DNA of 64,000 bases, taken from positions 1,984,001 to 2,048,000 of the forward strand of contig AP026126.1 in assembly GCA_030295235.1 (NCBI GenBank). Direction: 5' to 3'. Source of the DNA: Fistulifera solaris. Lineage: Eukaryota; Bacillariophyta; Bacillariophyceae; Naviculales; Stauroneidaceae. A program made the translations under genes and the position numbers. The notes beneath the pieces were generated by a model. The model searched no databases and was not told the DNA's origin. It saw only the letters and a program-made list of their open reading frames with translations. How positions within the stretch are numbered: the first letter of the stretch is position 1; every line of letters starts with the position of its first letter. Below are positions 1 to 64,000 of this stretch, one piece after another.

Positions 1-1676
1 AAGCATCGAAAGAAATTAGCGAAAGAGGAACAGCAGCGACAACAGCTGCTACGTGCATCCATTAGTCCTTCTAAATCGGTCACTACCAAAAGCCTGGATG
101 TGGTGCCCATGCGTGCTTCTCGTCGGATTCGTGGAGAAGATGTCGACGTACGACGATCGGGACGACAAGTGCGAAAGGCGGTGGATCGGTTTGTCGTTGA
201 TCATACCATTCCACAGTTTCTGACCAGCCCACTCAGCAAAAGTCGAAAGCGAACACACTCATCGTCGGGACAGCATTCTTTCCGCAGCGAAAGCTATGTG
301 CAGGTGACAGTCAAGCAGCCATCCGGTCACACGTTAGAATTAGAGGCCGATGCTGTTGTTTGTACGTTGCCTCTGGGTGTACTGAAACAAGAATCGTACG
401 AAGGAGGAGTAGTGTTTGATCCTCCTCTTCCACAGGAAAAACAGACTGCCATTCAAAGGTTGGGAACCGGCTTACTCAACAAATGTGCTTTATCGTTTGA
501 TAGGATCTATTGGCAAAATGTCGATTTCATTGGCTGGGCAGAGTCAGAGCAATCATCTTATCTTGTCCTAAATGGAGCAGCATATACAGGTGGGAAACCA
601 ATCTTGATCTTCATGTATGGTGGAAACTTTGCGAAAGATATCCAGGAATGGACAGACCAACAAATAGTTGAAGATTGTATGAAGGTTTTGCAGAAACTCT
701 GTGGCCGGCGCACAATCCCTCGTCCGCTAGATTATTGTGTGACAAGATGGGGTAAGGACCCGAGATCTCGTATGGCCTTTAGTTACATTCCACCTGGAGT
801 GGATGGTTTTGCTGAGCTAAGAAACATGAGCAAACCAGTCTACGGACAGAGTGAAAGTTTTGGTGAGGTACCCTTGTTGATGTTTGCTGGAGAGCACACA
901 ACTCCGTTCCATCCAAGCACCATACACGGGGCTTTCTTGTCAGGTATAAGGGAGGCGTATAGACTAGATAGTGTTGTTTGCGCCGACGCTTTCGAAAACT
1001 TTCAATTTTCCGAAGACGATCTTTATCAACATACCTTTACTATTGGAGAACATGAAAACGAGAATGGTGTCAATGACGTGGATGGCAATCAGGACGCCAG
1101 TGATAATTTTGCAACACATCAAGCTCGACCAGTATCATCGATGACAAACCGTGAACACATCACGACAGGTGGCTTCCATCGTCGAAGGGGAGCGTCGGGA
1201 GTTATGCGACTTAGCCGTCATGATGATATATCTTCCACCCCGATACTAACGGGAAACACGGTGAACACAGAGAGAACATTAAAAGCGAGGAGAAAGAACG
1301 GCCACAACGTCGATTACGAGCAGCTTTTGGTCTTGGTTCGCCGGTGTCTACGACTTCCGAAGCTAATCACGAAGAGAACCAAGCTCATGCCGCGGGTATC
1401 CGAGACTTGGAGGATAGGACATTGCTGAGAAGTTTAGAAAGCTATGGTGCAAATTTCGAATACATTCAAGAAGTTAGCCTTCCAGTTTACGGAGTTGAGA
1501 ACGACCGCAAGACGAATTTAACGCAAATTCAAGCCCGCTGTCATAAACTTGTAAAGTCTTCTCAGCTCCGAGCACCATCTCGTCCCCGACCTGCTATTAT
1601 GAAAAACTGGCTTGCAAAACCCGCTTTTACTTCCAAGGGGAAGCTTTGCGGCTCTACTACGAAAAAGACTCGATGA
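1..1676 (+). CDS. LSD1-like FAD amine oxidase, C-terminal part (5' end outside window)
   Basis: Flavin-dependent amine oxidase of the LSD1/polyamine oxidase family, most likely a nuclear histone demethylase. The frame is open from base 1, so the N-terminal FAD-binding fold lies upstream. Visible are the substrate-domain strand with TLPLGVLK (about 367-390) and the C-terminal FAD signature GEHTTPFHPSTIHGAFL (about 890-940). The first frame stops at 1426-1428. A frame-3 extension from about 1285 to 1676, rich in Glu/Arg and then helix-like (DLEDRTLLRSLESYG), reads as its natural tail. Either one A is missing from the AAAA run at 1281-1284, or a small intron exists; a perfect TACTAAC branch site lies at 1244-1250 with CACAG at 1266-1270. 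The tail resembles a SANT-like segment, but I am unsure. An AATAAA overlaps the end of the gene. The family call is firm; the demethylase role is inferred. Confidence 0.8.
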
Positions 1677-1875
1677 ATAAAACATGTTTGGAATGAAGTG
1701 CCACGCATTGTATTTAAAACATGCAGAATGCTGGGCTGCACACGATGTTGTTTTAACTTTTATTACTTTAAATGAACGAAATGCTCCTATGTATGTATAA
1801 TGATGTATCCACCGATTTAAATGTCTTTATGACCTGCGGTTGAACCCCAGCGCGACAGGAGGGATGACTCAAGCG

Positions 1876-3396
1876 TTATGATTCCTGTTGTTCTCCGAAG
1901 GCTTCGCGACCACTTTCCTCGACGACACTCCAGCGGCTTAACACAGCCATTATGACGCGTTCCCTGTCGTTTTTGGGTGCTTTTCGGTGGTGCACAAACT
2001 TTTCGAGTTGCTCCGCCGTCACGAGTGGATTGCCCCCACGGCAAGAGAGTATCACCACACGCCGACTAGCATCAAGCCAAAGCGACGTTGGGCAAGGTTC
2101 TCCGTACTCACAAGTCGGTACAGCAAAAATTTCCTTTCGTTCCTCACCATTCAATACGGAAATACCGAAATCGACTTGGCTGCTATCAGTTATATAAGAT
2201 CCATCTGAACGACTCGGATCTCGGCGCAAAGCAATTCCCATTAGCAGTTGATCATCATCATTTTTGGCGTGGTATTCCTGGTGGACCTTAACCGTCAGGG
2301 GGATGACATAATGCTCTCAAGGACAAATAACGTTTGCCGTGGCGGTGAACAGTTAGCGACCCAGGAAAAGAGCGATCCATGGCAACATGAATTAACATTG
2401 GACCGGGCCAGACTTTGTTTGCTAGCAAACGTAGCAGCTGCTGAGCTTCATTGAAAGCATGTGCTGCTAAAACTTCTCCGTCCTTGCTCTTAACGGCGTA
2501 GGGTCTTTTCGGAAAACATTGGCGCCAGAACGGTCCGTCTAATGCAGAAGGGAGAAGATAAACGTGTGGAACGTCAAAGCTCTCTTTCTTGATCTGACTA
2601 AGACTAACCATACTGTCGCTTTCGATCCCTGTTGCGCTACCATCACTGCTGAAACTGCAAACGCTTGTCGAGGATACCTGTCTCGGGTAGCAAATCTTAT
2701 CTTGTGTGGCCTGAGTGGATGACTGGCGAATGCTGTTCCCGAGCAAATCTTGTATGCTACTTGACCAGGAGTTCGGATTCTGCCAGTTGAGTTGAGCGAC
2801 AGCTTCGTACGTGCATTCCGTTGGAATAGCCACCGCTTGGCCTTCTAAAAGCTTGGCGACAACTTCCTCCATGCCGGATGTAGTTGGCTGAATAACAGTA
2901 GGTTGCGGGGTAGGACTTGCGGACAAGGGTCGTTTGCTAGCTTCCAGAGGACCAGGATGGTCGATCTTGATGCGTTTCTGTGATTATAGAAAGGATCAAT
3001 TGTGTAAGAGAAGCTTTCGAAAAAGATGGTTTTAGCCAATAATCGTCGGATAGCGCGGACGCACTGAATCGGTAGAGTCGATGAGGTGCGTAAATCCCCG
3101 ATCATAAGAACTCGCACACTGAATTATCTTTGCTGCATCCTTAGCACGAAAGATATCGCACAACAACAAAAGCTGCATAATTTACATACCCGGTGATTCT
3201 GTAAAGAACGTCTCACTAAAACCTTTCGGCGTTTTCGACGAGCCGCTGCCGCAGCAGCCGCAGCTTGAGCTCGTTCATGGTCCTCTGACTCCAAGTCACT
3301 GGGGAGTGAGTAAAGACGTTTAGGGGAAGGAGAAGAAAATTGCGTTGCAACCGAAGAAGGCGCGTCATTCGTCAGCGGCGGCGACGCAACCTTCAT
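1876..3396 (-). CDS. YrdC/Sua5-like domain protein, two exons, one frameshift
   Basis: Resembles YrdC/Sua5 threonylcarbamoyl-AMP synthase, which makes the activated intermediate for t6A37 in tRNA. Exon 1 (3190-3396) encodes a basic Ala-rich leader; a GTATGT donor opens an intron at 2978-3189 that ends AATCACAG. Exon 2 shows VAIPTECTYEAVAQLNW, like the family's 'AYPTDTVYGL', then KRPYAVK and LANKVWPGPMLIHV, like 'RPWPGPLT'. After LRALCHP the frame breaks at the GGGGG run 2298-2302; removing one base gives CHPLTVKVHQEYHAK and continues to the stop at 1876. The usual SxN motif after this point is not evident, and a long Ser-rich insert separates the conserved blocks, so this may be a divergent YrdC paralogue rather than the housekeeping enzyme. 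Its start is the first ATG of the open frame. Confidence 0.65.
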
Positions 3397-4246
3397 AACT
3401 ATGATTAGTCCCTTGAGTCTTTATTCAATCTGTCGAAGCGAGGGCAAGAAGGATGAGGATAATCAACGTTGTGAAGCCTGTTGTATGTCGATTTGATATA
3501 ACAAGACAAGCAGCACAACCGAACCCGATTCTTACATCTGTTTCTCGATAGAAAATAACGGCGACGTGAGTTGAGCGGCACCAAAGTCCTGTGTAGCCGA
3601 CGCTACATCAAAGCTCGTGGCGCGTCCGCAATGGGTATCTACAAGATTTTCGATGGCTGTGAACGAGTTCTCTATTTTTTGCTACCAGGACGACAGCTTC
3701 GACGAAAGGCCGTTCATTCTATGAAACAATAAGTAAGCAACCGCTGCCTACTTTGTATTTAGAACGAGATCTTTTGTAGATGACATCATCCGCAGCTTCG
3801 CGATGCTTCGACGAAAGGTCATTTTCTTAAGGTTACAGAATATTTTTGGTGGGGTACCAGTAGCCGTTCATTTAAGTAGGCAACCGCCACTTATTTAGAC
3901 ACAGATCTTTTGTACCGTAGTAGATGACATCATCCATCATCCCGAGCTTCGCGCTGCTTCGAGATCTATCGTTGTTGTTTGTTGTCGGTTGGTGTCTCTG
4001 TCAAAATGTCATCATGAACAGATGTCATTGTGTCAACGAATCGACTCAATGACGATCGGTGTCCTTCATCTTGGCGATGACAAGCTTTTCGGCAGATCGA
4101 AAGAAAGAAAGGATGAAGAACGATGGTCTGGGTTGAATTTGTCAAGGACGAAACATAGTCGTGTCATTCGCTTTCCTCCTATACAATCAATTATGCTGCT
4201 TTTCTATTCGGTGAAAGTAATCTTTCGTACAAAACACGATACATAC
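3397..4246. other. Intergenic region with a degenerate direct duplication
   Basis: No convincing gene. It holds two diverged copies of a roughly 100-bp unit (listed separately). A 96-codon plus-strand ORF at 3989-4279 has no recognisable domain, and I do not call it. Confidence 0.5.
3709..3962 (+). repeat. Degenerate direct duplication, about 100 bp per copy
   Basis: Copy A (3709-3811) and copy B (3862-3962) share in order GCCGTTCATT, AAGTA-GCAACCGC, ATTTAGA, AGATCTTTTGTA, TAGATGACATCATCC and AGCTTCGCG-TGCTTCGA. Copy B carries small insertions and deletions. CTTCGACGAAAGG also brackets copy A on both sides (about 3698 and 3808). This suggests an old tandem duplication or two fragments of one mobile repeat. 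Confidence 0.7.
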
Positions 4247-5107
4247 TCAAACCCACTCCTTTTCAATGTCGTCTTGTAAAAGCAGTTGAAAGTCTTCGCT
4301 TCGCATGCTATTCAACAATGCTTCGATATTTCCCAGACTTGATTGTTGCTGAAGGACGAAGGATTGGCGATTGGGATCGATCAGCGGAGTGGGCTCAATG
4401 TCTAACAGGTGTCCGTCGCGTGACTCGTTGGAAGTGCTTCTTTGAAATTTAAGTCGGAAGAGAGGTTCTTCCGGTAGGCATTGGGCATCAAACTGTTGAG
4501 ACAAACCCATGCCTCCGAGCAACGCATCTCGTCGCAAGCATTGCTGAAAATCAGTGAAATGAGGGTGCGTGAAGTCGAAATGGTTCGGGTAACAGTTTTT
4601 GTATGCTGTTTCGTATCCTTGCAGCAGACTACCTCGGAAACTTTGAAAAGTATGCTTCAGCGGGTCCTCGTTCTCTCGGCAATGGTCTTCCAACTTCTTA
4701 TTCGATACGGGCTGGCGATGACCTCTTTTCATGTTGGCAGCGAAACGAAGAGCGTGACTGACCTTGTCGCGTGCGATAGCGTCCGATATCTGCTCCCACA
4801 TATCGTTGCCGTTCCACTTGACTCGCTTAATGAATCGGGTGTTGTATCGTTGCTTCATCACAGCAACGATGGTGCGAGTAATCTTCATTTTATCCTGTTT
4901 GGAGTGATTGCCCTTATATACTTCGACGAAGCTTTCGATCATTTCACGAAACCTTTGGTTACCTGGGTGGATCCCGTAGGTCTTATCTTTTCCGCAAAGG
5001 ACATCGTTCAAGGCGGGCTGCTCGAATGGTTCTGTATCAATGTCTTTTTTACTGCGAGCCTTGACATCTTCAATCCCTTCCATATGCCGCGCTCCCTTCA
5101 CAATCAT
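4247..5107 (-). CDS. DUF6824-domain protein (diatom-type), function unknown
   Basis: The N-terminal half carries a clear DUF6824-type domain at about residues 34-125 from the first ATG: NDVLCGKDKTYGIHPGNQRF, then FREMIESF, a KMKITRTIVAVMKQ helix, and the terminal W-x(n)-ARDKVSHALR block. The family is abundant in diatoms and its function is unknown; a DNA-binding or regulatory role is often guessed. The domain is followed by a charged, low-complexity C-terminal half without a motif I know. The frame extends upstream to 5173, but only through a TTG; ATG at 5107 is the first true start and another ATG lies at 5083. The 260-codon plus-strand ORF across this gene (4481-5263) is its shadow. Confidence 0.8.
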   Translation of the reverse strand: MIVKGARHMEGIEDVKARSKKDIDTEPFEQPALNDVLCGKDKTYGIHPGNQRFREMIESFVEVYKGNHSKQDKMKITRTIVAVMKQRYNTRFIKRVKWNGNDMWEQISDAIARDKVSHALRFAANMKRGHRQPVSNKKLEDHCRENEDPLKHTFQSFRGSLLQGYETAYKNCYPNHFDFTHPHFTDFQQCLRRDALLGGMGLSQQFDAQCLPEEPLFRLKFQRSTSNESRDGHLLDIEPTPLIDPNRQSFVLQQQSSLGNIEALLNSMRSEDFQLLLQDDIEKEWV

Positions 5108-6951
5108 TTTAATGTAATACAACGTGGTTATCCTGGAAGTGGCTTTTCTGTTTTTTATGAGCTTCCAAGTCAATCATTGAACGGATCAGATGACAGAGCC
5201 GACGTACCCTGGTATGCCGACGCATGGCTCGAAACTCGAAAAGAGCTCAGGCAATCTTTTTAGACGTATTTCAGCTTTTGGCGGCGACCGTCTGGCGTGT
5301 CTTTACAGTTTCCTCGCAGTAAATGTGCATAGATGGCCAAACGTGCACTACAGAACTATCTAGGGTATTTCGTACATAAGAATTTTCAGATCTCGTACAT
5401 TAATGGCTTAAGAGAGATTGGAGAACGGCAGAAAGGAGAACTTTTTATTTTCAATATTTAAGGGTCATTTGTTCTTCATCACACATTCACTGTTTAAGAG
5501 TTAAGAGATATTTACCAGTTTTGAATCTTGAGTCTTGCTTCACAATGCTAAAGATGAAAGTGAAGAGATTCGAGATCAGACGTGCGTCGAGAGTCCCGAA
5601 TGAACTATTCTCTCGACATTTACAATTTACAATTAATTAACCCTTCTCTCAAAATTTGGTTCTGGGAACGACAAAGAAGAAGTTCGTAGAAGCCGTTGGT
5701 ATTGGGCACTGTGCGATGACCGATGACCTACTTTAATTTTTTTAGTGCGGAAATAGGAGCTAGGAACTAGACGTACGGCGTACTGCATTATTTATTTGGC
5801 ATTTGCCTTTCGACTTTCGACTATTGCCTACCTGGTATGCTTCGTGCTCGTTTCTTGTTGCATTCTTTTGTTTAACGTGGTAGGTGGTACCAGTACCAGG
5901 TACCGGTACGGTACCGGTAGTTCCTGGTACAAAGTATACCAGGGTAGGCTTGTTAATCGCGGATTCCCCAACAGGAAGAGAACGGAGGACTACAAAATAC
6001 AAGTACCGGTACCAGGTACCGGTACCGGTACTGTACAAGTACCAGGTAAAGCGTAAAACATAAGTTTTTATTCACCTCACGAATGAATCACGACTCACAC
6101 CTTACAGTTCACATTATTTCACATTTCACATCACAACGCGGACGTTGTTGTATTTTGTGAAATTTCATGTTTGTTTATAGTGTTGCGAGTTGCGATGCAC
6201 GATAGTAACTCGAGATCCAAAGTAGAAGAAGTGTTAATCCATTTGCGCAATTGCATTCATGGATCAGGATTTTTTCAACAAAACAATGTAAACTAATGCC
6301 AATGAAAATGCAAACGAACGTTAGATTTGCATTTCAAGGAAATTAGGAATAAATATTAGTATATGTGTTATCTAAAAAAAATTAATAAATCTAATTTCCT
6401 AAAGTCAGTATGAAATTTTCACATTCGACTGTTTTTCCATTTTTCTTCTTTATTTCTCACAAATATTTCAATCTGAGTGAGCTCCAGCTACTGCTAGCTG
6501 CTAGTAGAGGGCGACTCCTGAACCCGTTTCCCAATGAGGAGAGAATCATCACCGTGGTGCTCCTTCTATTTCTCTCGGATTCCGAAGAAGCATACTGGTA
6601 CTGACCCGTTTTGCATCATGTACCTTTGTTATCGTTTAATAAACCTAGAGAGCAAGATCATACAATTAGATTTACAATGCATCTTTTGAATACTGTACTT
6701 ACACAGCAAATAATCTTGAAACCAACATGGCCAAAACACAATACACCTGGTACAATACTGGTAGTTTACCTACTTACGCCGTGAATGAAGCTTAGCTTAG
6801 TGACTCGTGACTGCATTGAATTACTTCGAACCTTAGTCTACGATTGGCGACGTATCTACATTCATCGCAATCGCAACGATGAACATAGAACGGCTAGACT
6901 TTTATAGATGCAAACAAATGATAATGTGCAAATAATATTGAAAACTAGTCA
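5108..6951. other. Intergenic region with a GGTACC-rich block
   Basis: I see no gene. Short ORFs at 5796-6056 and 6410-6604 lack homology-like motifs, and the first is created by the GGTACC repeat. The stretch is AT-rich after 6060. The repeat block at 5884-6048 is listed separately. Confidence 0.5.
5884..6048. repeat. GGTACC/CCGGTACC palindrome-rich block
   Basis: Two clusters (5884-5944 and 6002-6048) built from overlapping GGTACC, CCGGTACCGG and CCAGTACC units. They are flanked by GGTACAAAGTATACC at about 5926-5940. The units are self-complementary, so the block can fold on either strand. Similar but shorter clusters occur at 10086-10110, 15583-15640, 22905-22930 and 40555-40585. Confidence 0.8.
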
Positions 6952-8000
6952 ATGAAACACGAAAGAAGGCACTCCGTCTATTCACAGCACCCACCGGGAA
7001 GCGAAATTATCTTCCGTGTACCAGCTACGGACCTGACGTTCGTAGATCGACTCATCGTGTCCGTCAGCAGTCTTACGATTATAGGATCAGTTGTTTGGGT
7101 GCCGGCATGTATTGCATGGGCGTGGCGACGATGGAAGATAGTCAAAGATAAGCGACGAAAAGCTCTTTATGCAGCTTTAGCGATTGCCACGTCCATTCTT
7201 CTGGCCGTTGGGCCGCATCGGTCACCACATTTTGGGAAGACATTGCAAGTCAGGAAATGGCGACTCTGGCAAGCTTGGCTTAGATTTATTGCCATGGAAG
7301 TTATCTCTGATACAGCTAGCAACAAAAGATCGATAGATGTGAAAGAAGAAAAAGGCAATACTGGCTTTTGTGCCGCATGGTATTTTCCCTTTGCATTTGC
7401 CTTTGCGGCTCTGCCAGACATTGCTCAATCCGCCGCATTCGGTGTATTTCGTCCTGTGGTGGCTTCTGCAACCGCTCTATTTCCCATTGTTCGAGACTTC
7501 TTATCATGGTGTGCCGCTATGTAAGTTTCATATTATTATTTTCGGCGTTTTTATTGATCAGTCTCACATGTTTGAACAGCGACGCGAGCAAATCGTCCGT
7601 CGATAACGTTCTTTCTAAAGGCGAACGAATAGGAATCGTACCTGGAGGAATAGCAGAAATATTTGAAGGTTATCCGAAGCCGATGACCAGCCCCAACGAA
7701 GAGTACAGCATCGTACGAAAAGGATTTTTGCGCATGGCCATCAAACACAATTTACCAGTGATTCCTATTTACGCGTTTGGCGCAACCAAAATGATGAAGC
7801 GTCTCGATTTACCTCTCCTGGAAACTATATCGAGATGGCTCAGAATATCTATTGTACTTTTCTTTGGTGTTTGGGGGCTACCGATCCCTTTCCGGCAAAG
7901 ACTTTCGTATGTGATCGGACGACCGATCCAGCCGCCCAGCCATGGAAGCGGCGACGAGGAGCAAGTTCGAGCCATGCAAGATCTCTTTGTCAAGAACTAG
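6952..8000 (+). CDS. DGAT2: Type-2 diacylglycerol acyltransferase (DGAT2-like), one intron
   Basis: Membrane acyltransferase of the DGAT2 family, expected to make triacylglycerol from diacylglycerol and acyl-CoA in the ER. Two N-terminal membrane segments are visible (about residues 29-52 and 66-84). Exon 1 ends at 7520 (CTAT|GTAAGT) and exon 2 starts at 7580 (GAACAG|C), a 59-nt intron in phase 2. Exon 2 holds the family blocks IDASKSSVDNVLSKG, IVPGGIAEIFEG and RKGFLRMAIKHNLPVIPIY. The segment that should carry the active-site HPHG motif reads in frame as GNTGFCAAWYFPFAFAFAAL. In the next frame the same bases read AILAFVPHGIFP. Two compensating one-base shifts, in the A5/GG run at 7349-7355 and at TTT 7390-7392, would restore it. 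The family call is strong; activity depends on which reading is real. Confidence 0.88.
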
Positions 8001-8296
8001 AAAGAATATTCAACCGGCACAAAGAGGCATATGGATGGGGACACAAGACGCTAAAGCTTTTAAAACAGTAGCTTCTAAATTTCTATTAAAGTGGAATAAT
8101 AGCTTGATTTTAGCTCGACAAGTGAGGAAGATGCCAAATCGAAACTTGTGCACCATAGAATCATCTGTCGTAGTAGTATCGATGTTTAGCTTTTTGAATT
8201 CGAGGTAAGCTTGGCATGTTGTTGTGAGTTGTGAGTGGCCCGGCGTGATACTGAATAGGTTGTAGTGGACAGTGGACGCCGAAAAGTAGCGGGGTC

Positions 8297-9598
8297 TTAC
8301 ACTCGCATAGTGGAAATTCCAGCAGATGACATGTTAGTGACAGAGTTTGTCCTTTTCGCAACGAGTTCCATACTTTGGAAAAGACGCGAAAGGTCAATGA
8401 TGGATTCTTCGTAGTAACCAGTGTCTTCTTTTGAACAACGGTCTTCAATTAAATCCGGAGCTGTCAAAATACCATCGTCCAGCGGAATACTGTGCGGCGG
8501 TGCAGTGCTCCGATATATCATAACGCGGAATTCGAGAGAAACGCGAGTCGTATCAGTAGTATTTGCTAAATCGAAATGTATGCATCGAGACCCGTCAAAG
8601 ATGTAACCCAGTCCAGCGGATTTGGCTAGCAAAGGATGCCAGTCTTCACGTCCGGGATGAGATTCAACATAAAGGGCATTGGCTCCGAAAGAAGGTGTTA
8701 ACGGGACATGGAACTTTAGACAACCAATACTGTGTCCCGAGGCCAGATCACAGGTAGGCGAAAGAATTTGTGTGTGCGGTCCGGGTAGGTGAATGTGAAT
8801 TGTAGGGAAAGCCTGATATCGATAGACGATACATCCCGAAGAATTTGAGTTGACGTGTAGCATTCGCTTTGATATTGCCATTTCATGGAGGAGTGGTATG
8901 CAAAAGAATTCACGAAGTTTTCGTAAGCGGAATGAATGCGTTCTCTATTCACCGCTTGACTTAATTTGGATTGCAAATCCGAACATTGTTCTTCGCCATA
9001 TACCTTGTGAATATTAGCAAGATCGGTAACTCCTAATGTTGAAGCAACAATCTCATGGAGAGGATGGGTATGCGTATCAAAAAGAAACACTCTCTCTCCT
9101 CTAAAAGCATTGTAAGGCACGCCTATTGAACTTGCAATGGATGCGTGCACCGCAAACTGTTGTCGACTGAAACTCTTCTGCCTTGTATCTCGCGTCGACT
9201 TTAGAAACGGTTCCATGAGCTTTCTTAGACCAGAATCATGAAAATCTGGAGCTTGCAAGGCACCGTCTGTGTATTTCAAAATAGCTGCAGCAAAAGCAAG
9301 ACTGTCCTCATCGTTGGTGACAACACTTTGATCTGATTCCGAACTCGTCACGCAAGATGCAAATGAACCTTCGGAGAAGGTACTGAGGCCTTCCGATAAG
9401 CCAGCAAAGACAGACTTACTTCGGCTCATTCCAAGACCTCCCACGTTACTTTCTATTGATATTTGATTCATCGCGCCAATCCGATTCAAAGACTCTGAGC
9501 ACGTCGACACGAAGCCAAATGGAGTATATGCTTCTCTAGACGATGGATTCGTTGATTGAAAAGCTATTTAAAAGAGCTCCTGGATTGCTCTGGGTCAT
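8297..9598 (-). CDS. StrG/phytanoyl-type 2-oxoglutarate dioxygenase relative, frameshifted
   Basis: The C-terminal half resembles the StrG-like cupin dioxygenases: FHVPLTPSFGANALYVESHP, then GREDWHPLLAKS, FDGSRCIHFDLANTTDTTRV and SLEFRVMIYR. In that family an HxD...H triad binds Fe(II). Here the distal His (CIH) and the DLASGH segment remain, but the first His is replaced by Thr (PTCD), so canonical iron binding is doubtful. Two one-base shifts interrupt the gene: AAA at 8881-8883 (one base short) joins the two main frames, and TTTT (minus strand) at 9559-9562 (one base long) links an upstream start, MTQSNPGALLNSF, at 9598. Without the latter the first ATG is at 9471. The N-terminal 100 residues are Ser-rich. 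Substrate unknown. Confidence 0.55.
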
Positions 9599-10502
9599 TT
9601 CGATGTTGAGGAAAGTGATTTTGCGGTGATGGCGATGCTGAAATAAGTTCAAAGAGTTTGTCAGGAGATGTCGAAAATCATCGAGAAAATGAAATGGCCA
9701 CCTTTCGTGATTTTTTTGTGCGCATCATCGCAGCCATCAGCCATCGCATCAACAATTGAGTGACGACTGGACGACAACAGTACGGAACACATCTGTCTGA
9801 CGGAAAATACTCGCGTTGGGCTTAAATTTTAGCAAAAAATAATGACGTCATGTCGAAAGAACATTGTTTTTCCGTGACTCACTCTCTTTGATAAAGTAGA
9901 GGTACATTGACTTTCCATCACTGACTGTAGGAGTGTCAACCTAATTTAAGCACCACATGAGCGGATACTTACAACATGATTGAGCAATAAGTTTGACCAA
10001 CAAAAAATACGGTCTGGTTTAAGCTCTCCATCTTTGCGTTTCGTGCAGGGCAGAGGGATCGACGTCATTCAAAGTCACAGCAATCGGTACCGGGTGCCGT
10101 ACTGGTACTCTCCTTTACCCTTGACTGAGTGTCCGTGACTCAATACAGAAACCCGGAAATTGATGGTTGAAGCAGATCATGTCGTGCTTCGATCTTGTTC
10201 TACGGAGTATAGGGCGAAGTGTAAAAATCCATCTGTGTCGCACGACTACTATGTCACATTTTTGCTTTGGATTGATTCTTCGTGCTCTGCACCCTGCACC
10301 TCAACTCAAACATCTGCCATGGCAATCCTCCATGGGATCTTAGCTGATTTGACGTTCAACTCAAATTTTAACTGCAGCTTTCTTTTCAAGCGCTGCACTT
10401 CGAAATTCGGTGCGGGCGGAACAATCACTCATTCTATCGACTCAAACGACGTATTTATTCTTTGATTGCCTCGTTTTGTTTTTGTTTGTTTGCTGAAGGG
10501 TC
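9599..10502. other. Divergent-promoter intergenic region
   Basis: Lies between two genes transcribed outward. It has a GGTACC/GTACTGGTAC cluster at 10086-10110. A 101-codon ORF at 10160-10465 has no recognisable feature. Nothing else stands out. Confidence 0.45.
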
Positions 10503-11788
10503 ATGTCTGGCCCTGTTGAAATACAATATCAAGGTGGACCTATGACGACCGTAAACCCCAATCAACCTGTCTTGCGACGTGCGACCTATGTTTCTGTAGC
10601 AGATTTGATAACCCCTTACAAAATCGAACCGGCTGCCCTCGATGAAGAACTCAACAGGCTCAAAGATCAGCAGCAAAAAAATCAATGAAGAACCGGAAGC
10701 GCTCCACCACGATGGAGTACCTACAGAACTCGATACTAGTTTGTCACAAAAACGGCTCCAGCCACCTCGTGGAGGCTTCAATTTGTGCTTGTAAGTAGTC
10801 GAAAAGAAAAACACAATCCTGCGCTCAATGCGGCCTCAATCATTCATTTTTTCAATGTCTTTCACAGACTTGTGGGCAGTGTCGAAGTTGTTGTGGACAA
10901 AAATCGCGTAGATGGCTCGCGTGTTCGATTGGCGGAAGTGTTGGTTGGAGATGAAACAGGTTGCGTCTCACTTCGTGCTCGAGATGAGCAGATTGATATT
11001 TTGAAAGAGGTTTCGCAGCGTTCGGGAGCCGTTGTCCTCCGGAATTGTACTTTAGAGCTATTTCAGGGGCGTCATATACGGCTGGCAGTCACCAAATGGG
11101 GAAAGTTGAGTGTTTATCCCGATCAGATCGCAAGCACCCCTGCACCCCCCTCCGAAAATGAACATGGATAGGAATTTTTCTATGATAGATCTGGTGCGAG
11201 TAGCATCCACTGGGAGTGAGCTAGTGAAAAGCAGTGACCAAGAGGAGCACCGCAACGAGCAAAGTCATCAACAAAGCATGGCAGGTCGAGGACATATGAA
11301 TCAGGGCCGTCGCGGAGGAGTAAACCGCCGAAATTCACCTCGTGGAGGCTCGTCTAGCGGATACTCTCCTCAGGGGGATGCTGCAGCAGCAGCATCTGCA
11401 ACAACAACTATACGCAGATGCCACTGCGCTTCAATACCCTCCACCAGGAGGCTTGCATGGTTACGGGACAAGGTATATGGACGGTGGAATGATGCAACAA
11501 TACCCTGGTCTCCACATGATGCAGCATCACGGTTATGATGCTTTACATACTCAAATGCCAATGTATCATGTATCACAAGGCCGCCATCATGCCGATGTGT
11601 CATCAGCCATGTCAGCTGGACCCTACCGACAAGACATGCACGGAAATATGCCGCAGTCATTCATGACTACTCCCGCTGCGCATTACTCTCGAGACCCTAA
11701 CGAAGCCAGAGCACATAACCATGATCCCACTTCGTCGCCAAGGATGAACCCTCGCGCTTCGACGTTTGATCCTGAACCCAAAAAGTGA
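10503..11788 (+). CDS. OB-fold nucleic-acid-binding protein (SOSS-B/plant OB-like), one intron, three frameshifts
   Basis: A single OB fold with the plant/protist pattern of SOSS-B-like single-strand nucleic-acid binders: RVRLAEVLVGDETGCVSLRA, ARDEQIDIL, VLRNCTLELFQGRHIRLAV and TKWGKLSV. Exon 1 starts at ATG 10503; the intron is 10791-10867 (CTT|GTAAGT...TTTCACAG|A). The C-terminal part is Gln/His/Met-rich and disordered. Three homopolymers each carry one base too many: A7 at 10675-10681, C6 at 11145-11150 and G5 at 11373-11377. Removing one base from each yields a continuous frame to the stop at 11788. The SOSS-like role in DNA repair is inferred; RNA binding is equally possible. Confidence 0.75.
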
Positions 11789-11968
11789 GCGTGCAATTTG
11801 TTCGTGCGATGAGGCCTTAATCAATACAATTTTTTATGTTGAAAGCGACCGTTTTCCCAGACACATGCTAAGCGATTTTACTTAAATTTATACTTTTCAA
11901 AAATTGCCTCTAATTAATGATGTTGTTCACATTGCACGCAGCTCAAAAAATCTATTCCTTGTGTTTGG

Positions 11969-13128
11969 TTAGAGAGAATCTCGTCGTGTCAGCACCAGAA
12001 GATTGGGAATTGGTCGACGTATACACAGGCAGCATGTTTTTTCCTTGGCGGCATATCTCGTTTGAAAATCGATGGTCTTTTGTACATGAGTTGTTGGTTG
12101 TTGTAGTTGCTCTGGTTGCAAGTGTTCCGATTTCGCATGTGCTAGCGCTATTTGTATCAATGCCTCCATAACTTCCGAAACACCTTCTCCCGTAGCCGCA
12201 CTCGCCTCACAGTGCTGCAGTCCATTGCGACGGCACCACAGCAAGACCATATCTCGATCTGGATTGGATTGATCCTCCGAATTCAAAACAGAAGCAAGAT
12301 ACGACCAATCGTCTGTCCAATTTTCTCGATTGACTAAATAAGAGGAAATTTCCATGCGCCGTTTCGGTAGTTTCTTCAGATTACCTTGCGTGAATTGAGA
12401 TAGAGTTTGTTTCGGCACCTGTGAGGAAAGCGACGAAGCCTTGGTTGGAGGAGTGACGTGATACTCGTAACGAAAATCATGCCCACGAAAATGCCCTCGC
12501 AATCCCATGACATCCCGTTGATGTATAGAGGGCACACGCCGTCTCGAAGGTGAAGCTCCTCCTTGTACTGTCAAATCCAATTTGTTGCCCAGTACCAAAA
12601 TCGGCAATTTTTGTTCGAGTTGCAACAAATCAGCATACCATTTGAGCAATTGCTTGAACGAAGTACTGCTCGTGACATCGTATACTAATAATACAGCATC
12701 CGCTTGTCGAAAGAACTCTTGTCGAAACGTTGCCGCACTTGAATCCGCAGTCGGTTTACGTGGATCCATGCGCTCACTGCCGGGCGTATCCCAACATTGC
12801 AAGGTCACGTGAGGATACACGCGACGAGTATAAAAATCTGCTCCAACCGTTGGCGTTCGTTCCGCATCGAAGCGCTGCTGAAAGTAACGGCGCAGTAGGG
12901 ACGTTTTTCCGGCCCCGGCAGATCCGAGAACCTTGTATTGTATTGTATTGCAAGGAATGGAGATGTTTTGTGTGAGAAATTACCAGAAAGAAAAATAATA
13001 GTGATGCGATTTGATATATTATAATGGTGCCAATGGACATCAGAAGCGCAATCAATTTCGAATCAACGCACCAAACACTTTAATCGGACGGGTTTCTGAG
13101 AGGAGACACTACTAGCATCTTTACTCAT
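11969..13128 (-). CDS. Rab/Ras-like small GTPase with a long insert, two exons
   Basis: Small GTPase. The short exon 1 (13072-13128, from ATG 13128) ends KCL; the intron is 12932-13071 (TTG|GTGCGT...ATACAAG|GTT). Exon 2 supplies G1 (LGSAGAGKTSLLRRYF), switch I with TVGADF, G3 (WDTPGSER), G4 (LGNKLDL) and a G5-like EASAATGEG. Between G4 and G5 about 100 extra residues are inserted, and 30 residues intervene in switch II. The C-terminus has a CCLC cluster (palmitoylation-like) but no CaaX or CC prenylation end, unlike ordinary Rabs. It is probably a membrane-traffic regulator, with subfamily unassigned. An alternative is that the last 20 residues are misread through a shift. Confidence 0.8.
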
Positions 13129-13826
13129 TTGTTGGATTTTGTTGTGCATCGAATCAATTATTTAATTTGCTCAGATTATTAGATTATTGTGCGTGCAGAT
13201 GAAAGTTTTGCCATGCAATTTTTTGTGCCGGGACTGAAAGTGCCGTCACAAAAGTCACCTTAGTAGCTGTTGGATGTTGGATCCAAAGCAAGCAAGCATA
13301 ACAATTGAGGAAATTTAGGAATAAATGTTAGAAAGTATACAAAAGTGTCACCAACGGTTTAGAATCCTACCAAGTACTCGATATCTATTGACCTGCAACG
13401 CCAATCCGAAAAAAAATGGATGTAACCATCTGAGCTATTTGAAAAAAATGGACAGTTATTGTCGGCAAAAGGTCTTCGATTGAATGCCTGAGAATAAGTT
13501 GACGTTCAGTTACCATCCCTCAACACAAGAGAGAATGCAGTAGTAATTCTCTACTTCACTAGTGCTGCTAGGAATAATGACTACCAGTACGAAGGTTAGA
13601 TGTTAGATGTGAGTTACTATGTTGGTTTTCGACAAAACTATACATACCTCCAGTCGCGTGTAGGCGACCTTCCGCCACGACTGCACTTCAGTCATGAACC
13701 GAGAACGAGCAACTTTACTGTATCTTCAGTCAATAATATCATAATATCATAGATCGTTTTGCTTTGCAATAACTTGAGAGTGTGTTTTTTTTTCTTTGTT
13801 TCGACCATCAATAAGATTTAATTCAC
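13129..13826. other. Intergenic region
   Basis: About 700 bases between two divergently transcribed genes. I see no ORF or repeat of note apart from A/T tracts and a doubled AATATCATA near 13735-13750. Confidence 0.4.
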
Positions 13827-14461
13827 ATGGATTCTTCATCATTACCGACAGAGCCGCAGCAGACAAACATTCGCGTCATTCCGTTTGCTGTCGCTCTGCC
13901 TCCGGAAGTCTCGGGCCCTCGTGCTTTGGATGTTTCAGGAGTTGTGGGGACGCTGACACTGTTGGGCGATAAATCAGTCATGGTGTGGTTTGGATTGGGT
14001 CAAGTACAGGCAAAAGAAGAATCAAATACGTCGGAGACGGCGGTGGTCGGAAAAGGTAGGTTGACATGACTATGTGTTTGATTCAAGTACATTGTACACA
14101 CAAAGCATACCCACGGCACCTTTATTGTACAATATTCAACGCTTAAAATGATTTACCCGACTACCCTATCATAGCACTGCAGCGACCCATGGGACCCTTA
14201 TTGCTCGCCATGCCGCGATCTCGGTACCAAGGAGCTTTTGGTTCCGAAACACCCATCACCAAATTAATAGGACACGAGCAAGAAGACACGGAACTACTGG
14301 CCGGGAAAATGGCTTCGCGATTGACACAACGTGTGCAGAAAGCGGTCTTTGTGTCGTGCGATTTGGAGCCGGCGGCAAACGGAAGTTTGAATCAAAAGTT
14401 GCAGCAAACGGTTGCGGCTCTTGCGGAAAGGGAGGTCTATCGAATATTACAAACGTCATGA
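13827..14461 (+). CDS. Proteasome assembly chaperone 4-like protein (PSMG4/PAC4), one intron
   Basis: A short protein with the PAC4 pattern: a hydrophobic strand VMVWFGLGQVQ, then MGPLLLAMPRSRYQG, a helix LAGKMASRLTQRV and the strand KAVFVSCDLEP. PAC3-PAC4 is a heterodimer that guides 20S proteasome alpha-ring assembly. Exon 1 is 13827-14055; the intron is 14056-14174 (G|GTAGGT...ATCATAG|CA); exon 2 is 14175-14461. The splice restores GKALQRPMG. The length of about 171 residues is slightly longer than animal PSMG4. Frames are intact here. Confidence 0.72.
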
Positions 14462-14630
14462 GCAAACGAAGAAGATTGCAACAGCGAATGATGAACAATA
14501 ATCATTAGAAAGCTAATTTGAAAACATCCTTTTCAATTTCGGTGATTTTGAGTTGTTCAAAAAGCCCAATATTTATTCCGACACTGCAGTTGTGTGTGTC
14601 CTCCTACAACTCCCACCTAAATTCTATCCT

Positions 14631-15331
14631 TTAAGGAATATCATCGACAATACGATCCGGTACATAGACAGTCATTCCGTCCATTTCTTTCGTCAAAACC
14701 ACCGCTGACGCCAGTCGACTTCCAGCAAAGATTTCATCCCAATCCCAGTGATCTTCCAACATTTGCTCTTCAATAGGTGTCTTTCGCACAGCCTGATCGG
14801 ATCCTTTTCCCACTAAAACGACATGATCATATCCGGACGTTGTACCTTCCCCAAATGTGGGTTCCGTCCACGCATCGGTGCGCCGAACTTCCGGGGCGCC
14901 GCCCACACTGGCAGGGCCAATGTCAATGCCTTGCATATCGCAAATCTCTGTCAGTGTTTTGCCTGTGTGCGGAAAGAAAGAGCGACAACAAAATTTCAGT
15001 GTCATGCATCGTAAATTAGTGCTAAGAAAAGAGCGGTAATTTGTAGCGAGAGTTTTGTTTTGCATACTCCAACAAGCCGAATTCAGGAGCACCTCGAGAA
15101 AAATGAACGTTTGTTTTCTTTTTTTATAATAATTTTTAGCATTCGAACACACACACACGTACCGACCAGTCCTTTGACTTTTCTTCGTGCACCACTGGGA
15201 TCCACAAACGTTAAATCGATCAACAAGTCTTTGACCGACGGAGCCGACGGAGCGGCAGAACTCCAACAAGCCTGCGTCACCCGAAATGTGCGCGCTTGCG
15301 TTACGGTTTTCGACACGACAGAACGGAACAT
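14631..15331 (-). CDS. Ferredoxin-like mitochondrial protein lacking the Fe-S cysteines
   Basis: Exon 1 (15163-15331) encodes a mitochondrial-type leader (MFRSVVSKTVTQARTF) and the first ferredoxin strands, LIDLTFVDPSGARRKVKGLVG. A 200-nt intron (14963-15162; GTACGT...CACACAG) precedes exon 2: KTLTEICDMQGIDIGPASVGG, then the adrenodoxin-like end SRLASAVVLTKEMDGMTVYV. In 2Fe-2S ferredoxins the loop after this Gly and the SRLGC position supply four Cys. None is present; SRLGC reads SRLAS. The nearest known parallel is the complex I bridge subunit C1-FDX of plants and algae, which has lost canonical cluster ligands. That assignment is an inference from the fold pattern and leader. Confidence 0.6.
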
Positions 15332-16154
15332 TCTTTTGTAATCGGTAAATTGAAAATAGATTATGCTTTGTTAGCAACAACAACAACAACAACAACAATT
15401 CCTTTGCAATATACAATTGGTTCAAGCACCTCGAATAGTACCTGTTACTGTTATGAGGGAGTCGTTCTAACCTTTATCATCGCAACAATTCAAAAAGGCC
15501 ACAATGCACGACGCACGACAGACGTCGTTGCCTTACCTATGCATGCATGCATGTAATGTCTGTACAAAGTATGGCAAGCTACCCCGGTACCAGTACCGGT
15601 ACCGGTACCTAACCTTGTACCTGTACCGGTACCATTCTTTGTACGTAGTAGTTGGTAGTCATAATATCCGGGTCTTCTCTCTGTCGATGGATTTTCCCAC
15701 GACATTTGAACCTTCGCATCTTTCATGCGTTTTACGTATTGACTCCATTTTGGTGTCAGTTATCGTTTGTTAGCTCAATATATCGATGTCGCAGAAAGAG
15801 CTGATGGCCATAGAGACAGAGAGACCAATTACAGCATCAAAGATCCCATCGGTAAAACCGTTCAATCCTATACAAAGGCATGAGCAACAATCATTACCGG
15901 ACAGACATTAAACAGATTTGCACATAGAGTTTTGAACCGATCGTCGGTTGTGCCTTGATTTTGATCTCCTTCCATTTTCCTTTTTTTTTGCCGTCTCGAG
16001 TCTCGACCATGATGGAAGGAGAACAAAGCAATTGTTCTTGAAAAAGACATCCACAACATCAGAAAAGTATCACCCTATTGATCTGAAAAAGCGCTAAAGG
16101 TTTAACATTAAGATAAGCACATGTGCACAATTTATCCGGAAGCACTGCAACACC
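15332..16154. other. Intergenic region with AAC microsatellite and GGTACC block
   Basis: Holds an (AAC) run at about 15376-15398, an alternating GCATGCATGCATGC stretch at about 15541-15554 and the GGTACC-rich block at 15583-15640. TGTACAAAGTATGG lies at about 15558-15571. No gene is supported. Confidence 0.55.
15583..15640. repeat. GGTACC/CCGGTACC palindrome-rich block
   Basis: Two sub-clusters, with CCGGTACCAGTACCGGTACC at the left and CCTGTACCGGTACC at the right. Same type as the block at 5884-6048. Confidence 0.75.
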
Positions 16155-19100
16155 ATGACAACATATTCTCAACAACAACAGCCACAACAACGCTCAGAAG
16201 AAGAATTAAAAGGATTTCGTGCGTGGCTACAAAGCTTGTCGTGGGAACATTTGCGCGATGCATCCTCTATTACATATCCGCGTGATCCAAAAACCGGGAA
16301 AAGGCATCATGAACTGGATCTTCTGCAGGAAATGCTGGATTTGCAACCGCCTCCACCGACTCCCATTCACGCCAAAGCCATTCCCTATCGACCCGTGGCA
16401 GCGAGTTACGTTTGTACAGATGGGAGAAATCAAGATGAACTGAAATTTCGGGGACGTTTTCGGGGGCCGTCTTGGTTTCAGTGGGAGCAGCAACAAGAAA
16501 ATGGTCGTAATAAACGAAATGGAGTGACACGCTATCACGTCTACCAAAAGCGATTTGTGCAACCCGATGGGGCGGTTTATACACTAGGATGTACGGAGCA
16601 ACAGCGTCGTGCGGATGAAGAATTATTGCGTCTATGCGTTTTCGTTGAACCGATCTCCGAGTCGACGACATACATTCAATTGGACGGAAAGTTCGATCCT
16701 CGAGGTATTCAGAAATTATTGCATATTGTTTCGCGAGGCAGATTTGCATCGATACTGCCGTCCAAGACCTACACACAATCTCCTTGGCTGGAGCCCACAC
16801 AACGATGGTTTTCGTTACCCATGTTTTTGGCGAGTCGCTTGGAATTGGCGCTCTGGAAGTCGTATCGAGGGAACAAGTTACCTCAAATATCGTTTTGGCC
16901 GCGGACGCTGACACAAGAACTCAGTGCGGCAGAAACTTCCATGATTGTTGCGACAGTGGCTACGCAGTTTTTGAAGCAGCACTTGCAATCGACACGCGAA
17001 CAGGTATCAACGCTCATGGACAGCGTTCTTTGGAAAGTTTTGGTAGATCGACCAGCAATACTTCCACGGAATGGTTATTGCAATCCGTTTCTATCTGACT
17101 ATCTTTTGGATAGTTTGATTCGGCAACCTTTGGTGGCACCGTTTGATTCGAAAGTTTTGAGCGCATTCCGACAAGCGTCGAAAAACGCATTGTATCAAGA
17201 GTTTTTGAAAGCCACGGAACGGTCATTGATGTTGGATGCCTCTACGCATTCGGAACTTAACATGAACAAGGCTGTTGCAAAGAAAACGAAACGCCGCAAC
17301 AAAAAGAAGCCGTCCGCAACAGCAAGTTTTGTAGTACCCCCTCCAGTAGCCACAGACGACTTGTCTAGTCCACGTTCGGATGATTCACACGTAAGCCAAC
17401 ACGAAGGGAAAGATGAGACTTCGAAAGCATTTCACTTTGCAAGTATTTTCGACTTTCCAGACAATGGTACTTCAGCACGTGATCGCAACAAAAATATTGT
17501 CACAGCGCTTGGCATTCTAGATAGTGTTCTCGATAGCGTGTATGCACAGGCTGGGTTGGAACCAGATATTGAAACCTTTGAAGCGGGTGAGGAGGCTCTG
17601 CTACCCTTGCCAGTGGCCGCAAAAGGCGATGACAATGCAAAGTCAGGAGAGGGTGATGAGCCACTACGAGTGAATGTAATTGTGGACGAGTCAGCTAGCC
17701 CTCCAATCACTGGAAGCGTCACGGTTCGTCCTGAGTCTTCAGCACTGTCTCATCTTCCCGCAAATCAATCGGTAGAGTCTTTGTCTTGTAGTTATCAGCG
17801 ATTTGATTCTTCAGGGTTAACGATCGGTCTTTCCGAGAAAGACGTGGATGAATGGACTAAACAGAGTGGTTTTGTGGATCGGAATGAAAGTATTCTTGAG
17901 GAATTTTTCCAATCACAAAAGCATGCTGCGACTATGAAAGAGCAAATAGAGGCATCATCAACGGCAGCCTCGCTTGCTTCTTCGTACAACGATGAACATT
18001 TGGAAGTATCCTTCCGAAAAGACTTTGCCTCGGAGGAGAGCCAGCCTTTCGATGAAACGACCATGAAGGAAATTGTCAAAGAAACCATTTATGAAGATAT
18101 TACCGAGAAGGTGACCCACGGGAACTCGGACAACGATGCAGAATTTTTCGTTCCGCTGCAGGAAAGTGAACCGTTGCTTTCGCAGCATTCACCTTTCGAA
18201 CGGGATATGGCGGAGACTGGTGGCACTGACGACGAATCACTGTCGCCTCCATCAACGCCCTCGCCTCGCTTGTCGCCAATTCTCATCACACTTTCAGATA
18301 TAAGTCGAATGCAGAAAGAGAGCGCCGAGACCACAAAGCTTGAAGATGCATCCAAGATATGTGCGCGGTCTGTCTCCTCGGCTGTGGTGCAGAGTGTATC
18401 GGCTAGAGCAGAGCGCACGCTGGGATTGCCCAAGGTTACCTCTTCGCGGTCGATTGATGGAGGGAGGAACTCTGTTTTCCATGAGTTTGAGAAAAGAAGC
18501 CTTCAAAATGAGATCGCCCCACTTTCTCCTCCACTGTGGCGGACCCGCCAGACGTTTGTTAACACTAAACGGGCACGGGATGACCAGGACATTAGGATCA
18601 AAGCACATCATCGTAAATCCGTTGATGTTCTTTCGACTTATCGAAATGCGGTTGCGAGACCACTTACAGCACGCGATGATCACGACATTGAGCCTTTAAG
18701 GACAGGTCACAAGAGCACGCCGTACAAGTCAGTTCTTCCTAAAGCACCTGCAAGATCTGTTTCGTATTCGAAGATGAATGACGCCTTTAGATCTCCGTAC
18801 AGTCACCTTCAAATCGAGGCTGGATGGTGGAAAGGCAAGCAAATGAAGAAAACCGGGGCACAAAGTGAAACATCGCTGGATATTCACGACGACTACCAAA
18901 GCTGGCCCGACTTGAGACAGTCCCTAGAACGTGATGACGGAGACAACAATACAAAAGACGGCTCGACAACTATCACTTCTGCTCTTTCCAATAAAGATGC
19001 TGAAGACGTGTCAGCACTTCGGGATGAGCGTGACGCTTACAGGGATATGTGTCTTACCCTTGGTGCCGAGGTGGCGAAATTGAAGAATGTGCTTGCTGCT

Positions 19101-20748
19101 CAAAAGTCGCTGTTCACACCAAAACCAACACCTGCGACGGGTCCATTTGGACTTACTTCTGGACCTTTTGACCCGCAAATAGTTGGCTCTCATGTTTTTG
19201 GAAGGATGGCATTTGCAAGGTCTCCTACAGCAATGAGTGATGCTGGCTTTCGCGCAGACTATGATTCGATAGCAAGTGAAGATGAAGCCGCAGCTCGTGT
19301 TGCGTATACAGCGTCTGTGGCAACCCACGTGGATTCGGATGTCTCGATTGATCGTACAGCTACGAATATCACGCGAACAGCCATCGCCGTTCCGCCCTTG
19401 GCGCGTTATGGGGCTGAACCTTCATACTTTCTAGGTATGCGTTCTAGGCTGACCAATGACATGCTTCGATTTTTACAGGCAACGGATATGCACCTGAAAA
19501 ACAAGAACCAATAAAGGCTGCAGCCATAGAACGTATGACACGTTTAGTGAATACGATGTGGCCACGTGCTCAAGTCAAGCTTTACGGAAGCAATGTTACG
19601 GGACTTTCTCTGCCAACTTCAGATATTGACTTTGTTATCTGTCTCCCTGCTGTGCACAAGAAGGCTGTTGCGGTAGCTCCTGGGGTTCTCGAAGGAAGAA
19701 ACGCCATTAATGAGTCGTCTCAAAAACTATTGGCTCGCACTTTGAAAGGGGAGTCATGGATTGATCCACGTTCGATGAAACTTATTGAGCGGACCGTTGT
19801 TCCTGTAATCAAGGTATCTACAAAAGACACAAAGGCTCGATCGCTGCAACTTGACATTACCTTTGACAGCCCTGGCCACCATGGAATAGAAGCAATTCAA
19901 ATGGTTACGCAGATCATGGACGAGCTGCCGGTAATACGTCCGCTGTTGCTGATTTTAAAACAGTTTCTCAGCAATCGCGGCTTGCTGACGGCTTACACTG
20001 GCGGTCTCTCGGCTTACGGTCTTTTTCTAATGGTTGCTCGTTATCTCCAAGAGCAAGAGTCCTGGGGGGACTGTGGTTCACTTTTGATGGGATTTCTTGA
20101 CTTCTATGGTAACAACGTAAGTTTCTGAAATTTATTTGTCATTCTTACAACAGTGAACCTTTTGTCTAAAAATGGCTAACAAATCATGCGCAGTTTGATC
20201 CGCGATCCATTGGTATAAGTGTTAAGAACCGTCAGTATTTTTCTCGGCTTTCTGCTGCCATGGGTGCCGCCCCACAATCAGTCCCTACAAATGAGACTGC
20301 ATGGAGACCAATCGGACCGAATCACGTACCGACAACTCAGTTCTTTCGTCGTTACAGCTTCAGCGACAAGGGCAACATTGATGCTCATCGCGGTGCGAAT
20401 CCTTCTGTCATTGTCCAGTCAGCAACATCGATACCGGTGGCGACGAATAACAATTATTTTCGAAAGCCACTGACTCAGCACAACAACGAAATTGATCATT
20501 CGGCCATGCCCTACACACTTGATCCTCTCTTGATTGAAGATCCGTTGAATGAGTCAAACAACGTTGGGCGAAACGCCTTCCGTATATTTTCGGTTCTACG
20601 GGCTTTTTCGGATGCTCACAGGGCGCTGCTAGCCTCATTGGAATGGGACTTGCATTCTAATGTCGAGTTTCAGGATGACAGTGAATATCCGCTGCTGAAA
20701 TGCCTGTTACAGAACGAGGACGTTGTTTTTAATGACATAGGTAGATAA
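16155..20748 (+). CDS. Non-canonical poly(A) polymerase, Trf4/PAPD5-like, three exons
   Basis: Nucleotidyltransferase-fold RNA polymerase of the Trf4/5 type, which in other eukaryotes oligoadenylates nuclear RNAs for exosome decay or trims ncRNA tails. Exons are 16155-19434, 19479-20116 and 20194-20748. The first intron is only 44 nt (G|GTATGC...TTTTACAG|GC) and the second 77 nt. Around residue 1130 come LYGSNVTGLSLPTSDIDFVI, which has the GS and DxD metal ligands, then the third Asp in LQLDITFD. The PAP-associated domain ends with DPLLIEDPLNESNNVGRNAF. The first roughly 1,090 residues form a large extension with a conserved-looking N-terminal 280 residues, a Ser/acidic low-complexity region and a coiled coil near residue 955. 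Typical Trf4 proteins are about 600 residues, so the extension is unusual. No frameshift is needed. Confidence 0.85.
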
Positions 20749-20851
20749 TAGATAGTGAGAGGTGTTTAATACTGTAAATAGTGAATGTTTAACTGCATCT
20801 CATTTGTCGTTTGGTTAGTAAACGTAGTAAACGAGAAAAACGACTTAATCT

Positions 20852-22015
20852 TTAGCTTAAACGCAAGATTGCAGCATCGATCATTTGAGGAATATCGAAC
20901 TCGGTCATTTCTCCAGCCGACTTTCCCGTCAAGGGAAAGACTCGACACGTGAGACTCTTGTCCCAACGATCGGCTACCGCGGCCACGTCCAAAAACAACG
21001 ACGCCAATTCGTTCGAATCGACATCTCCAGGGATGGGGACTGTATCTACTCCGACACCACAAACGTGGCTAATACTGAGTAAGTCCATGATGCGTAGAGT
21101 ACCTTGTAACGAGTGTTCGACCAATCGAACATCTTCACAAAGAGGTAGCATAATTCCACAATATCCTGTCCTTTTGATGTCTGAAAGGGATTGCAGACAC
21201 TTGGTCACCGCAGCAGCCACGGCAACGACTCCAGGTCCACCAATACGATGTCCAAATGATTCTAACGCAGTCGCAATGGATCCTTCTGGCTCGAGCGACG
21301 GATTAAAACTGGTATCGATTCCCGCAAAACGCCATTTTTGTTCTTGACTAACCATCTCACAAATCTGTTGTACCGGTAACAAGGCCTCCGTGAGACCATT
21401 TCGTAAAATATCAGCAAGGTCACTGAGTTGCTGGCAATTCTGCAACAGAAACTGTGCCAATGGCCCATTTTCCAGCCCAATGGCAAAGGCGGGTTCGTGT
21501 CCAGCTTTGGCTGCTGGAAAGAAAGGAATTTCTGCCTTGACCGAGGCCGCCACCGCGAATCGAAAATTTCCCAAGACATTCGTTTGTGCAATATTTTGTA
21601 CACACTCTGCGAGTGCGTGCGCCATAATGTTGTCGGTAGCGACCAGATCCGCGGAACAGGAGAAGTAGTCCGTTTGAATGATTTGGGGGACCCATTCTTG
21701 AACTTGCGCCATGCTGGTGGCCGGTCCTAACGCACAAAAGTCAATCCGATGTTCTTGCATCAATTGCTTGAGTCGATAAAGTTCATCTTTCTGCTGTAAC
21801 CATTCTCCAAAGGGATTGGTGGCGATCCGTGACGTCTGTACGGTGTATCCTTCTTGTTGGAGTGCGCTTTTGACGGAATGAATGAGCTGGACGGCCTGGA
21901 GGAGATGTTTGATGCCTTCTTCGTCGTAAGCTTGTAACGGAACGAAGGCAGTAACAGTTCGAATGTTAAACAGGTTTTGATAAGGATGACCCAGTTGTTG
22001 TAATTGTTCTGACAT
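20852..22015 (-). CDS. DUF711 (UPF0210) family protein
   Basis: A single-exon protein of 387 residues matching the DUF711/UPF0210 family in length and in the blocks NIRTVTAFVPLQ, RIDFCALGPATS, FRFAVAASV, FAGIDTSFNPSLEPEGSI and GYCGIMLPLCEDVRL. The family occurs in bacteria, archaea and some algae; its biochemical role is not established. The open frame runs upstream to 22222, but the family-like start is ATG 22015 (MSEQLQQLGHPYQNLF); the upstream 69 residues are Ser/Lys-rich and look like 5'UTR. The gene reads away from the 34-bp minisatellite, which lies about 380 bases upstream of its start. Confidence 0.82.
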   Translation of the reverse strand: MSEQLQQLGHPYQNLFNIRTVTAFVPLQAYDEEGIKHLLQAVQLIHSVKSALQQEGYTVQTSRIATNPFGEWLQQKDELYRLKQLMQEHRIDFCALGPATSMAQVQEWVPQIIQTDYFSCSADLVATDNIMAHALAECVQNIAQTNVLGNFRFAVAASVKAEIPFFPAAKAGHEPAFAIGLENGPLAQFLLQNCQQLSDLADILRNGLTEALLPVQQICEMVSQEQKWRFAGIDTSFNPSLEPEGSIATALESFGHRIGGPGVVAVAAAVTKCLQSLSDIKRTGYCGIMLPLCEDVRLVEHSLQGTLRIMDLLSISHVCGVGVDTVPIPGDVDSNELASLFLDVAAVADRWDKSLTCRVFPLTGKSAGEMTEFDIPQMIDAAILRLS

Positions 22016-23142
22016 GTTTGATTTCTTGCTGTGAAAGAATGAATACAAAGTATAATGAGGATGTTTGCTTTGTTTTTTATTAGCCTTCGAAGAATTCGTT
22101 TCGGTGTCTCCGAACCCGAATGAATTCCTGATATTTTTATTTCTGCAATGATGTGATGTTATTCGGATTCTGAATTTGAATCTTGATGCCTCCAGAAGAA
22201 GTAAAGAATAGTTGATTGACAAAAGAAAACATCACCTTCGCTTTCGGGTTTTTACAAAGTATTCTACAATCAAGTATTCAAAAAATTGTGGCAGCGCCCG
22301 TGCGAGGCGGAAAAGTTAAGGTTAAGGACATGACGAAAGACGTCCCCCAGATTTTCTGGATAATCGAGAATATCACACACACAGATTTTCTGGGATCGTG
22401 AAAGCACCACACTCCCATATAAACACCGCACTCCCATATTTTCTGGGTACGTGAAAACACCGCACTCCCATATTTTCTGGGTACGTGAAAACACCACACT
22501 CCCATATTTTCTGGGTACGTGAAAACACCGCACTCCCATATTTTCTGGGTACGTGAAAACACCACACTCCCATATTTTCTGGGTACGTGAAAACACGACA
22601 CTCCCATATTTTCTGGGTACGTGAAAACACCACACTCCCATATTTTCTGGGTACGTGAAAACACGACACTCCCATATTTTCTGGGTACGTGAAAACACCA
22701 CACTCCCATATTTTCTGGGTACGATATGAGACAGCTGTATCTTCTCGGTACGGTCATGATCCCTCTAGTACTATATAACATTATTATTAATGAATGCTCC
22801 GTATGTTTTTAATCGATCCATCTGTTTTTGTTGATGCTGTTGTTGGGGTGAATTGCATCAACCAGGGTTTCGAGAAATATCTCACCGCGGCGTGCTACCA
22901 CGTACCATGGTACGGTACCAGTACTTTGTATTACGGAGTATTTTGTATTGTAGGTATAAGGATCGTCCGCACGTCGTCCGTGCTCATGATTTGAGATCAC
23001 CGTGATCACGTTCCTCGTTCCTCGCGTCCTCTGTATGTTCATACTACAGTACCTGGTATCTGGTAAATCTTACTCTCATGATTATCATTTGTACATTCTT
23101 TTCATCTAACATCCATTTACTTCACTAATCTTCCTAAATATC
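22016..23142. other. Divergent promoter region containing a minisatellite
   Basis: Separates the DUF711 gene (leftward) from the canonical poly(A) polymerase (rightward). Besides the minisatellite it has a GGTACC cluster at 22905-22930 followed by AGTACTTTGTATTACGGAGT. No gene is supported. Minus-strand ORFs across the repeat are artefacts of its period. Confidence 0.6.
22387..22728. repeat. 34-bp minisatellite, nine good copies plus degenerate ends
   Basis: Nine copies of a unit containing CCCATATTTTCTGGGTACG recur exactly every 34 bases (TTCTGGGTACG at 22441, 22475, 22509, 22543, 22577, 22611, 22645, 22679 and 22713). A decayed copy begins near 22387. Each unit contains the hairpin-forming pair CCCA...TGGG. 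The junction trinucleotide alternates: CCG, CCA, CCG, CCA, CGA, CCA, CGA, CCA. This points to expansion by 68-bp dimers. Period 34 is not a multiple of 3, so all minus frames look open. Confidence 0.95.
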
Positions 23143-25759
23143 ATGTCATCGAACAAATCCTTGACCGACATGTCGACCAAAGTCGGCGGACGCGTCTTTC
23201 AACCGGCACTACCCGTCGTCGACGGCGCGCCTCCGACCACGATCGAACAAGGCTTTCAATCTACGTTACAAGAATACATTCAGGAAAACATTCCACTCGA
23301 ATCTCTAGAAGGCATTCAATTGCGAGAACGCGTATTGAATGAACTCGGTGCATTGTGTCGGGACTGGATTCGTTCGGTGTGTGTCAATAAAGGATTCGCG
23401 CCGGATATTGTCGACGGCGCCGGAGGGCAATTGTATACTTCAGGAAGTTATCGACTCGGTGTGCACGAACCGGGAGCCGATATTGATTGCATTCTCGTTG
23501 CTCCAGCGATGTGTCATCGACATGATTTCTTCGGGACCGCCGTAGCCGGAGCCAGTGACGATCATCCGCGTGATCCCAATTCACTAGCGGAACGCATTCG
23601 ACGACATCCGGAAGTCACTAACTTTGTGCCCGTCGAAGGAGCTGCTGTTCCTATTTTGACCTTTGATTGGTTAGGCATCAATATTGATTTACTATTCGCG
23701 CGTTTGAATATCAACTCAATTCCCTCCGGATTCGATATTGACAATGATGGGGTCTTGGATGGAGCGGATGGAGCCACGGAAAAATCACTCAACGGTCCGC
23801 GTGTTACCAATTTAATTGCAGCATTCGTAGGAGGTACACCCGAACGATACCAATCTTTCTTGACGGTCGTGCGATGTGTTCGTAAGTGGGCTAAAGCACG
23901 GGGTTTGTATAGCAACAAGATGGGATATTGGGGAGGTGTCAATTGCAATTTAGCGGTGGCACTTACCGTACAACTATATCCCAATGCGTGTCCTGCGACA
24001 TTGTTGCGTCGTTTCTTTCTCGTATTCAAAACATGGCGATGGCCACAGCCGGTGCTTTTGACGGCACCGCACGATGCGGGATACGGCTTGCCCGTGTGGA
24101 GTCCGTTGCAAGCGATGCGGCAAGTAGCGCCCATGATTACACCAGCTTATCCAGCCATGAACTCTACACTCGCCGTCTCGCGACAAACACTCCAAATTAT
24201 GACAGAAGAATTCAATCGGGGATATGAAATTGTTGATTCGTTGTGGAAAGAGTATCAGAGAGATAAGAATGCCCCACTCAACTGGGGTCGTTTGTTTGAA
24301 CCGTCCGACTTTTTCATTGCCTATCCGGTAAGCAACAGGTAGAATACTTTTTCCGGAGAAGTTCATATTGTCGGGCTCATTCAACTCATTTTGTTTTGTT
24401 CTTTCGATCCAAAGCGTTATTTGTCAATGTGTATCGTTGGTCCCACGCAAGAAGACGCGCAAGCATGGTACGTACACACTCAACGTTATGGTTGCTGTTC
24501 AATAGAGAAAACTAAACACCAGCAATCAATGTCTCTTTGAGAAAGGGCCGGTTTCGTGGAATCGCGACTGCGCAAATTGGTATCGGACGGATTAGCGCGA
24601 AGTTTACCCATTAAAAAGATTCAATTGTGGCCCAAAAAGTTCCAAGTCTGTATTGCCGACAAAAACGCCTTGCTGACAACGGCCCAACGTCAGAACTGTC
24701 TTACCTACTTTATTGGCTATCAAATTGATCCATATCGCATGCGCGGAAGCGATTTGAATGTTGAAATTCCTCTGCATAGCTTCCGTGAGTTCGAATTGAG
24801 CCGATTCCAACCTCTGGTACCAGGCATGGATATATTGGTTAAATCATTTTCTGTCAAAGAGCTTCCTTTGCTGTGCTTTGAGGATGTGGGTGGAAAATTG
24901 GTCGCGATGAAGAAAAAGACGGCTGTTGCGAGATTCTGATCCAGCTCGTATGGAACGGAGACGACAAAAACGATTGAAAGAATTGAAGGAGCAGATGGAA
25001 GAAAAGTTGAAGCGCCAGCAGATGAAGAAACGAAAGCGCACAAATGACGATGGCGATGAAGAGGACAATAGCGCAGTAAAAATAGAGGAGGAGCGCAATG
25101 CCGTCGTGGCAGAAACCCCAAGCGGAAAGGAGGAAACACCACAGGTGGAAGAGGAGGAAGCTAATCTTCTGGAAAACGCACTCGATGCAATGCAAGATGG
25201 TGGAGCGGAGGCCAACATTACCAAAACCAGGGAAGAAGCCGAAGCTGATCGACAACGTCTTTTGGCAGGTGAGATTTTGGACGAAGAAGGAGGAGGTTTT
25301 GAGGAAGATAGTGATGAGGAAGCTGGTTACATTGGGGATGGCGCTCGCGTTACATCTTTTGTGGTCAAAAAGAAGTCCACTCACAAAGATAAGCGCTCTC
25401 TGCCTTTGAGTGAACAGGAAGCTGAGGTTCTCAAGAATCTAGGATACTCCATCGTTAGCGACGACGAATGTAAAATCTTGGGAGCGAACATGCTGCCCCC
25501 CTGGAGAGCAAATGTTGTATCCATGGACGCCTTACCAAAGCCACGAAAGATATCCGCAAGATTCCATTTTCGTCGAAAATTTGATGTCATTGAACTCGAT
25601 GCCAATGGACACGTCATTGATAAGGGCGACGAAGACTTTAAGCCATGCAAAGCATGGGCAGGTCGTTTAGCTGGTTTTGAATTTAAAATGGGCGAGAGAG
25701 GTCTGGGATACTACCGAACTGGGAAAAAGGTAGTGGTTCCGTCGAACATGGCTTATTAG
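23143..25759 (+). CDS. Canonical poly(A) polymerase with an extra C-terminal domain, three exons, one frameshift
   Basis: mRNA poly(A) polymerase of the PAPOLA type: GSYRLGVHEPGADIDCILVA near residue 100 (GS motif and DxD), the third Asp in TFDWLGINIDLLFARL, then VRCVRKWAKARGLYSNK, GGVNCNLAVAL and the RNA-binding domain. Exons are 23143-24327, 24415-24467 and 24546-25759. The tiny 53-nt middle exon encodes YLSMCIVGPTQEDAQAW. The A5 run at 24913-24917 has one base too many; correcting it joins the RNA-binding domain to a basic coiled coil (MKKRRLLRDSDPARMERRRQ). After an acidic stretch comes a compact globular C-terminal segment of about 120 residues, ending near GFEFKMGERGLGYYRTGK. That tail is absent from the animal and yeast enzymes I know, and I cannot name it. 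Acts in the nucleus after cleavage of pre-mRNA. Confidence 0.88.
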
Positions 25760-28536
25760 CATACTGCTGCATGGATCACGAGATGAGGCTAGTACATGCC
25801 AAGGCATATCCATTTCGATCTCTTTACTCTGTTTTCCTACCTTTGGGTTCAAGTAGAGCCGGTGTTCGTGTACAAGAGACGCTATTACTTGTGCGGTCTA
25901 AGTTCCGTGCAGCCGCCTTATTTCATGAGACGGACGCACACTCATCAGTTGTATTACTTATTTAATTTTTAGTTTACTTCGTTTCTGAATGAAGAAGTGA
26001 ATGAATGAAAGTTTGCATGAAGGTGCTGTGGTAAGAAATTAATGGCTACTTTGGAAGAATTTGAAGTGAATCCTAAGCATAAAGTGCGACACAACAAGAG
26101 GCGGAGAAACTAGAGCAAACACCAATCTACACAACCACGAAACCGCTTGAGCGCACAAAATTGGACAGTGTTAGATAGAGGAGATCCTCTGTCACCATTA
26201 CCCACCGCGCACACCCATCAGTTACTTTTAATTATTTGATTTTGAAATGAACATGTGTTAGCATGTAGGAGTTGTGGTCAATTTTTCATTGTGCTAGGAC
26301 ATATGGGGGACCCTTGCTAGTGCCCGTAACCGCTAACCTATTTCTAGGATAACTCATAAGCACCGCAAGAGCTCCGAAGACGTTAAGCAGATGTCAACAA
26401 GCGATCACAAACGCCCATGTATCCGGTTGGGAGCGGAAAGGCGAATGTGGCTTTCATAAGCTGCTCAGCGGGTGAACCCCAAACCCCGCTCAACCGTTAC
26501 CATTGCTTCACCAATCATCGGCGCACACAGTTCTTCGGCACGCCTCATGGATCCCACAACTCAGGTGAAGAACTTTTCCCAGCACAATGCTCCAACTGCG
26601 TGTTTTCCGGTAAGGCAAGAAGCCTCGCAAACAGGCAAGCGAATCGTCGAGACGACACGAGGTTCCCATTTTGCGAGACGACTCCTCCTTCCTCGGGACA
26701 TACGCACCACAACCCTTCATGCGCTCCCACTATGTATTCAACCATACGGTCCCAAGCTGTGATCGCAGGCCACAGCTTTGGCAACAACTGAATACGGGGA
26801 GGACATCAAACCTCTCTCAGTCGCCTTCGAGAGGAGATGTGAGAAGAAGAAGAACGCAGCGAAAAAGAGAGACGCAAATTCAGCGATGCTACTCCTATCG
26901 TAAAATCAAAATGTTGTTTGTGTTCACAAAATCAATTTAAAATCATTTAGGGAAAGCTATCTAAGTATTTCTGTCTTGAGCAACGGTTTTCTCCATGTGT
27001 TGGGATCCCACGACCCACGAAAGAATGTCATAGTATACGCATCTAGATATTTTCAATAATGATGAACGCAGCTGCGAGCCCGGCCTGCTCGTATCACACA
27101 AGCGGAATCCGCGTTTGAAATTCAAATTGAATAAGGGGGGAAATGGATGTTGGAGGCACGTTGTTCGCCTCGACGATGATGAACGAGACGATGGATGTTT
27201 TGTTTTTTTGTTTGACTCGTTCCTGCAATGTTTCAGTCCTGTTCTCTCGATCGCAAAGCATTGATGTGTAGCCTGTCTGCATGTCTGCGGCTGCGTGTCG
27301 CCGCTTGCAGCCGCAACGTTATTTTTTTCGTTTGAAAATGCAGAACTGTTGATCAAGCCATCACAAACTGAATCTTGTTTCTCTTTCGTAGAATGACGCT
27401 TGAATGCACGTGTAATTTCCGATATGGAGTCGAAGAAGCGTCCTCGCCGTTAACGATGGAGGCTTCCTTGGTTCACTTGAATGTTCCTTTGGAAGAAGAA
27501 TCCCGGGCGCGGAAGAAATCTGTTTGCTCAGAGTGGACGCGTCAAACAGAGAAATAATGGACTTGTGAAACTCCTCAATCGTGTTGCTGGGACTGTCTTT
27601 CGCGTCTGCAACAAGCTCTCGAGAAAAATACGGAACGGTTAGAGTACGAAAGTAATGTTTACGTGAATCATCACGCACAAACTCCTTGAACCAGACGACG
27701 CGGAACGATACAGTCGACAACTTTGTACATTAGACATTAGGAGCTTGAGCGCAAAGTCTCATTCGATCTTCTCTCATGTATTCGGACGGACCGCCTTCTT
27801 CCGGTTTGCTTTACGAAACTGCCAAGTATTTGGCCTTTTCGGGGGGTTCGACATGTTGTCATTGTACAATCCGATGATGAAATGGAGGACACAGAAGAGC
27901 ACTCGCGATGATATTGATCCTTGGAGCGTAATCACGTCGACGCCTGTGATTGATCCGCTAACAGGTAGTCTTTGCCCAGTTTTCTTAAAACTTTCCTTGA
28001 TAGACATCGTGAACAATATCGGAATGCACAGCTTAGTTGACCATGCCATATATCGCAATGGAAAATATTCTTATTAACTTCTATAATATTAAAATTTAAC
28101 CTGGGTTATCGCACGACCTGTGAAAGTAACATCAAGAGTCATAAAGATTCCTCTGAAGCTGTTCAACAGCATACAAAGGAGCTAAATTCATTATACGTGT
28201 TTGTTCTTTTCGTTTTCGTATCACTTCCGCCTGTTCGATGATTCGCGGAGGACAACCGACAAAGTGACGGCACTGAAGTTCGTCGACTCAAAGCTGCTTT
28301 TGGAAGCGAGGACGACCAACTTCTCACAGAAGCCAACAGCTTTTCTCCAAAATCATTAACGTGGCTGAAGAGGCTTGACCACTCCCGCTGTGAAACAAGA
28401 GATATTTGGAGAAAAGTCGCAACTGTCATGAGTGTCCCAACTATTCCGAAGGCGGTTTTTACACTGTAAAGCCAAGTGATTGTGTGAGCTGACCGATGAT
28501 CAAATTGTTAGAGTTCAAAGCTAATCCCTTTCACGC
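25760..28536. other. Long region without an identifiable gene
   Basis: Contains several 60-130-codon ORFs on both strands with no motif I know. The minus-strand frames at 27361-27720 (RKHYFRTLTVPYFSREL, EEFHKSIISLFDAS) and 27774-28058 have a coding-like composition and could be pieces of a decayed or frameshifted gene. TGTTAGATAGAGGAGATCC at about 26169 looks like a TG-starting LTR edge with an internal hairpin, but I found no matching CA end or target duplication. Confidence 0.3.
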
Positions 28537-30235
28537 TTACCTGATTACATTCGTCGAGACGACACCTAACGCCACCGCAAAATTGACGATTACCCGAGGT
28601 AATGTCATGATGGAGGCACGTGCATTAGAGGGAAAGTAGAGGGATCGAATAACACCTTCACATGGTAAAAAGATTCCGATCATGAGCTCGTAAACTAAGA
28701 ATGCTGCAAGCGTGTTTGAGAAGGACAGAGAGCTTTCTTCTTGCACTAGTACAGGGACAAAAAGCAGCATTGTCGAAATCATGTAGCATGTTGCCGCAAG
28801 AACTTCGACGGACATGGGACGAATCGCAACAATACCTTCACCGTCAATTTCGATTGTTTGAATAGGAGCGTCGATATCATTGAGGGGTTGTACGACAGAA
28901 GTAACAAAACTTCTCAGTCTTGGTGCGAGTAAGCCGCCCGCGACTCCACAGGCCATGTATGCGCCAAAAATAAGCCCGTACGCAGGCTCACCGTCCTCAT
29001 CAAGGCCCCATGTTCCAGGCTTGGAAGTAGCTGAAAGTTGCCTCAAACAAGGAACCCAAAGGTAGACAAAGATTTGCAGGCATCCAGCTGTAAGCCCTTG
29101 TAAAATACCCACGCGTAACATCTTCGAATTGCTTGCATAAGCACATATGGCTTCGCGCAAGAAAACATACATGCTATTTCGTCTGGAAACTAAGCTTTCT
29201 TTCTTTTGCTCGTCGCACTCGGTACTTTGGCAATCGCTATTTTCTTTCTTCGCCGACCCGGAAGAGCCATAGTTCTCCGTCCAAACACAAAGCACAACAA
29301 TAAAAGCAATCACTGTACATGTTACTGCACCTCGAAACGGTCCAACGGCACCATATCGAGAGGCAAGGATGTGTGCGAGATAACCAGAGAAGATTGCAGC
29401 CAGATTACTGACAATCACAGAATCACGAAGAATGAGCTCATATTTTTCTTTCGGCAATCCCCGATTGCGATACTCGGTGTCCAACCAAGTTTCAAAGACC
29501 GTCATGAGAAGATTTGTAGTAAAACCTCCAATCATGCGGCTAGCAACAAGTCCAAAATAGAATGGATATTGTTCGAGTAAGTTGATGAACGCTTCCAGAC
29601 TGCAATAAAGAAGAGCTGCTTTCTTTCTTCCCATGTAATCGACTAAGGGGCCAGTGATAGGTGACATTAACCCGCCTGTTGCGAAGCCTAAGCAGTATAA
29701 CGTTGCAACGGAAAAGCCGTAGCTCTCGTAAAGGACATAGAGATGGGTACCTGTCATATTAAACACGATGGGAGTGAGAATCAGTTTGTGTGTCCTGCAA
29801 AGAAACGAAACACCACATTTACTCACCTTGCAACCCATCCGCCAGCATGATAACTAATGTAACTAACAAATACGTGATGCGAAGGATTTTGACCTGCGAT
29901 GTTAACTTCGCCGAGGACTCACAAAGAATGTTCGTTTGCTCAGTCGTTCCGCCCTTTTGGTCTAATGAAGTGACAGAAATATCATCGCTGGCTGCGGTAG
30001 AGTGCCTCGAGAGGTTACTAAGAGAACTTTGATCCGAAGAGCTTGTGTCTGACAAATAGTAATCTTCATCTTCTTCCGTGAGACTCTCTTGTTTGTTAAG
30101 CTTAGAGTGTGGACGAGTCTTGTTGTGATGAACGGCTAATTTGCTTTCCGAATCGATGTCTGCGGTAGCTTGATGGTGTGTATCGTTAACAGTATGCACA
30201 GCATCAATATCATCAAATGTAGGGGCGGCTGTCAT
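28537..30235 (-). CDS. MFSD5-like major facilitator (molybdate-anion transporter family), two exons
   Basis: A 540-residue membrane transporter. Exon 1 (29827-30235) gives an acidic Ser-rich cytosolic leader and the first membrane helix (ILRITYLLVTLVIMLADGLQ). The intron is 29751-29826 (CAAG|GTGAGT...ATGACAG|GT). Exon 2 continues G-THLYVLYESYGF, exactly the MFSD5 signature region, then the MFS loop GPLVDYMGRKKAALLYCS, MIGGFTTNLLMTVFETWL and several further helices. MFSD5/MOT2 proteins import molybdate in green algae; that substrate is inferred, not shown. A hydrophilic loop of about 50 residues (SGSAKKENSDCQS) sits between the halves. The frame is intact. Confidence 0.85.
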
Positions 30236-31964
30236 TTCTTAAAAATAGATCCGAAACAGTATACGTTTTGCAGAATCAAAAGAGGCGACGGCGCATCAAC
30301 GTATCAGCAACTTATCATGAGGCTCAACTTTTCACAGAAAACAAGATTAGGCTGGATTTTCCTTTGCTTTTGGCTGGAGTTGATGGAGAGATATTTCAAG
30401 CTACGGTCGAAGTAGAGGTGCGATCGCGAACTTGTGATATCTTTATTTTGTGAATGCGAACGCTTCACTCAATATTCGAAAATTATCAATTCAACGCGTT
30501 GAAAAATATGCATTCCGTCATCCACAAGATCCACAAGCTCGTGCTTCATGGACAAAAACAAAAAACATGGCGCACAATCGAAACACACTACTATTTTATT
30601 ATAGCCCTCACGTGTACTTTCGGAAATTCTGCGCGCATGCCCATTATTGAAAGTAAAATTTAACAACGCGGACAAGAGGAGTCCTCTTAAATAATTTTTT
30701 ATCAAAACAAGTTGCTTAAACGATTCAGTACCGGTTTCTTGCGTCAAATAAGCTTTCTTGGATCGTGGAGGGAAAAAATGTAAGTAAAGATGACGTGCGC
30801 TTCTTTTCCACTATTAAATTTCGGTGCTCTACGTCATCGAGTCCGACATCACCAAAAAATTTCGCTCTCAGTAGTTAACCCATACGATTGCCACGTGTCC
30901 GTAATCTGTGTTTGAAGCTATTTAATCAATTTAGTACTTACCACTTGCCACGTATTTCGTACGGAGTATATTAGGGGGAGTCGAATCTGTACTCAAACTC
31001 TTGCCTCGTTGTTTGTGGTTTGATGAGAGGAACGAGGGATTTACAGATTTACATGAAACATTTCTCAAATCACAATTCTCAACGTAGTCTTACAGCTTCG
31101 CCAACTTAACTTGGTACCACTCACTGCACATCTGATAATCTAAGGACGAACCATCAATCTGCCACATGCCACGTGTTACCAAATAGGCTTGAAAGAGAAA
31201 TGCAGAGTTTGGTATTTGGTATCTTTATTATTGTTTAGCATTGGTTACCAGTTACCAGGTAAAAAGTTAAGGGTACGAAGTTAAGAGAGCTATCGGCATG
31301 CTGTGACCGGACAAAAACTGCTGTATCCTGTCAATTGTAGACAATCCGAATACTGGTTATTTTAGAAGTATACCTGGTAGTCGCAAACGAATTCCAAAAC
31401 CGATCCCGTTTCTCTCAGACCTTCTTGAATCCCGACTCCGACTGTCTCGGGTCACGGATGGTTCGTGATCGTATGGCTGGAACCGTATTCCCATGAGTAT
31501 GACTCACAAAGTAGACTTGGTTTTGCATTCTGATCTCTGATTCGCTGGAGTTGCTTCTTCGCCATTCGCCACCTGCTGCTGGTCTTCCACATGCACTTTG
31601 CGTAATCCAGTCTTTCAACCTCCGACGGCACACTTTCCACCAATAGGAAACGAGGACACTACACTGCAAGATAAACAAGGAACACGCATGTCTACGCAAC
31701 AACAGCAACAGAAGGCTTTTCCCTTTCGACGTATCCAATTTTATCATCGCGACAGAAAGTAACAATTGACGCAGCCGACACAACAACCAGAAGCAGATCG
31801 CGCACACACTTGGCCTGGTCTTTGTTGCAAAAAAATAAAGCGAACATTGAGTTACATCGGAACCCTCCAAATAACTTCGAATCATCGGATAATCCTAATA
31901 CCTACGCAAACGCCTCTTGCCGGAAAGGATTTTAGCCTTCTTTCAACATACTGTATCACTTCAA
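30236..31964. other. Intergenic region
   Basis: No gene recognised. Short ORFs lack family features. It contains GTACGGAGTATATTAG (about 30959), GGTATTTGGTATC (about 31212) and GGTTACCAGTTACCAGGT (about 31243), variants of the GTACC-type intergenic motif. Confidence 0.4.
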
Positions 31965-34618
31965 ATGAATGATTATTCCATGCCGATCATACACCCGCCT
32001 GATTCGCCAGGACTGACGTCTACTTCAGAGGAAGATGAGAGCAAAGAATCCTCCAATTCACATTCAAACGGGGCCACTCAATTGCTTGTCCCCGCATGTA
32101 TCTCATCGGAAGTTAGCAGCGGCCCTGGCTCCACTTATTGTCGACAAACGAGAGAAAGTGTATTGCAAAGACTGTCAGAGGCATTGTTAAGGCGGTCATT
32201 AATCAAGGTACGTTCGGAAAGACGTCTACATTTGCTGTCTCAAAGCTTATTGATTTACTCTTCATTCCGTTATCTTTCTATTTAATTTCGTTTCTTATCC
32301 TTTCCTTCTTCCAGATCGATTTATCGCAACGTGGCTTACAACCCACGGACGCAAGGCTCGTCAAAATGGCCCTGCTGCAAAATGCTCACGTACTGGTGCT
32401 CAAGCTCGGATACAATCATCTGGGAGATCGAGGTGCCACAATCCTCGCGGATGGCATCGCCAAGCATCCAGGCTTGGAATCGCTTGACTTGGGGTTTAAC
32501 GATGTGGGAGACGAGGGCTGTCAAGCATTGGCCAGTGCAATCGGACCCAACTTGCACACTCTCTACTTGGCGGGAAACTTGATTGGCCAAGATGGAGCTT
32601 TTGCATTGGCGGATCTTATTCGACGAACAGGTGCCCTGAAGAAGCTTTATTTGACTGGAAATAGACTTACTGGCGAAGGGGTTGCTGCTATAACTGAGGC
32701 CATGCTCGACAACGAGTCCGATATTTCAAATGTAGGCGTGGAAGAAAAGAAAGCCACAAGTCGCGAAGAAGAAAGAGCTACCTTAGACAGCTCAAGTGAG
32801 ACGACAAGGGGAACAGAAGAGCTTTTTATAGGGGGCACTGACATGGGGAGAATCGGATGTCATGCAGTAGGACGGCTCTTGGCGAATTCATCGCACTTAC
32901 GTGTGCTTTCGTTAACTGGGTGCGACTTTGGCGACAGCTCTACAAAGACTCTGGCTTCAAGCATTAAGTCGAATCGGAACAACGTTCAACTTGAGACGTT
33001 ACAACTCTCGTTTAACCGTGTAGGTTGCAAGGGTATGGAATACTTGTCCAATGCTATTTGGGGATTGCATTCTTTAAGAGAACTACGGCTAGATAACAAT
33101 AGGATTGGTGAGCAGGGGGTTCAACATCTTGCCGGAGTCTTACCTACATTGCCATCACTTGAAACACTTGACATTGGATTTAATGCCATCAAGACTAGAG
33201 GGATTATTTTATTGATGAAATCGATTGCGGATAGTACAGTCATGAAAAGTCTATCGATATCAGGGAACAAGGTCGACGCCAACGCTGCAAAAGCTCTGAC
33301 TTATGCCTTAGCATACAGTCCTTCGCTAACATCACTAGCGGTAGAAGGCTGTGATATAAGATCTGACTGTCAGCGGCAGATTGTTTCGGGTATCTTTTCA
33401 AACAGCAGGACTTCCATGCGCTCTTTGGCTGGATTCGCCGTAGGACCAGTAATCGCATTTTTAGGCTTTCCAGCTCCAATCGAGCATTGGAGCAACGAGC
33501 AAGTATTTAATTTTATCCACTTGATCTGGTCTGATCAGAATGAAGACGAAGAGGAGAAAACCACTGACCCACTGAACTTTCTAGATAACGATGACCGTAG
33601 CAAACCCATGCCGGTAGAAGCATCGATTGTTATTGAACTGGCGCGAAAAACTTTCGCATCTCTTGTTGAAGATGGAGTCGATATTTTTTCAAAGCCTGCT
33701 CCTCCTAAGCAAGCGAGCTCGCCTCTTGTTGGCGATACGATAATGCTTGAGTCAGTCGATCTTCTCCTTCAAGAAGGATCAGGCAGATCCGGTCGGGACA
33801 TTCCTTGTCCTGGAAAAAGCAAGTCGTTCGTTGCGGCTCCAGAGGCATCGCAATCAAAGCAGCTACCACCTGACCCCGCGAGGAAGAAGCGCATTGTGGA
33901 ATGGCTTTGCCAGAACATGCCTTTTTGAACAAAGTTTCACAGCAACCCTTTAGTTCATCTGAACTAGCTCGTCTTCATCAGTATTATTTTGCTCCTGTCG
34001 TCAATGAGGAGTGGAGGAGGTACGCCCGCACCGCCACAAGATGTCACGGTAGGTGGCCCTTTATCCATGTCCGTACCGGGCATGCAAACAGCAGAAAACA
34101 CAGAAACGTTTCCGGCAAATAATCAAAACCTTTTATTGATTTGTGACAAAGGATCGCCAAAGAACGGCATCACCTCGATGCCGACCCTGATGAAGCGCAA
34201 AGTTTCTTATCGATTTCTCGGCGATGCTGCACTGGCCTCGGCCCCACGTCTCGACTCGGAGGGCAGTACGACTCCGACTCCACACACAATCATCGCTGAT
34301 GAATTGAAGAGCCAAGCAAGCTCAGCTGCCACGTTGATTGAAAAAGGCCCTACAATGCAAAGTCTCCCTCCTAAGTCGAAACGTGCGCGACGCAACCGTT
34401 CTAGGATATCCTTCCTCCCAAAGATCAAAGACAGGCTAGATGCCTACTTGGACATGAACCATGAAAAGGCTCTGAAAACGATGCGACAGCTATACTTTGT
34501 CGAGCAAGCTATTCTGTCGGGTCAAGTGAATCCCATTGACCCCATCAAAACAGTTCGGACCCATCTCTGCGGTGACAATGCTACGGATGCCGAGACCATC
34601 ATAGTGGATATGATTTGA
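31965..34618 (+). CDS. Ribonuclease-inhibitor-type leucine-rich repeat protein, one intron, frameshifted C-terminus
   Basis: Cytosolic LRR protein. Exon 1 (31965-32207, ATG 31965) is Ser-rich; the intron is 32208-32314 (AAG|GTACGT...TTCCAG|ATC). Exon 2 holds RI/NLRC3-like repeats of about 28 residues: LVLKLGYNHLGDRGATILAD, LESLDLGFNDVGDEGCQALA, LHTLYLAGNLIGQDGAFALA, LKKLYLTGNRLTGEGVAAIT and at least five more to residue about 390. The frame stops at 33928 after a T5 run (33922-33926); adding one T gives MPFLNKVSQQPFSSSELARL. A second shift near 34010-34020 leads into the last frame (33989-34618), a basic Ser-rich tail ending VDMI. There are no NACHT, kinase or F-box motifs, so it is probably a scaffold of unknown partner. 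Confidence 0.75.
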
Positions 34619-35135
34619 ATGCACGCATTTCCTTTTATAGTAATATGAGTGTAAATGCTTCTGTAACTTTTCATTCTGTCTCAACACTTGGCTAACTCGA
34701 GTTTTCTGTTCATGGGAAGAAAGAAATGTCTTCTCCACGTTTTTTCCATTGTAAATACCGATACCGACGAACGGTATTTAACGTCAATGATCGAGCTGTT
34801 ATTGCCTTGGTGATTGCAAATGTAAATCATCATAAGTTTCGGAAGCGCAAATAGCAAAGCAATGGCTTGTGGGAAAATAATGTATTCGCGGGAACGCGAG
34901 AAAGACAAGAACGAGCAATGCACTGTTTTGACGCGTGGCTGAATTCAGTCTTGTTTCCGTGGTGGAACACTTTGGCCGACAGTGACTTTACGGATTTTCG
35001 ACGGAGATGATGATGCAATGATGATGATTTGCATTGCAAACTTGAAAACATGTTTACTTCTTGTAAAAAAGTCAAACAATGATCGTAATAGAAACCAAAC
35101 CGTACCTGTTCTTTCTTTCTGTTTATCTGGTTCGC
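34619..35135. other. Intergenic region
   Basis: About 500 bases between two plus-strand genes. I see no gene or notable repeat, only ATGATGATGCAATGATGATGATTTGC near 35005-35031. Confidence 0.4.
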
Positions 35136-35858
35136 ATGAGTGCGGGACTGGAGAAAAGTATCCTATTGATTCGACATGGCTGCACACACATGAATGAGTA
35201 TTTAGGGGAAACACATTTCGTTCGGTGCACCTCATTTTACCGATGTTTTTGAGGATACAAACGAACGAGATACATATTATCGAGACTCACCGTTGTCACC
35301 ACGAGGAGTTCGACAAGCTCAGGAGCTATCAAAGCGAGCGGGTTCTATGTTAATGAATGATTGTGATTTGGTGGTAACTAGCCCTTTGACAAGGGCGCTA
35401 CAGACTACGGTAATTGGTTTCGGAAATCATATTCAACCTGATACGCCCATTATCGCTCTTCCTCAGGCAGCGGAACGACTTTATTTGATATCGGATCAAG
35501 GGAAACCCCGTCATCAATTACAAAAGCGTTTCCCCGCGTCGATTTCGACACCGCGTTTGAAAATCACGACACAGATCAATGGTGGTTCACACCGAATCAT
35601 TCACAAAACTACGTCGAATGGCGACCGACCGGTCGTGGTCAAAAGTATGCGTGCCCTGGTGAGCCGCAGCAAGACTTTGACAATCGCATGCAAGCATTAA
35701 TGGAGTGGTTAGATTCTCGCGAAGAACGAACCATCGCTCTCGTGTGTCACTGGGGCGTCATCGATTGGATGCTTAATACGGATTTTGATAATTGTCAATG
35801 GAGAAAAGTGCCGTTTTCAGTGTTGTTGGAAAAGACAGCTCGGTCTCGGACGTCCTAG
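35136..35858 (+). CDS. Histidine phosphatase (phosphoglycerate mutase-like), two frameshifts
   Basis: Starts MSAGLEKSILLIRHGCTHMN, with the catalytic RHG at residues 13-15. Deleting one G from GGGG 35205-35208 continues FGAPHFTDVFEDTNERDTYY and SPLSPRGVRQAQELSKRAG, the family's 'D.PLT..G..QA' block, then LVVTSPLTRALQT. A C is missing from CCCC 35532-35535; adding it continues RVDFDTAFENHDTDQWWF and the second catalytic His in ERTIALVCHWGVIDWML. The stop is TAG 35856-35858. Such proteins dephosphorylate small phosphomonoesters; this broad-range plant/algal type has no fixed substrate. Neither frame alone would make a working enzyme. Confidence 0.75.
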
Positions 35859-35934
35859 AAGTGAAAAAATGTTGTTGATAGATGATCAAGATGATCAAGT
35901 ACTCTATAGTACAAACCATGTTGTTCCTTTGACT

Positions 35935-36801
35935 TTATCCTAATTGACAATTACATCGTCCCAGGAACTCGACAACATCCATGAGATCATTCAATACAAT
36001 AGCGCCTCTTCGCTGCCATTCTTGTGCGACATCCCCTTCATTGTAACGATTCAACAAGACGGCGTGCATTCCAGCTCGTTTCGCCCCTTCAAAATCTTTG
36101 GCGTAGTCATTCCCAATGTGCAAAACGTGCCCGGGGAGCAACGGATCCTTGGAAGATCCAGGATGATGCAAGTAGCGCTCTGCCTGTTGCATCGCTGCTA
36201 AAAAGAAACGACCATCGGGTTTCTCGAATCCCCAATCTTTACTAAAACACATGAATTGCAGTTCGTCGTGCGTGAGACCCAACATGGGCAAAATCGAGTC
36301 GCCGTACCGTTCATCGGCATTACTCAAGATTCCACAGACAATGTTCTTCCGTTGCACCCAATGTAAAAACGGCAACGTATCTTTAAACTTTTCGTAAGCT
36401 TTCAAACTCCCAAATAACGAATAAATTCGTTGAAAGACCGTGTCTTGTTGTTCCGGTGTGAGTGTCGTCCCCGAATGAGCAAACGACCGTAAGACGACTA
36501 ACTTCCACCATTCTTTGGCGGTCATCATATTACTACCAAAGCAGGGATATTCGCGACACATTTCGCGATACGCTCTAGCAAAACTCCGTTCAAACGACGT
36601 TCCTTGGGGTATTTGCACGCCACATTTTGCCGCGGATCCCAAATAATGATCCGATAAGGAACCGCGAAAGGATACGAGAGTTCCAGTGACGTCGGTCGTA
36701 ATGACACGGATCCGTCGGGGGAATTCTTTGGCCCAAGTTGCCAGGCGACGGCAAGAATGGCGTGTAAATGTAGGATTTTGTAAGACTTGAATCGACCACA
36801 T
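35935..36801 (-). CDS. HAD-superfamily hydrolase (HDHD3-like), organelle-targeted
   Basis: A 288-residue single-exon HAD phosphatase-like protein. Motif I is TTDVTGTLVSF with nucleophile Asp37, and the usual second Asp is Thr39 (DVT), as in HDHD3 relatives. Motif II is GILSNADERY, motif III lies at GFEKPDGRFF and motif IV at HIGNDYAKDFEGAKRAGM. The first 30 residues are basic and amphipathic (HSCRRLATWAKEFPRR), so a mitochondrial address is likely. The gene is tail-to-tail with the histidine phosphatase, with 76 bases between stops. Substrate unknown. The frame is intact. Confidence 0.82.
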   Translation of the reverse strand: MWSIQVLQNPTFTRHSCRRLATWAKEFPRRIRVITTDVTGTLVSFRGSLSDHYLGSAAKCGVQIPQGTSFERSFARAYREMCREYPCFGSNMMTAKEWWKLVVLRSFAHSGTTLTPEQQDTVFQRIYSLFGSLKAYEKFKDTLPFLHWVQRKNIVCGILSNADERYGDSILPMLGLTHDELQFMCFSKDWGFEKPDGRFFLAAMQQAERYLHHPGSSKDPLLPGHVLHIGNDYAKDFEGAKRAGMHAVLLNRYNEGDVAQEWQRRGAIVLNDLMDVVEFLGRCNCQLG

Positions 36802-37460
36802 GAAAGAGATGGAGTTGTTTCTTTTAAAATTGTCGTGTTTCCCGTATCATGGATGCAGGCTCAAAAACGTGTTAGTTGATAGTTGTGAATGAAATGATGA
36901 AACAAAGAAGAATGAAACAAATTAATACTAAATAATGGCAACATGTAAAAACAGGATTCTTCCAGTCGCCTTGAAAGGTGAAAAGTCGCCTTGTGATGAT
37001 TGTGATGATCGGACGCAAAACCGAACCTCGGTCTCCGCTACATTCTTTTCTTACTGTCTGTGTCCTACTGGTAAATAGACTATTTTCCAGACACTCCAGC
37101 AGCGGAAATCGAAGGAATTCGCGGATGACGTCAGCAAGGAACATCTTATGGGGGTTCCGTTTTCGACCGGGTCGTGCTTGCTTACGTGCTGGTCGTTGTT
37201 CTCGCTGGCACTTTTCACCGCAGCAACTAAACGGAACACCCGCTCTTGCTGTAGTTGTGATTACCACATAGGAGTCTTTCTTATTATTTCATTTCATTTC
37301 CTTTCATTTCATCAATAAAACAAACCAGTTGCAACTTTATCGCTACCTAATACGCGTTAATCAAAAGCGGCACGAGCAAACGAACGTTGATTGATTGACA
37401 CCTCTCTAGCTTTCGAGTCCTTCTCGGTGTTTATATACTTCTTACAACCCAACAACAACA
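36802..37460. other. Divergent promoter region
   Basis: Between the HAD gene (leftward) and the RING gene (rightward). Overlapping ORFs of about 97-131 codons on both strands (36872-37271) have no family features and I do not call them. A TTATATAC-like sequence (GTTTATATACTT) lies at about 37430-37441, 20-30 bases before the RING start codon. Confidence 0.4.
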
Positions 37461-37631
37461 ATGCCATTTGCTGTTATCAATGTATTAGATCGACATCGCG
37501 CTCGCATTCAAAGTGAACGCGTTACGACGCAAGCGGATGAGACTGATGTAGAAAGAGGTGTGTCGATGGCGGAAGACGAAGATGACAGTTCGTTGGTTTC
37601 GATTCCTGACGATATCGTCGAGAACAACAAC

Positions 37632-37663
<32 letters not shown>

Positions 37664-38489
37664 CACCAACAACAATAGTGAAAGAGACACCCGTCCGGTT
37701 GAAACTGGAGACGAAACTACGACAATTCCGGTGTTCACACGACATCGCATGACATTGGCCGAATTAGAACACGAGCGCGAATTGTTTCGTCGCCGTTCGT
37801 CTCTTTGTGTCATCATTTCCATCTTTTTTCTACTCCGACTATGGATTGAAGCCATCAATGAACAAGATATGGGATTGCTAATACTGTGTCTGGTAGGGAC
37901 CAGCTGGACGGCGCGTTGGGTCAATCACAATCGGGAACGAGAACAAGAACTCGATCAAATGATTGCCAATTACAATCAACGACAAACCAATCGCAATGAT
38001 CCCATTGACATGTCCATGTTGAGTTTCCAGGCGCAATTGGCATTGGCTATTTTAGAATCGCAACGTCAAATGATGCAAGGTGGTGGATACGGTCATTCGT
38101 CCGATACACAGGGGGTCGGGGTCAGTGAGGAAGCCAAACAACAATGGAATCGTTTTGCCTATCATGATCCCAAAGCGGCCAAGCCATCCGTTTCTGGTGT
38201 CTATGGAAGTGTCAAGACACTGGAGGAGAAGGATGATGATCGTCATCATGGCGATGATACTGAAGAGCCGCATTGTTCCATTTGCTTGTGTGAATACGAA
38301 GGAGGTGATGCGTGCGTCAAATTACCCTGTCACCATATCTATCACGACGAATGCATTTCGTCATGGACCGTGAATCATACCAAATGTCCTCTTTGTAATT
38401 TGGAATTGGAAACTGTTACTATCAATCGATCGGACGAGGAAGCAGCAGCAGCCCCAACCAATAGCAACGGACTTCCCGTTATTGTATAG
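37461..38489 (+). CDS. Membrane-anchored RING-H2 E3 ubiquitin ligase
   Basis: A 342-residue protein with an acidic N-terminus, a Thr/Asn homopolymer region encoded by (ACC)n/(AAC)n (about 37623-37676), two adjacent membrane helices (SSLCVIISIFFLLRLWI and MGLLILCLVGTSW) and a C-terminal RING-H2 domain. The zinc ligands run CSIC, CVKLPCHHIYHDECI and KCPLC, the C3H2C3 order. It is probably an ER or endomembrane ubiquitin ligase; partners are unknown. The ATG at 37461 is the first in frame. Single exon, frame intact. Confidence 0.88.
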
Positions 38490-38625
38490 CCTGTCGAAGA
38501 ATAAAGTACAATCACGAACCAATGTTAGAAAAGAAAAAAGACATTTTAAAAACACTGCTTTATCTACAAAAAAGTCTTATCAGAGTATTGCTTTCAAAAT
38601 TATTTCTCCAGCTGTAGCTGATGAT

Positions 38626-40327
38626 TCACGGATCTAAAGATCGAAAGAAGGAGCTATCATGGCTCGTGGGGGACTTTAATTTGTTGTATCGTTGTGTATT
38701 CTGTCGTTGAATACCCAAAAGAATGGTCAAGATCCCCAATGAGATGCATGCTGAAACAGCAAACGTCAAATGCACAGGATACGGTCGAACTTCCGCGGCA
38801 GCACCCAACGCTTGACTGAAACTTTGTCGATAAGGAGGAGGGACCATATTCTTGGTCAGAACGACACAAGCCAAGCAATAACAAGTCATTAAAAGCGTGA
38901 CCATGATAGTGAGCAGTGATGAGGACGCGCTGTAGGGGAGTCGGCAGCGTCCCCGATCGATACGGGTGTTGACTACTCGAGCCATGTGCTTCGAAGCAGA
39001 TGCAACGACGGAACCACGGAACGAAGAAGCGGCGATTAAGGACAGCGACAGTGCGAATGAATGTATTCATTTGTGAAATAGTCAATATTGCGGTCAATAT
39101 CAGTGACAAAAATTGAGAAAGAGAGTTGTAGTGAGCTGTCGTTACCCATTGATGACCCAACATCCAAGCAAGGGCCAAGGTCACGGGGTCACTTCGAGTA
39201 GCTCGCGGTTCGTCTTGTAAACCGGTCAATGATAAGTTCCAAAAGGCGACTGCTAATCGCACCAACAATACAATTGAAAAGGTGATACCCATCACCGAAC
39301 GAATCTTCCCCGCTCGTGTCCGGGCCCGAGCCGCCTCTACTTTCGCTAGACGCATTTCTGTCACATCTTCGACCAATTCACCCACCAATCCTTGTAGAAA
39401 ATCAATTTCCGACTGCAGTTGATGTTTTCGTGTCGTTATGTCATTTCCCATGGTGATGAAAGAATCCATATTGGTACTGGAATTGCTACGAACCGGCAGC
39501 GCTCGTCCCGTGGTGGATTTGAATTCTTCCTGTCGTTGTTGCAGTGCGGCTGCGGCTTGTTCCAATTCTTGTTCTGCCGCAACAACAACATGATCCGGTA
39601 CTGCTTCCAGAAACATGCCACTCAAATGCTGAAAGGGTAAGGACACACTACCGAATCCGTTCAAAACCGCGGATAGAAGTATGCCGATGGTCGATAAACA
39701 GGAGACGAGGCGCGTCAAGGGAGTCAACTCCGAAGACGATTTGTAAGGTACCGAAAGAGGGCCAATAAGATGATGCAAGACGAACCACATGATTCCCATG
39801 GCCAGCACACCACTGATGATGTCACGAAGGGTTATTCTGGAATGCGTGACTTCGTTTTCTGGGAGGAGATGAACCGGAAGTGTGTCGCCTTTTCTCGATT
39901 GTTGTTTTCGTTTCCTTCGAATGATCCGTTTCAATACATAAACTGGATACGATAAGATGGATAGTGCGAATTGTATAGAGTAGAAAAGATAACCACAACT
40001 GACGGGACAAGCGAGTTGAGGTGTCGTCGTCGTTGGCTTCCAACCTTTCAAATGATGTGCAAATAACAACGGAGTAACGATCAATATTTGCAGTGCAATC
40101 ATCCATAACACAACTCGATAGGCATATGTCAGAGCATTCTGGGTCATGAAGATATTCCATTCGTGCGGCGCCGCATCGAGCACCGTGAGGGCAAAGAGTG
40201 ACAAGCAAAAGAATAAACTGGCGTGAACTAGTTTCTGCACGGAAGATGATGGCGCTAACGTCGCAATCAGGTGCCGCGACAGCAGAGTGCTAACTATTGT
40301 GACTGAAGAACATATGCTTGCGTCCAT
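38626..40327 (-). CDS. GPHR: Golgi pH regulator/GPR89-like multi-pass channel, frameshifted C-terminus
   Basis: A polytopic protein of the GPHR family, an anion channel that keeps Golgi and related compartments acidic (the plant homologues are GTG1/2). N-terminal helices are followed by the diagnostic block LVSCLSTIGILLSAVLNGFG with SVSLPF. A central coiled coil (EQELEQAAAALQQRQ) and then C-terminal helices (ILTAILTISQMNTFIRTV) follow. The first frame then loses similarity and stops at 38657. The +1 frame resumes it through SVVASASKHMARVVNTRI, a helix TIMVTLLMTCYCLACVVLT, NMVPPPYRQSFSQALG and a last helix, ending at 38626. The shift lies within about 39001-39045. Family membership is clear; channel function is inferred. 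Confidence 0.8.
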
Positions 40328-40744
40328 TCTTTTCGTTTTTATGCGTCTTGATTACTCCACATACTGTGTTTTGCATTCCCCTTTCTTCGTAAACTTGAGG
40401 GTCAACGAAAAACAAACGTGTCGCCAAAATGGCGTTTCGTGATGATGAATGATGATTTCTTCTACTTTTTCGCCATAATGAGTGCCGGTTGTTCTAAGCA
40501 AAAACGGAGGCACTCGATACTACGTACGTGTGAACACAACTTAAAGAGTGTAGTGGTACCCTACCGGTACCGGTACCAGTACTACTTGGTCTTGTCGCCG
40601 CAGTAGTGCGCAGTAAATGCAGGAACCAGGAACGTCCCTGTTCTTCACGCGTTGTTTTCCGTCAAGAGGAAAAAAGAAAGACAAGCAACAGACAGTGGCT
40701 CTCTTGTTTATTGAATCTGTCGATGTTGCAATATCTATCACACA
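40328..40744. other. Divergent promoter region with a GGTACC block
   Basis: Between the GPHR-like gene and the FIGNL1-like gene. The cluster GGTACCCTACCGGTACCGG with ACCAGTACTACTTGG at 40555-40585 lies about 160-190 bases before the FIGNL1-like start. Confidence 0.6.
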
Positions 40745-42843
40745 ATGACATCATTACAGGACAAAGATGTTCCTTTATCTGCTCAGGAAGAAGCTTTCTT
40801 GTACGAAAGGGCGCTTTTTGACTATCGAAATAGTTTACAGACGACGACGACGACGACGACAACCCCCAATGACACAACAACAAAGGAAGATCGATTTTGC
40901 CAACAATTTACCGCTCGCGTCAATTTAATGTGTGCTGTACACAACAATCCTGTCTTTCGAGAGCGTACTATACAAGATTTAGAAGAAGAATCGGATTCTT
41001 ATGCGCAATTAATCGAATCTATCTTTGTTCAGAAATCACGTCGTCGACGAAATCAAACACAACTCACTCTTGTTTCGGTCGATGTAGACGCCTTTTTTGA
41101 AATGTATCCTGAATGCGTGCGAAAGTCTGATGATAATGATGATGACGCAAGTGAGGATGAAGTAGAAGAAATTACCGAACAGCCCGAAGTTGTCCTTAGG
41201 AAAGGCAGCAAAGCGAAACGCATTGCCGTCGACAAATCACATCTTCCCGTCAACAACTACCACCAAAGACCTGCTAACAATCCCTATACGTCACGGCAAC
41301 ACACCGACAGATATTTGCAAGTAACCAATCCTTCCTTGCCTTCCATCGAGCATTCTGTATCTCATCAGCAACATCCTGGATCTTGGCAAGATCCGACGCT
41401 CAAGACGAATAGCACTAGTGGCAGTATTCACAATCCATTTCAAACGGCTCGCGATGTATCATTAGCGTCGGAGCCGTCCAATAAGGCTTCGACTCATCAC
41501 CAAGCGCAACATGCAAACAGCAATAACAACAACAACAACAATGCTCCTATTCACACGTTACCACAGCACACACATGTCAACCATCATCGCACCCATAATC
41601 CCTATACGCCGCACAACAATTTTCAAACCACGACTACTTCCTGGGACCAACCTCCGTACGCCCCATCCGCAAGCGCTCCGGCTGGTGCATACAATCCCTA
41701 TCAACACAATTGTCCCAGTGTGTCATCGCCTCCGCCACCACCACCCATGGAAATACGGGATTCCCTCAAACGGAAATTTGTACCACCCGTCAAGAGAGGA
41801 TTGGCGAAAACTGTACCCAGCGTATCGGATGGGGCGGCGGCCGCTAAATTCAGTAAAGACATCAAGCCAGACACCGAAAGCGATGATGATTTGCCGGAAG
41901 AACTCAAACGATTTGGTAAAGAATTGGTCGAAAAGATTGAATCCGAAATTATGGATCGTGGTGATCCGGTCACATTTGATGACATTGCCGGTCTGTTGGA
42001 TGCGAAACAAACGGTCCAAGAAGTGGTTTGCTGGCCCATGAAACGGCCCGATTTGTTTACGGGTCTCCGACGGGCACCCAATGGTTTGTTGTTGTACGGA
42101 CCTCCCGGTACCGGGAAAACGTTGATTGGCAAGGCCATTGCTCACGAATCGGGGGCTACATTCTTTCGATTTCCAGTTCTTCCTTGACCAGTAAATGGAT
42201 TGGTGAGGGTGAAAAGTTAGTTCGAACGTTGTTTGCTGTGGCGGGTGTACGTGAACCGTCCGTGGTGTTCATTGACGAAATTGACTCGTTGTTGACACAG
42301 CGCAAGTCCGACGAGAACGAAGCATCGCGACGCATCAAGACGGAATTTTTGGTGCAACTGGACGGAACAGGAACGAGCGGACGGGGCCGCGTATTGATCA
42401 TTGGCGCCACCAACCGTCCTCAAGAACTGGATGAGGCCGCTCGACGTCGCTTTACGAAACGATTGTATATTCCACTTCCAAATGAAGATGATCGAGAGCG
42501 GTTGTTACGTGTGCTACTGGACAACAACAAGCACAGTCTGGTGGACAGTGAGATTGTGAAACTGGCCAAAGACACGGACGGTTTCAGTGGAGCTGATCTG
42601 AAAGCATTGTCGACGGATGCCGCTATGGGACCGATTCGTGAGTTAGGTTCTCGTGCGCTGGATGTGAACATAGATGACATTCCTCCGATTGCGTACAAGC
42701 ACTTCCGGCAGGCCTTGCGTGGAATCAAACCCAGCGTGGCACCGTCTGATTTGATCCAGTATGAAGAATGGGACAAAACTTACGGCAGTAATCGAAGTCA
42801 TGGAACGGAGGGCCACCATGACGAAAGTGATGACGAACAATAA
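40745..42843 (+). CDS. FIGNL1: FIGNL1-like AAA ATPase, one frameshift
   Basis: Meiotic-clade AAA ATPase. In other eukaryotes FIGNL1 disassembles RAD51/DMC1 filaments and related complexes in the nucleus. The N-terminal 380 residues are His/Asn/Pro-rich and disordered, including an (AAC)n run at about 41520-41543. Next come [20 protein letters not shown] and [20 protein letters not shown], both typical of FIGNL1, then Walker A GPPGTGKT (residue about 450). TTT at 42164-42166 is one T short; correcting it gives [20 protein letters not shown]. Walker [12 protein letters not shown], the Arg fingers DEAARRRF and the C-terminal Vps4-like helix [13 protein letters not shown] follow. The match to FIGNL1 rather than katanin or spastin rests on the RPDLFTGLR and [14 protein letters not shown] blocks. 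Confidence 0.88.
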
Positions 42844-42936
42844 TTAGCTTAATCGACGAGTAGGCCTTGTTTGGCTTGTACAGAAACCCGATATTTTTAG
42901 CGATGAGTTGTAGATGCAACGCCTTGATTCATTACT

Positions 42937-44702
42937 TTAATGTGTTGCAACGACGAAGGAAAAGACACGCGCCCCGACCGAGCAAATATCCCCGTTGCAA
43001 AGTGGGACACTCCCTCCATCATGGCTTAAACGCCTTCCGTTAACAGTGACAACATCAACAGCGGCTAAACAACTCATCTGAAAATCGCTCTCGGGAGTCG
43101 GGGCAAACCGAATACATGCGGAGGACTCACTACAGGTCCCAGGGGCGCCTCCGATGTGACAGTCTATTCGTCCAATCGTGCCACCGATCGGTAGAACGCC
43201 AAGTCCGAGACGCTGATAGGCGTGCTGCGTTGTCTGGTTAGCACAACCTATGATTGAAACTGTCCCTTGAATAACACTGATGAACTTCTCGTTTGATCCA
43301 TCCTCGTCGTAATCCACTACCAGTAGCTGTATTGCTGTCATCGAATTCTCTTTGGACCTAATTCCATTTGTGTCAACAAAACTTTGCAAATCCCACCCGC
43401 ACGACGCTGGCGACAGCCCGACGAGCATCGCGATACCTGCACGGTTGATAGATTGATCTGGTAAACAAGGTCTCAAAACGGGAGGTGCAGGTGACATCAG
43501 ACTACCGTTATATAATACATCCCGGGCTCCTTTCAGTCTTTTGGCAGCTATTGCCATGAGTTCCAGGTCGTCAAGATTTTCGAAATGACCGTTTCGAGAT
43601 AAAATTGTAGCTCTCGCCACACCTTTAGTGATAATTCCCGTTATAGATTCCTTTAACCTGGCTGAAACAGTTGTCGAAAAACTTTTCCCTTTCCTTTCCG
43701 AAATGACTTTGATGTTCTTTTCGCTCCCCAAATTTCCGGTGCTAGATCGTTTTCGTTTTGGAGACTTTTCGGTCGACAACGGCAACTCTGGCTTAGTAAC
43801 ATCTGCGTCGTCATCTTTCTTCTTCATGGGGGTACGTTTCTTTTCTCGGTCATAAGCTCGGGAGCAGAAATTTTACCTTCTGCTATATCTTGCTTTTCAC
43901 GTTCATAGGCAGCGGCGGCTTCTTCACCTTCTTTTTGTGCTTGCCTAGTCGCTTCTTCGCCATATAGGATAAGATGTGCCCATGCGTAAATAGCAGCTGC
44001 ATCCCATTCGCTGTCAAATGTTCCCAGATAATGATTTTGTCCCATAAAAGAAATCTGGCTCTGCCATCGGTCGTGACCTTTTCTGGCTTGTCGACAAACC
44101 CCTCGGTACGCATAAACATGTCTCTTCGAATTCCCTCCAGTTCTTGATGTTTGGCGCGGGTCTCGAAGAAGAGGTTTGACATCCGGGGGTAGATCCTTCG
44201 TAAATATTGTGAGCGATTTCAACATGCACATTTCAAACTGCCAATAAATTTCGAAGGCGCTTACCTTGATATTGATGACCGAAAGAGCAGGTACGACGTT
44301 CGCAGCACTGCCACCGAGGCCACTGGTAGTTGATAGAATGTCTTCATACACGATTCGGCTTCCGTCTTCGCTGAAGTTACATTCAACATGCTGGTTACTT
44401 TTCTTATTCAGTTTAATGATCTCATCGTATTTCCGAGCAGCATCGTCAACGGCATCAAAGAACAAGATGGACTCTTTTATCTCACTTTCTTTTACCCTTT
44501 CCCCGTCGATCTTGATAAAGTGCTTACCAGTGGGGTTAATCCATACTCCACGGTATCCTGGTACTCTGATCGAGCCATCGGGGTCCTTTTCTTCTGCAAT
44601 TGATGGGCCCGACTGTGATGGTCCAGGTCTTCCTCCTTTCTTTTTCCCCACACCGCTCTTTGGACCGCCGCCTTGTCCTACAGTGGGAGGAGCGCCACTC
44701 AT
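42937..44702 (-). CDS. AP2/ERF-like plus FHA-like protein, one in-frame intron, one frameshift
   Basis: The N-terminal part has two AP2-like units: GYRGVWINPTGKHFIKIDGE and, after a linker, YAYRGVCRQARKGHDRWQSQ with HYLGTFDSEWDAAAIYAWAH, a plant-like AP2 DNA-binding fold. A 69-nt segment (44196-44264; AAG|GTAAGC...TACGAAG|GAT) has splice signals and a length divisible by three, so it is probably an intron hidden in the frame. The first frame stops at 43824. The next ATG overlaps the stop; adding one base to the GGGGG run 43828-43832 joins them. The second half ends with an FHA-like strand set (VDVVTVNGRRLSHDGGSVPL, then NGDICSVGARVFSF). One fused transcription factor is my preferred reading; two overlapping genes (ATGA) is the alternative. 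Confidence 0.65.
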
Positions 44703-44765
44703 GCCCAGGTTATCACTGTCGTTTGCTAAAACTTTTAATTACAATCACGATATTTGAGACTAAGA

Positions 44766-47144
44766 TCAGCACAAATCACGCATCGTAGTGGATTGGGCTT
44801 TTACTCTACCTAAGGCGCTAACACCGCACGATCGTTCATGATGGGTTCTCGCCATAGAAGTAACACAATCAGTACTGCACGTTCGACAAAGCCAAGTTCC
44901 AGGAGGGGCATGTAACGCCGATACCTGAAACAGCATCATATTGAGAAGCACATGGAATAATGACAGAAGTTCACATTAACTCTACTCACATGCTGCCGCA
45001 AGCCTTGTTCCGACCCGAAGTGTCGTCCGCAACATACAGCCATTCGATATGCAAGCGTTCCCGCTACCTGACCATTCGCTCCTGACGATGTAGTCGACGA
45101 AGCGGTCGTGACCTCTTCGCACAAATGTCCATGCGCCCGTGATAATTTCATTACATCCAGAATAGGTTCCAGTCTTGCGCTGCCCAACTCATAGCGAAGC
45201 CAAGCTTTTTCTAGGTTGTTACCGAGCCAGTTCAGAGTCCATCGGCGTGAGGAAGACACCTTCCCACTTGAAACGAATTCCTCATCTGTCACCACGCGCG
45301 GTACGGGGCTACTTGAACCTAAATCATCGGATCCTAGACTGCCGGATAGACTTTCTACGGCAATCTTGTCCATGTTTGTCTCCTCAATGTCCCCGTTATG
45401 ATGAATAATCATCGAGCGTGCCACTAGTCGCCGAAAGTGATCCATGCTATCCGTGTCGCTGGCTATTCGACTTCTGTCCCATTCTTCACGAACGCAACCG
45501 GCGAAATGGGGCAAAACAAAGGAAACAAGGCCGGAAACAGGAACCGCTTCCAAATTGTTCCTTTGCTGCGTAGCAAATGTACTCGTGGTGACGATTCGAT
45601 GACGTGTCGTCAAGCCCACTTTTGCCTCTTTTGCTATATTGGCAGGAATACTATCCAGTTGAAAATCCCACTCTTTGAAAATTGGCGTTCCGGCTAACCC
45701 GATATGTTGATCGTTCGTGCTAAATATTCCTGTATCCCACAAGCTGCGGATGGCAGAGTTGGTATCGCTCTGAGCGGCTGCCATGAACCCAACTCCCTGG
45801 TCCACGACGGTAATGTCGAAGGGTATCTGGCAAAAATGTAAGTAATCCTTCAGAAAGATTTTGTATGAAGTGATCAACACATGGAAAGGCGCGTCAGGAA
45901 GACCATTTGCATGTGGAAAGTATCTCCTCCATTGACGTCGATTACGTTTTGTCCCGCCGTAGGGTAAAGCTCGAAGAGAACGAGATTCGTTGGCCGTTAT
46001 AAGCCCTAGGTGCTCTTGCACAATAAGAAATTCTCGTGCATATAGATTGACCTCTGGTTCCGTAGTGATAATCAAATGCGGCCCCATTCGATCTCTCAGT
46101 ATGTCGGCAATGCGTCCATGTCGATTTTTCCAGTCCAAATCCTGATAGATAGCGTGACCAGCACCTTTCTCTAAAACGCTCAAAAATCGGTTCCGGCAAT
46201 TGTTCCGCCACCACTCCGTAATCGCTGCATCATTTGGCTGGTAGGGAAAGGAATGTTCCATTTCCTGATCGGAATCGTCGTCGTCACTGATAATTGCTTG
46301 ATGTCGCTCGCGCCAATCAAAAAAATTCGGTAATTTCAAAAATCCTGATTGTGACTGCGATGCTGCGTAATCCAGCCTGTTCCGACGCCTTAAGTCTGAT
46401 CGCCTTATAGCATTCTGAACGACCTGGATCGTCCGTTGACCTAAAGTTTGTGCTTCAATGACCACAGCGCCTAAATTGATATTGCTGGTCGGTTTCTTGC
46501 CGATTTCGGGATGCTGAGGTACCGCTAAAATTTCAATGTCGCTTCCCGGTGTTAAGGCTGTCCAGACCATATTTCCCCCAGCACATAAAATGGCCCTGGA
46601 ACTTGTGAAACGAAAGTCCAAAGCTGCAGCAGATGAAGCCGGAGTATTGCGGGTAAATTTGGGACCTTCGGAGGATGCAGGGACAGTTGACTCCAAGGGA
46701 ACTTTGGGCGCCGAGGATGCAGTCTCCGTTTTAGTAATCTTTTCGTCCGCTTGGGATTCATCCTCTTTGACGCTTTTCCGTTTCGCGTGTTCCTTATTAT
46801 CATGTGATCGTCGTAAACAATCTATGCGCTTCGTTTGAAGCTCTTTGTACTCCAGTAACTTATCCGGTAGCTTGGACGCAAAATCTTCGTCTTCTTCATC
46901 ATCTTTGTCTTTTTTCTCCTTTGAGGTATGATTGCTTCTCGATAGCATCAATAAGCGTTGTAGCAGCAATGTCAAAGATAGAAGGAAGAATGTCTTTCAG
47001 TGCCTGCCGTTTGCGCTCTGCTGCTTCGTGATCGAAGCGTGTCGACACCAGAGGTTCACGTAAAACTGTTTCTTCCCACAAATCTAGTCGATCATCTTTG
47101 AGTTGCTGCGCCGCATCTCGAAGTCTCCACGGTTTTTCTTCCAT
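44766..47144 (-). CDS. SNF2-like protein with degenerate ATPase motifs and C-terminal zinc-finger region
   Basis: The layout follows an SNF2 N-lobe: GPHLIITTEPEVNLYAREFL, then LPYGGTKRNRRQWRRYFP, FHVLITSYKIFLKDYLHF and a TVVDQGVGF segment, ending HIGLAGTPIF. The Walker A site (usually DEMGLGKT) reads IYQDLDWKNRHGR and the DEAH/DEAQ box reads DQGV, so ATP hydrolysis is unlikely. The C-terminus has VCCGRHFGSEQGLRQHVSAL plus WLCRTCSTDC and RTHHERSC, zinc-finger-like. Exon 2 (44766-44924) follows an intron at 44925-44989 (CAT|GTGAGT...TTTCAG|GTA). An A6 run (T6 at 46910-46915 on the plus strand) has one base too many and separates the first 80 residues, which start at ATG 47144. Perhaps a chromatin scaffold. 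Its stop lies 63 bases before the AP2-FHA start on the same strand. Confidence 0.5.
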
Positions 47145-47388
47145 TTTGTCAGATAGTAGCAGCACTGAAGAGAGGCTCACAAGAGGATTTTAAAAATGAT
47201 CAACACCGCTTCAGCTTTAACAGTTTTGATGAAACCAATTCAACATCAGATAACTCATAAAAATTCCAGTTTCCTTTGTAAATTGTCATGCATCACTAAA
47301 GCGGCCGCGCGGGCAAGCGCCATGGTTAGTTAATCAAAAATTAAGATGATGCCAGCCGTCGGCCGTCGATGATCGATGACACGCTCTC

Positions 47389-47391
47389 TCA
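47389..47391. repeat. Left target-site duplication (TCA)
   Basis: TCA directly before the left terminal repeat matches TCA at 48726-48728 directly after the right one. Confidence 0.7.
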
Positions 47392-48725
47392 GGCCCGTTC
47401 CTAACCAAAATATCGTACCCCCAATCCATCGTACGTCAACGTACGAAGGAAGCTGGGTGACGATGTTCCAGTCCTAACCGAATCGCTTCCATCGTACCAT
47501 CCGGCATTCAGACCCCACTGATTAATTGGCGCCAATTTGACATTCCGATCCGCAAAACAATCATTCCTCCATAACTTCATTTATTATTTCGTCTTACTTA
47601 TCCTACGCAATTGCGGACAACGGAACGTATACAACATATTTATTATTTCGTCTTACTTATCCTACGCAATTGCGGACAACGGAACGTATACAACATAAAA
47701 TTCAAAAACAATCTTCGTCATGATTCTCCGTCGGCTGCATCATTTGGTCGTCTCATAATTGTCACCTAGGGGTCGTTGTGGATAATGTTTGTTTTGCAAT
47801 TGTTTTTATAAATCTTTCAATGCTATCGTTTGATTGTATTTCCTTCCCTTGCATTTTGCTTTGTTCTTTGGCTATTTGATCGCGACATCCGACGCGGTAA
47901 GAGTTACCATCGCTTCATGGCGTCGTTGTGCGATTGGTTTGACCGGTCGTGCAACTGTGATTCAGTTCCTTGATGCATTTGCTCGCCATTTTATAGGCTT
48001 TCGGACTGATGGGTTGACTGCTTTGTCAGAGGCTGTCGATGGATGCCCTTAAAGGTCAATTGTTTTGCCGTTTGCTTTCCTTTGAGCCGGGCGTTTGTCG
48101 GATGGGTCGCTATCGGAATTGAACAACAATAATAGTGATAAGTAAACAAAACAATGATTATAATACATTTAAGTTATTAACAAGCTAGAGTTCTTGTTGA
48201 TAATCTTCGTTGTAGACTATGTTCATGCTTCAATTAATCATCTCGATGACTTACCTTTCTCTTTGACGAAGTCGCTGGCCAAATCACAAAATCGTGTGAA
48301 TCCAACATAACAGCCATGCCATCATCGCCAGTGGAAGAAAGCAACATTTCGACCAGCTTCGTTGAAACGCTTCGAAAATAGGTTGTTGCTGCAATGGAAG
48401 CGTTTCCTTGGCTCACGACAATAACATTGTTTTTATTCATGTTCCGTACCAAAAAGGGATAGCTGTGTCCTAACAATAATGATGGATGATTTCTTCCAAA
48501 TTATTGAAAAGTGTGTGCGTCAAAGAAATTTTATTGGAATGTCAATTCGTTGTTATTCAAAAGGTTCCCAGTTTATGGTTCGAGTTTGGATACGATGGAT
48601 CGCATCGTACCCCATCGCACGCGAGGGTACGATGGAAATCCATCGCACAAAAAAAAGGGATAACCCGGAAATGAGTGCGATGAAGTGTACGATATTGGGT
48701 ACGATATTTTGGTTAGGAACGGGCC
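47392..48725. mobile_element. Non-autonomous DNA transposon, PIF/Harbinger-like, 1,334 bp
   Basis: Perfect terminal inverted repeats: GGCCCGTTCCTAACCAAAAT... at 47392-47420 is the exact reverse complement of 48697-48725. A 3-bp direct repeat TCA flanks both ends (47389-47391 and 48726-48728). Sub-terminal CGTACGATGG-type motifs occur inside both ends. Termini starting GGCCC, with GTTC inside and 3-bp target duplications, fit PIF/Harbinger or Tourist-like elements, though their usual target is TWA. No transposase-like frame is present, so the element would need an enzyme from elsewhere. The perfect TIRs suggest recent movement. Confidence 0.85.
47581..47697. repeat. 59-bp tandem duplication inside the TIR element
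   Basis: TATTATTTCGTCTTACTTAT... starting at 47582 recurs from 47641 without change through CGTATACAACATA. Two perfect copies, period 59. Confidence 0.92.
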
Positions 48726-48761
48726 TCAGCTAGAAACGTTTGGATTGAGTTGGATGTTTTA

Positions 48762-48845
48762 CTTGTACGTCGATTTCATGTAAACCTCGTAGGGAAATTG
48801 ATCGACAGAGCAAAACCCGGATATTACGTGTTTCGACCTCCTCCA
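48762..48845. repeat. Dispersed repeat, copy 1
   Basis: TGTACGTCGATTTCATGTAA, AGGGAAATTGATCGACA, ACCCGGATATTACGTGTTTC and GACCTC share order with 59164-59265. A weaker relative (ACAACCCGGATATTGATGT) lies near 49043-49061. Confidence 0.6.
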
Positions 48846-49634
48846 TTCCTCGGGTCTTCCGGCCCCCGTTTGAATTGTAAAATAACTCTCTCCAACACTG
48901 ACAAGAGACAATGATCGTCGTTGATGGGGCATCAAAACATGAAAAGAAGAACACAAGATGCGATGGCTTGAAAGTCTACGTGCATTTCACGTACCGGTGC
49001 TACCAGGTAGGAAGGCCTTTGAGGACATTTATTTTAGACCGAGGACAACCCGGATATTGATGTCACAGCGGAAATGGAACTCTGAGGAATGGCTTGGCCG
49101 TTGTCCGTCTCAGTTTTCGTGACACCTCACGTTCTCACCAATCCGAACTCTGGAATGAATCGAATTCGCTGTGGAGAGCAAACGTAGGTTTGTACCACAT
49201 TACTTGTACGGTGTAAGGTTACTGGCTTTCTCGACAAAGTACAAAGTATTGAGATGTTCGTTTGTCCTAGTTCCGGCACTTTGCTCATCCCCACGGGACT
49301 CTTTCGGGAGAACTGTACCATAAACTTAGAATGTACAACGGAGCCGTTGTTGAGGAGGAGTCGTCACGAAAGACCAAGGGACACTCACGGTGCGAAACAA
49401 AAGACGGAGCCAACGAACGAAAAAAAAACCGTCCGAAATCGGTTCCAGCCAGCAGTAGCCATTTGACGGCAACTACAAGTACAAAGTAGACAATTCATAA
49501 CACCGTGTTCAAAGCAACATTAACAACAGGAGAGTATCTGTCACATTTCTCCTACACCATTGCTTACAACCGTCGGAGACAGGCGCGAATAGATAGAAAG
49601 ATAACAGAGCACACACGAGACACGCGCAGTTGAA

Positions 49635-50033
49635 ATGTTTGCCAGACTTAACGCTATAACTCGACACAATGCTGCATGCCAGTCATGGATGCGTTCTACG
49701 TGTAGAGCGATGCATTACAAGCTACCTTGGGAAAAGGAGCAACCACGAACTGTTCCGGAAACCGCAGTAATTCCGGATCACATTGGCTGGGTAACAATTA
49801 ACGAAGGGACTTGGAAAGCGGAAATGGCACGACAAGTACCGGGCGTCCCTCTTACTGTGGGATCGTGGTGGGCTATAGAAGACGACGATACCGACGAACA
49901 AGATGAATCGAAACGAATGGATCTTATGAATCGTAACTCACGTTTTGGCAAGAAAGCAAATGGCGGCAAACGAGCGTGCTCGCGTCAGGCGCGAAGAACA
50001 AAAAGACGCGCCTTTGGCAATCATCGACGCTAA
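49635..50033 (+). CDS. Small basic protein, probably mitochondrial
   Basis: A 132-residue ORF. The start MFARLNAITRHNAACQSWMR is rich in Arg and Ala and looks like a mitochondrial presequence. The middle has WVTINEGTWKAEMARQVPG, then an acidic DDDTDEQDESK stretch. The end is strongly basic (FGKKANGGKRACSRQARRTK, RRAFGNHRR), like the tails of small organellar ribosomal proteins. I cannot match it to a specific family; a mitoribosomal subunit is only a guess. Confidence 0.5.
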   Translation: MFARLNAITRHNAACQSWMRSTCRAMHYKLPWEKEQPRTVPETAVIPDHIGWVTINEGTWKAEMARQVPGVPLTVGSWWAIEDDDTDEQDESKRMDLMNRNSRFGKKANGGKRACSRQARRTKRRAFGNHRR

Positions 50034-50690
50034 AGCTAGATCTTGCAAAATGAACTCGATAACATGAAACACAAGAAATCTTCTTCTTTTAGAGTCTAAA
50101 CGTTTTATTTCTATTCAAATTTAGTCTGCTGCATTTGAATTGTCTCAATCAAGGTCACGTGATGAACGATACGGTGCGCAGTGTTTCTTGACAGTAAGAA
50201 TGCGTTTGTACAATGAAAACACCTGTAGAGGTCAACCTTGTTCCCGTCATTTCAGTAAGCGAAAGAGCTGGAGACTAGCAAATGCAAGTGCCTGGACTAG
50301 TTTGCCTACTTTCATTTCAGTTTGAATTTCCTTGTGAATTCTTTCATAAAGAAGGACAATAATTGGAGATTGAACGAGTTATATCATGGTGCAAGTCTCA
50401 ACAAAGGAATACCTTGTACCGCGGATACGGCTCGAGGCATGACTCCACTGAGATGAAGAGCAGGCAGCACGCACGTCAATTCTCACGAAATCGTCATCCC
50501 GCCGTCCGCCATTTCACCCGTTCTCCACCCAATATTTTCTCGCGACGCCAAAAAACACTCCTTGTATTTTTTCTTTCCGCTTCCTTTATTGCCTTTATTT
50601 AGTATCAAACCGTTTCACCACCAAGTCAACGAATCTTTCTTTCATTTTTCACATTCTAAACTTTACATCCTATTAATTAATTAATTAATT
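50034..50690. other. Intergenic region ending in an ATTA repeat
   Basis: No gene supported. The stretch TTAATTAATTAATTAATTA (about 50671-50689) abuts the BUD23 start codon. Confidence 0.45.
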
Positions 50691-51634
50691 ATGTCACGTC
50701 CCGAACTAACCGGACCGGCCGCACATTTCTACAATGAAAAAGAGGCGCGCAAATATGACTCGTCGTCTCGCATGGTCGGCGTGCAACGTGAAATCACGGA
50801 ACGAGCTATTGAATTGTTGCGGCTTGATCATTCACAACCGGCCTACGTGTTAGATATCGGTTGTGGCTCGGGTCTTTCTGGACAGGTATTAGAAGAAAAA
50901 GGTCATTTCTGGTTGGGTTGTGATGTTTCTCGCGACATGTTGCTGGTGGCGCAAGAGCGCATGCACAATCAAGCCGAAAACGACGACGACGACGATGATG
51001 ATGATGAAAGCATGGACGGTGATTCGAATCATAACATCAAAAAACAACGAAAGTCTACGGGAGATCTCATGCACCATGATATGGGGACAGGATTGCCATT
51101 CCGACCGGCAACATTTGATGCATGCATCTCGATTTCGGCCCTACAATGGCTTTGCTATTCCAACTCGGCGCAACAGAATCCGCGTAGACGTTTGACCCGA
51201 TTCTTTTCGTCATTGTATACAGTTCTCAAACGCGGTGGAAGAGCTGTGTTACAATTCTACCCCGAGACGGCCGAACAGGCTGTCCTCATTACCGAATGCG
51301 CTACAAGAGTAGGCTTCGCTGGTGGTGTCGTTGTGGATTATCCCAACTCGGCGAAAGCCAAGAAACATTATCTAGTGCTCAGTTTCGATCGAAATTCCGA
51401 ACAAAAGCGCAAAGCAGCGCTCAAAGATGGTTTGAGCTCGGCGGCAGAAGAGCAACAATCAGTTCTCGTGACAGGCGCGAGTCGAGAAGGAACCAAAAAA
51501 GCTCCCATTCGCAAAAAGAAGGGTGTGAAAACAAAGGAATGGATTGTTCACAAAAGGAGACTCAGCGCAAGAAAGGAAAAGCGGTTCGTCCCGACACTAA
51601 ATACACAGCTCGTCGGCGTCCTACCAAATTCTAG
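50691..51634 (+). CDS. BUD23: 18S rRNA (guanine-N7)-methyltransferase BUD23, one frameshift
   Basis: SAM-dependent methyltransferase that modifies 18S rRNA during small-subunit assembly, together with TRMT112. It begins MSRPELTGPAAHFYNEKEAR, the family start. Motif I is VLDIGCGSGLSGQVLEEKGH; the motif II Asp is in GCDVSRDML; then comes GTGLPFRPATFDACISISAL with QWLCY, and RGGRAVLQFYPE. An acidic insert, (GAC)n-encoded DDDDDDDDES, follows motif II. At AAAA 51552-51555 one A is missing; correcting it restores the conserved basic tail KKETQRKKGKAVRPDTKYTA, with RRRP, and the stop at 51634. Uncorrected, the frame runs to 51695 with an unrelated tail. Converges with the PCD-like gene; 87 bases separate the stops. 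Confidence 0.92.
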
Positions 51635-51721
51635 GCCTTACTATTTTTTTTACTCCGTATTACTTCCATGTCCGAGTACTTTTTATCTTGAATGATTCTA
51701 ATGGATTATTCTTTTCGTACG

Positions 51722-52397
51722 TCATGATGCGCTTTCTTCCACTTCTGTCAGGAGTAATGGTTGAACATCTGGGCGATCCACTTCTACATCCATCATCTTG
51801 CAAAAATGAGTCCGTTATGAGTTTAAATGAGGACGAGCCATATAGTTTGCCACAAACAAACTGTAATCAACACTAAACACTTACCATGGCCAAATGAAAA
51901 TCGTGTCGCGACAAGCCACCCAGAACCAACGTATGACAACTGACGGAACTGACCACTTGCCAATTTTTCTTGACAATTTTCCGTTCCAGTGACAGTACTA
52001 ATGGGAAATGATTGTTGATTTGTGCCACAGCAGCTATTTTGTGAAGAAATCGTGCTCCAGAAAGATAATCGGGATGAATGAAGTGTCTTGTCAACGAAAA
52101 TGGTGCATTTGGGTCTTCTGCATTCATTTCGAACGTCCATTGTGAATTAATTGTTGACTTTAACATGGTGGCGTCGGTCATAGTCAGAGGCTTACCTCCT
52201 TGTCCGTAAGGATCGCATTTTTGATTAGGCCGCTTGGCCAAAGGATCGTATTTTGGCTTGGATGTCGAAGAAAGCCATCGTTGGCAAACGAATGATGAGG
52301 AACAATTTTGATGCTTCGTTGTGTGTCGGAATGCATTACTAATAGCTATTCTCCGCGCGATCTGCCCACGCAAGCTCTCTTTCACTTTTATTATCAT
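51722..52397 (-). CDS. Pterin-4a-carbinolamine dehydratase-like mitochondrial protein, two exons
   Basis: Exon 1 (51885-52397, ATG 52397) has a mitochondrial-type leader (RGQIARRIAISNAFRH) and then the PCD fold: FSLTRHFIHPDYLSGARFLH, KIAAVAQINNHFPLVLSLER and LGGLSRHDFHLAM. The intron is 51797-51884 (ATG|GTAAGT...TTGCAAG|ATG). Exon 2 adds MMDVEVDRPDVQPLLLTEVE to the stop at 51722. In catalytic PCDs the motif is E-x-x-H-H-P; here NNHFP keeps one of the two His, so dehydratase activity is uncertain. Plant and algal organellar PCD-like proteins have been linked to RubisCO assembly or pterin recycling; I do not claim either here. Confidence 0.7.
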
Positions 52398-52706
52398 TCT
52401 CTGTTGCTAGCTTGAAGTTATAAAGGTTGGCGAATATGAATGAAAGTTTTATTGCTTGTCAATGGCTATTTCGCAAACTGCGTCGCTTTATCCATCCATA
52501 CCTCATACCTCATGACTGAATTCCAGTCTTGGCGAAAACGGACAACACTATGAGGCTTACCTGGTAGACTTGCAGGAGACGGCGTTAAAATTCTGCATTG
52601 TCGTGGACGCTACGTAGAATCTTGTACTGGAGGCAGAATTTTAACGTCCTTCTAAAAAAAAGCGAATATTTCGAGCTGATTTCGCTCGTCACACAAAAAA
52701 ATAATT
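52398..52706. other. Intergenic region with a 14-bp inverted repeat
   Basis: CGTTAAAATTCTGC (52583-52596) pairs with GCAGAATTTTAACG (52633-52646), loop 36 bases. It lies just before the retroelement remnant. Confidence 0.6.
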
Positions 52707-53268
52707 TTGGCACACGACGATCTGAAAGCGGAATTCATGTCTCTTTGCACGCAAGCCTTTGGACCCAAATCTGTTCGCAATGAGCCTACCATTCACACAT
52801 TTGGCAACAGCAACAACAGTACACAGGTTCAAGAGCTTCGAGGAGATGTTTCGGCCTATGGCTTTTGGAATGAGAGACGAACGACCATTTTCGATGTCCG
52901 AGTTACTGATACCGACGCACCGTCATACAGAAACCGTGACCCAATTAAGGTTCTGGCTTCTCAAGAGCGTGAAAAGCGTAGCATGTACGGACCCCCTTGC
53001 CACGAACGCAGACGAGACTTCACTCCCCTGGTCTTTTCCATTGACGGAATGATGGGACAACAGGCTATTTCAGCATCGAGACAGCTTGCAAGAAAACTTC
53101 AGCCGGAAGTGGAACAAGCCATACTCCGAGATCTGTGGCTTCATCCGGGCGCGCATGAGTCTTTCCCTGGTCAGGTCAGTTAGTATGCTTCTGCGAAATC
53201 CAAGAGAAGGAATGCCAAAACGGAATCCCCCTCATTGGGAAACGGGCTCGGGACTGGCCCTCTACTAG
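52707..53268 (+). pseudogene. Reverse-transcriptase-associated retroelement fragment (5'-truncated)
   Basis: Carries the C-terminal block common to diatom RT-like proteins: TTIFDVRVTDTDAPSYRNRD, PIKVLASQEREKR, RRRDFTPLVFSIDGMMGQQA and, after a one-base shift at AAAA 53093-53096, NFSRKWNKPYSEICGFIRAR with MSLSLVRS. No RT catalytic YADD region precedes it, so it is a 5'-truncated copy or a domesticated tail. A poly(A)-like tract (A13, about 53411-53423) lies about 140 bases after the stop, consistent with a LINE-type insertion. The frame is open enough to be transcribed. Confidence 0.6.
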
Positions 53269-53783
53269 CGCACTAAGGCTAGGGAGTTAGAACCAAAGCT
53301 GACTCATTGAAGTGTCAGACTGAAATATATGTGAATGAAAAGTGGAAAATTCAGTCGAATGTCAAGATTAGATTCTGACAATTAAAAAATTAGGAAAAAA
53401 AGATCTTAGCAAAAAAAAAAAAAATTTTGGCCGAAGCAAACAACAAACAAACAACACAAACCGCAGAACCATAAAATCATTTCTCGTGACTGAAACTCAG
53501 TCTTGGACAAGTGCTGCTTACACTTTGGAGGATGGTTCAATCAAGTCCTTAACTCTAATGATCCAAGAATATATGTCACGAGCGACGCGTGCTCGCGTGT
53601 GCTTCCTTTGGGCCACCACGCCACCAGGAACGAGGCACGAAGATTTCGTACTGCACGTTTTTCATTCGTCCGCCTTCATTCATTGCAACTGCAATTGAAT
53701 CCTTTTCATTTCTCGTGGTGTTTTCGTATCATTGTTTGCAAAGCGTTTTTCATTTCATAGGCACGAAACCCAGTTCCTTGCAA
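53269..53783. other. Intergenic region, A-rich
   Basis: Contains A-tracts at about 53392-53423 and CAAACAACAAACAAACAACAC (about 53439-53459). No gene. The downstream frame is open from 53589, but its upstream residues look like 5'UTR. Confidence 0.5.
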
Positions 53784-56138
53784 ATGTCAAAAGAAGAAAA
53801 CATAGCAGCTCAACTTCTTTTGTCGTCAGAAAAAGAAGGAGATACGAAACAACATCGCGAGCTTTTCAAAGATTGCGCTCTCGTAGAAATCATTCATCTT
53901 CACGACTGCTTACGAGGATCATTAAAGGCACTGGAACACGATGTACAACAACTAGCCAAAGCGGTGCATTCTGGTTCCGAAGAACAGCAACGAATGCTAG
54001 AAAAGAAAGTCGCAGGGAGATTTCAAGTGATTTGGAGTGTCTTTCGAGCACATTCTTCTGCAGAAGATGAATTTATCTGGCCGGCTTTACAGCGAAAAAC
54101 ACAAGGACGAATCCAGGGACACAAACACAAAGGGAAGGACGCTATTATTGAGCAAGAAGAATACGAAGAAGATCACGCGGATGAGGAACGTATGTTTTCC
54201 GAGATGGACCGATTGCTCACACGATTGAGGCAATATCTACTCAAACCGGATTTGTCACAGCCCAACAATAACCAGCACACCGAACAAGTTATAACGGCTA
54301 TCGCTCAACACACGTCGACACTATCACAGCATTTAATGCATCATTTAAAAAAAGAAGAAACACAATGCATGCCGCTGGTTGCGCAACACTTGTCAAAAGA
54401 GGAAATTCACGAACTCGTGGGGCAGATCATGGGCAAGCGCTCCGCCGATACGATTGCACAAATTATGACAATGGCGGTTCAAAGTTTGAACGAAGCAGAT
54501 CGGATCGAAATGGTCAAGTACATGAAGCAAGCCATGTCAGGCACGTTCTTTGATCGGTGGCTTCTCATGTCGGGATGGATGTCACACGATGCACCAAATG
54601 CGGATATTGCGCCCAACGCGAGACCCGAACAACCAGGAAATGACGAACTTGCTGTGAATGAAGTTCAGGCGGATGAGGCACTAAATCGTAATTTGAAACG
54701 ACGTGCAGATGCTGAGGAACAGGATGACACCAAGCGTGCGCGAATCGTTCCTTTGGAGGATGAAGAACTAGAGGAAGCTAATAATTCCGGAGGATGGACA
54801 AGTCCGGAAGAACTGGAAAAGTTCATTCGTGCCATTGCTACAAATCCAGCGTTAACGGCAGCGCAGAAGAACTCGACTATACAAGGCCTGCGTGATAGTG
54901 TTTGGAAAAGTAACAAGAAACATCGGGGATCTCGTCCAGCGGCCCCGACGGTTGTTAATTCCACTACCACCAGTTTTCACCACCCTCGTTTTCCATCGGC
55001 TGAACCTGGTCGCCCAGCTCTAGTCACTGCTTCCTCCACGCGGCGAGTGACACCGCCATCCATGTATTTCAAGAAGAACAAGGCAGGGAAAGTCGTAGTG
55101 ATATCGCCTAATGACTTGCCTGCATCGTCGTCCGAACCCCTGCCTCTGTTTTCGGCGTCAGAGATGGCACCTACATATCACGATGGTGCTGCAGCATCTG
55201 TGCTGGGATGTCCACATTACGCTCGCGCATGCAAACTGCGGCATCCCAATTCAGGGCGCTTGTACACGTGTCGATTATGTTGCGAACAGCAGCGGGAATT
55301 GGCCAGTGGTGATCCGGACGACCCACTTGACCGTTATGCCGTTACGGAAGTCTTGTGTATGCAGTGCCATGCGCTACAACCTGCTGGAGATCGTTGTATC
55401 AATGCGGAATGTGAATCAAGAGGAAAACCATTCTCCAAGTATTTTTGCCGCATCTGTCATTTGTACGATGATGCCGCCAATAAACATATCTTTCACTGTC
55501 CCTATTGCAATTGCTGCCGTTTAGGAAAAGGTCTTGGAATCGACTTCCGGCACTGCATGGTACGTAATGCGATTGCAAAAATTAAGTTTATGATTTTCGG
55601 TAATGCTCACAAAATTCTTGCCTGTTTTCTTCGCAGCGGTGTAACGCCTGTGTATCGCTCGCTGACGATGACCACCAGTGCATCCCTCAGAAATTGCAAG
55701 GAAGCTGTCCAATTTGTCATGAAAGTCTCTTTCAATCGACTGAGCCTTTACGTGGTCTGAAATGCGGCCACGTAATGCACATGTCATGTTTCACTGAGTA
55801 CCGCAGGGGGCACTCGTACACTTGTCCGTTGTGCATGCGGTCTATGGACGATATGAAAGGTAAGCTTTCACAAAGTGAATTGGATGATCTCCTACGTGAC
55901 GCACCTCACAAGTCATTCGTGCCTGTTCTTTGAAGACTATTTCGCCATGCTGGATGCAGCCGTGCGCATGCAACCCATGCCGGCAGCCTATCTGACAACG
56001 AAGAGCAACATTTATTGTCAAGATTGCGGGAAAACTGGACAAGTACAGTATCACTTTGTGGGTCTGAAATGTTCCGATTGTGGAAGCTACAATACGAGAG
56101 AGATGGGACGAGTTGACTGTTCCGATGAGGTGCGGTAG
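53784..56138 (+). CDS. Hemerythrin-CHY-RING E3 ligase (BRUTUS/HRZ-like), three exons
   Basis: Resembles plant BRUTUS/HRZ iron sensors, which bind iron through hemerythrin domains and ubiquitinate regulators of iron uptake. One HHE domain spans about residues 30-260 with metal-type His/Glu in IIHLHDCLRGSLKALEHD, FRAHSSAEDEFIWPAL, YEEDHADEERMF and LMHHLKKEE. The CHY zinc finger starts near residue 474 (GCPHYARACKLRHPNSGRLY), followed by the CTCHY ligands, then a RING at about 611-655 (CPICHESLFQ, CGHVMHMSCF, CPLCMRSM) and a zinc ribbon (YCQDCGKTGQ, LKCSDCGSYN). Exons are 53784-55559, 55637-55859 and 55936-56138. At 733 residues it is shorter than plant BTS, with one rather than three hemerythrin domains. 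Frames are intact; the start is the first family-like ATG. Confidence 0.9.
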
Positions 56139-56363
56139 AGTTGTTCCACGTTACATTTTTGTTAGATTATCGTTGCAAATTCAAGATAGGCTTGAGCACC
56201 TGTTGCGCACTTTTCAGAGTTGCAGTGCTACATTTAGCCCGATTTGACAGGTACTTCTATGCTCTCTCTATTTAAAGAAGTTCAAGTCAATTTATCCCAA
56301 AATAAGCAAATCGGGTATCCCATTTGATATTGCTTTTTATCGATTCACACAATGTTATAGCTC

Positions 56364-58783
56364 TTACTCAGCGTCGTCGTCATCTGGTCCCCCGTCAAAG
56401 ATCATTGGAAGGTCGCCATCCGATTCGTCACTCCCCTCGGCTGATTTCATTTCGCATGGTGGAGCACATGGGATCGGCACCTCCTTTTTCGATTCGGCCG
56501 TCTCACCGCGAGAGCCACCAGGGACTACCTCAGCTACACTCAACTTTGCTCTTCCAGCACGAGGGACAAGCTCAGCTACGATGTCTTTTTGTCGTCTATC
56601 ACCGTCATTGGGAGTTGGTGCTGAAAACAAGGTTTCCTCTTGAGTTATCAGCTTTGACTTTTTGCTAGTCCCCCCTTCGTCACTCTCTGGCGTTGATCCT
56701 ACCCGTTTTAATGATAAGTTATCTGGTTGCGCCGTGTCCGAATTCATGTGCTCCAAAATTGCCCGGCTGAGCATTGAAAACTCAGCATACATGTTTTCAT
56801 CAACTGGTCTGGATCGAACAACGGACAAAGCTGGAATCCGCGCAAACATTGCCGATTCGGAGGTGCGCGATCCACCATATGCAGCTTCCGTTCCAGGGAC
56901 GCCTATTCTTTCGGGCCCATGGACAGCAAGTGCGGCTGTCCTCAAGACATCATGGCTGAGGGAACTGGAGGCCCCGTCTCTCCACGGAACCTGCGCGCAT
57001 GCAGATGCCAGCTTCAAAATGTCGCTACTTGTTGTTTCCATTTGAGATAACTTCCCTGATTTTAATTGTTCCAAATATTCAAATGTGATTTTCTCGATCA
57101 AATTGCGCATGTTGAGCGATAAGTATTCCCCCGCTACAAGGACAGTTGACGCGAGACATCGTGCTGAAGCAGTCAAAATGCCGTATCGATCGAACACAGA
57201 TCCCCATTCTCCCAAGTCTTTCCCATTGACATTCAGATCATTTTTACTCAATTTCAACGATTCCAAGAGAAAGCCAGAAACATACTGAACGGATTGTTCC
57301 AAATCTCTGGAACATTCCTGTGATTTTTGCCGTTGGACAGCGTCGATTGTGGATCTGGTCCACACGCTAAGATTGCTGATCGAAACGAGTTGATGGCGGC
57401 AATTCGTGCTGGAGTCGACCGGTGCAGCCAACGTCGTCGCGAACCTGTATATTGCATGGCACTGGAGGGGTCCACCACTTGACGAACCGTAGCAGAACTG
57501 GTCGTTCGAAGGCCAGCATGAGCGATTTGGTAAATCTTTCTGGTGTAGGAAAGTGGTGGCGCAATTTCGAGCAATCCATTCAACAACAAAAGCCCGCGAA
57601 TAAACACCACATTTGCTACATCCCGAGCTAGAACAATCGTAGTAAGCAATCCCCCATCCAAATACTCGGCACGTAGCCGATTGTTGGTACCATGAAAGGA
57701 AGTCTCCGCCGTCAAAGGGAATGTCATCATTGTTTCCACGACTTGTAATATCAAACCAACGTTGAATTCGACAACAGTAGATTCCTCTTGCCGTTGCAAC
57801 AGTCGTACACCCAACACGACCAAACCGTGAACTAAACTCAGAAAACGATGCCCACGCTTTGTGTTATCATTTGTCTCACTCAATAGACTAATCCACTTAT
57901 CTAACAACCTTTCCAACAATGAATCTTGTTTCAGATGTTCTTCGAGGATGTTACTGTTTCGGTTCGGTTGCACCGTCGGGACAGTGCGTACAAGTACAAG
58001 CATTAAGCCGGACATGACCCCGTCCAAACGAGGCCCCGAAGGAAGAGCTGTCAACAATCGTGCCACCGCTACTTGCACATTTGACTGGTTGCTGTAAAAC
58101 AATGCTTTCCATGCCCATTCACTGAGGTTGTTGAGCAGATCCGTGCTCCGTGCTAATTTGATACCGAACAAAGTGACGAGCGCTGCCGCTGATTGCAAAA
58201 TGGCTTCTCTCATGAAAGATGTTTCCTCATCGTCGTTGTCGTCGTCGTCCTCGTCATCATCACTCGTATTAGCCTTTGTTTCTACAGTCGCTAATTGCTG
58301 CAACAACTGCTTTCCTGAAGTTCCCATGATTTCGAACGCTGCGATAGTACTTGTATCAGGATTTTGTGCAATACGAATCGTCTGACAGATAGTATTAATG
58401 AGATCCGCCGCTAACGCGACAAGAAGACTGGACTGATGATTGGAATAGGAAGCAAGAATACGTAGAATAGCCGATACAATCAATTGAGCATCGACCGTCG
58501 GTCCTTGTGACGAGCGTTCGTCGGATTTTGACGACTTCTTTTCTCCTCGTTTTGTACTTTGCGTGGAAGCATTCTCCAAAACCGTTTGTGCATCATGGTG
58601 ATTTTGATAAAATAAAGTGCCTCTCTGACTTATAGTCGAAATGAGGAGTTGCAATGCATCCAACACTGTTTCATAAAGGTCACAATCCTCGATATTGTTT
58701 TCGTACAATCGTAATAAACGAAGCAATTCCTGTCCCGTCGGCAAGGTGTCTGTGGGGAGAGGAGGCTGAATCATTTTCTTCAT
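56364..58783 (-). CDS. Helical-repeat protein, weakly RIX1/PELP1-like, one frameshift
   Basis: About 805 residues in two overlapping frames that join when one base is added to the T5 run at 57324-57328 (minus-strand A5): the text then reads LSNGKKSQECSRDLEQ. Most of the length is leucine-rich alpha-helical repeat (LLRLLRLYENNIEDCDLYET, LILQVVETMMTFPL, VVFIRGLLLLNGLLEIAPPL). An acidic stretch (DDDEDDDDNDDEE) interrupts the N-terminal third. The C-terminus is disordered and ends with an acidic GDLPMIFDGGPDDDD. That ending and the overall size recall RIX1/PELP1, which act in pre-60S ribosome maturation, but no diagnostic motif is seen. Treat it as an ARM/HEAT-like protein of unknown role. Confidence 0.5.
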
Positions 58784-59393
58784 AGAGGCCTGTGTGAGAC
58801 AAACATATCCTTTAGTTGCAAGTTATCCAGAAAATGTTGTTTCCCCCAGAACATGCGAAAGAAAATAAGCACGGGTGGAGGAGGACGCGAAAGAAACGCG
58901 AAAAGTGTGCACGAAAATTTTGCCAGAAGTGGCTAAACTTGGATTCCGGATTCCTTCCTTATCGATGAGCGTCGAGCGTAGAGCCTCTCTAGACCTAGAG
59001 CCTTAGAGCTTGGAGCTTAGTCTGATAAAATGCGACTACCAATTATCGCGCCTATTGCTACTAAATATTACCAAGGCAGCCATTTTCATTATCAACAAAG
59101 ATATGGTACCATCAATGGATTCAAAACGTCGAAAAGAGGAGAATTTTGGCGACGTTCGAAAATCGACGTAAGTTTCACGTACCCGTAGCTCTCGCAGGGA
59201 AATTACCGACAAAGGGCAACCCGGATTTCGTGTGTTTCGCGGTTGACCTGTTTCGACCTGATGATCTCCGCACGCGAGGACAATCGGACGAAGATACGGA
59301 AGACATTTTGCAGCTTTCATTCCAGCATCATAAAATTCGACTTGTTTTACGTTAAGCAGCTTCAAGCGACCTCCTTTCACCTAACAAACCAGA
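58784..59393. other. Divergent intergenic region with dispersed repeat
   Basis: Holds the second copy of the 48762 repeat at 59164-59265 and a run of short AGAGCTT/CTAGAG words at about 58979-59020. No gene is supported. Confidence 0.45.
59164..59265. repeat. Dispersed repeat, copy 2
   Basis: CGACGTAAGTTTCACGTA, GCAGGGAAATTACCGACAAA, AACCCGGATTTCGTGTGTTT and TTTCGACCTGATG align in order with 48762-48845, with an extra roughly 17 bases near 59240. Confidence 0.6.
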
Positions 59394-62300
59394 ATGGCGC
59401 TTTCTTGTTCTCCCGGAGAGGCTGTTTATACACTTTTCGGAGCCGGAGTCGTCGTACATCATGACCTTCAATTGCAACAATACTGCGTGCGTTTATGGCG
59501 AATTCCTGGAAAATCTATTGCGTCTTCCGCCGTAGCGTATCTACAAGCTTCAGCAATCATCGAGAAGATTCCGGTAGCTCCCGGAATGTTTACGAAACTC
59601 TTACGATCCTCGAAATCCGTTGAAGAAGAAGAAGAAGAAAATAGCAAGGAAGTACTCGTGCATTGTTACTATTCCACAAACAAAACTTTTCTCGTTTCGG
59701 AGGTTCTTCCTGAAAGCAACGAGAAAGAAGAATCGGTAGAGTCATCTTTAGCGCTGCATCGCAAACAATCATTACCGAAGCATGTCGCCGTGCTGCAATC
59801 TGTCACATCCCAACAACTGCAACCAGCACCGGCCGCTCAATTTTATCCTTTCCTGGAAACTCTCATGAAGAGGGCGGATGATACTGTCGTCATGACACGA
59901 AATATGTTACAAAGTGAACAAACGCAGCAATTTCTGCAACACACGGACCGCGTCACGTCACAAGTGGTGCAAGCCACCTCATTGTCCGCCAACGACGTGA
60001 AGAATGTCGCACCTGCGGCGGAACAAGGATTGCATCAAGTAGTCCAGCTGATGAAAGACGAATCGTTGACGGAATTGTTAAAAACGTGTAAGAGTCGTTT
60101 GGATGAACTCGTACGCAGTACCGATATGTCCAAGACGACGCAACAAGTTCTTGAAAAGACGGGTATCCGCATTCAATTGCCCGAAAAGGCTTCCTTACAA
60201 ACTACGCGAAAGGCCGCGTTGGAGGCACTGAATGATTGGTTGGAACGTCATAACAACGGCGAAGACTGGCATGCGGTTCGGGAGGAACTCGCGACGCAAT
60301 TTTCCACCACATTTGATTCACTCGCGGCAGCGGCACAAATCCGATCGTCAATTGCAACAAAGGTTTGGTGAGATCTCCGACAAGACGGCCCTGTGGCAAC
60401 AAGCCACGGGGAGATTATTACAAACACGGTCGGCTACTCTCTTTTTTGGAGGGCGCCACTCGGCTACAAAATCGTGCGGTGGCCTTATTTCGGCAAGCCA
60501 ATTGGGCCGGAGATATTGGTTCACATTTCACCAAGTCATTCACTGAGGGAGATGCTGCGATGGCTCGTGTCAAATCTTTGGAGCTGGGTGAGGCATTAAA
60601 AAGTAGATTGGTCCATGCCATTGAGCTGAGAAGTGAATCGATTGGCGGATTGGATGGGATTATCGCGGGCGCACTGTCGACTCTCAACGACAAAGGAAAT
60701 GGCGATATTCAAGCATTACTTTCGAATTTGCAGAAACAAGCTAGCTCGGCAACAAGCAACGCGCACGAAACGTTAATTACTGTATTGTCGTCGCAGAGCG
60801 AGTACCGCGAAGCTGCTCTGATGCGACTCGAGAGGGTTTTGTGCTCGCTTTCCAGTCATTTGGAAGGAACACCGCAAGAAATTGCCGCAATGGCTCGTGG
60901 GAAAGGAGGAACGCATAAGATTTTTGAGCCAATTGCCAAACAGGCCATGCAGCAGATCAACCATCATTTGGATGCAGCTGAAACGCAGATCAAAGATCCA
61001 ACCATATTGCACGTGTTACAAAAAGTCAGGAAGATTATGTCGGGAGAGATGTCTCCTGACGATGTAATGGATGAAATCGTATCCGTTTTGAACGATGACA
61101 AAGTAGTAGCAGCCAGCGAGACGATTGTGCAGCATAGTGAGCATGTTCTCGATGCACTTGAGGGCGTTTCGGGTAACAAAGCCGTGGCCGATGCTCTACA
61201 AATAGCTGAGCGTGCTGGAATTACAAAAGATTCAGTGCTACAGGAGTTTGGGAAGCTTAATGTGGATGAATTGATTGGGACGGCCGGAACTGCTGTAACG
61301 GATGAGAAAGCTCGGCAACAACTACTGTCATCGGCCACAGATGCTGCTTTGGATTTTGCACTTCGCGTCTTGCCGTCCATGCCGATACCGCCTTTTGAGG
61401 GAGTGAAAGACGGGCTTATTTATCACATATCCAATCTATCAATGAAAGGATTCCGGGTCAAAAAGAAGATATTCATATTGTTTTAGCAGGAATGCGAGCG
61501 ACGAAAAGAGACCATAGCTCTTCCAGATTGAATACGGAAGATAACAGCTTTTTCTCCTTTCGAACTTACCAAGGACGACTCCATGGAAGTTCAAGAATTA
61601 GAAACTCAAGTCAAACCAACGGAGCTACTGATCATAGATATACGAGAGATATCCGCAGTTTTTGATAATGCTGAGTGGAGTTTTGAACAAACATACCTCC
61701 CTTACCTTAAGGGAGATGGGAAAGTCGATGTGAAGATGAGTGGTGGGGCGATACGACTACAATTTGAATTACGATGTCGTCGAAAGCAAACCACAGAAGG
61801 CGCTGAGTTTTGGGAGCCCGTTTTATGCTTACATGATAGGGAGTGCACTATATCGGATGTTGACATGAATTTGCAGGGTGATAGTAGACTGGCATGGATC
61901 ATCAACAAAGCTGCAGGAATTTTTCGAGTTCCACTTAGAGATTATGTCGTACGAACAATCATTCGTATTATCGCCGATCGAAGCGGGTGGATTCTTAAGC
62001 GTCTGAATGATGTTTTGTCGCCTTACTGGGACGTTATTCTTCGTACAGCGAAGTTGAACATGGTACGTTGTTCATCATCATACCATGGTAGTGACTTGCC
62101 TCTTCTTTGTCTCATAAAACGCTTTAAATGAAGAACGACCTGGTTGAGGCGGACGAACATGTAGTTGTAGAAGAAGTAAGGAGTCAAGCTACAGTTATTG
62201 AACTCGTTTGGCGTGAGCGGCTTCCTCTAGGCATGAACTTACTAACAAACGATCCTTCTGGTTTACTAAAAGTGGTGGATTTTCCTCGTGGAAGTCAGGC

Positions 62301-63546
62301 ACGTTCGGTTTGCGAGAAGCGGAACCTCAATCCTGCTTTGTTTGAGGGGGCGACCATCATTGCTGTGAATGGTACGGAATTCGTAAGCGCTAGTGATGCC
62401 TTTGATGCGCTTCGTGAACCAGCACGGCCGAAAACAATCCGCTTTGAACTGGCTGAAAGCGAAGAAGCTGATAAGCTGAGACTATTCGTCGAGGCGTCGA
62501 GAACAGAAAAGGTATCCGACGGGTACATTCGGGGGTCACCGCAACGCAATTTAGAATATCGTATTGTTGAATTCATGTCGGATCGTGAACTGGGAATTGA
62601 ATTCGGAACTTCGGTGGACAATGCATGCCTTGTCGTGACTTCCTTTCTAGAGAGCCCAGATGGTATTGTTTACGAAGCTGAAAAATCTGGAAAGATTAAA
62701 ACCAACGACATCCTTACTCATATAAACGGGATTTTTGTGGCCGGAAAAGAAGGACCTCGAAAGGCTATAACTTTACTTGAGAAGAGCACGACGCAACAAG
62801 CCATGACGCTCCAGTTTTCGGACCCGTACATGCACACAGTTTACGCACAAAAAGTGAGCAAAGTTCCAGGAGCTGATTGCAACGGAGGGCCCGACGAGCT
62901 TGTACTCGAAGAAGTTTTGCGCAAAGATGGTTCCAAGCGGATAGCTGTCACTGGATTTAAAGAAGTAAGCGGAATGGCCGAAGGTGGCGGTATCATGCTC
63001 GGAGATTATTTAGTTTTTGTGAATGGGTTTCCAGTTGGTGCTGGTTGTCGATGGCTCGGCGTAGAACACAAGCCTGCTCTTGATGACGTTCTTGAGATGC
63101 TGCAAGAAGTATCGGCCTATCCCATGGGTCTCACATTCGCACGACCGAAACAAGGGAGTTCATTGTGGGAAGCCAGCTTTGGTGAGACGCATCTGCTTCA
63201 GGACGACGAAGCTGAAACAATTTGTATAACTGCGGAAAGCAGTGACAGAATTGGTTGTCTTTTCGATCAGGTAGAATCTGGGGATATCATGGTTCGCGAC
63301 TTCCACGGCGTTCCCGGACTTTTTCATCGCGCGTTCGTTTCATGTATTGAGAATGATCTCCAACTTCCTCTGTCAATCGAGTTCTTAAACTATGAGCTTG
63401 TCCCTTCTTATGCTACCGTCGACATTGTCAGAAGTGCTTTGAAGCGCGGTTGGAACTCTGATAGCAGCGTCACTATGCAAGTTTGCAACGACCGCGTGAA
63501 AGATTGGTTGTACTCCTCTGGCGAAGAAGGGAGCACGCAACGGTAA
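59394..63546 (+). CDS. BPI/LBP-like lipid-binding plus PDZ-repeat protein, several frameshifts, one intron
   Basis: I read one gene of about 1,330 residues. The N-terminal 330 residues start MALSCSPGEAVYTLFGAGVV, an SH3-like barrel of the diatom type, and continue as helical repeats. Removing one base at AAA 60337-60339 and one at T6 60442-60447 joins a second helical part. Adding an A at about 61460 and removing a T at about 61549-61553 joins PIPPFEGVKDGLIYHISNLS to a BPI/LBP-like sheet (ISAVFDNAEWSFEQTYLPYL, then CTISDVDMNLQGDSRLAWII). The intron is 62063-62133 (ATG|GTACGT...ATGAAG|AAC). Three PDZ-like modules follow: ERLPLGMNLL, SDRELGIEFGTS with DILTHINGIFV, and LGDYLVFVNGFPV; a fourth is degenerate. 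Perhaps a membrane-contact or lipid-transfer scaffold. The alternative of two or three adjacent genes is not excluded. Confidence 0.6.
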
Positions 63547-64000
63547 GGGAATGCAACTATGAGTGCAACGTTCTAAAGGGAACCGATAAATCGATCTAGT
63601 TTTTATAAACTGCGGAGACCGTAGTCTAGAGGCTCTAGACTTTAGATAACTGATGTTAAAGTATTGATTTTGAGTGCTCTACATAGTTCGGTCGGTTGTT
63701 GGCATTCTTGATTCTTGCATTATGCGAGTTCATGTGGGACTGTCGCTCCCATGTATTTCACTCTAGATTAGATTGTACGGATTCAGTTTCATTCCGAAAT
63801 GTTGTGCATTACTGACTGTATTACTGCCGAATCAATACCCGTTCTGCTAAATAGCAAACGGCTGAAAAGGCCCAAGGAAAGCATATCGTATATCGAATAT
63901 CGAATTAGATCATAGTCACAATTTCAATTTTCTTTAAGTCTTTGGTAGTCAATTACTTGGAGGCCGTATAGAACAATTACTTGTTTCATACATAGATTTC
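63547..64000. other. Intergenic end of window
   Basis: No gene seen. GTCTAGAGGCTCTAGAC at about 63624-63640 is a near-perfect palindrome after the last stop codon; it could be a 3'-end hairpin, but nothing more supports that. Confidence 0.35.

Follow-up and report, generated by a model that had tools for sequence, protein, structure and literature searches.

A conserved protein split over two reading frames is what programmed ribosomal frameshifting and transcriptional slippage present. One broken-looking homoeolog of a pair is what fractionation pseudogenes present, gene fractionation after hybridization being a term used in passages of PMC5935921. Finally, residual homopolymer indels are left in long-read assemblies, as described in sections of PMC8812927 and, for two other diatoms, in sections of PMC8147415.

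Here, we analyzed a 64,000-nucleotide stretch of the Fistulifera solaris genome (C6:1984001-2048000, hereafter the window) and compared its broken reading frames with these systems. Like the residual indels of long-read assemblies, the changes are mostly single-base, enriched in runs, and gene-breaking; they differ from them in that a third of the coding gaps lie outside runs and that a homoeologous copy allows each error to be assigned to a side. They share with programmed frameshifting and slippage the continuation of a conserved protein in a second frame, but they occur in both directions, and at private sites (those broken in one copy) the homoeologous gene needs no shift. As in fractionation, one homoeolog of a pair looks broken; however, there are no other decay lesions, selection is not relaxed, and both subgenomes are affected about equally.

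The window and its homoeologous partner

F. solaris is allodiploid. Two homoeologous subgenomes are described for it in passages of PMC13276009 and PMC5935921. According to reference 197 of PMC12159174, the assembly is Fsolaris_ONT_v03 (GCA_030295235.1), and an excerpt of the same paper lists 62 sequences, 52 Mb, and a longest sequence of 2,726,884 bases for this species. The genome used here comprises 51.7 Mb in 61 contigs, and its contig C1 is 2,726,884 bases long. We take the ONT of the assembly name to stand for Oxford Nanopore, and the read type was deduced from the name Fsolaris_ONT_v03. Most of the window has a collinear second copy on contig C5, to which 53,091 bp were aligned with 10.1% mismatch, in blocks that are 77-91% identical; some stretches of the window have no alignment.

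Frame breaks in the two copies

To follow reading frames along the window/C5 alignment, we used a frame tracker that scores the codon substitution pattern together with codon use. It recovered 45 coding segments (40.6 kb) and assigned 18 breaks to the window and 17 to C5, the event at 60445 being counted for both; over six parameter sets, the counts ranged from 14 to 22 and from 12 to 24, respectively. These nearly equal numbers correspond to about 0.44 breaks per kb of coding sequence in the window copy and 0.42 in its partner. Apart from four shared sites, the breaks are private to one side, and at the private sites collinearity persists across the break, with a one-base difference between the copies. 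Of the 45 segments, 14 contain a window-side break and 13 a C5-side break; 22 are broken in at least one copy, including 5 in both copies. Bases are extra in 11 of the 18 window-side breaks and missing in 12 of the 17 C5-side breaks; both directions occur, as had been noted from the sequence alone.

That sequence-only reading had listed 20 run-length sites, all of which we inspected in the window/C5 alignment. Sixteen (1281, 2298, 8881, 10675, 11145, 11373, 24913, 35205, 42164, 43828, 46910, 57324, 60337, 60442, 61460, and 61549) differ from C5 in the direction proposed and within 45 bp, the difference amounting to a net two bases at 60442 and to a single base at the other 15; the actual break lies at ~1240 for 1281, ~8900 for 8881, and ~43846 for 43828. 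At three more sites (33922, 35532, and 51552), the run does not differ in length between the window and C5, although both copies show a frame change. The remaining site, an A4 at 9559 called one base too long, found no support, the run being equally long in both copies and the stretch not being tracked as coding. The tracker and the alignments additionally revealed window breaks that the list had lacked, namely 7865, 38938, 55898, ~34008, and the shared site 19488 (Table 1). Whether more than half of the genes are broken, as had been claimed, depends on the unit counted: a window-side break is found in 14 of 45 tracked coding segments, as opposed to 17 of about 29 gene units, the latter being a manual count in which exons were merged by eye and shared sites were included.

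Table 1 Frame breaks and related features in the window; numbers in parentheses are positions given in the sequence-only reading, and "new" marks sites absent from it
Feature	Position	Strand	Evidence
Private single-base break, window short (1281)	1239..1240	+	Alignment, tracker; a separate extra base in C5 lies 54 bp upstream
Private break, window long, G run	2298..2302	-	Alignment, tracker
Private break, window short; new	7864..7866	+	Alignment, tracker
Private break, window short, A run (8881)	8900..8905	-	Alignment, tracker
Private break, window long, A run	10674..10681	+	Alignment, tracker
Private break, window long, C run	11145..11150	+	Alignment, tracker
Private break, window long, G run	11371..11377	+	Alignment, tracker
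Shared break, short type, A run; new	19482..19492	+	Tracker jump at 19488 in 6/6 parameter sets
Private break, window long, A run, poly(A) polymerase gene	24913..24917	+	Alignment, tracker
Shared break, short type, T run, leucine-rich-repeat protein	33922..33926	+	Frames conserved between copies
One extra base vs C5, same gene as 33922; new, absent from tracker count	34004..34010	+	Alignment
Private break, window long, G run, start of histidine phosphatase	35205..35208	+	Alignment; at tracker-segment edge, outside its 18
Shared break, short type, C run, histidine phosphatase	35532..35535	+	Alignment, family on both sides
Private break, window long, amid substitutions; new	38938..38953	-	Alignment, tracker
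Private break, window short, within AAA ATPase domain	42164..42166	+	Alignment, tracker, Pfam
Private break, window short (43828)	43843..43848	-	Alignment, tracker
Private break, window long, T run	46910..46915	-	Alignment, tracker
Shared break, short type, A run, BUD23-like 18S rRNA methyltransferase	51552..51555	+	Alignment, family on both sides
Private break, window long, amid substitutions; new	55898..55914	+	Alignment, tracker
Private break, window short, T run	57323..57328	-	Alignment, tracker
Private break, window long	60333..60339	+	Alignment, tracker
Two-base difference between copies (60442)	60440..60447	+	Tracker counts on both sides; ambiguous between copies
Private break, window short	61460..61466	+	Alignment, tracker
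Private break, window long, T run	61546..61553	+	Alignment, tracker
Likely 71-base spliceosomal intron, not error	62063..62133	+	GT/AG ends in both copies, fitting frame change; boundaries by eye

Inside coding segments, we counted 33 single-base gaps, 1 two-base gap, and 18 gaps spanning whole codons, while the rest of the alignment held 147 one-base gaps, 157 of other non-codon sizes, and 92 of whole codons. True frame-breaking mutations should follow the noncoding spectrum; the two spectra differ (Fisher P = 4.6e-9), in a comparison that is not fully independent because the tracker favors open frames and lesions of other sizes may fall outside its coding segments. As for the label "homopolymer" given to the shifts from the sequence alone, 21 of the 33 one-base gaps in coding sequence fall within runs of at least four bases (measured in the longer copy), which make up 5.6% of coding bases (P = 8e-19). 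The label is nonetheless incomplete, since 12 of the 33 lie in runs of only one or two bases.

At default settings, the 13,491 codon pairs examined contained no nonsense substitution, and across the five other settings a single one appeared, at one setting (1 of 13,331). Median pN/pS was 0.108 in the 22 broken segments and 0.153 in the 23 unbroken ones (P = 0.08); the broken genes are under purifying selection.

Protein families across the breaks

Known families had been said to continue across the breaks, and in several genes they do. An AAA domain is matched at profile positions 1-29 before 42164 and 20-131 after it, and His_Phos_1 at positions 21-100 before 35532 and 98-156 after it (Pfam). 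A BUD23 match lies before 51552, and its last 26 residues follow in another frame, where the tail matches residues 256-281 of human BUD23 (E = 0.003). In the poly(A) polymerase gene broken at 24913, PAP domains lie in 23143-24342, and PAP_RNA-bind was found in 24556-24936 at an E value of 0.00046, below its cut-off; leucine-rich-repeat families occupy 32138-33928 in the gene broken at 33922. However, of 20 break-flanking pieces compared with Pfam at E up to 0.01, 14 matched no family, and at most sites the guide to the frames is therefore conservation between the two copies alone. Among the shared sites, known families flank both sides of 35532 and 51552, while the support for 33922 comes solely from frame conservation between the window and C5.

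With regard to AAA genes more widely, open-frame lengths differ within likely homoeologous pairs (20 places listed, with introns unsorted), which would fit further, uncounted breaks elsewhere. A small sample of light-harvesting gene pairs outside the window, inspected by eye, gave no clear case, the frames being open over most of their length.

Breaks shared by both copies and published run lengths

The four breaks common to the window and C5 (19488, 33922, 35532, and 51552) are of the short type, and for these the homoeolog comparison cannot decide among the explanations. A tracker jump at 44976, also present in both copies, was kept outside this group, and a shared frame change at 62105 is explained by the likely GT-AG intron of Table 1.

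Published sequences offer an outside standard for run lengths. A guide target reported in PMC13276009 contains T6 in both dde genes, and the guide pair with this target yielded large deletions in one dde gene in 16 of 27 clones, according to an excerpt of that paper. The present assembly has T5 at both places, in both homoeologs, outside the window. Provided that the published T6 is correct, as the activity of the guide suggests, shared shortening is thus documented once. In all, eight published places were compared, drawn from 3 of 7 guides and 2 of 17 listed primers of PMC13276009 and none of them within the window: the two T6 places are short and the other six agree. The assembly retains the full length of one published A5 and one published G6, so shortening is not universal, and the four places without a run of at least five bases match the assembly exactly. 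One published F. solaris guide target has two exact matches, on C38 and C39, and a primer for one homoeolog has a single exact match, on C39. A variable-gap search had suggested that the published G run was shortened as well; an exact search showed the run to be intact, and it does not count in favor of error.

Plastid sequences assembled twice

Some plastid DNA is present more than once in the assembly. Between contigs C60 and C61, the psbA region differs by 28 gaps and no substitutions over 3,882 columns, every gap reflecting an A or T run of at least five bases that is shorter in C61, and the other C60 copy of this region differs from C61 by 26 gaps and no substitutions. A third plastid stretch (2,789 columns) has 18 gaps, all short in C60 and 17 of them in single-base runs, together with 3 substitutions. 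The assembly thus disagrees with itself over plastid run lengths. Short-read correction is described as unreliable in repeats in a section of PMC8812927; this may be the reason for the differences between the plastid copies, which may in turn illustrate how hard correction in repeats is.

Explanations for the broken frames

We are all but certain that the broken frames are uncorrected single-base consensus errors in a nanopore assembly of the allodiploid F. solaris, which agrees with the reading that the sequence alone had favored: the private breaks are about equally frequent in both copies, the assembly contradicts itself over plastid runs, and a published run is shortened in both homoeologs. 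The size spectrum of the coding gaps and the purifying selection on broken genes point the same way. Under this explanation, single-base errors in the consensus would have been left uncorrected, most of them arising independently in the two subgenome copies, and a few may hit corresponding runs in both copies, where an identical sequence context would lead to the same basecalling bias. Taken one by one, the sites in the window are probably errors of this kind, the four shared ones with less certainty. Plain homopolymer contraction does not fit all the breaks, given their mixed direction and the 12 of 33 gaps in runs of one or two bases. The intact A5 and G6 and the 3 substitutions in the third plastid stretch count against the assembly-error explanation.

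Real gene decay, in which one copy per gene is losing function and the indels are true mutations, would suit redundant homoeologs and the fact that most breaks occur in only one of the two copies. Against it, both copies carry a break in 5 of the 45 segments, nonsense substitutions number 0 to 1 over six settings, non-codon gaps of sizes other than one base occur once in coding sequence versus 157 times in noncoding sequence, and selection is no weaker in broken than in unbroken segments; we regard this explanation as very unlikely. It is also extremely improbable that the frames are spliceosomal introns misread as shifts. The apparent shared break at 62105 does fit a GT-AG intron in both copies, but the private sites are collinear with a one-base difference, and an intron would appear in both copies.

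We give hardly any credence to programmed frameshifting, slippage, or RNA editing that mends the frames at expression. Such a process would account for conserved proteins that go on past the break and for the four sites that are broken in both copies. However, the need for a shift is conserved in the homoeolog at those four sites and not at the private ones, where a single frame continues through the partner gene. Slippage and programmed frameshifting had already been ranked as less likely from the sequence alone. The contexts, examined by eye, show several different bases, several run lengths, and both directions, and a shared shortening relative to published sequence is documented elsewhere in the assembly. 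A narrower version, in which only the few shared breaks are true run lengths that predate the divergence of the parents and are decoded through slippage or programmed frameshifting in the diatom nucleus, is likewise exceedingly doubtful.

Implications for the F. solaris genome

The finding is most likely an ordinary assembly artefact that involves no unusual biology, and its meaning for F. solaris is that of a data warning only. The row for this species in a table excerpted from PMC12159174 starts with 26,808, which we take as the number of genes, while an earlier annotation held 9,007 pairs and 2,441 single genes, according to a passage of PMC5935921; split genes may be part of the gap between the two. 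Unless the assembly is corrected with accurate reads, its gene models and gene counts may be wrong, as may any claims of subgenome-specific gene loss based on it.

Window stretches outside the C5 alignment

At the threshold used, no collinear match was found in the homoeologous C5 copy for three stretches of the window, each 1-2 kb long, which are possibly insertions or fast-changing spacers. The last of these holds two copies of a 59-base unit. Elsewhere in the window lies a tandem array, to which a stretch of the examined C5 region is related, the match being in reverse orientation.

Features in the window and on the plastid contigs C60 and C61
Sequence	Position	Feature
Window	5464-6803	No C5 match
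Window	22421-22723	34-base unit, 8.9 copies, 97% matches
Window	25788-27894	No C5 match
Window	47327-49246	No C5 match
Window	47579-47697	59-base unit, two copies, 100% identity
C60 (232,645 bases)	L012-L017, L029-L040 (with C61)	Plastid genes
C61 (116,223 bases)	L012-L017, L029-L040 (with C60)	Plastid genes
C61	L031:6-866	Plastid ORF

Plastid contigs and gene duplication

Across the two plastid contigs, psbA occurs three times, and psbD lies at two places, both in C60. When C60 and C61 were compared, the contig holding the shorter homopolymer runs varied by stretch. The C61 ORF, which resembles the ATP synthase beta subunit, has an early stop and ends in an unrelated tail, as expected from a frame error.

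In PMC12159174, the origin of the duplicated genes of F. solaris is described as still unclear; their likely cause is the allodiploid genome.
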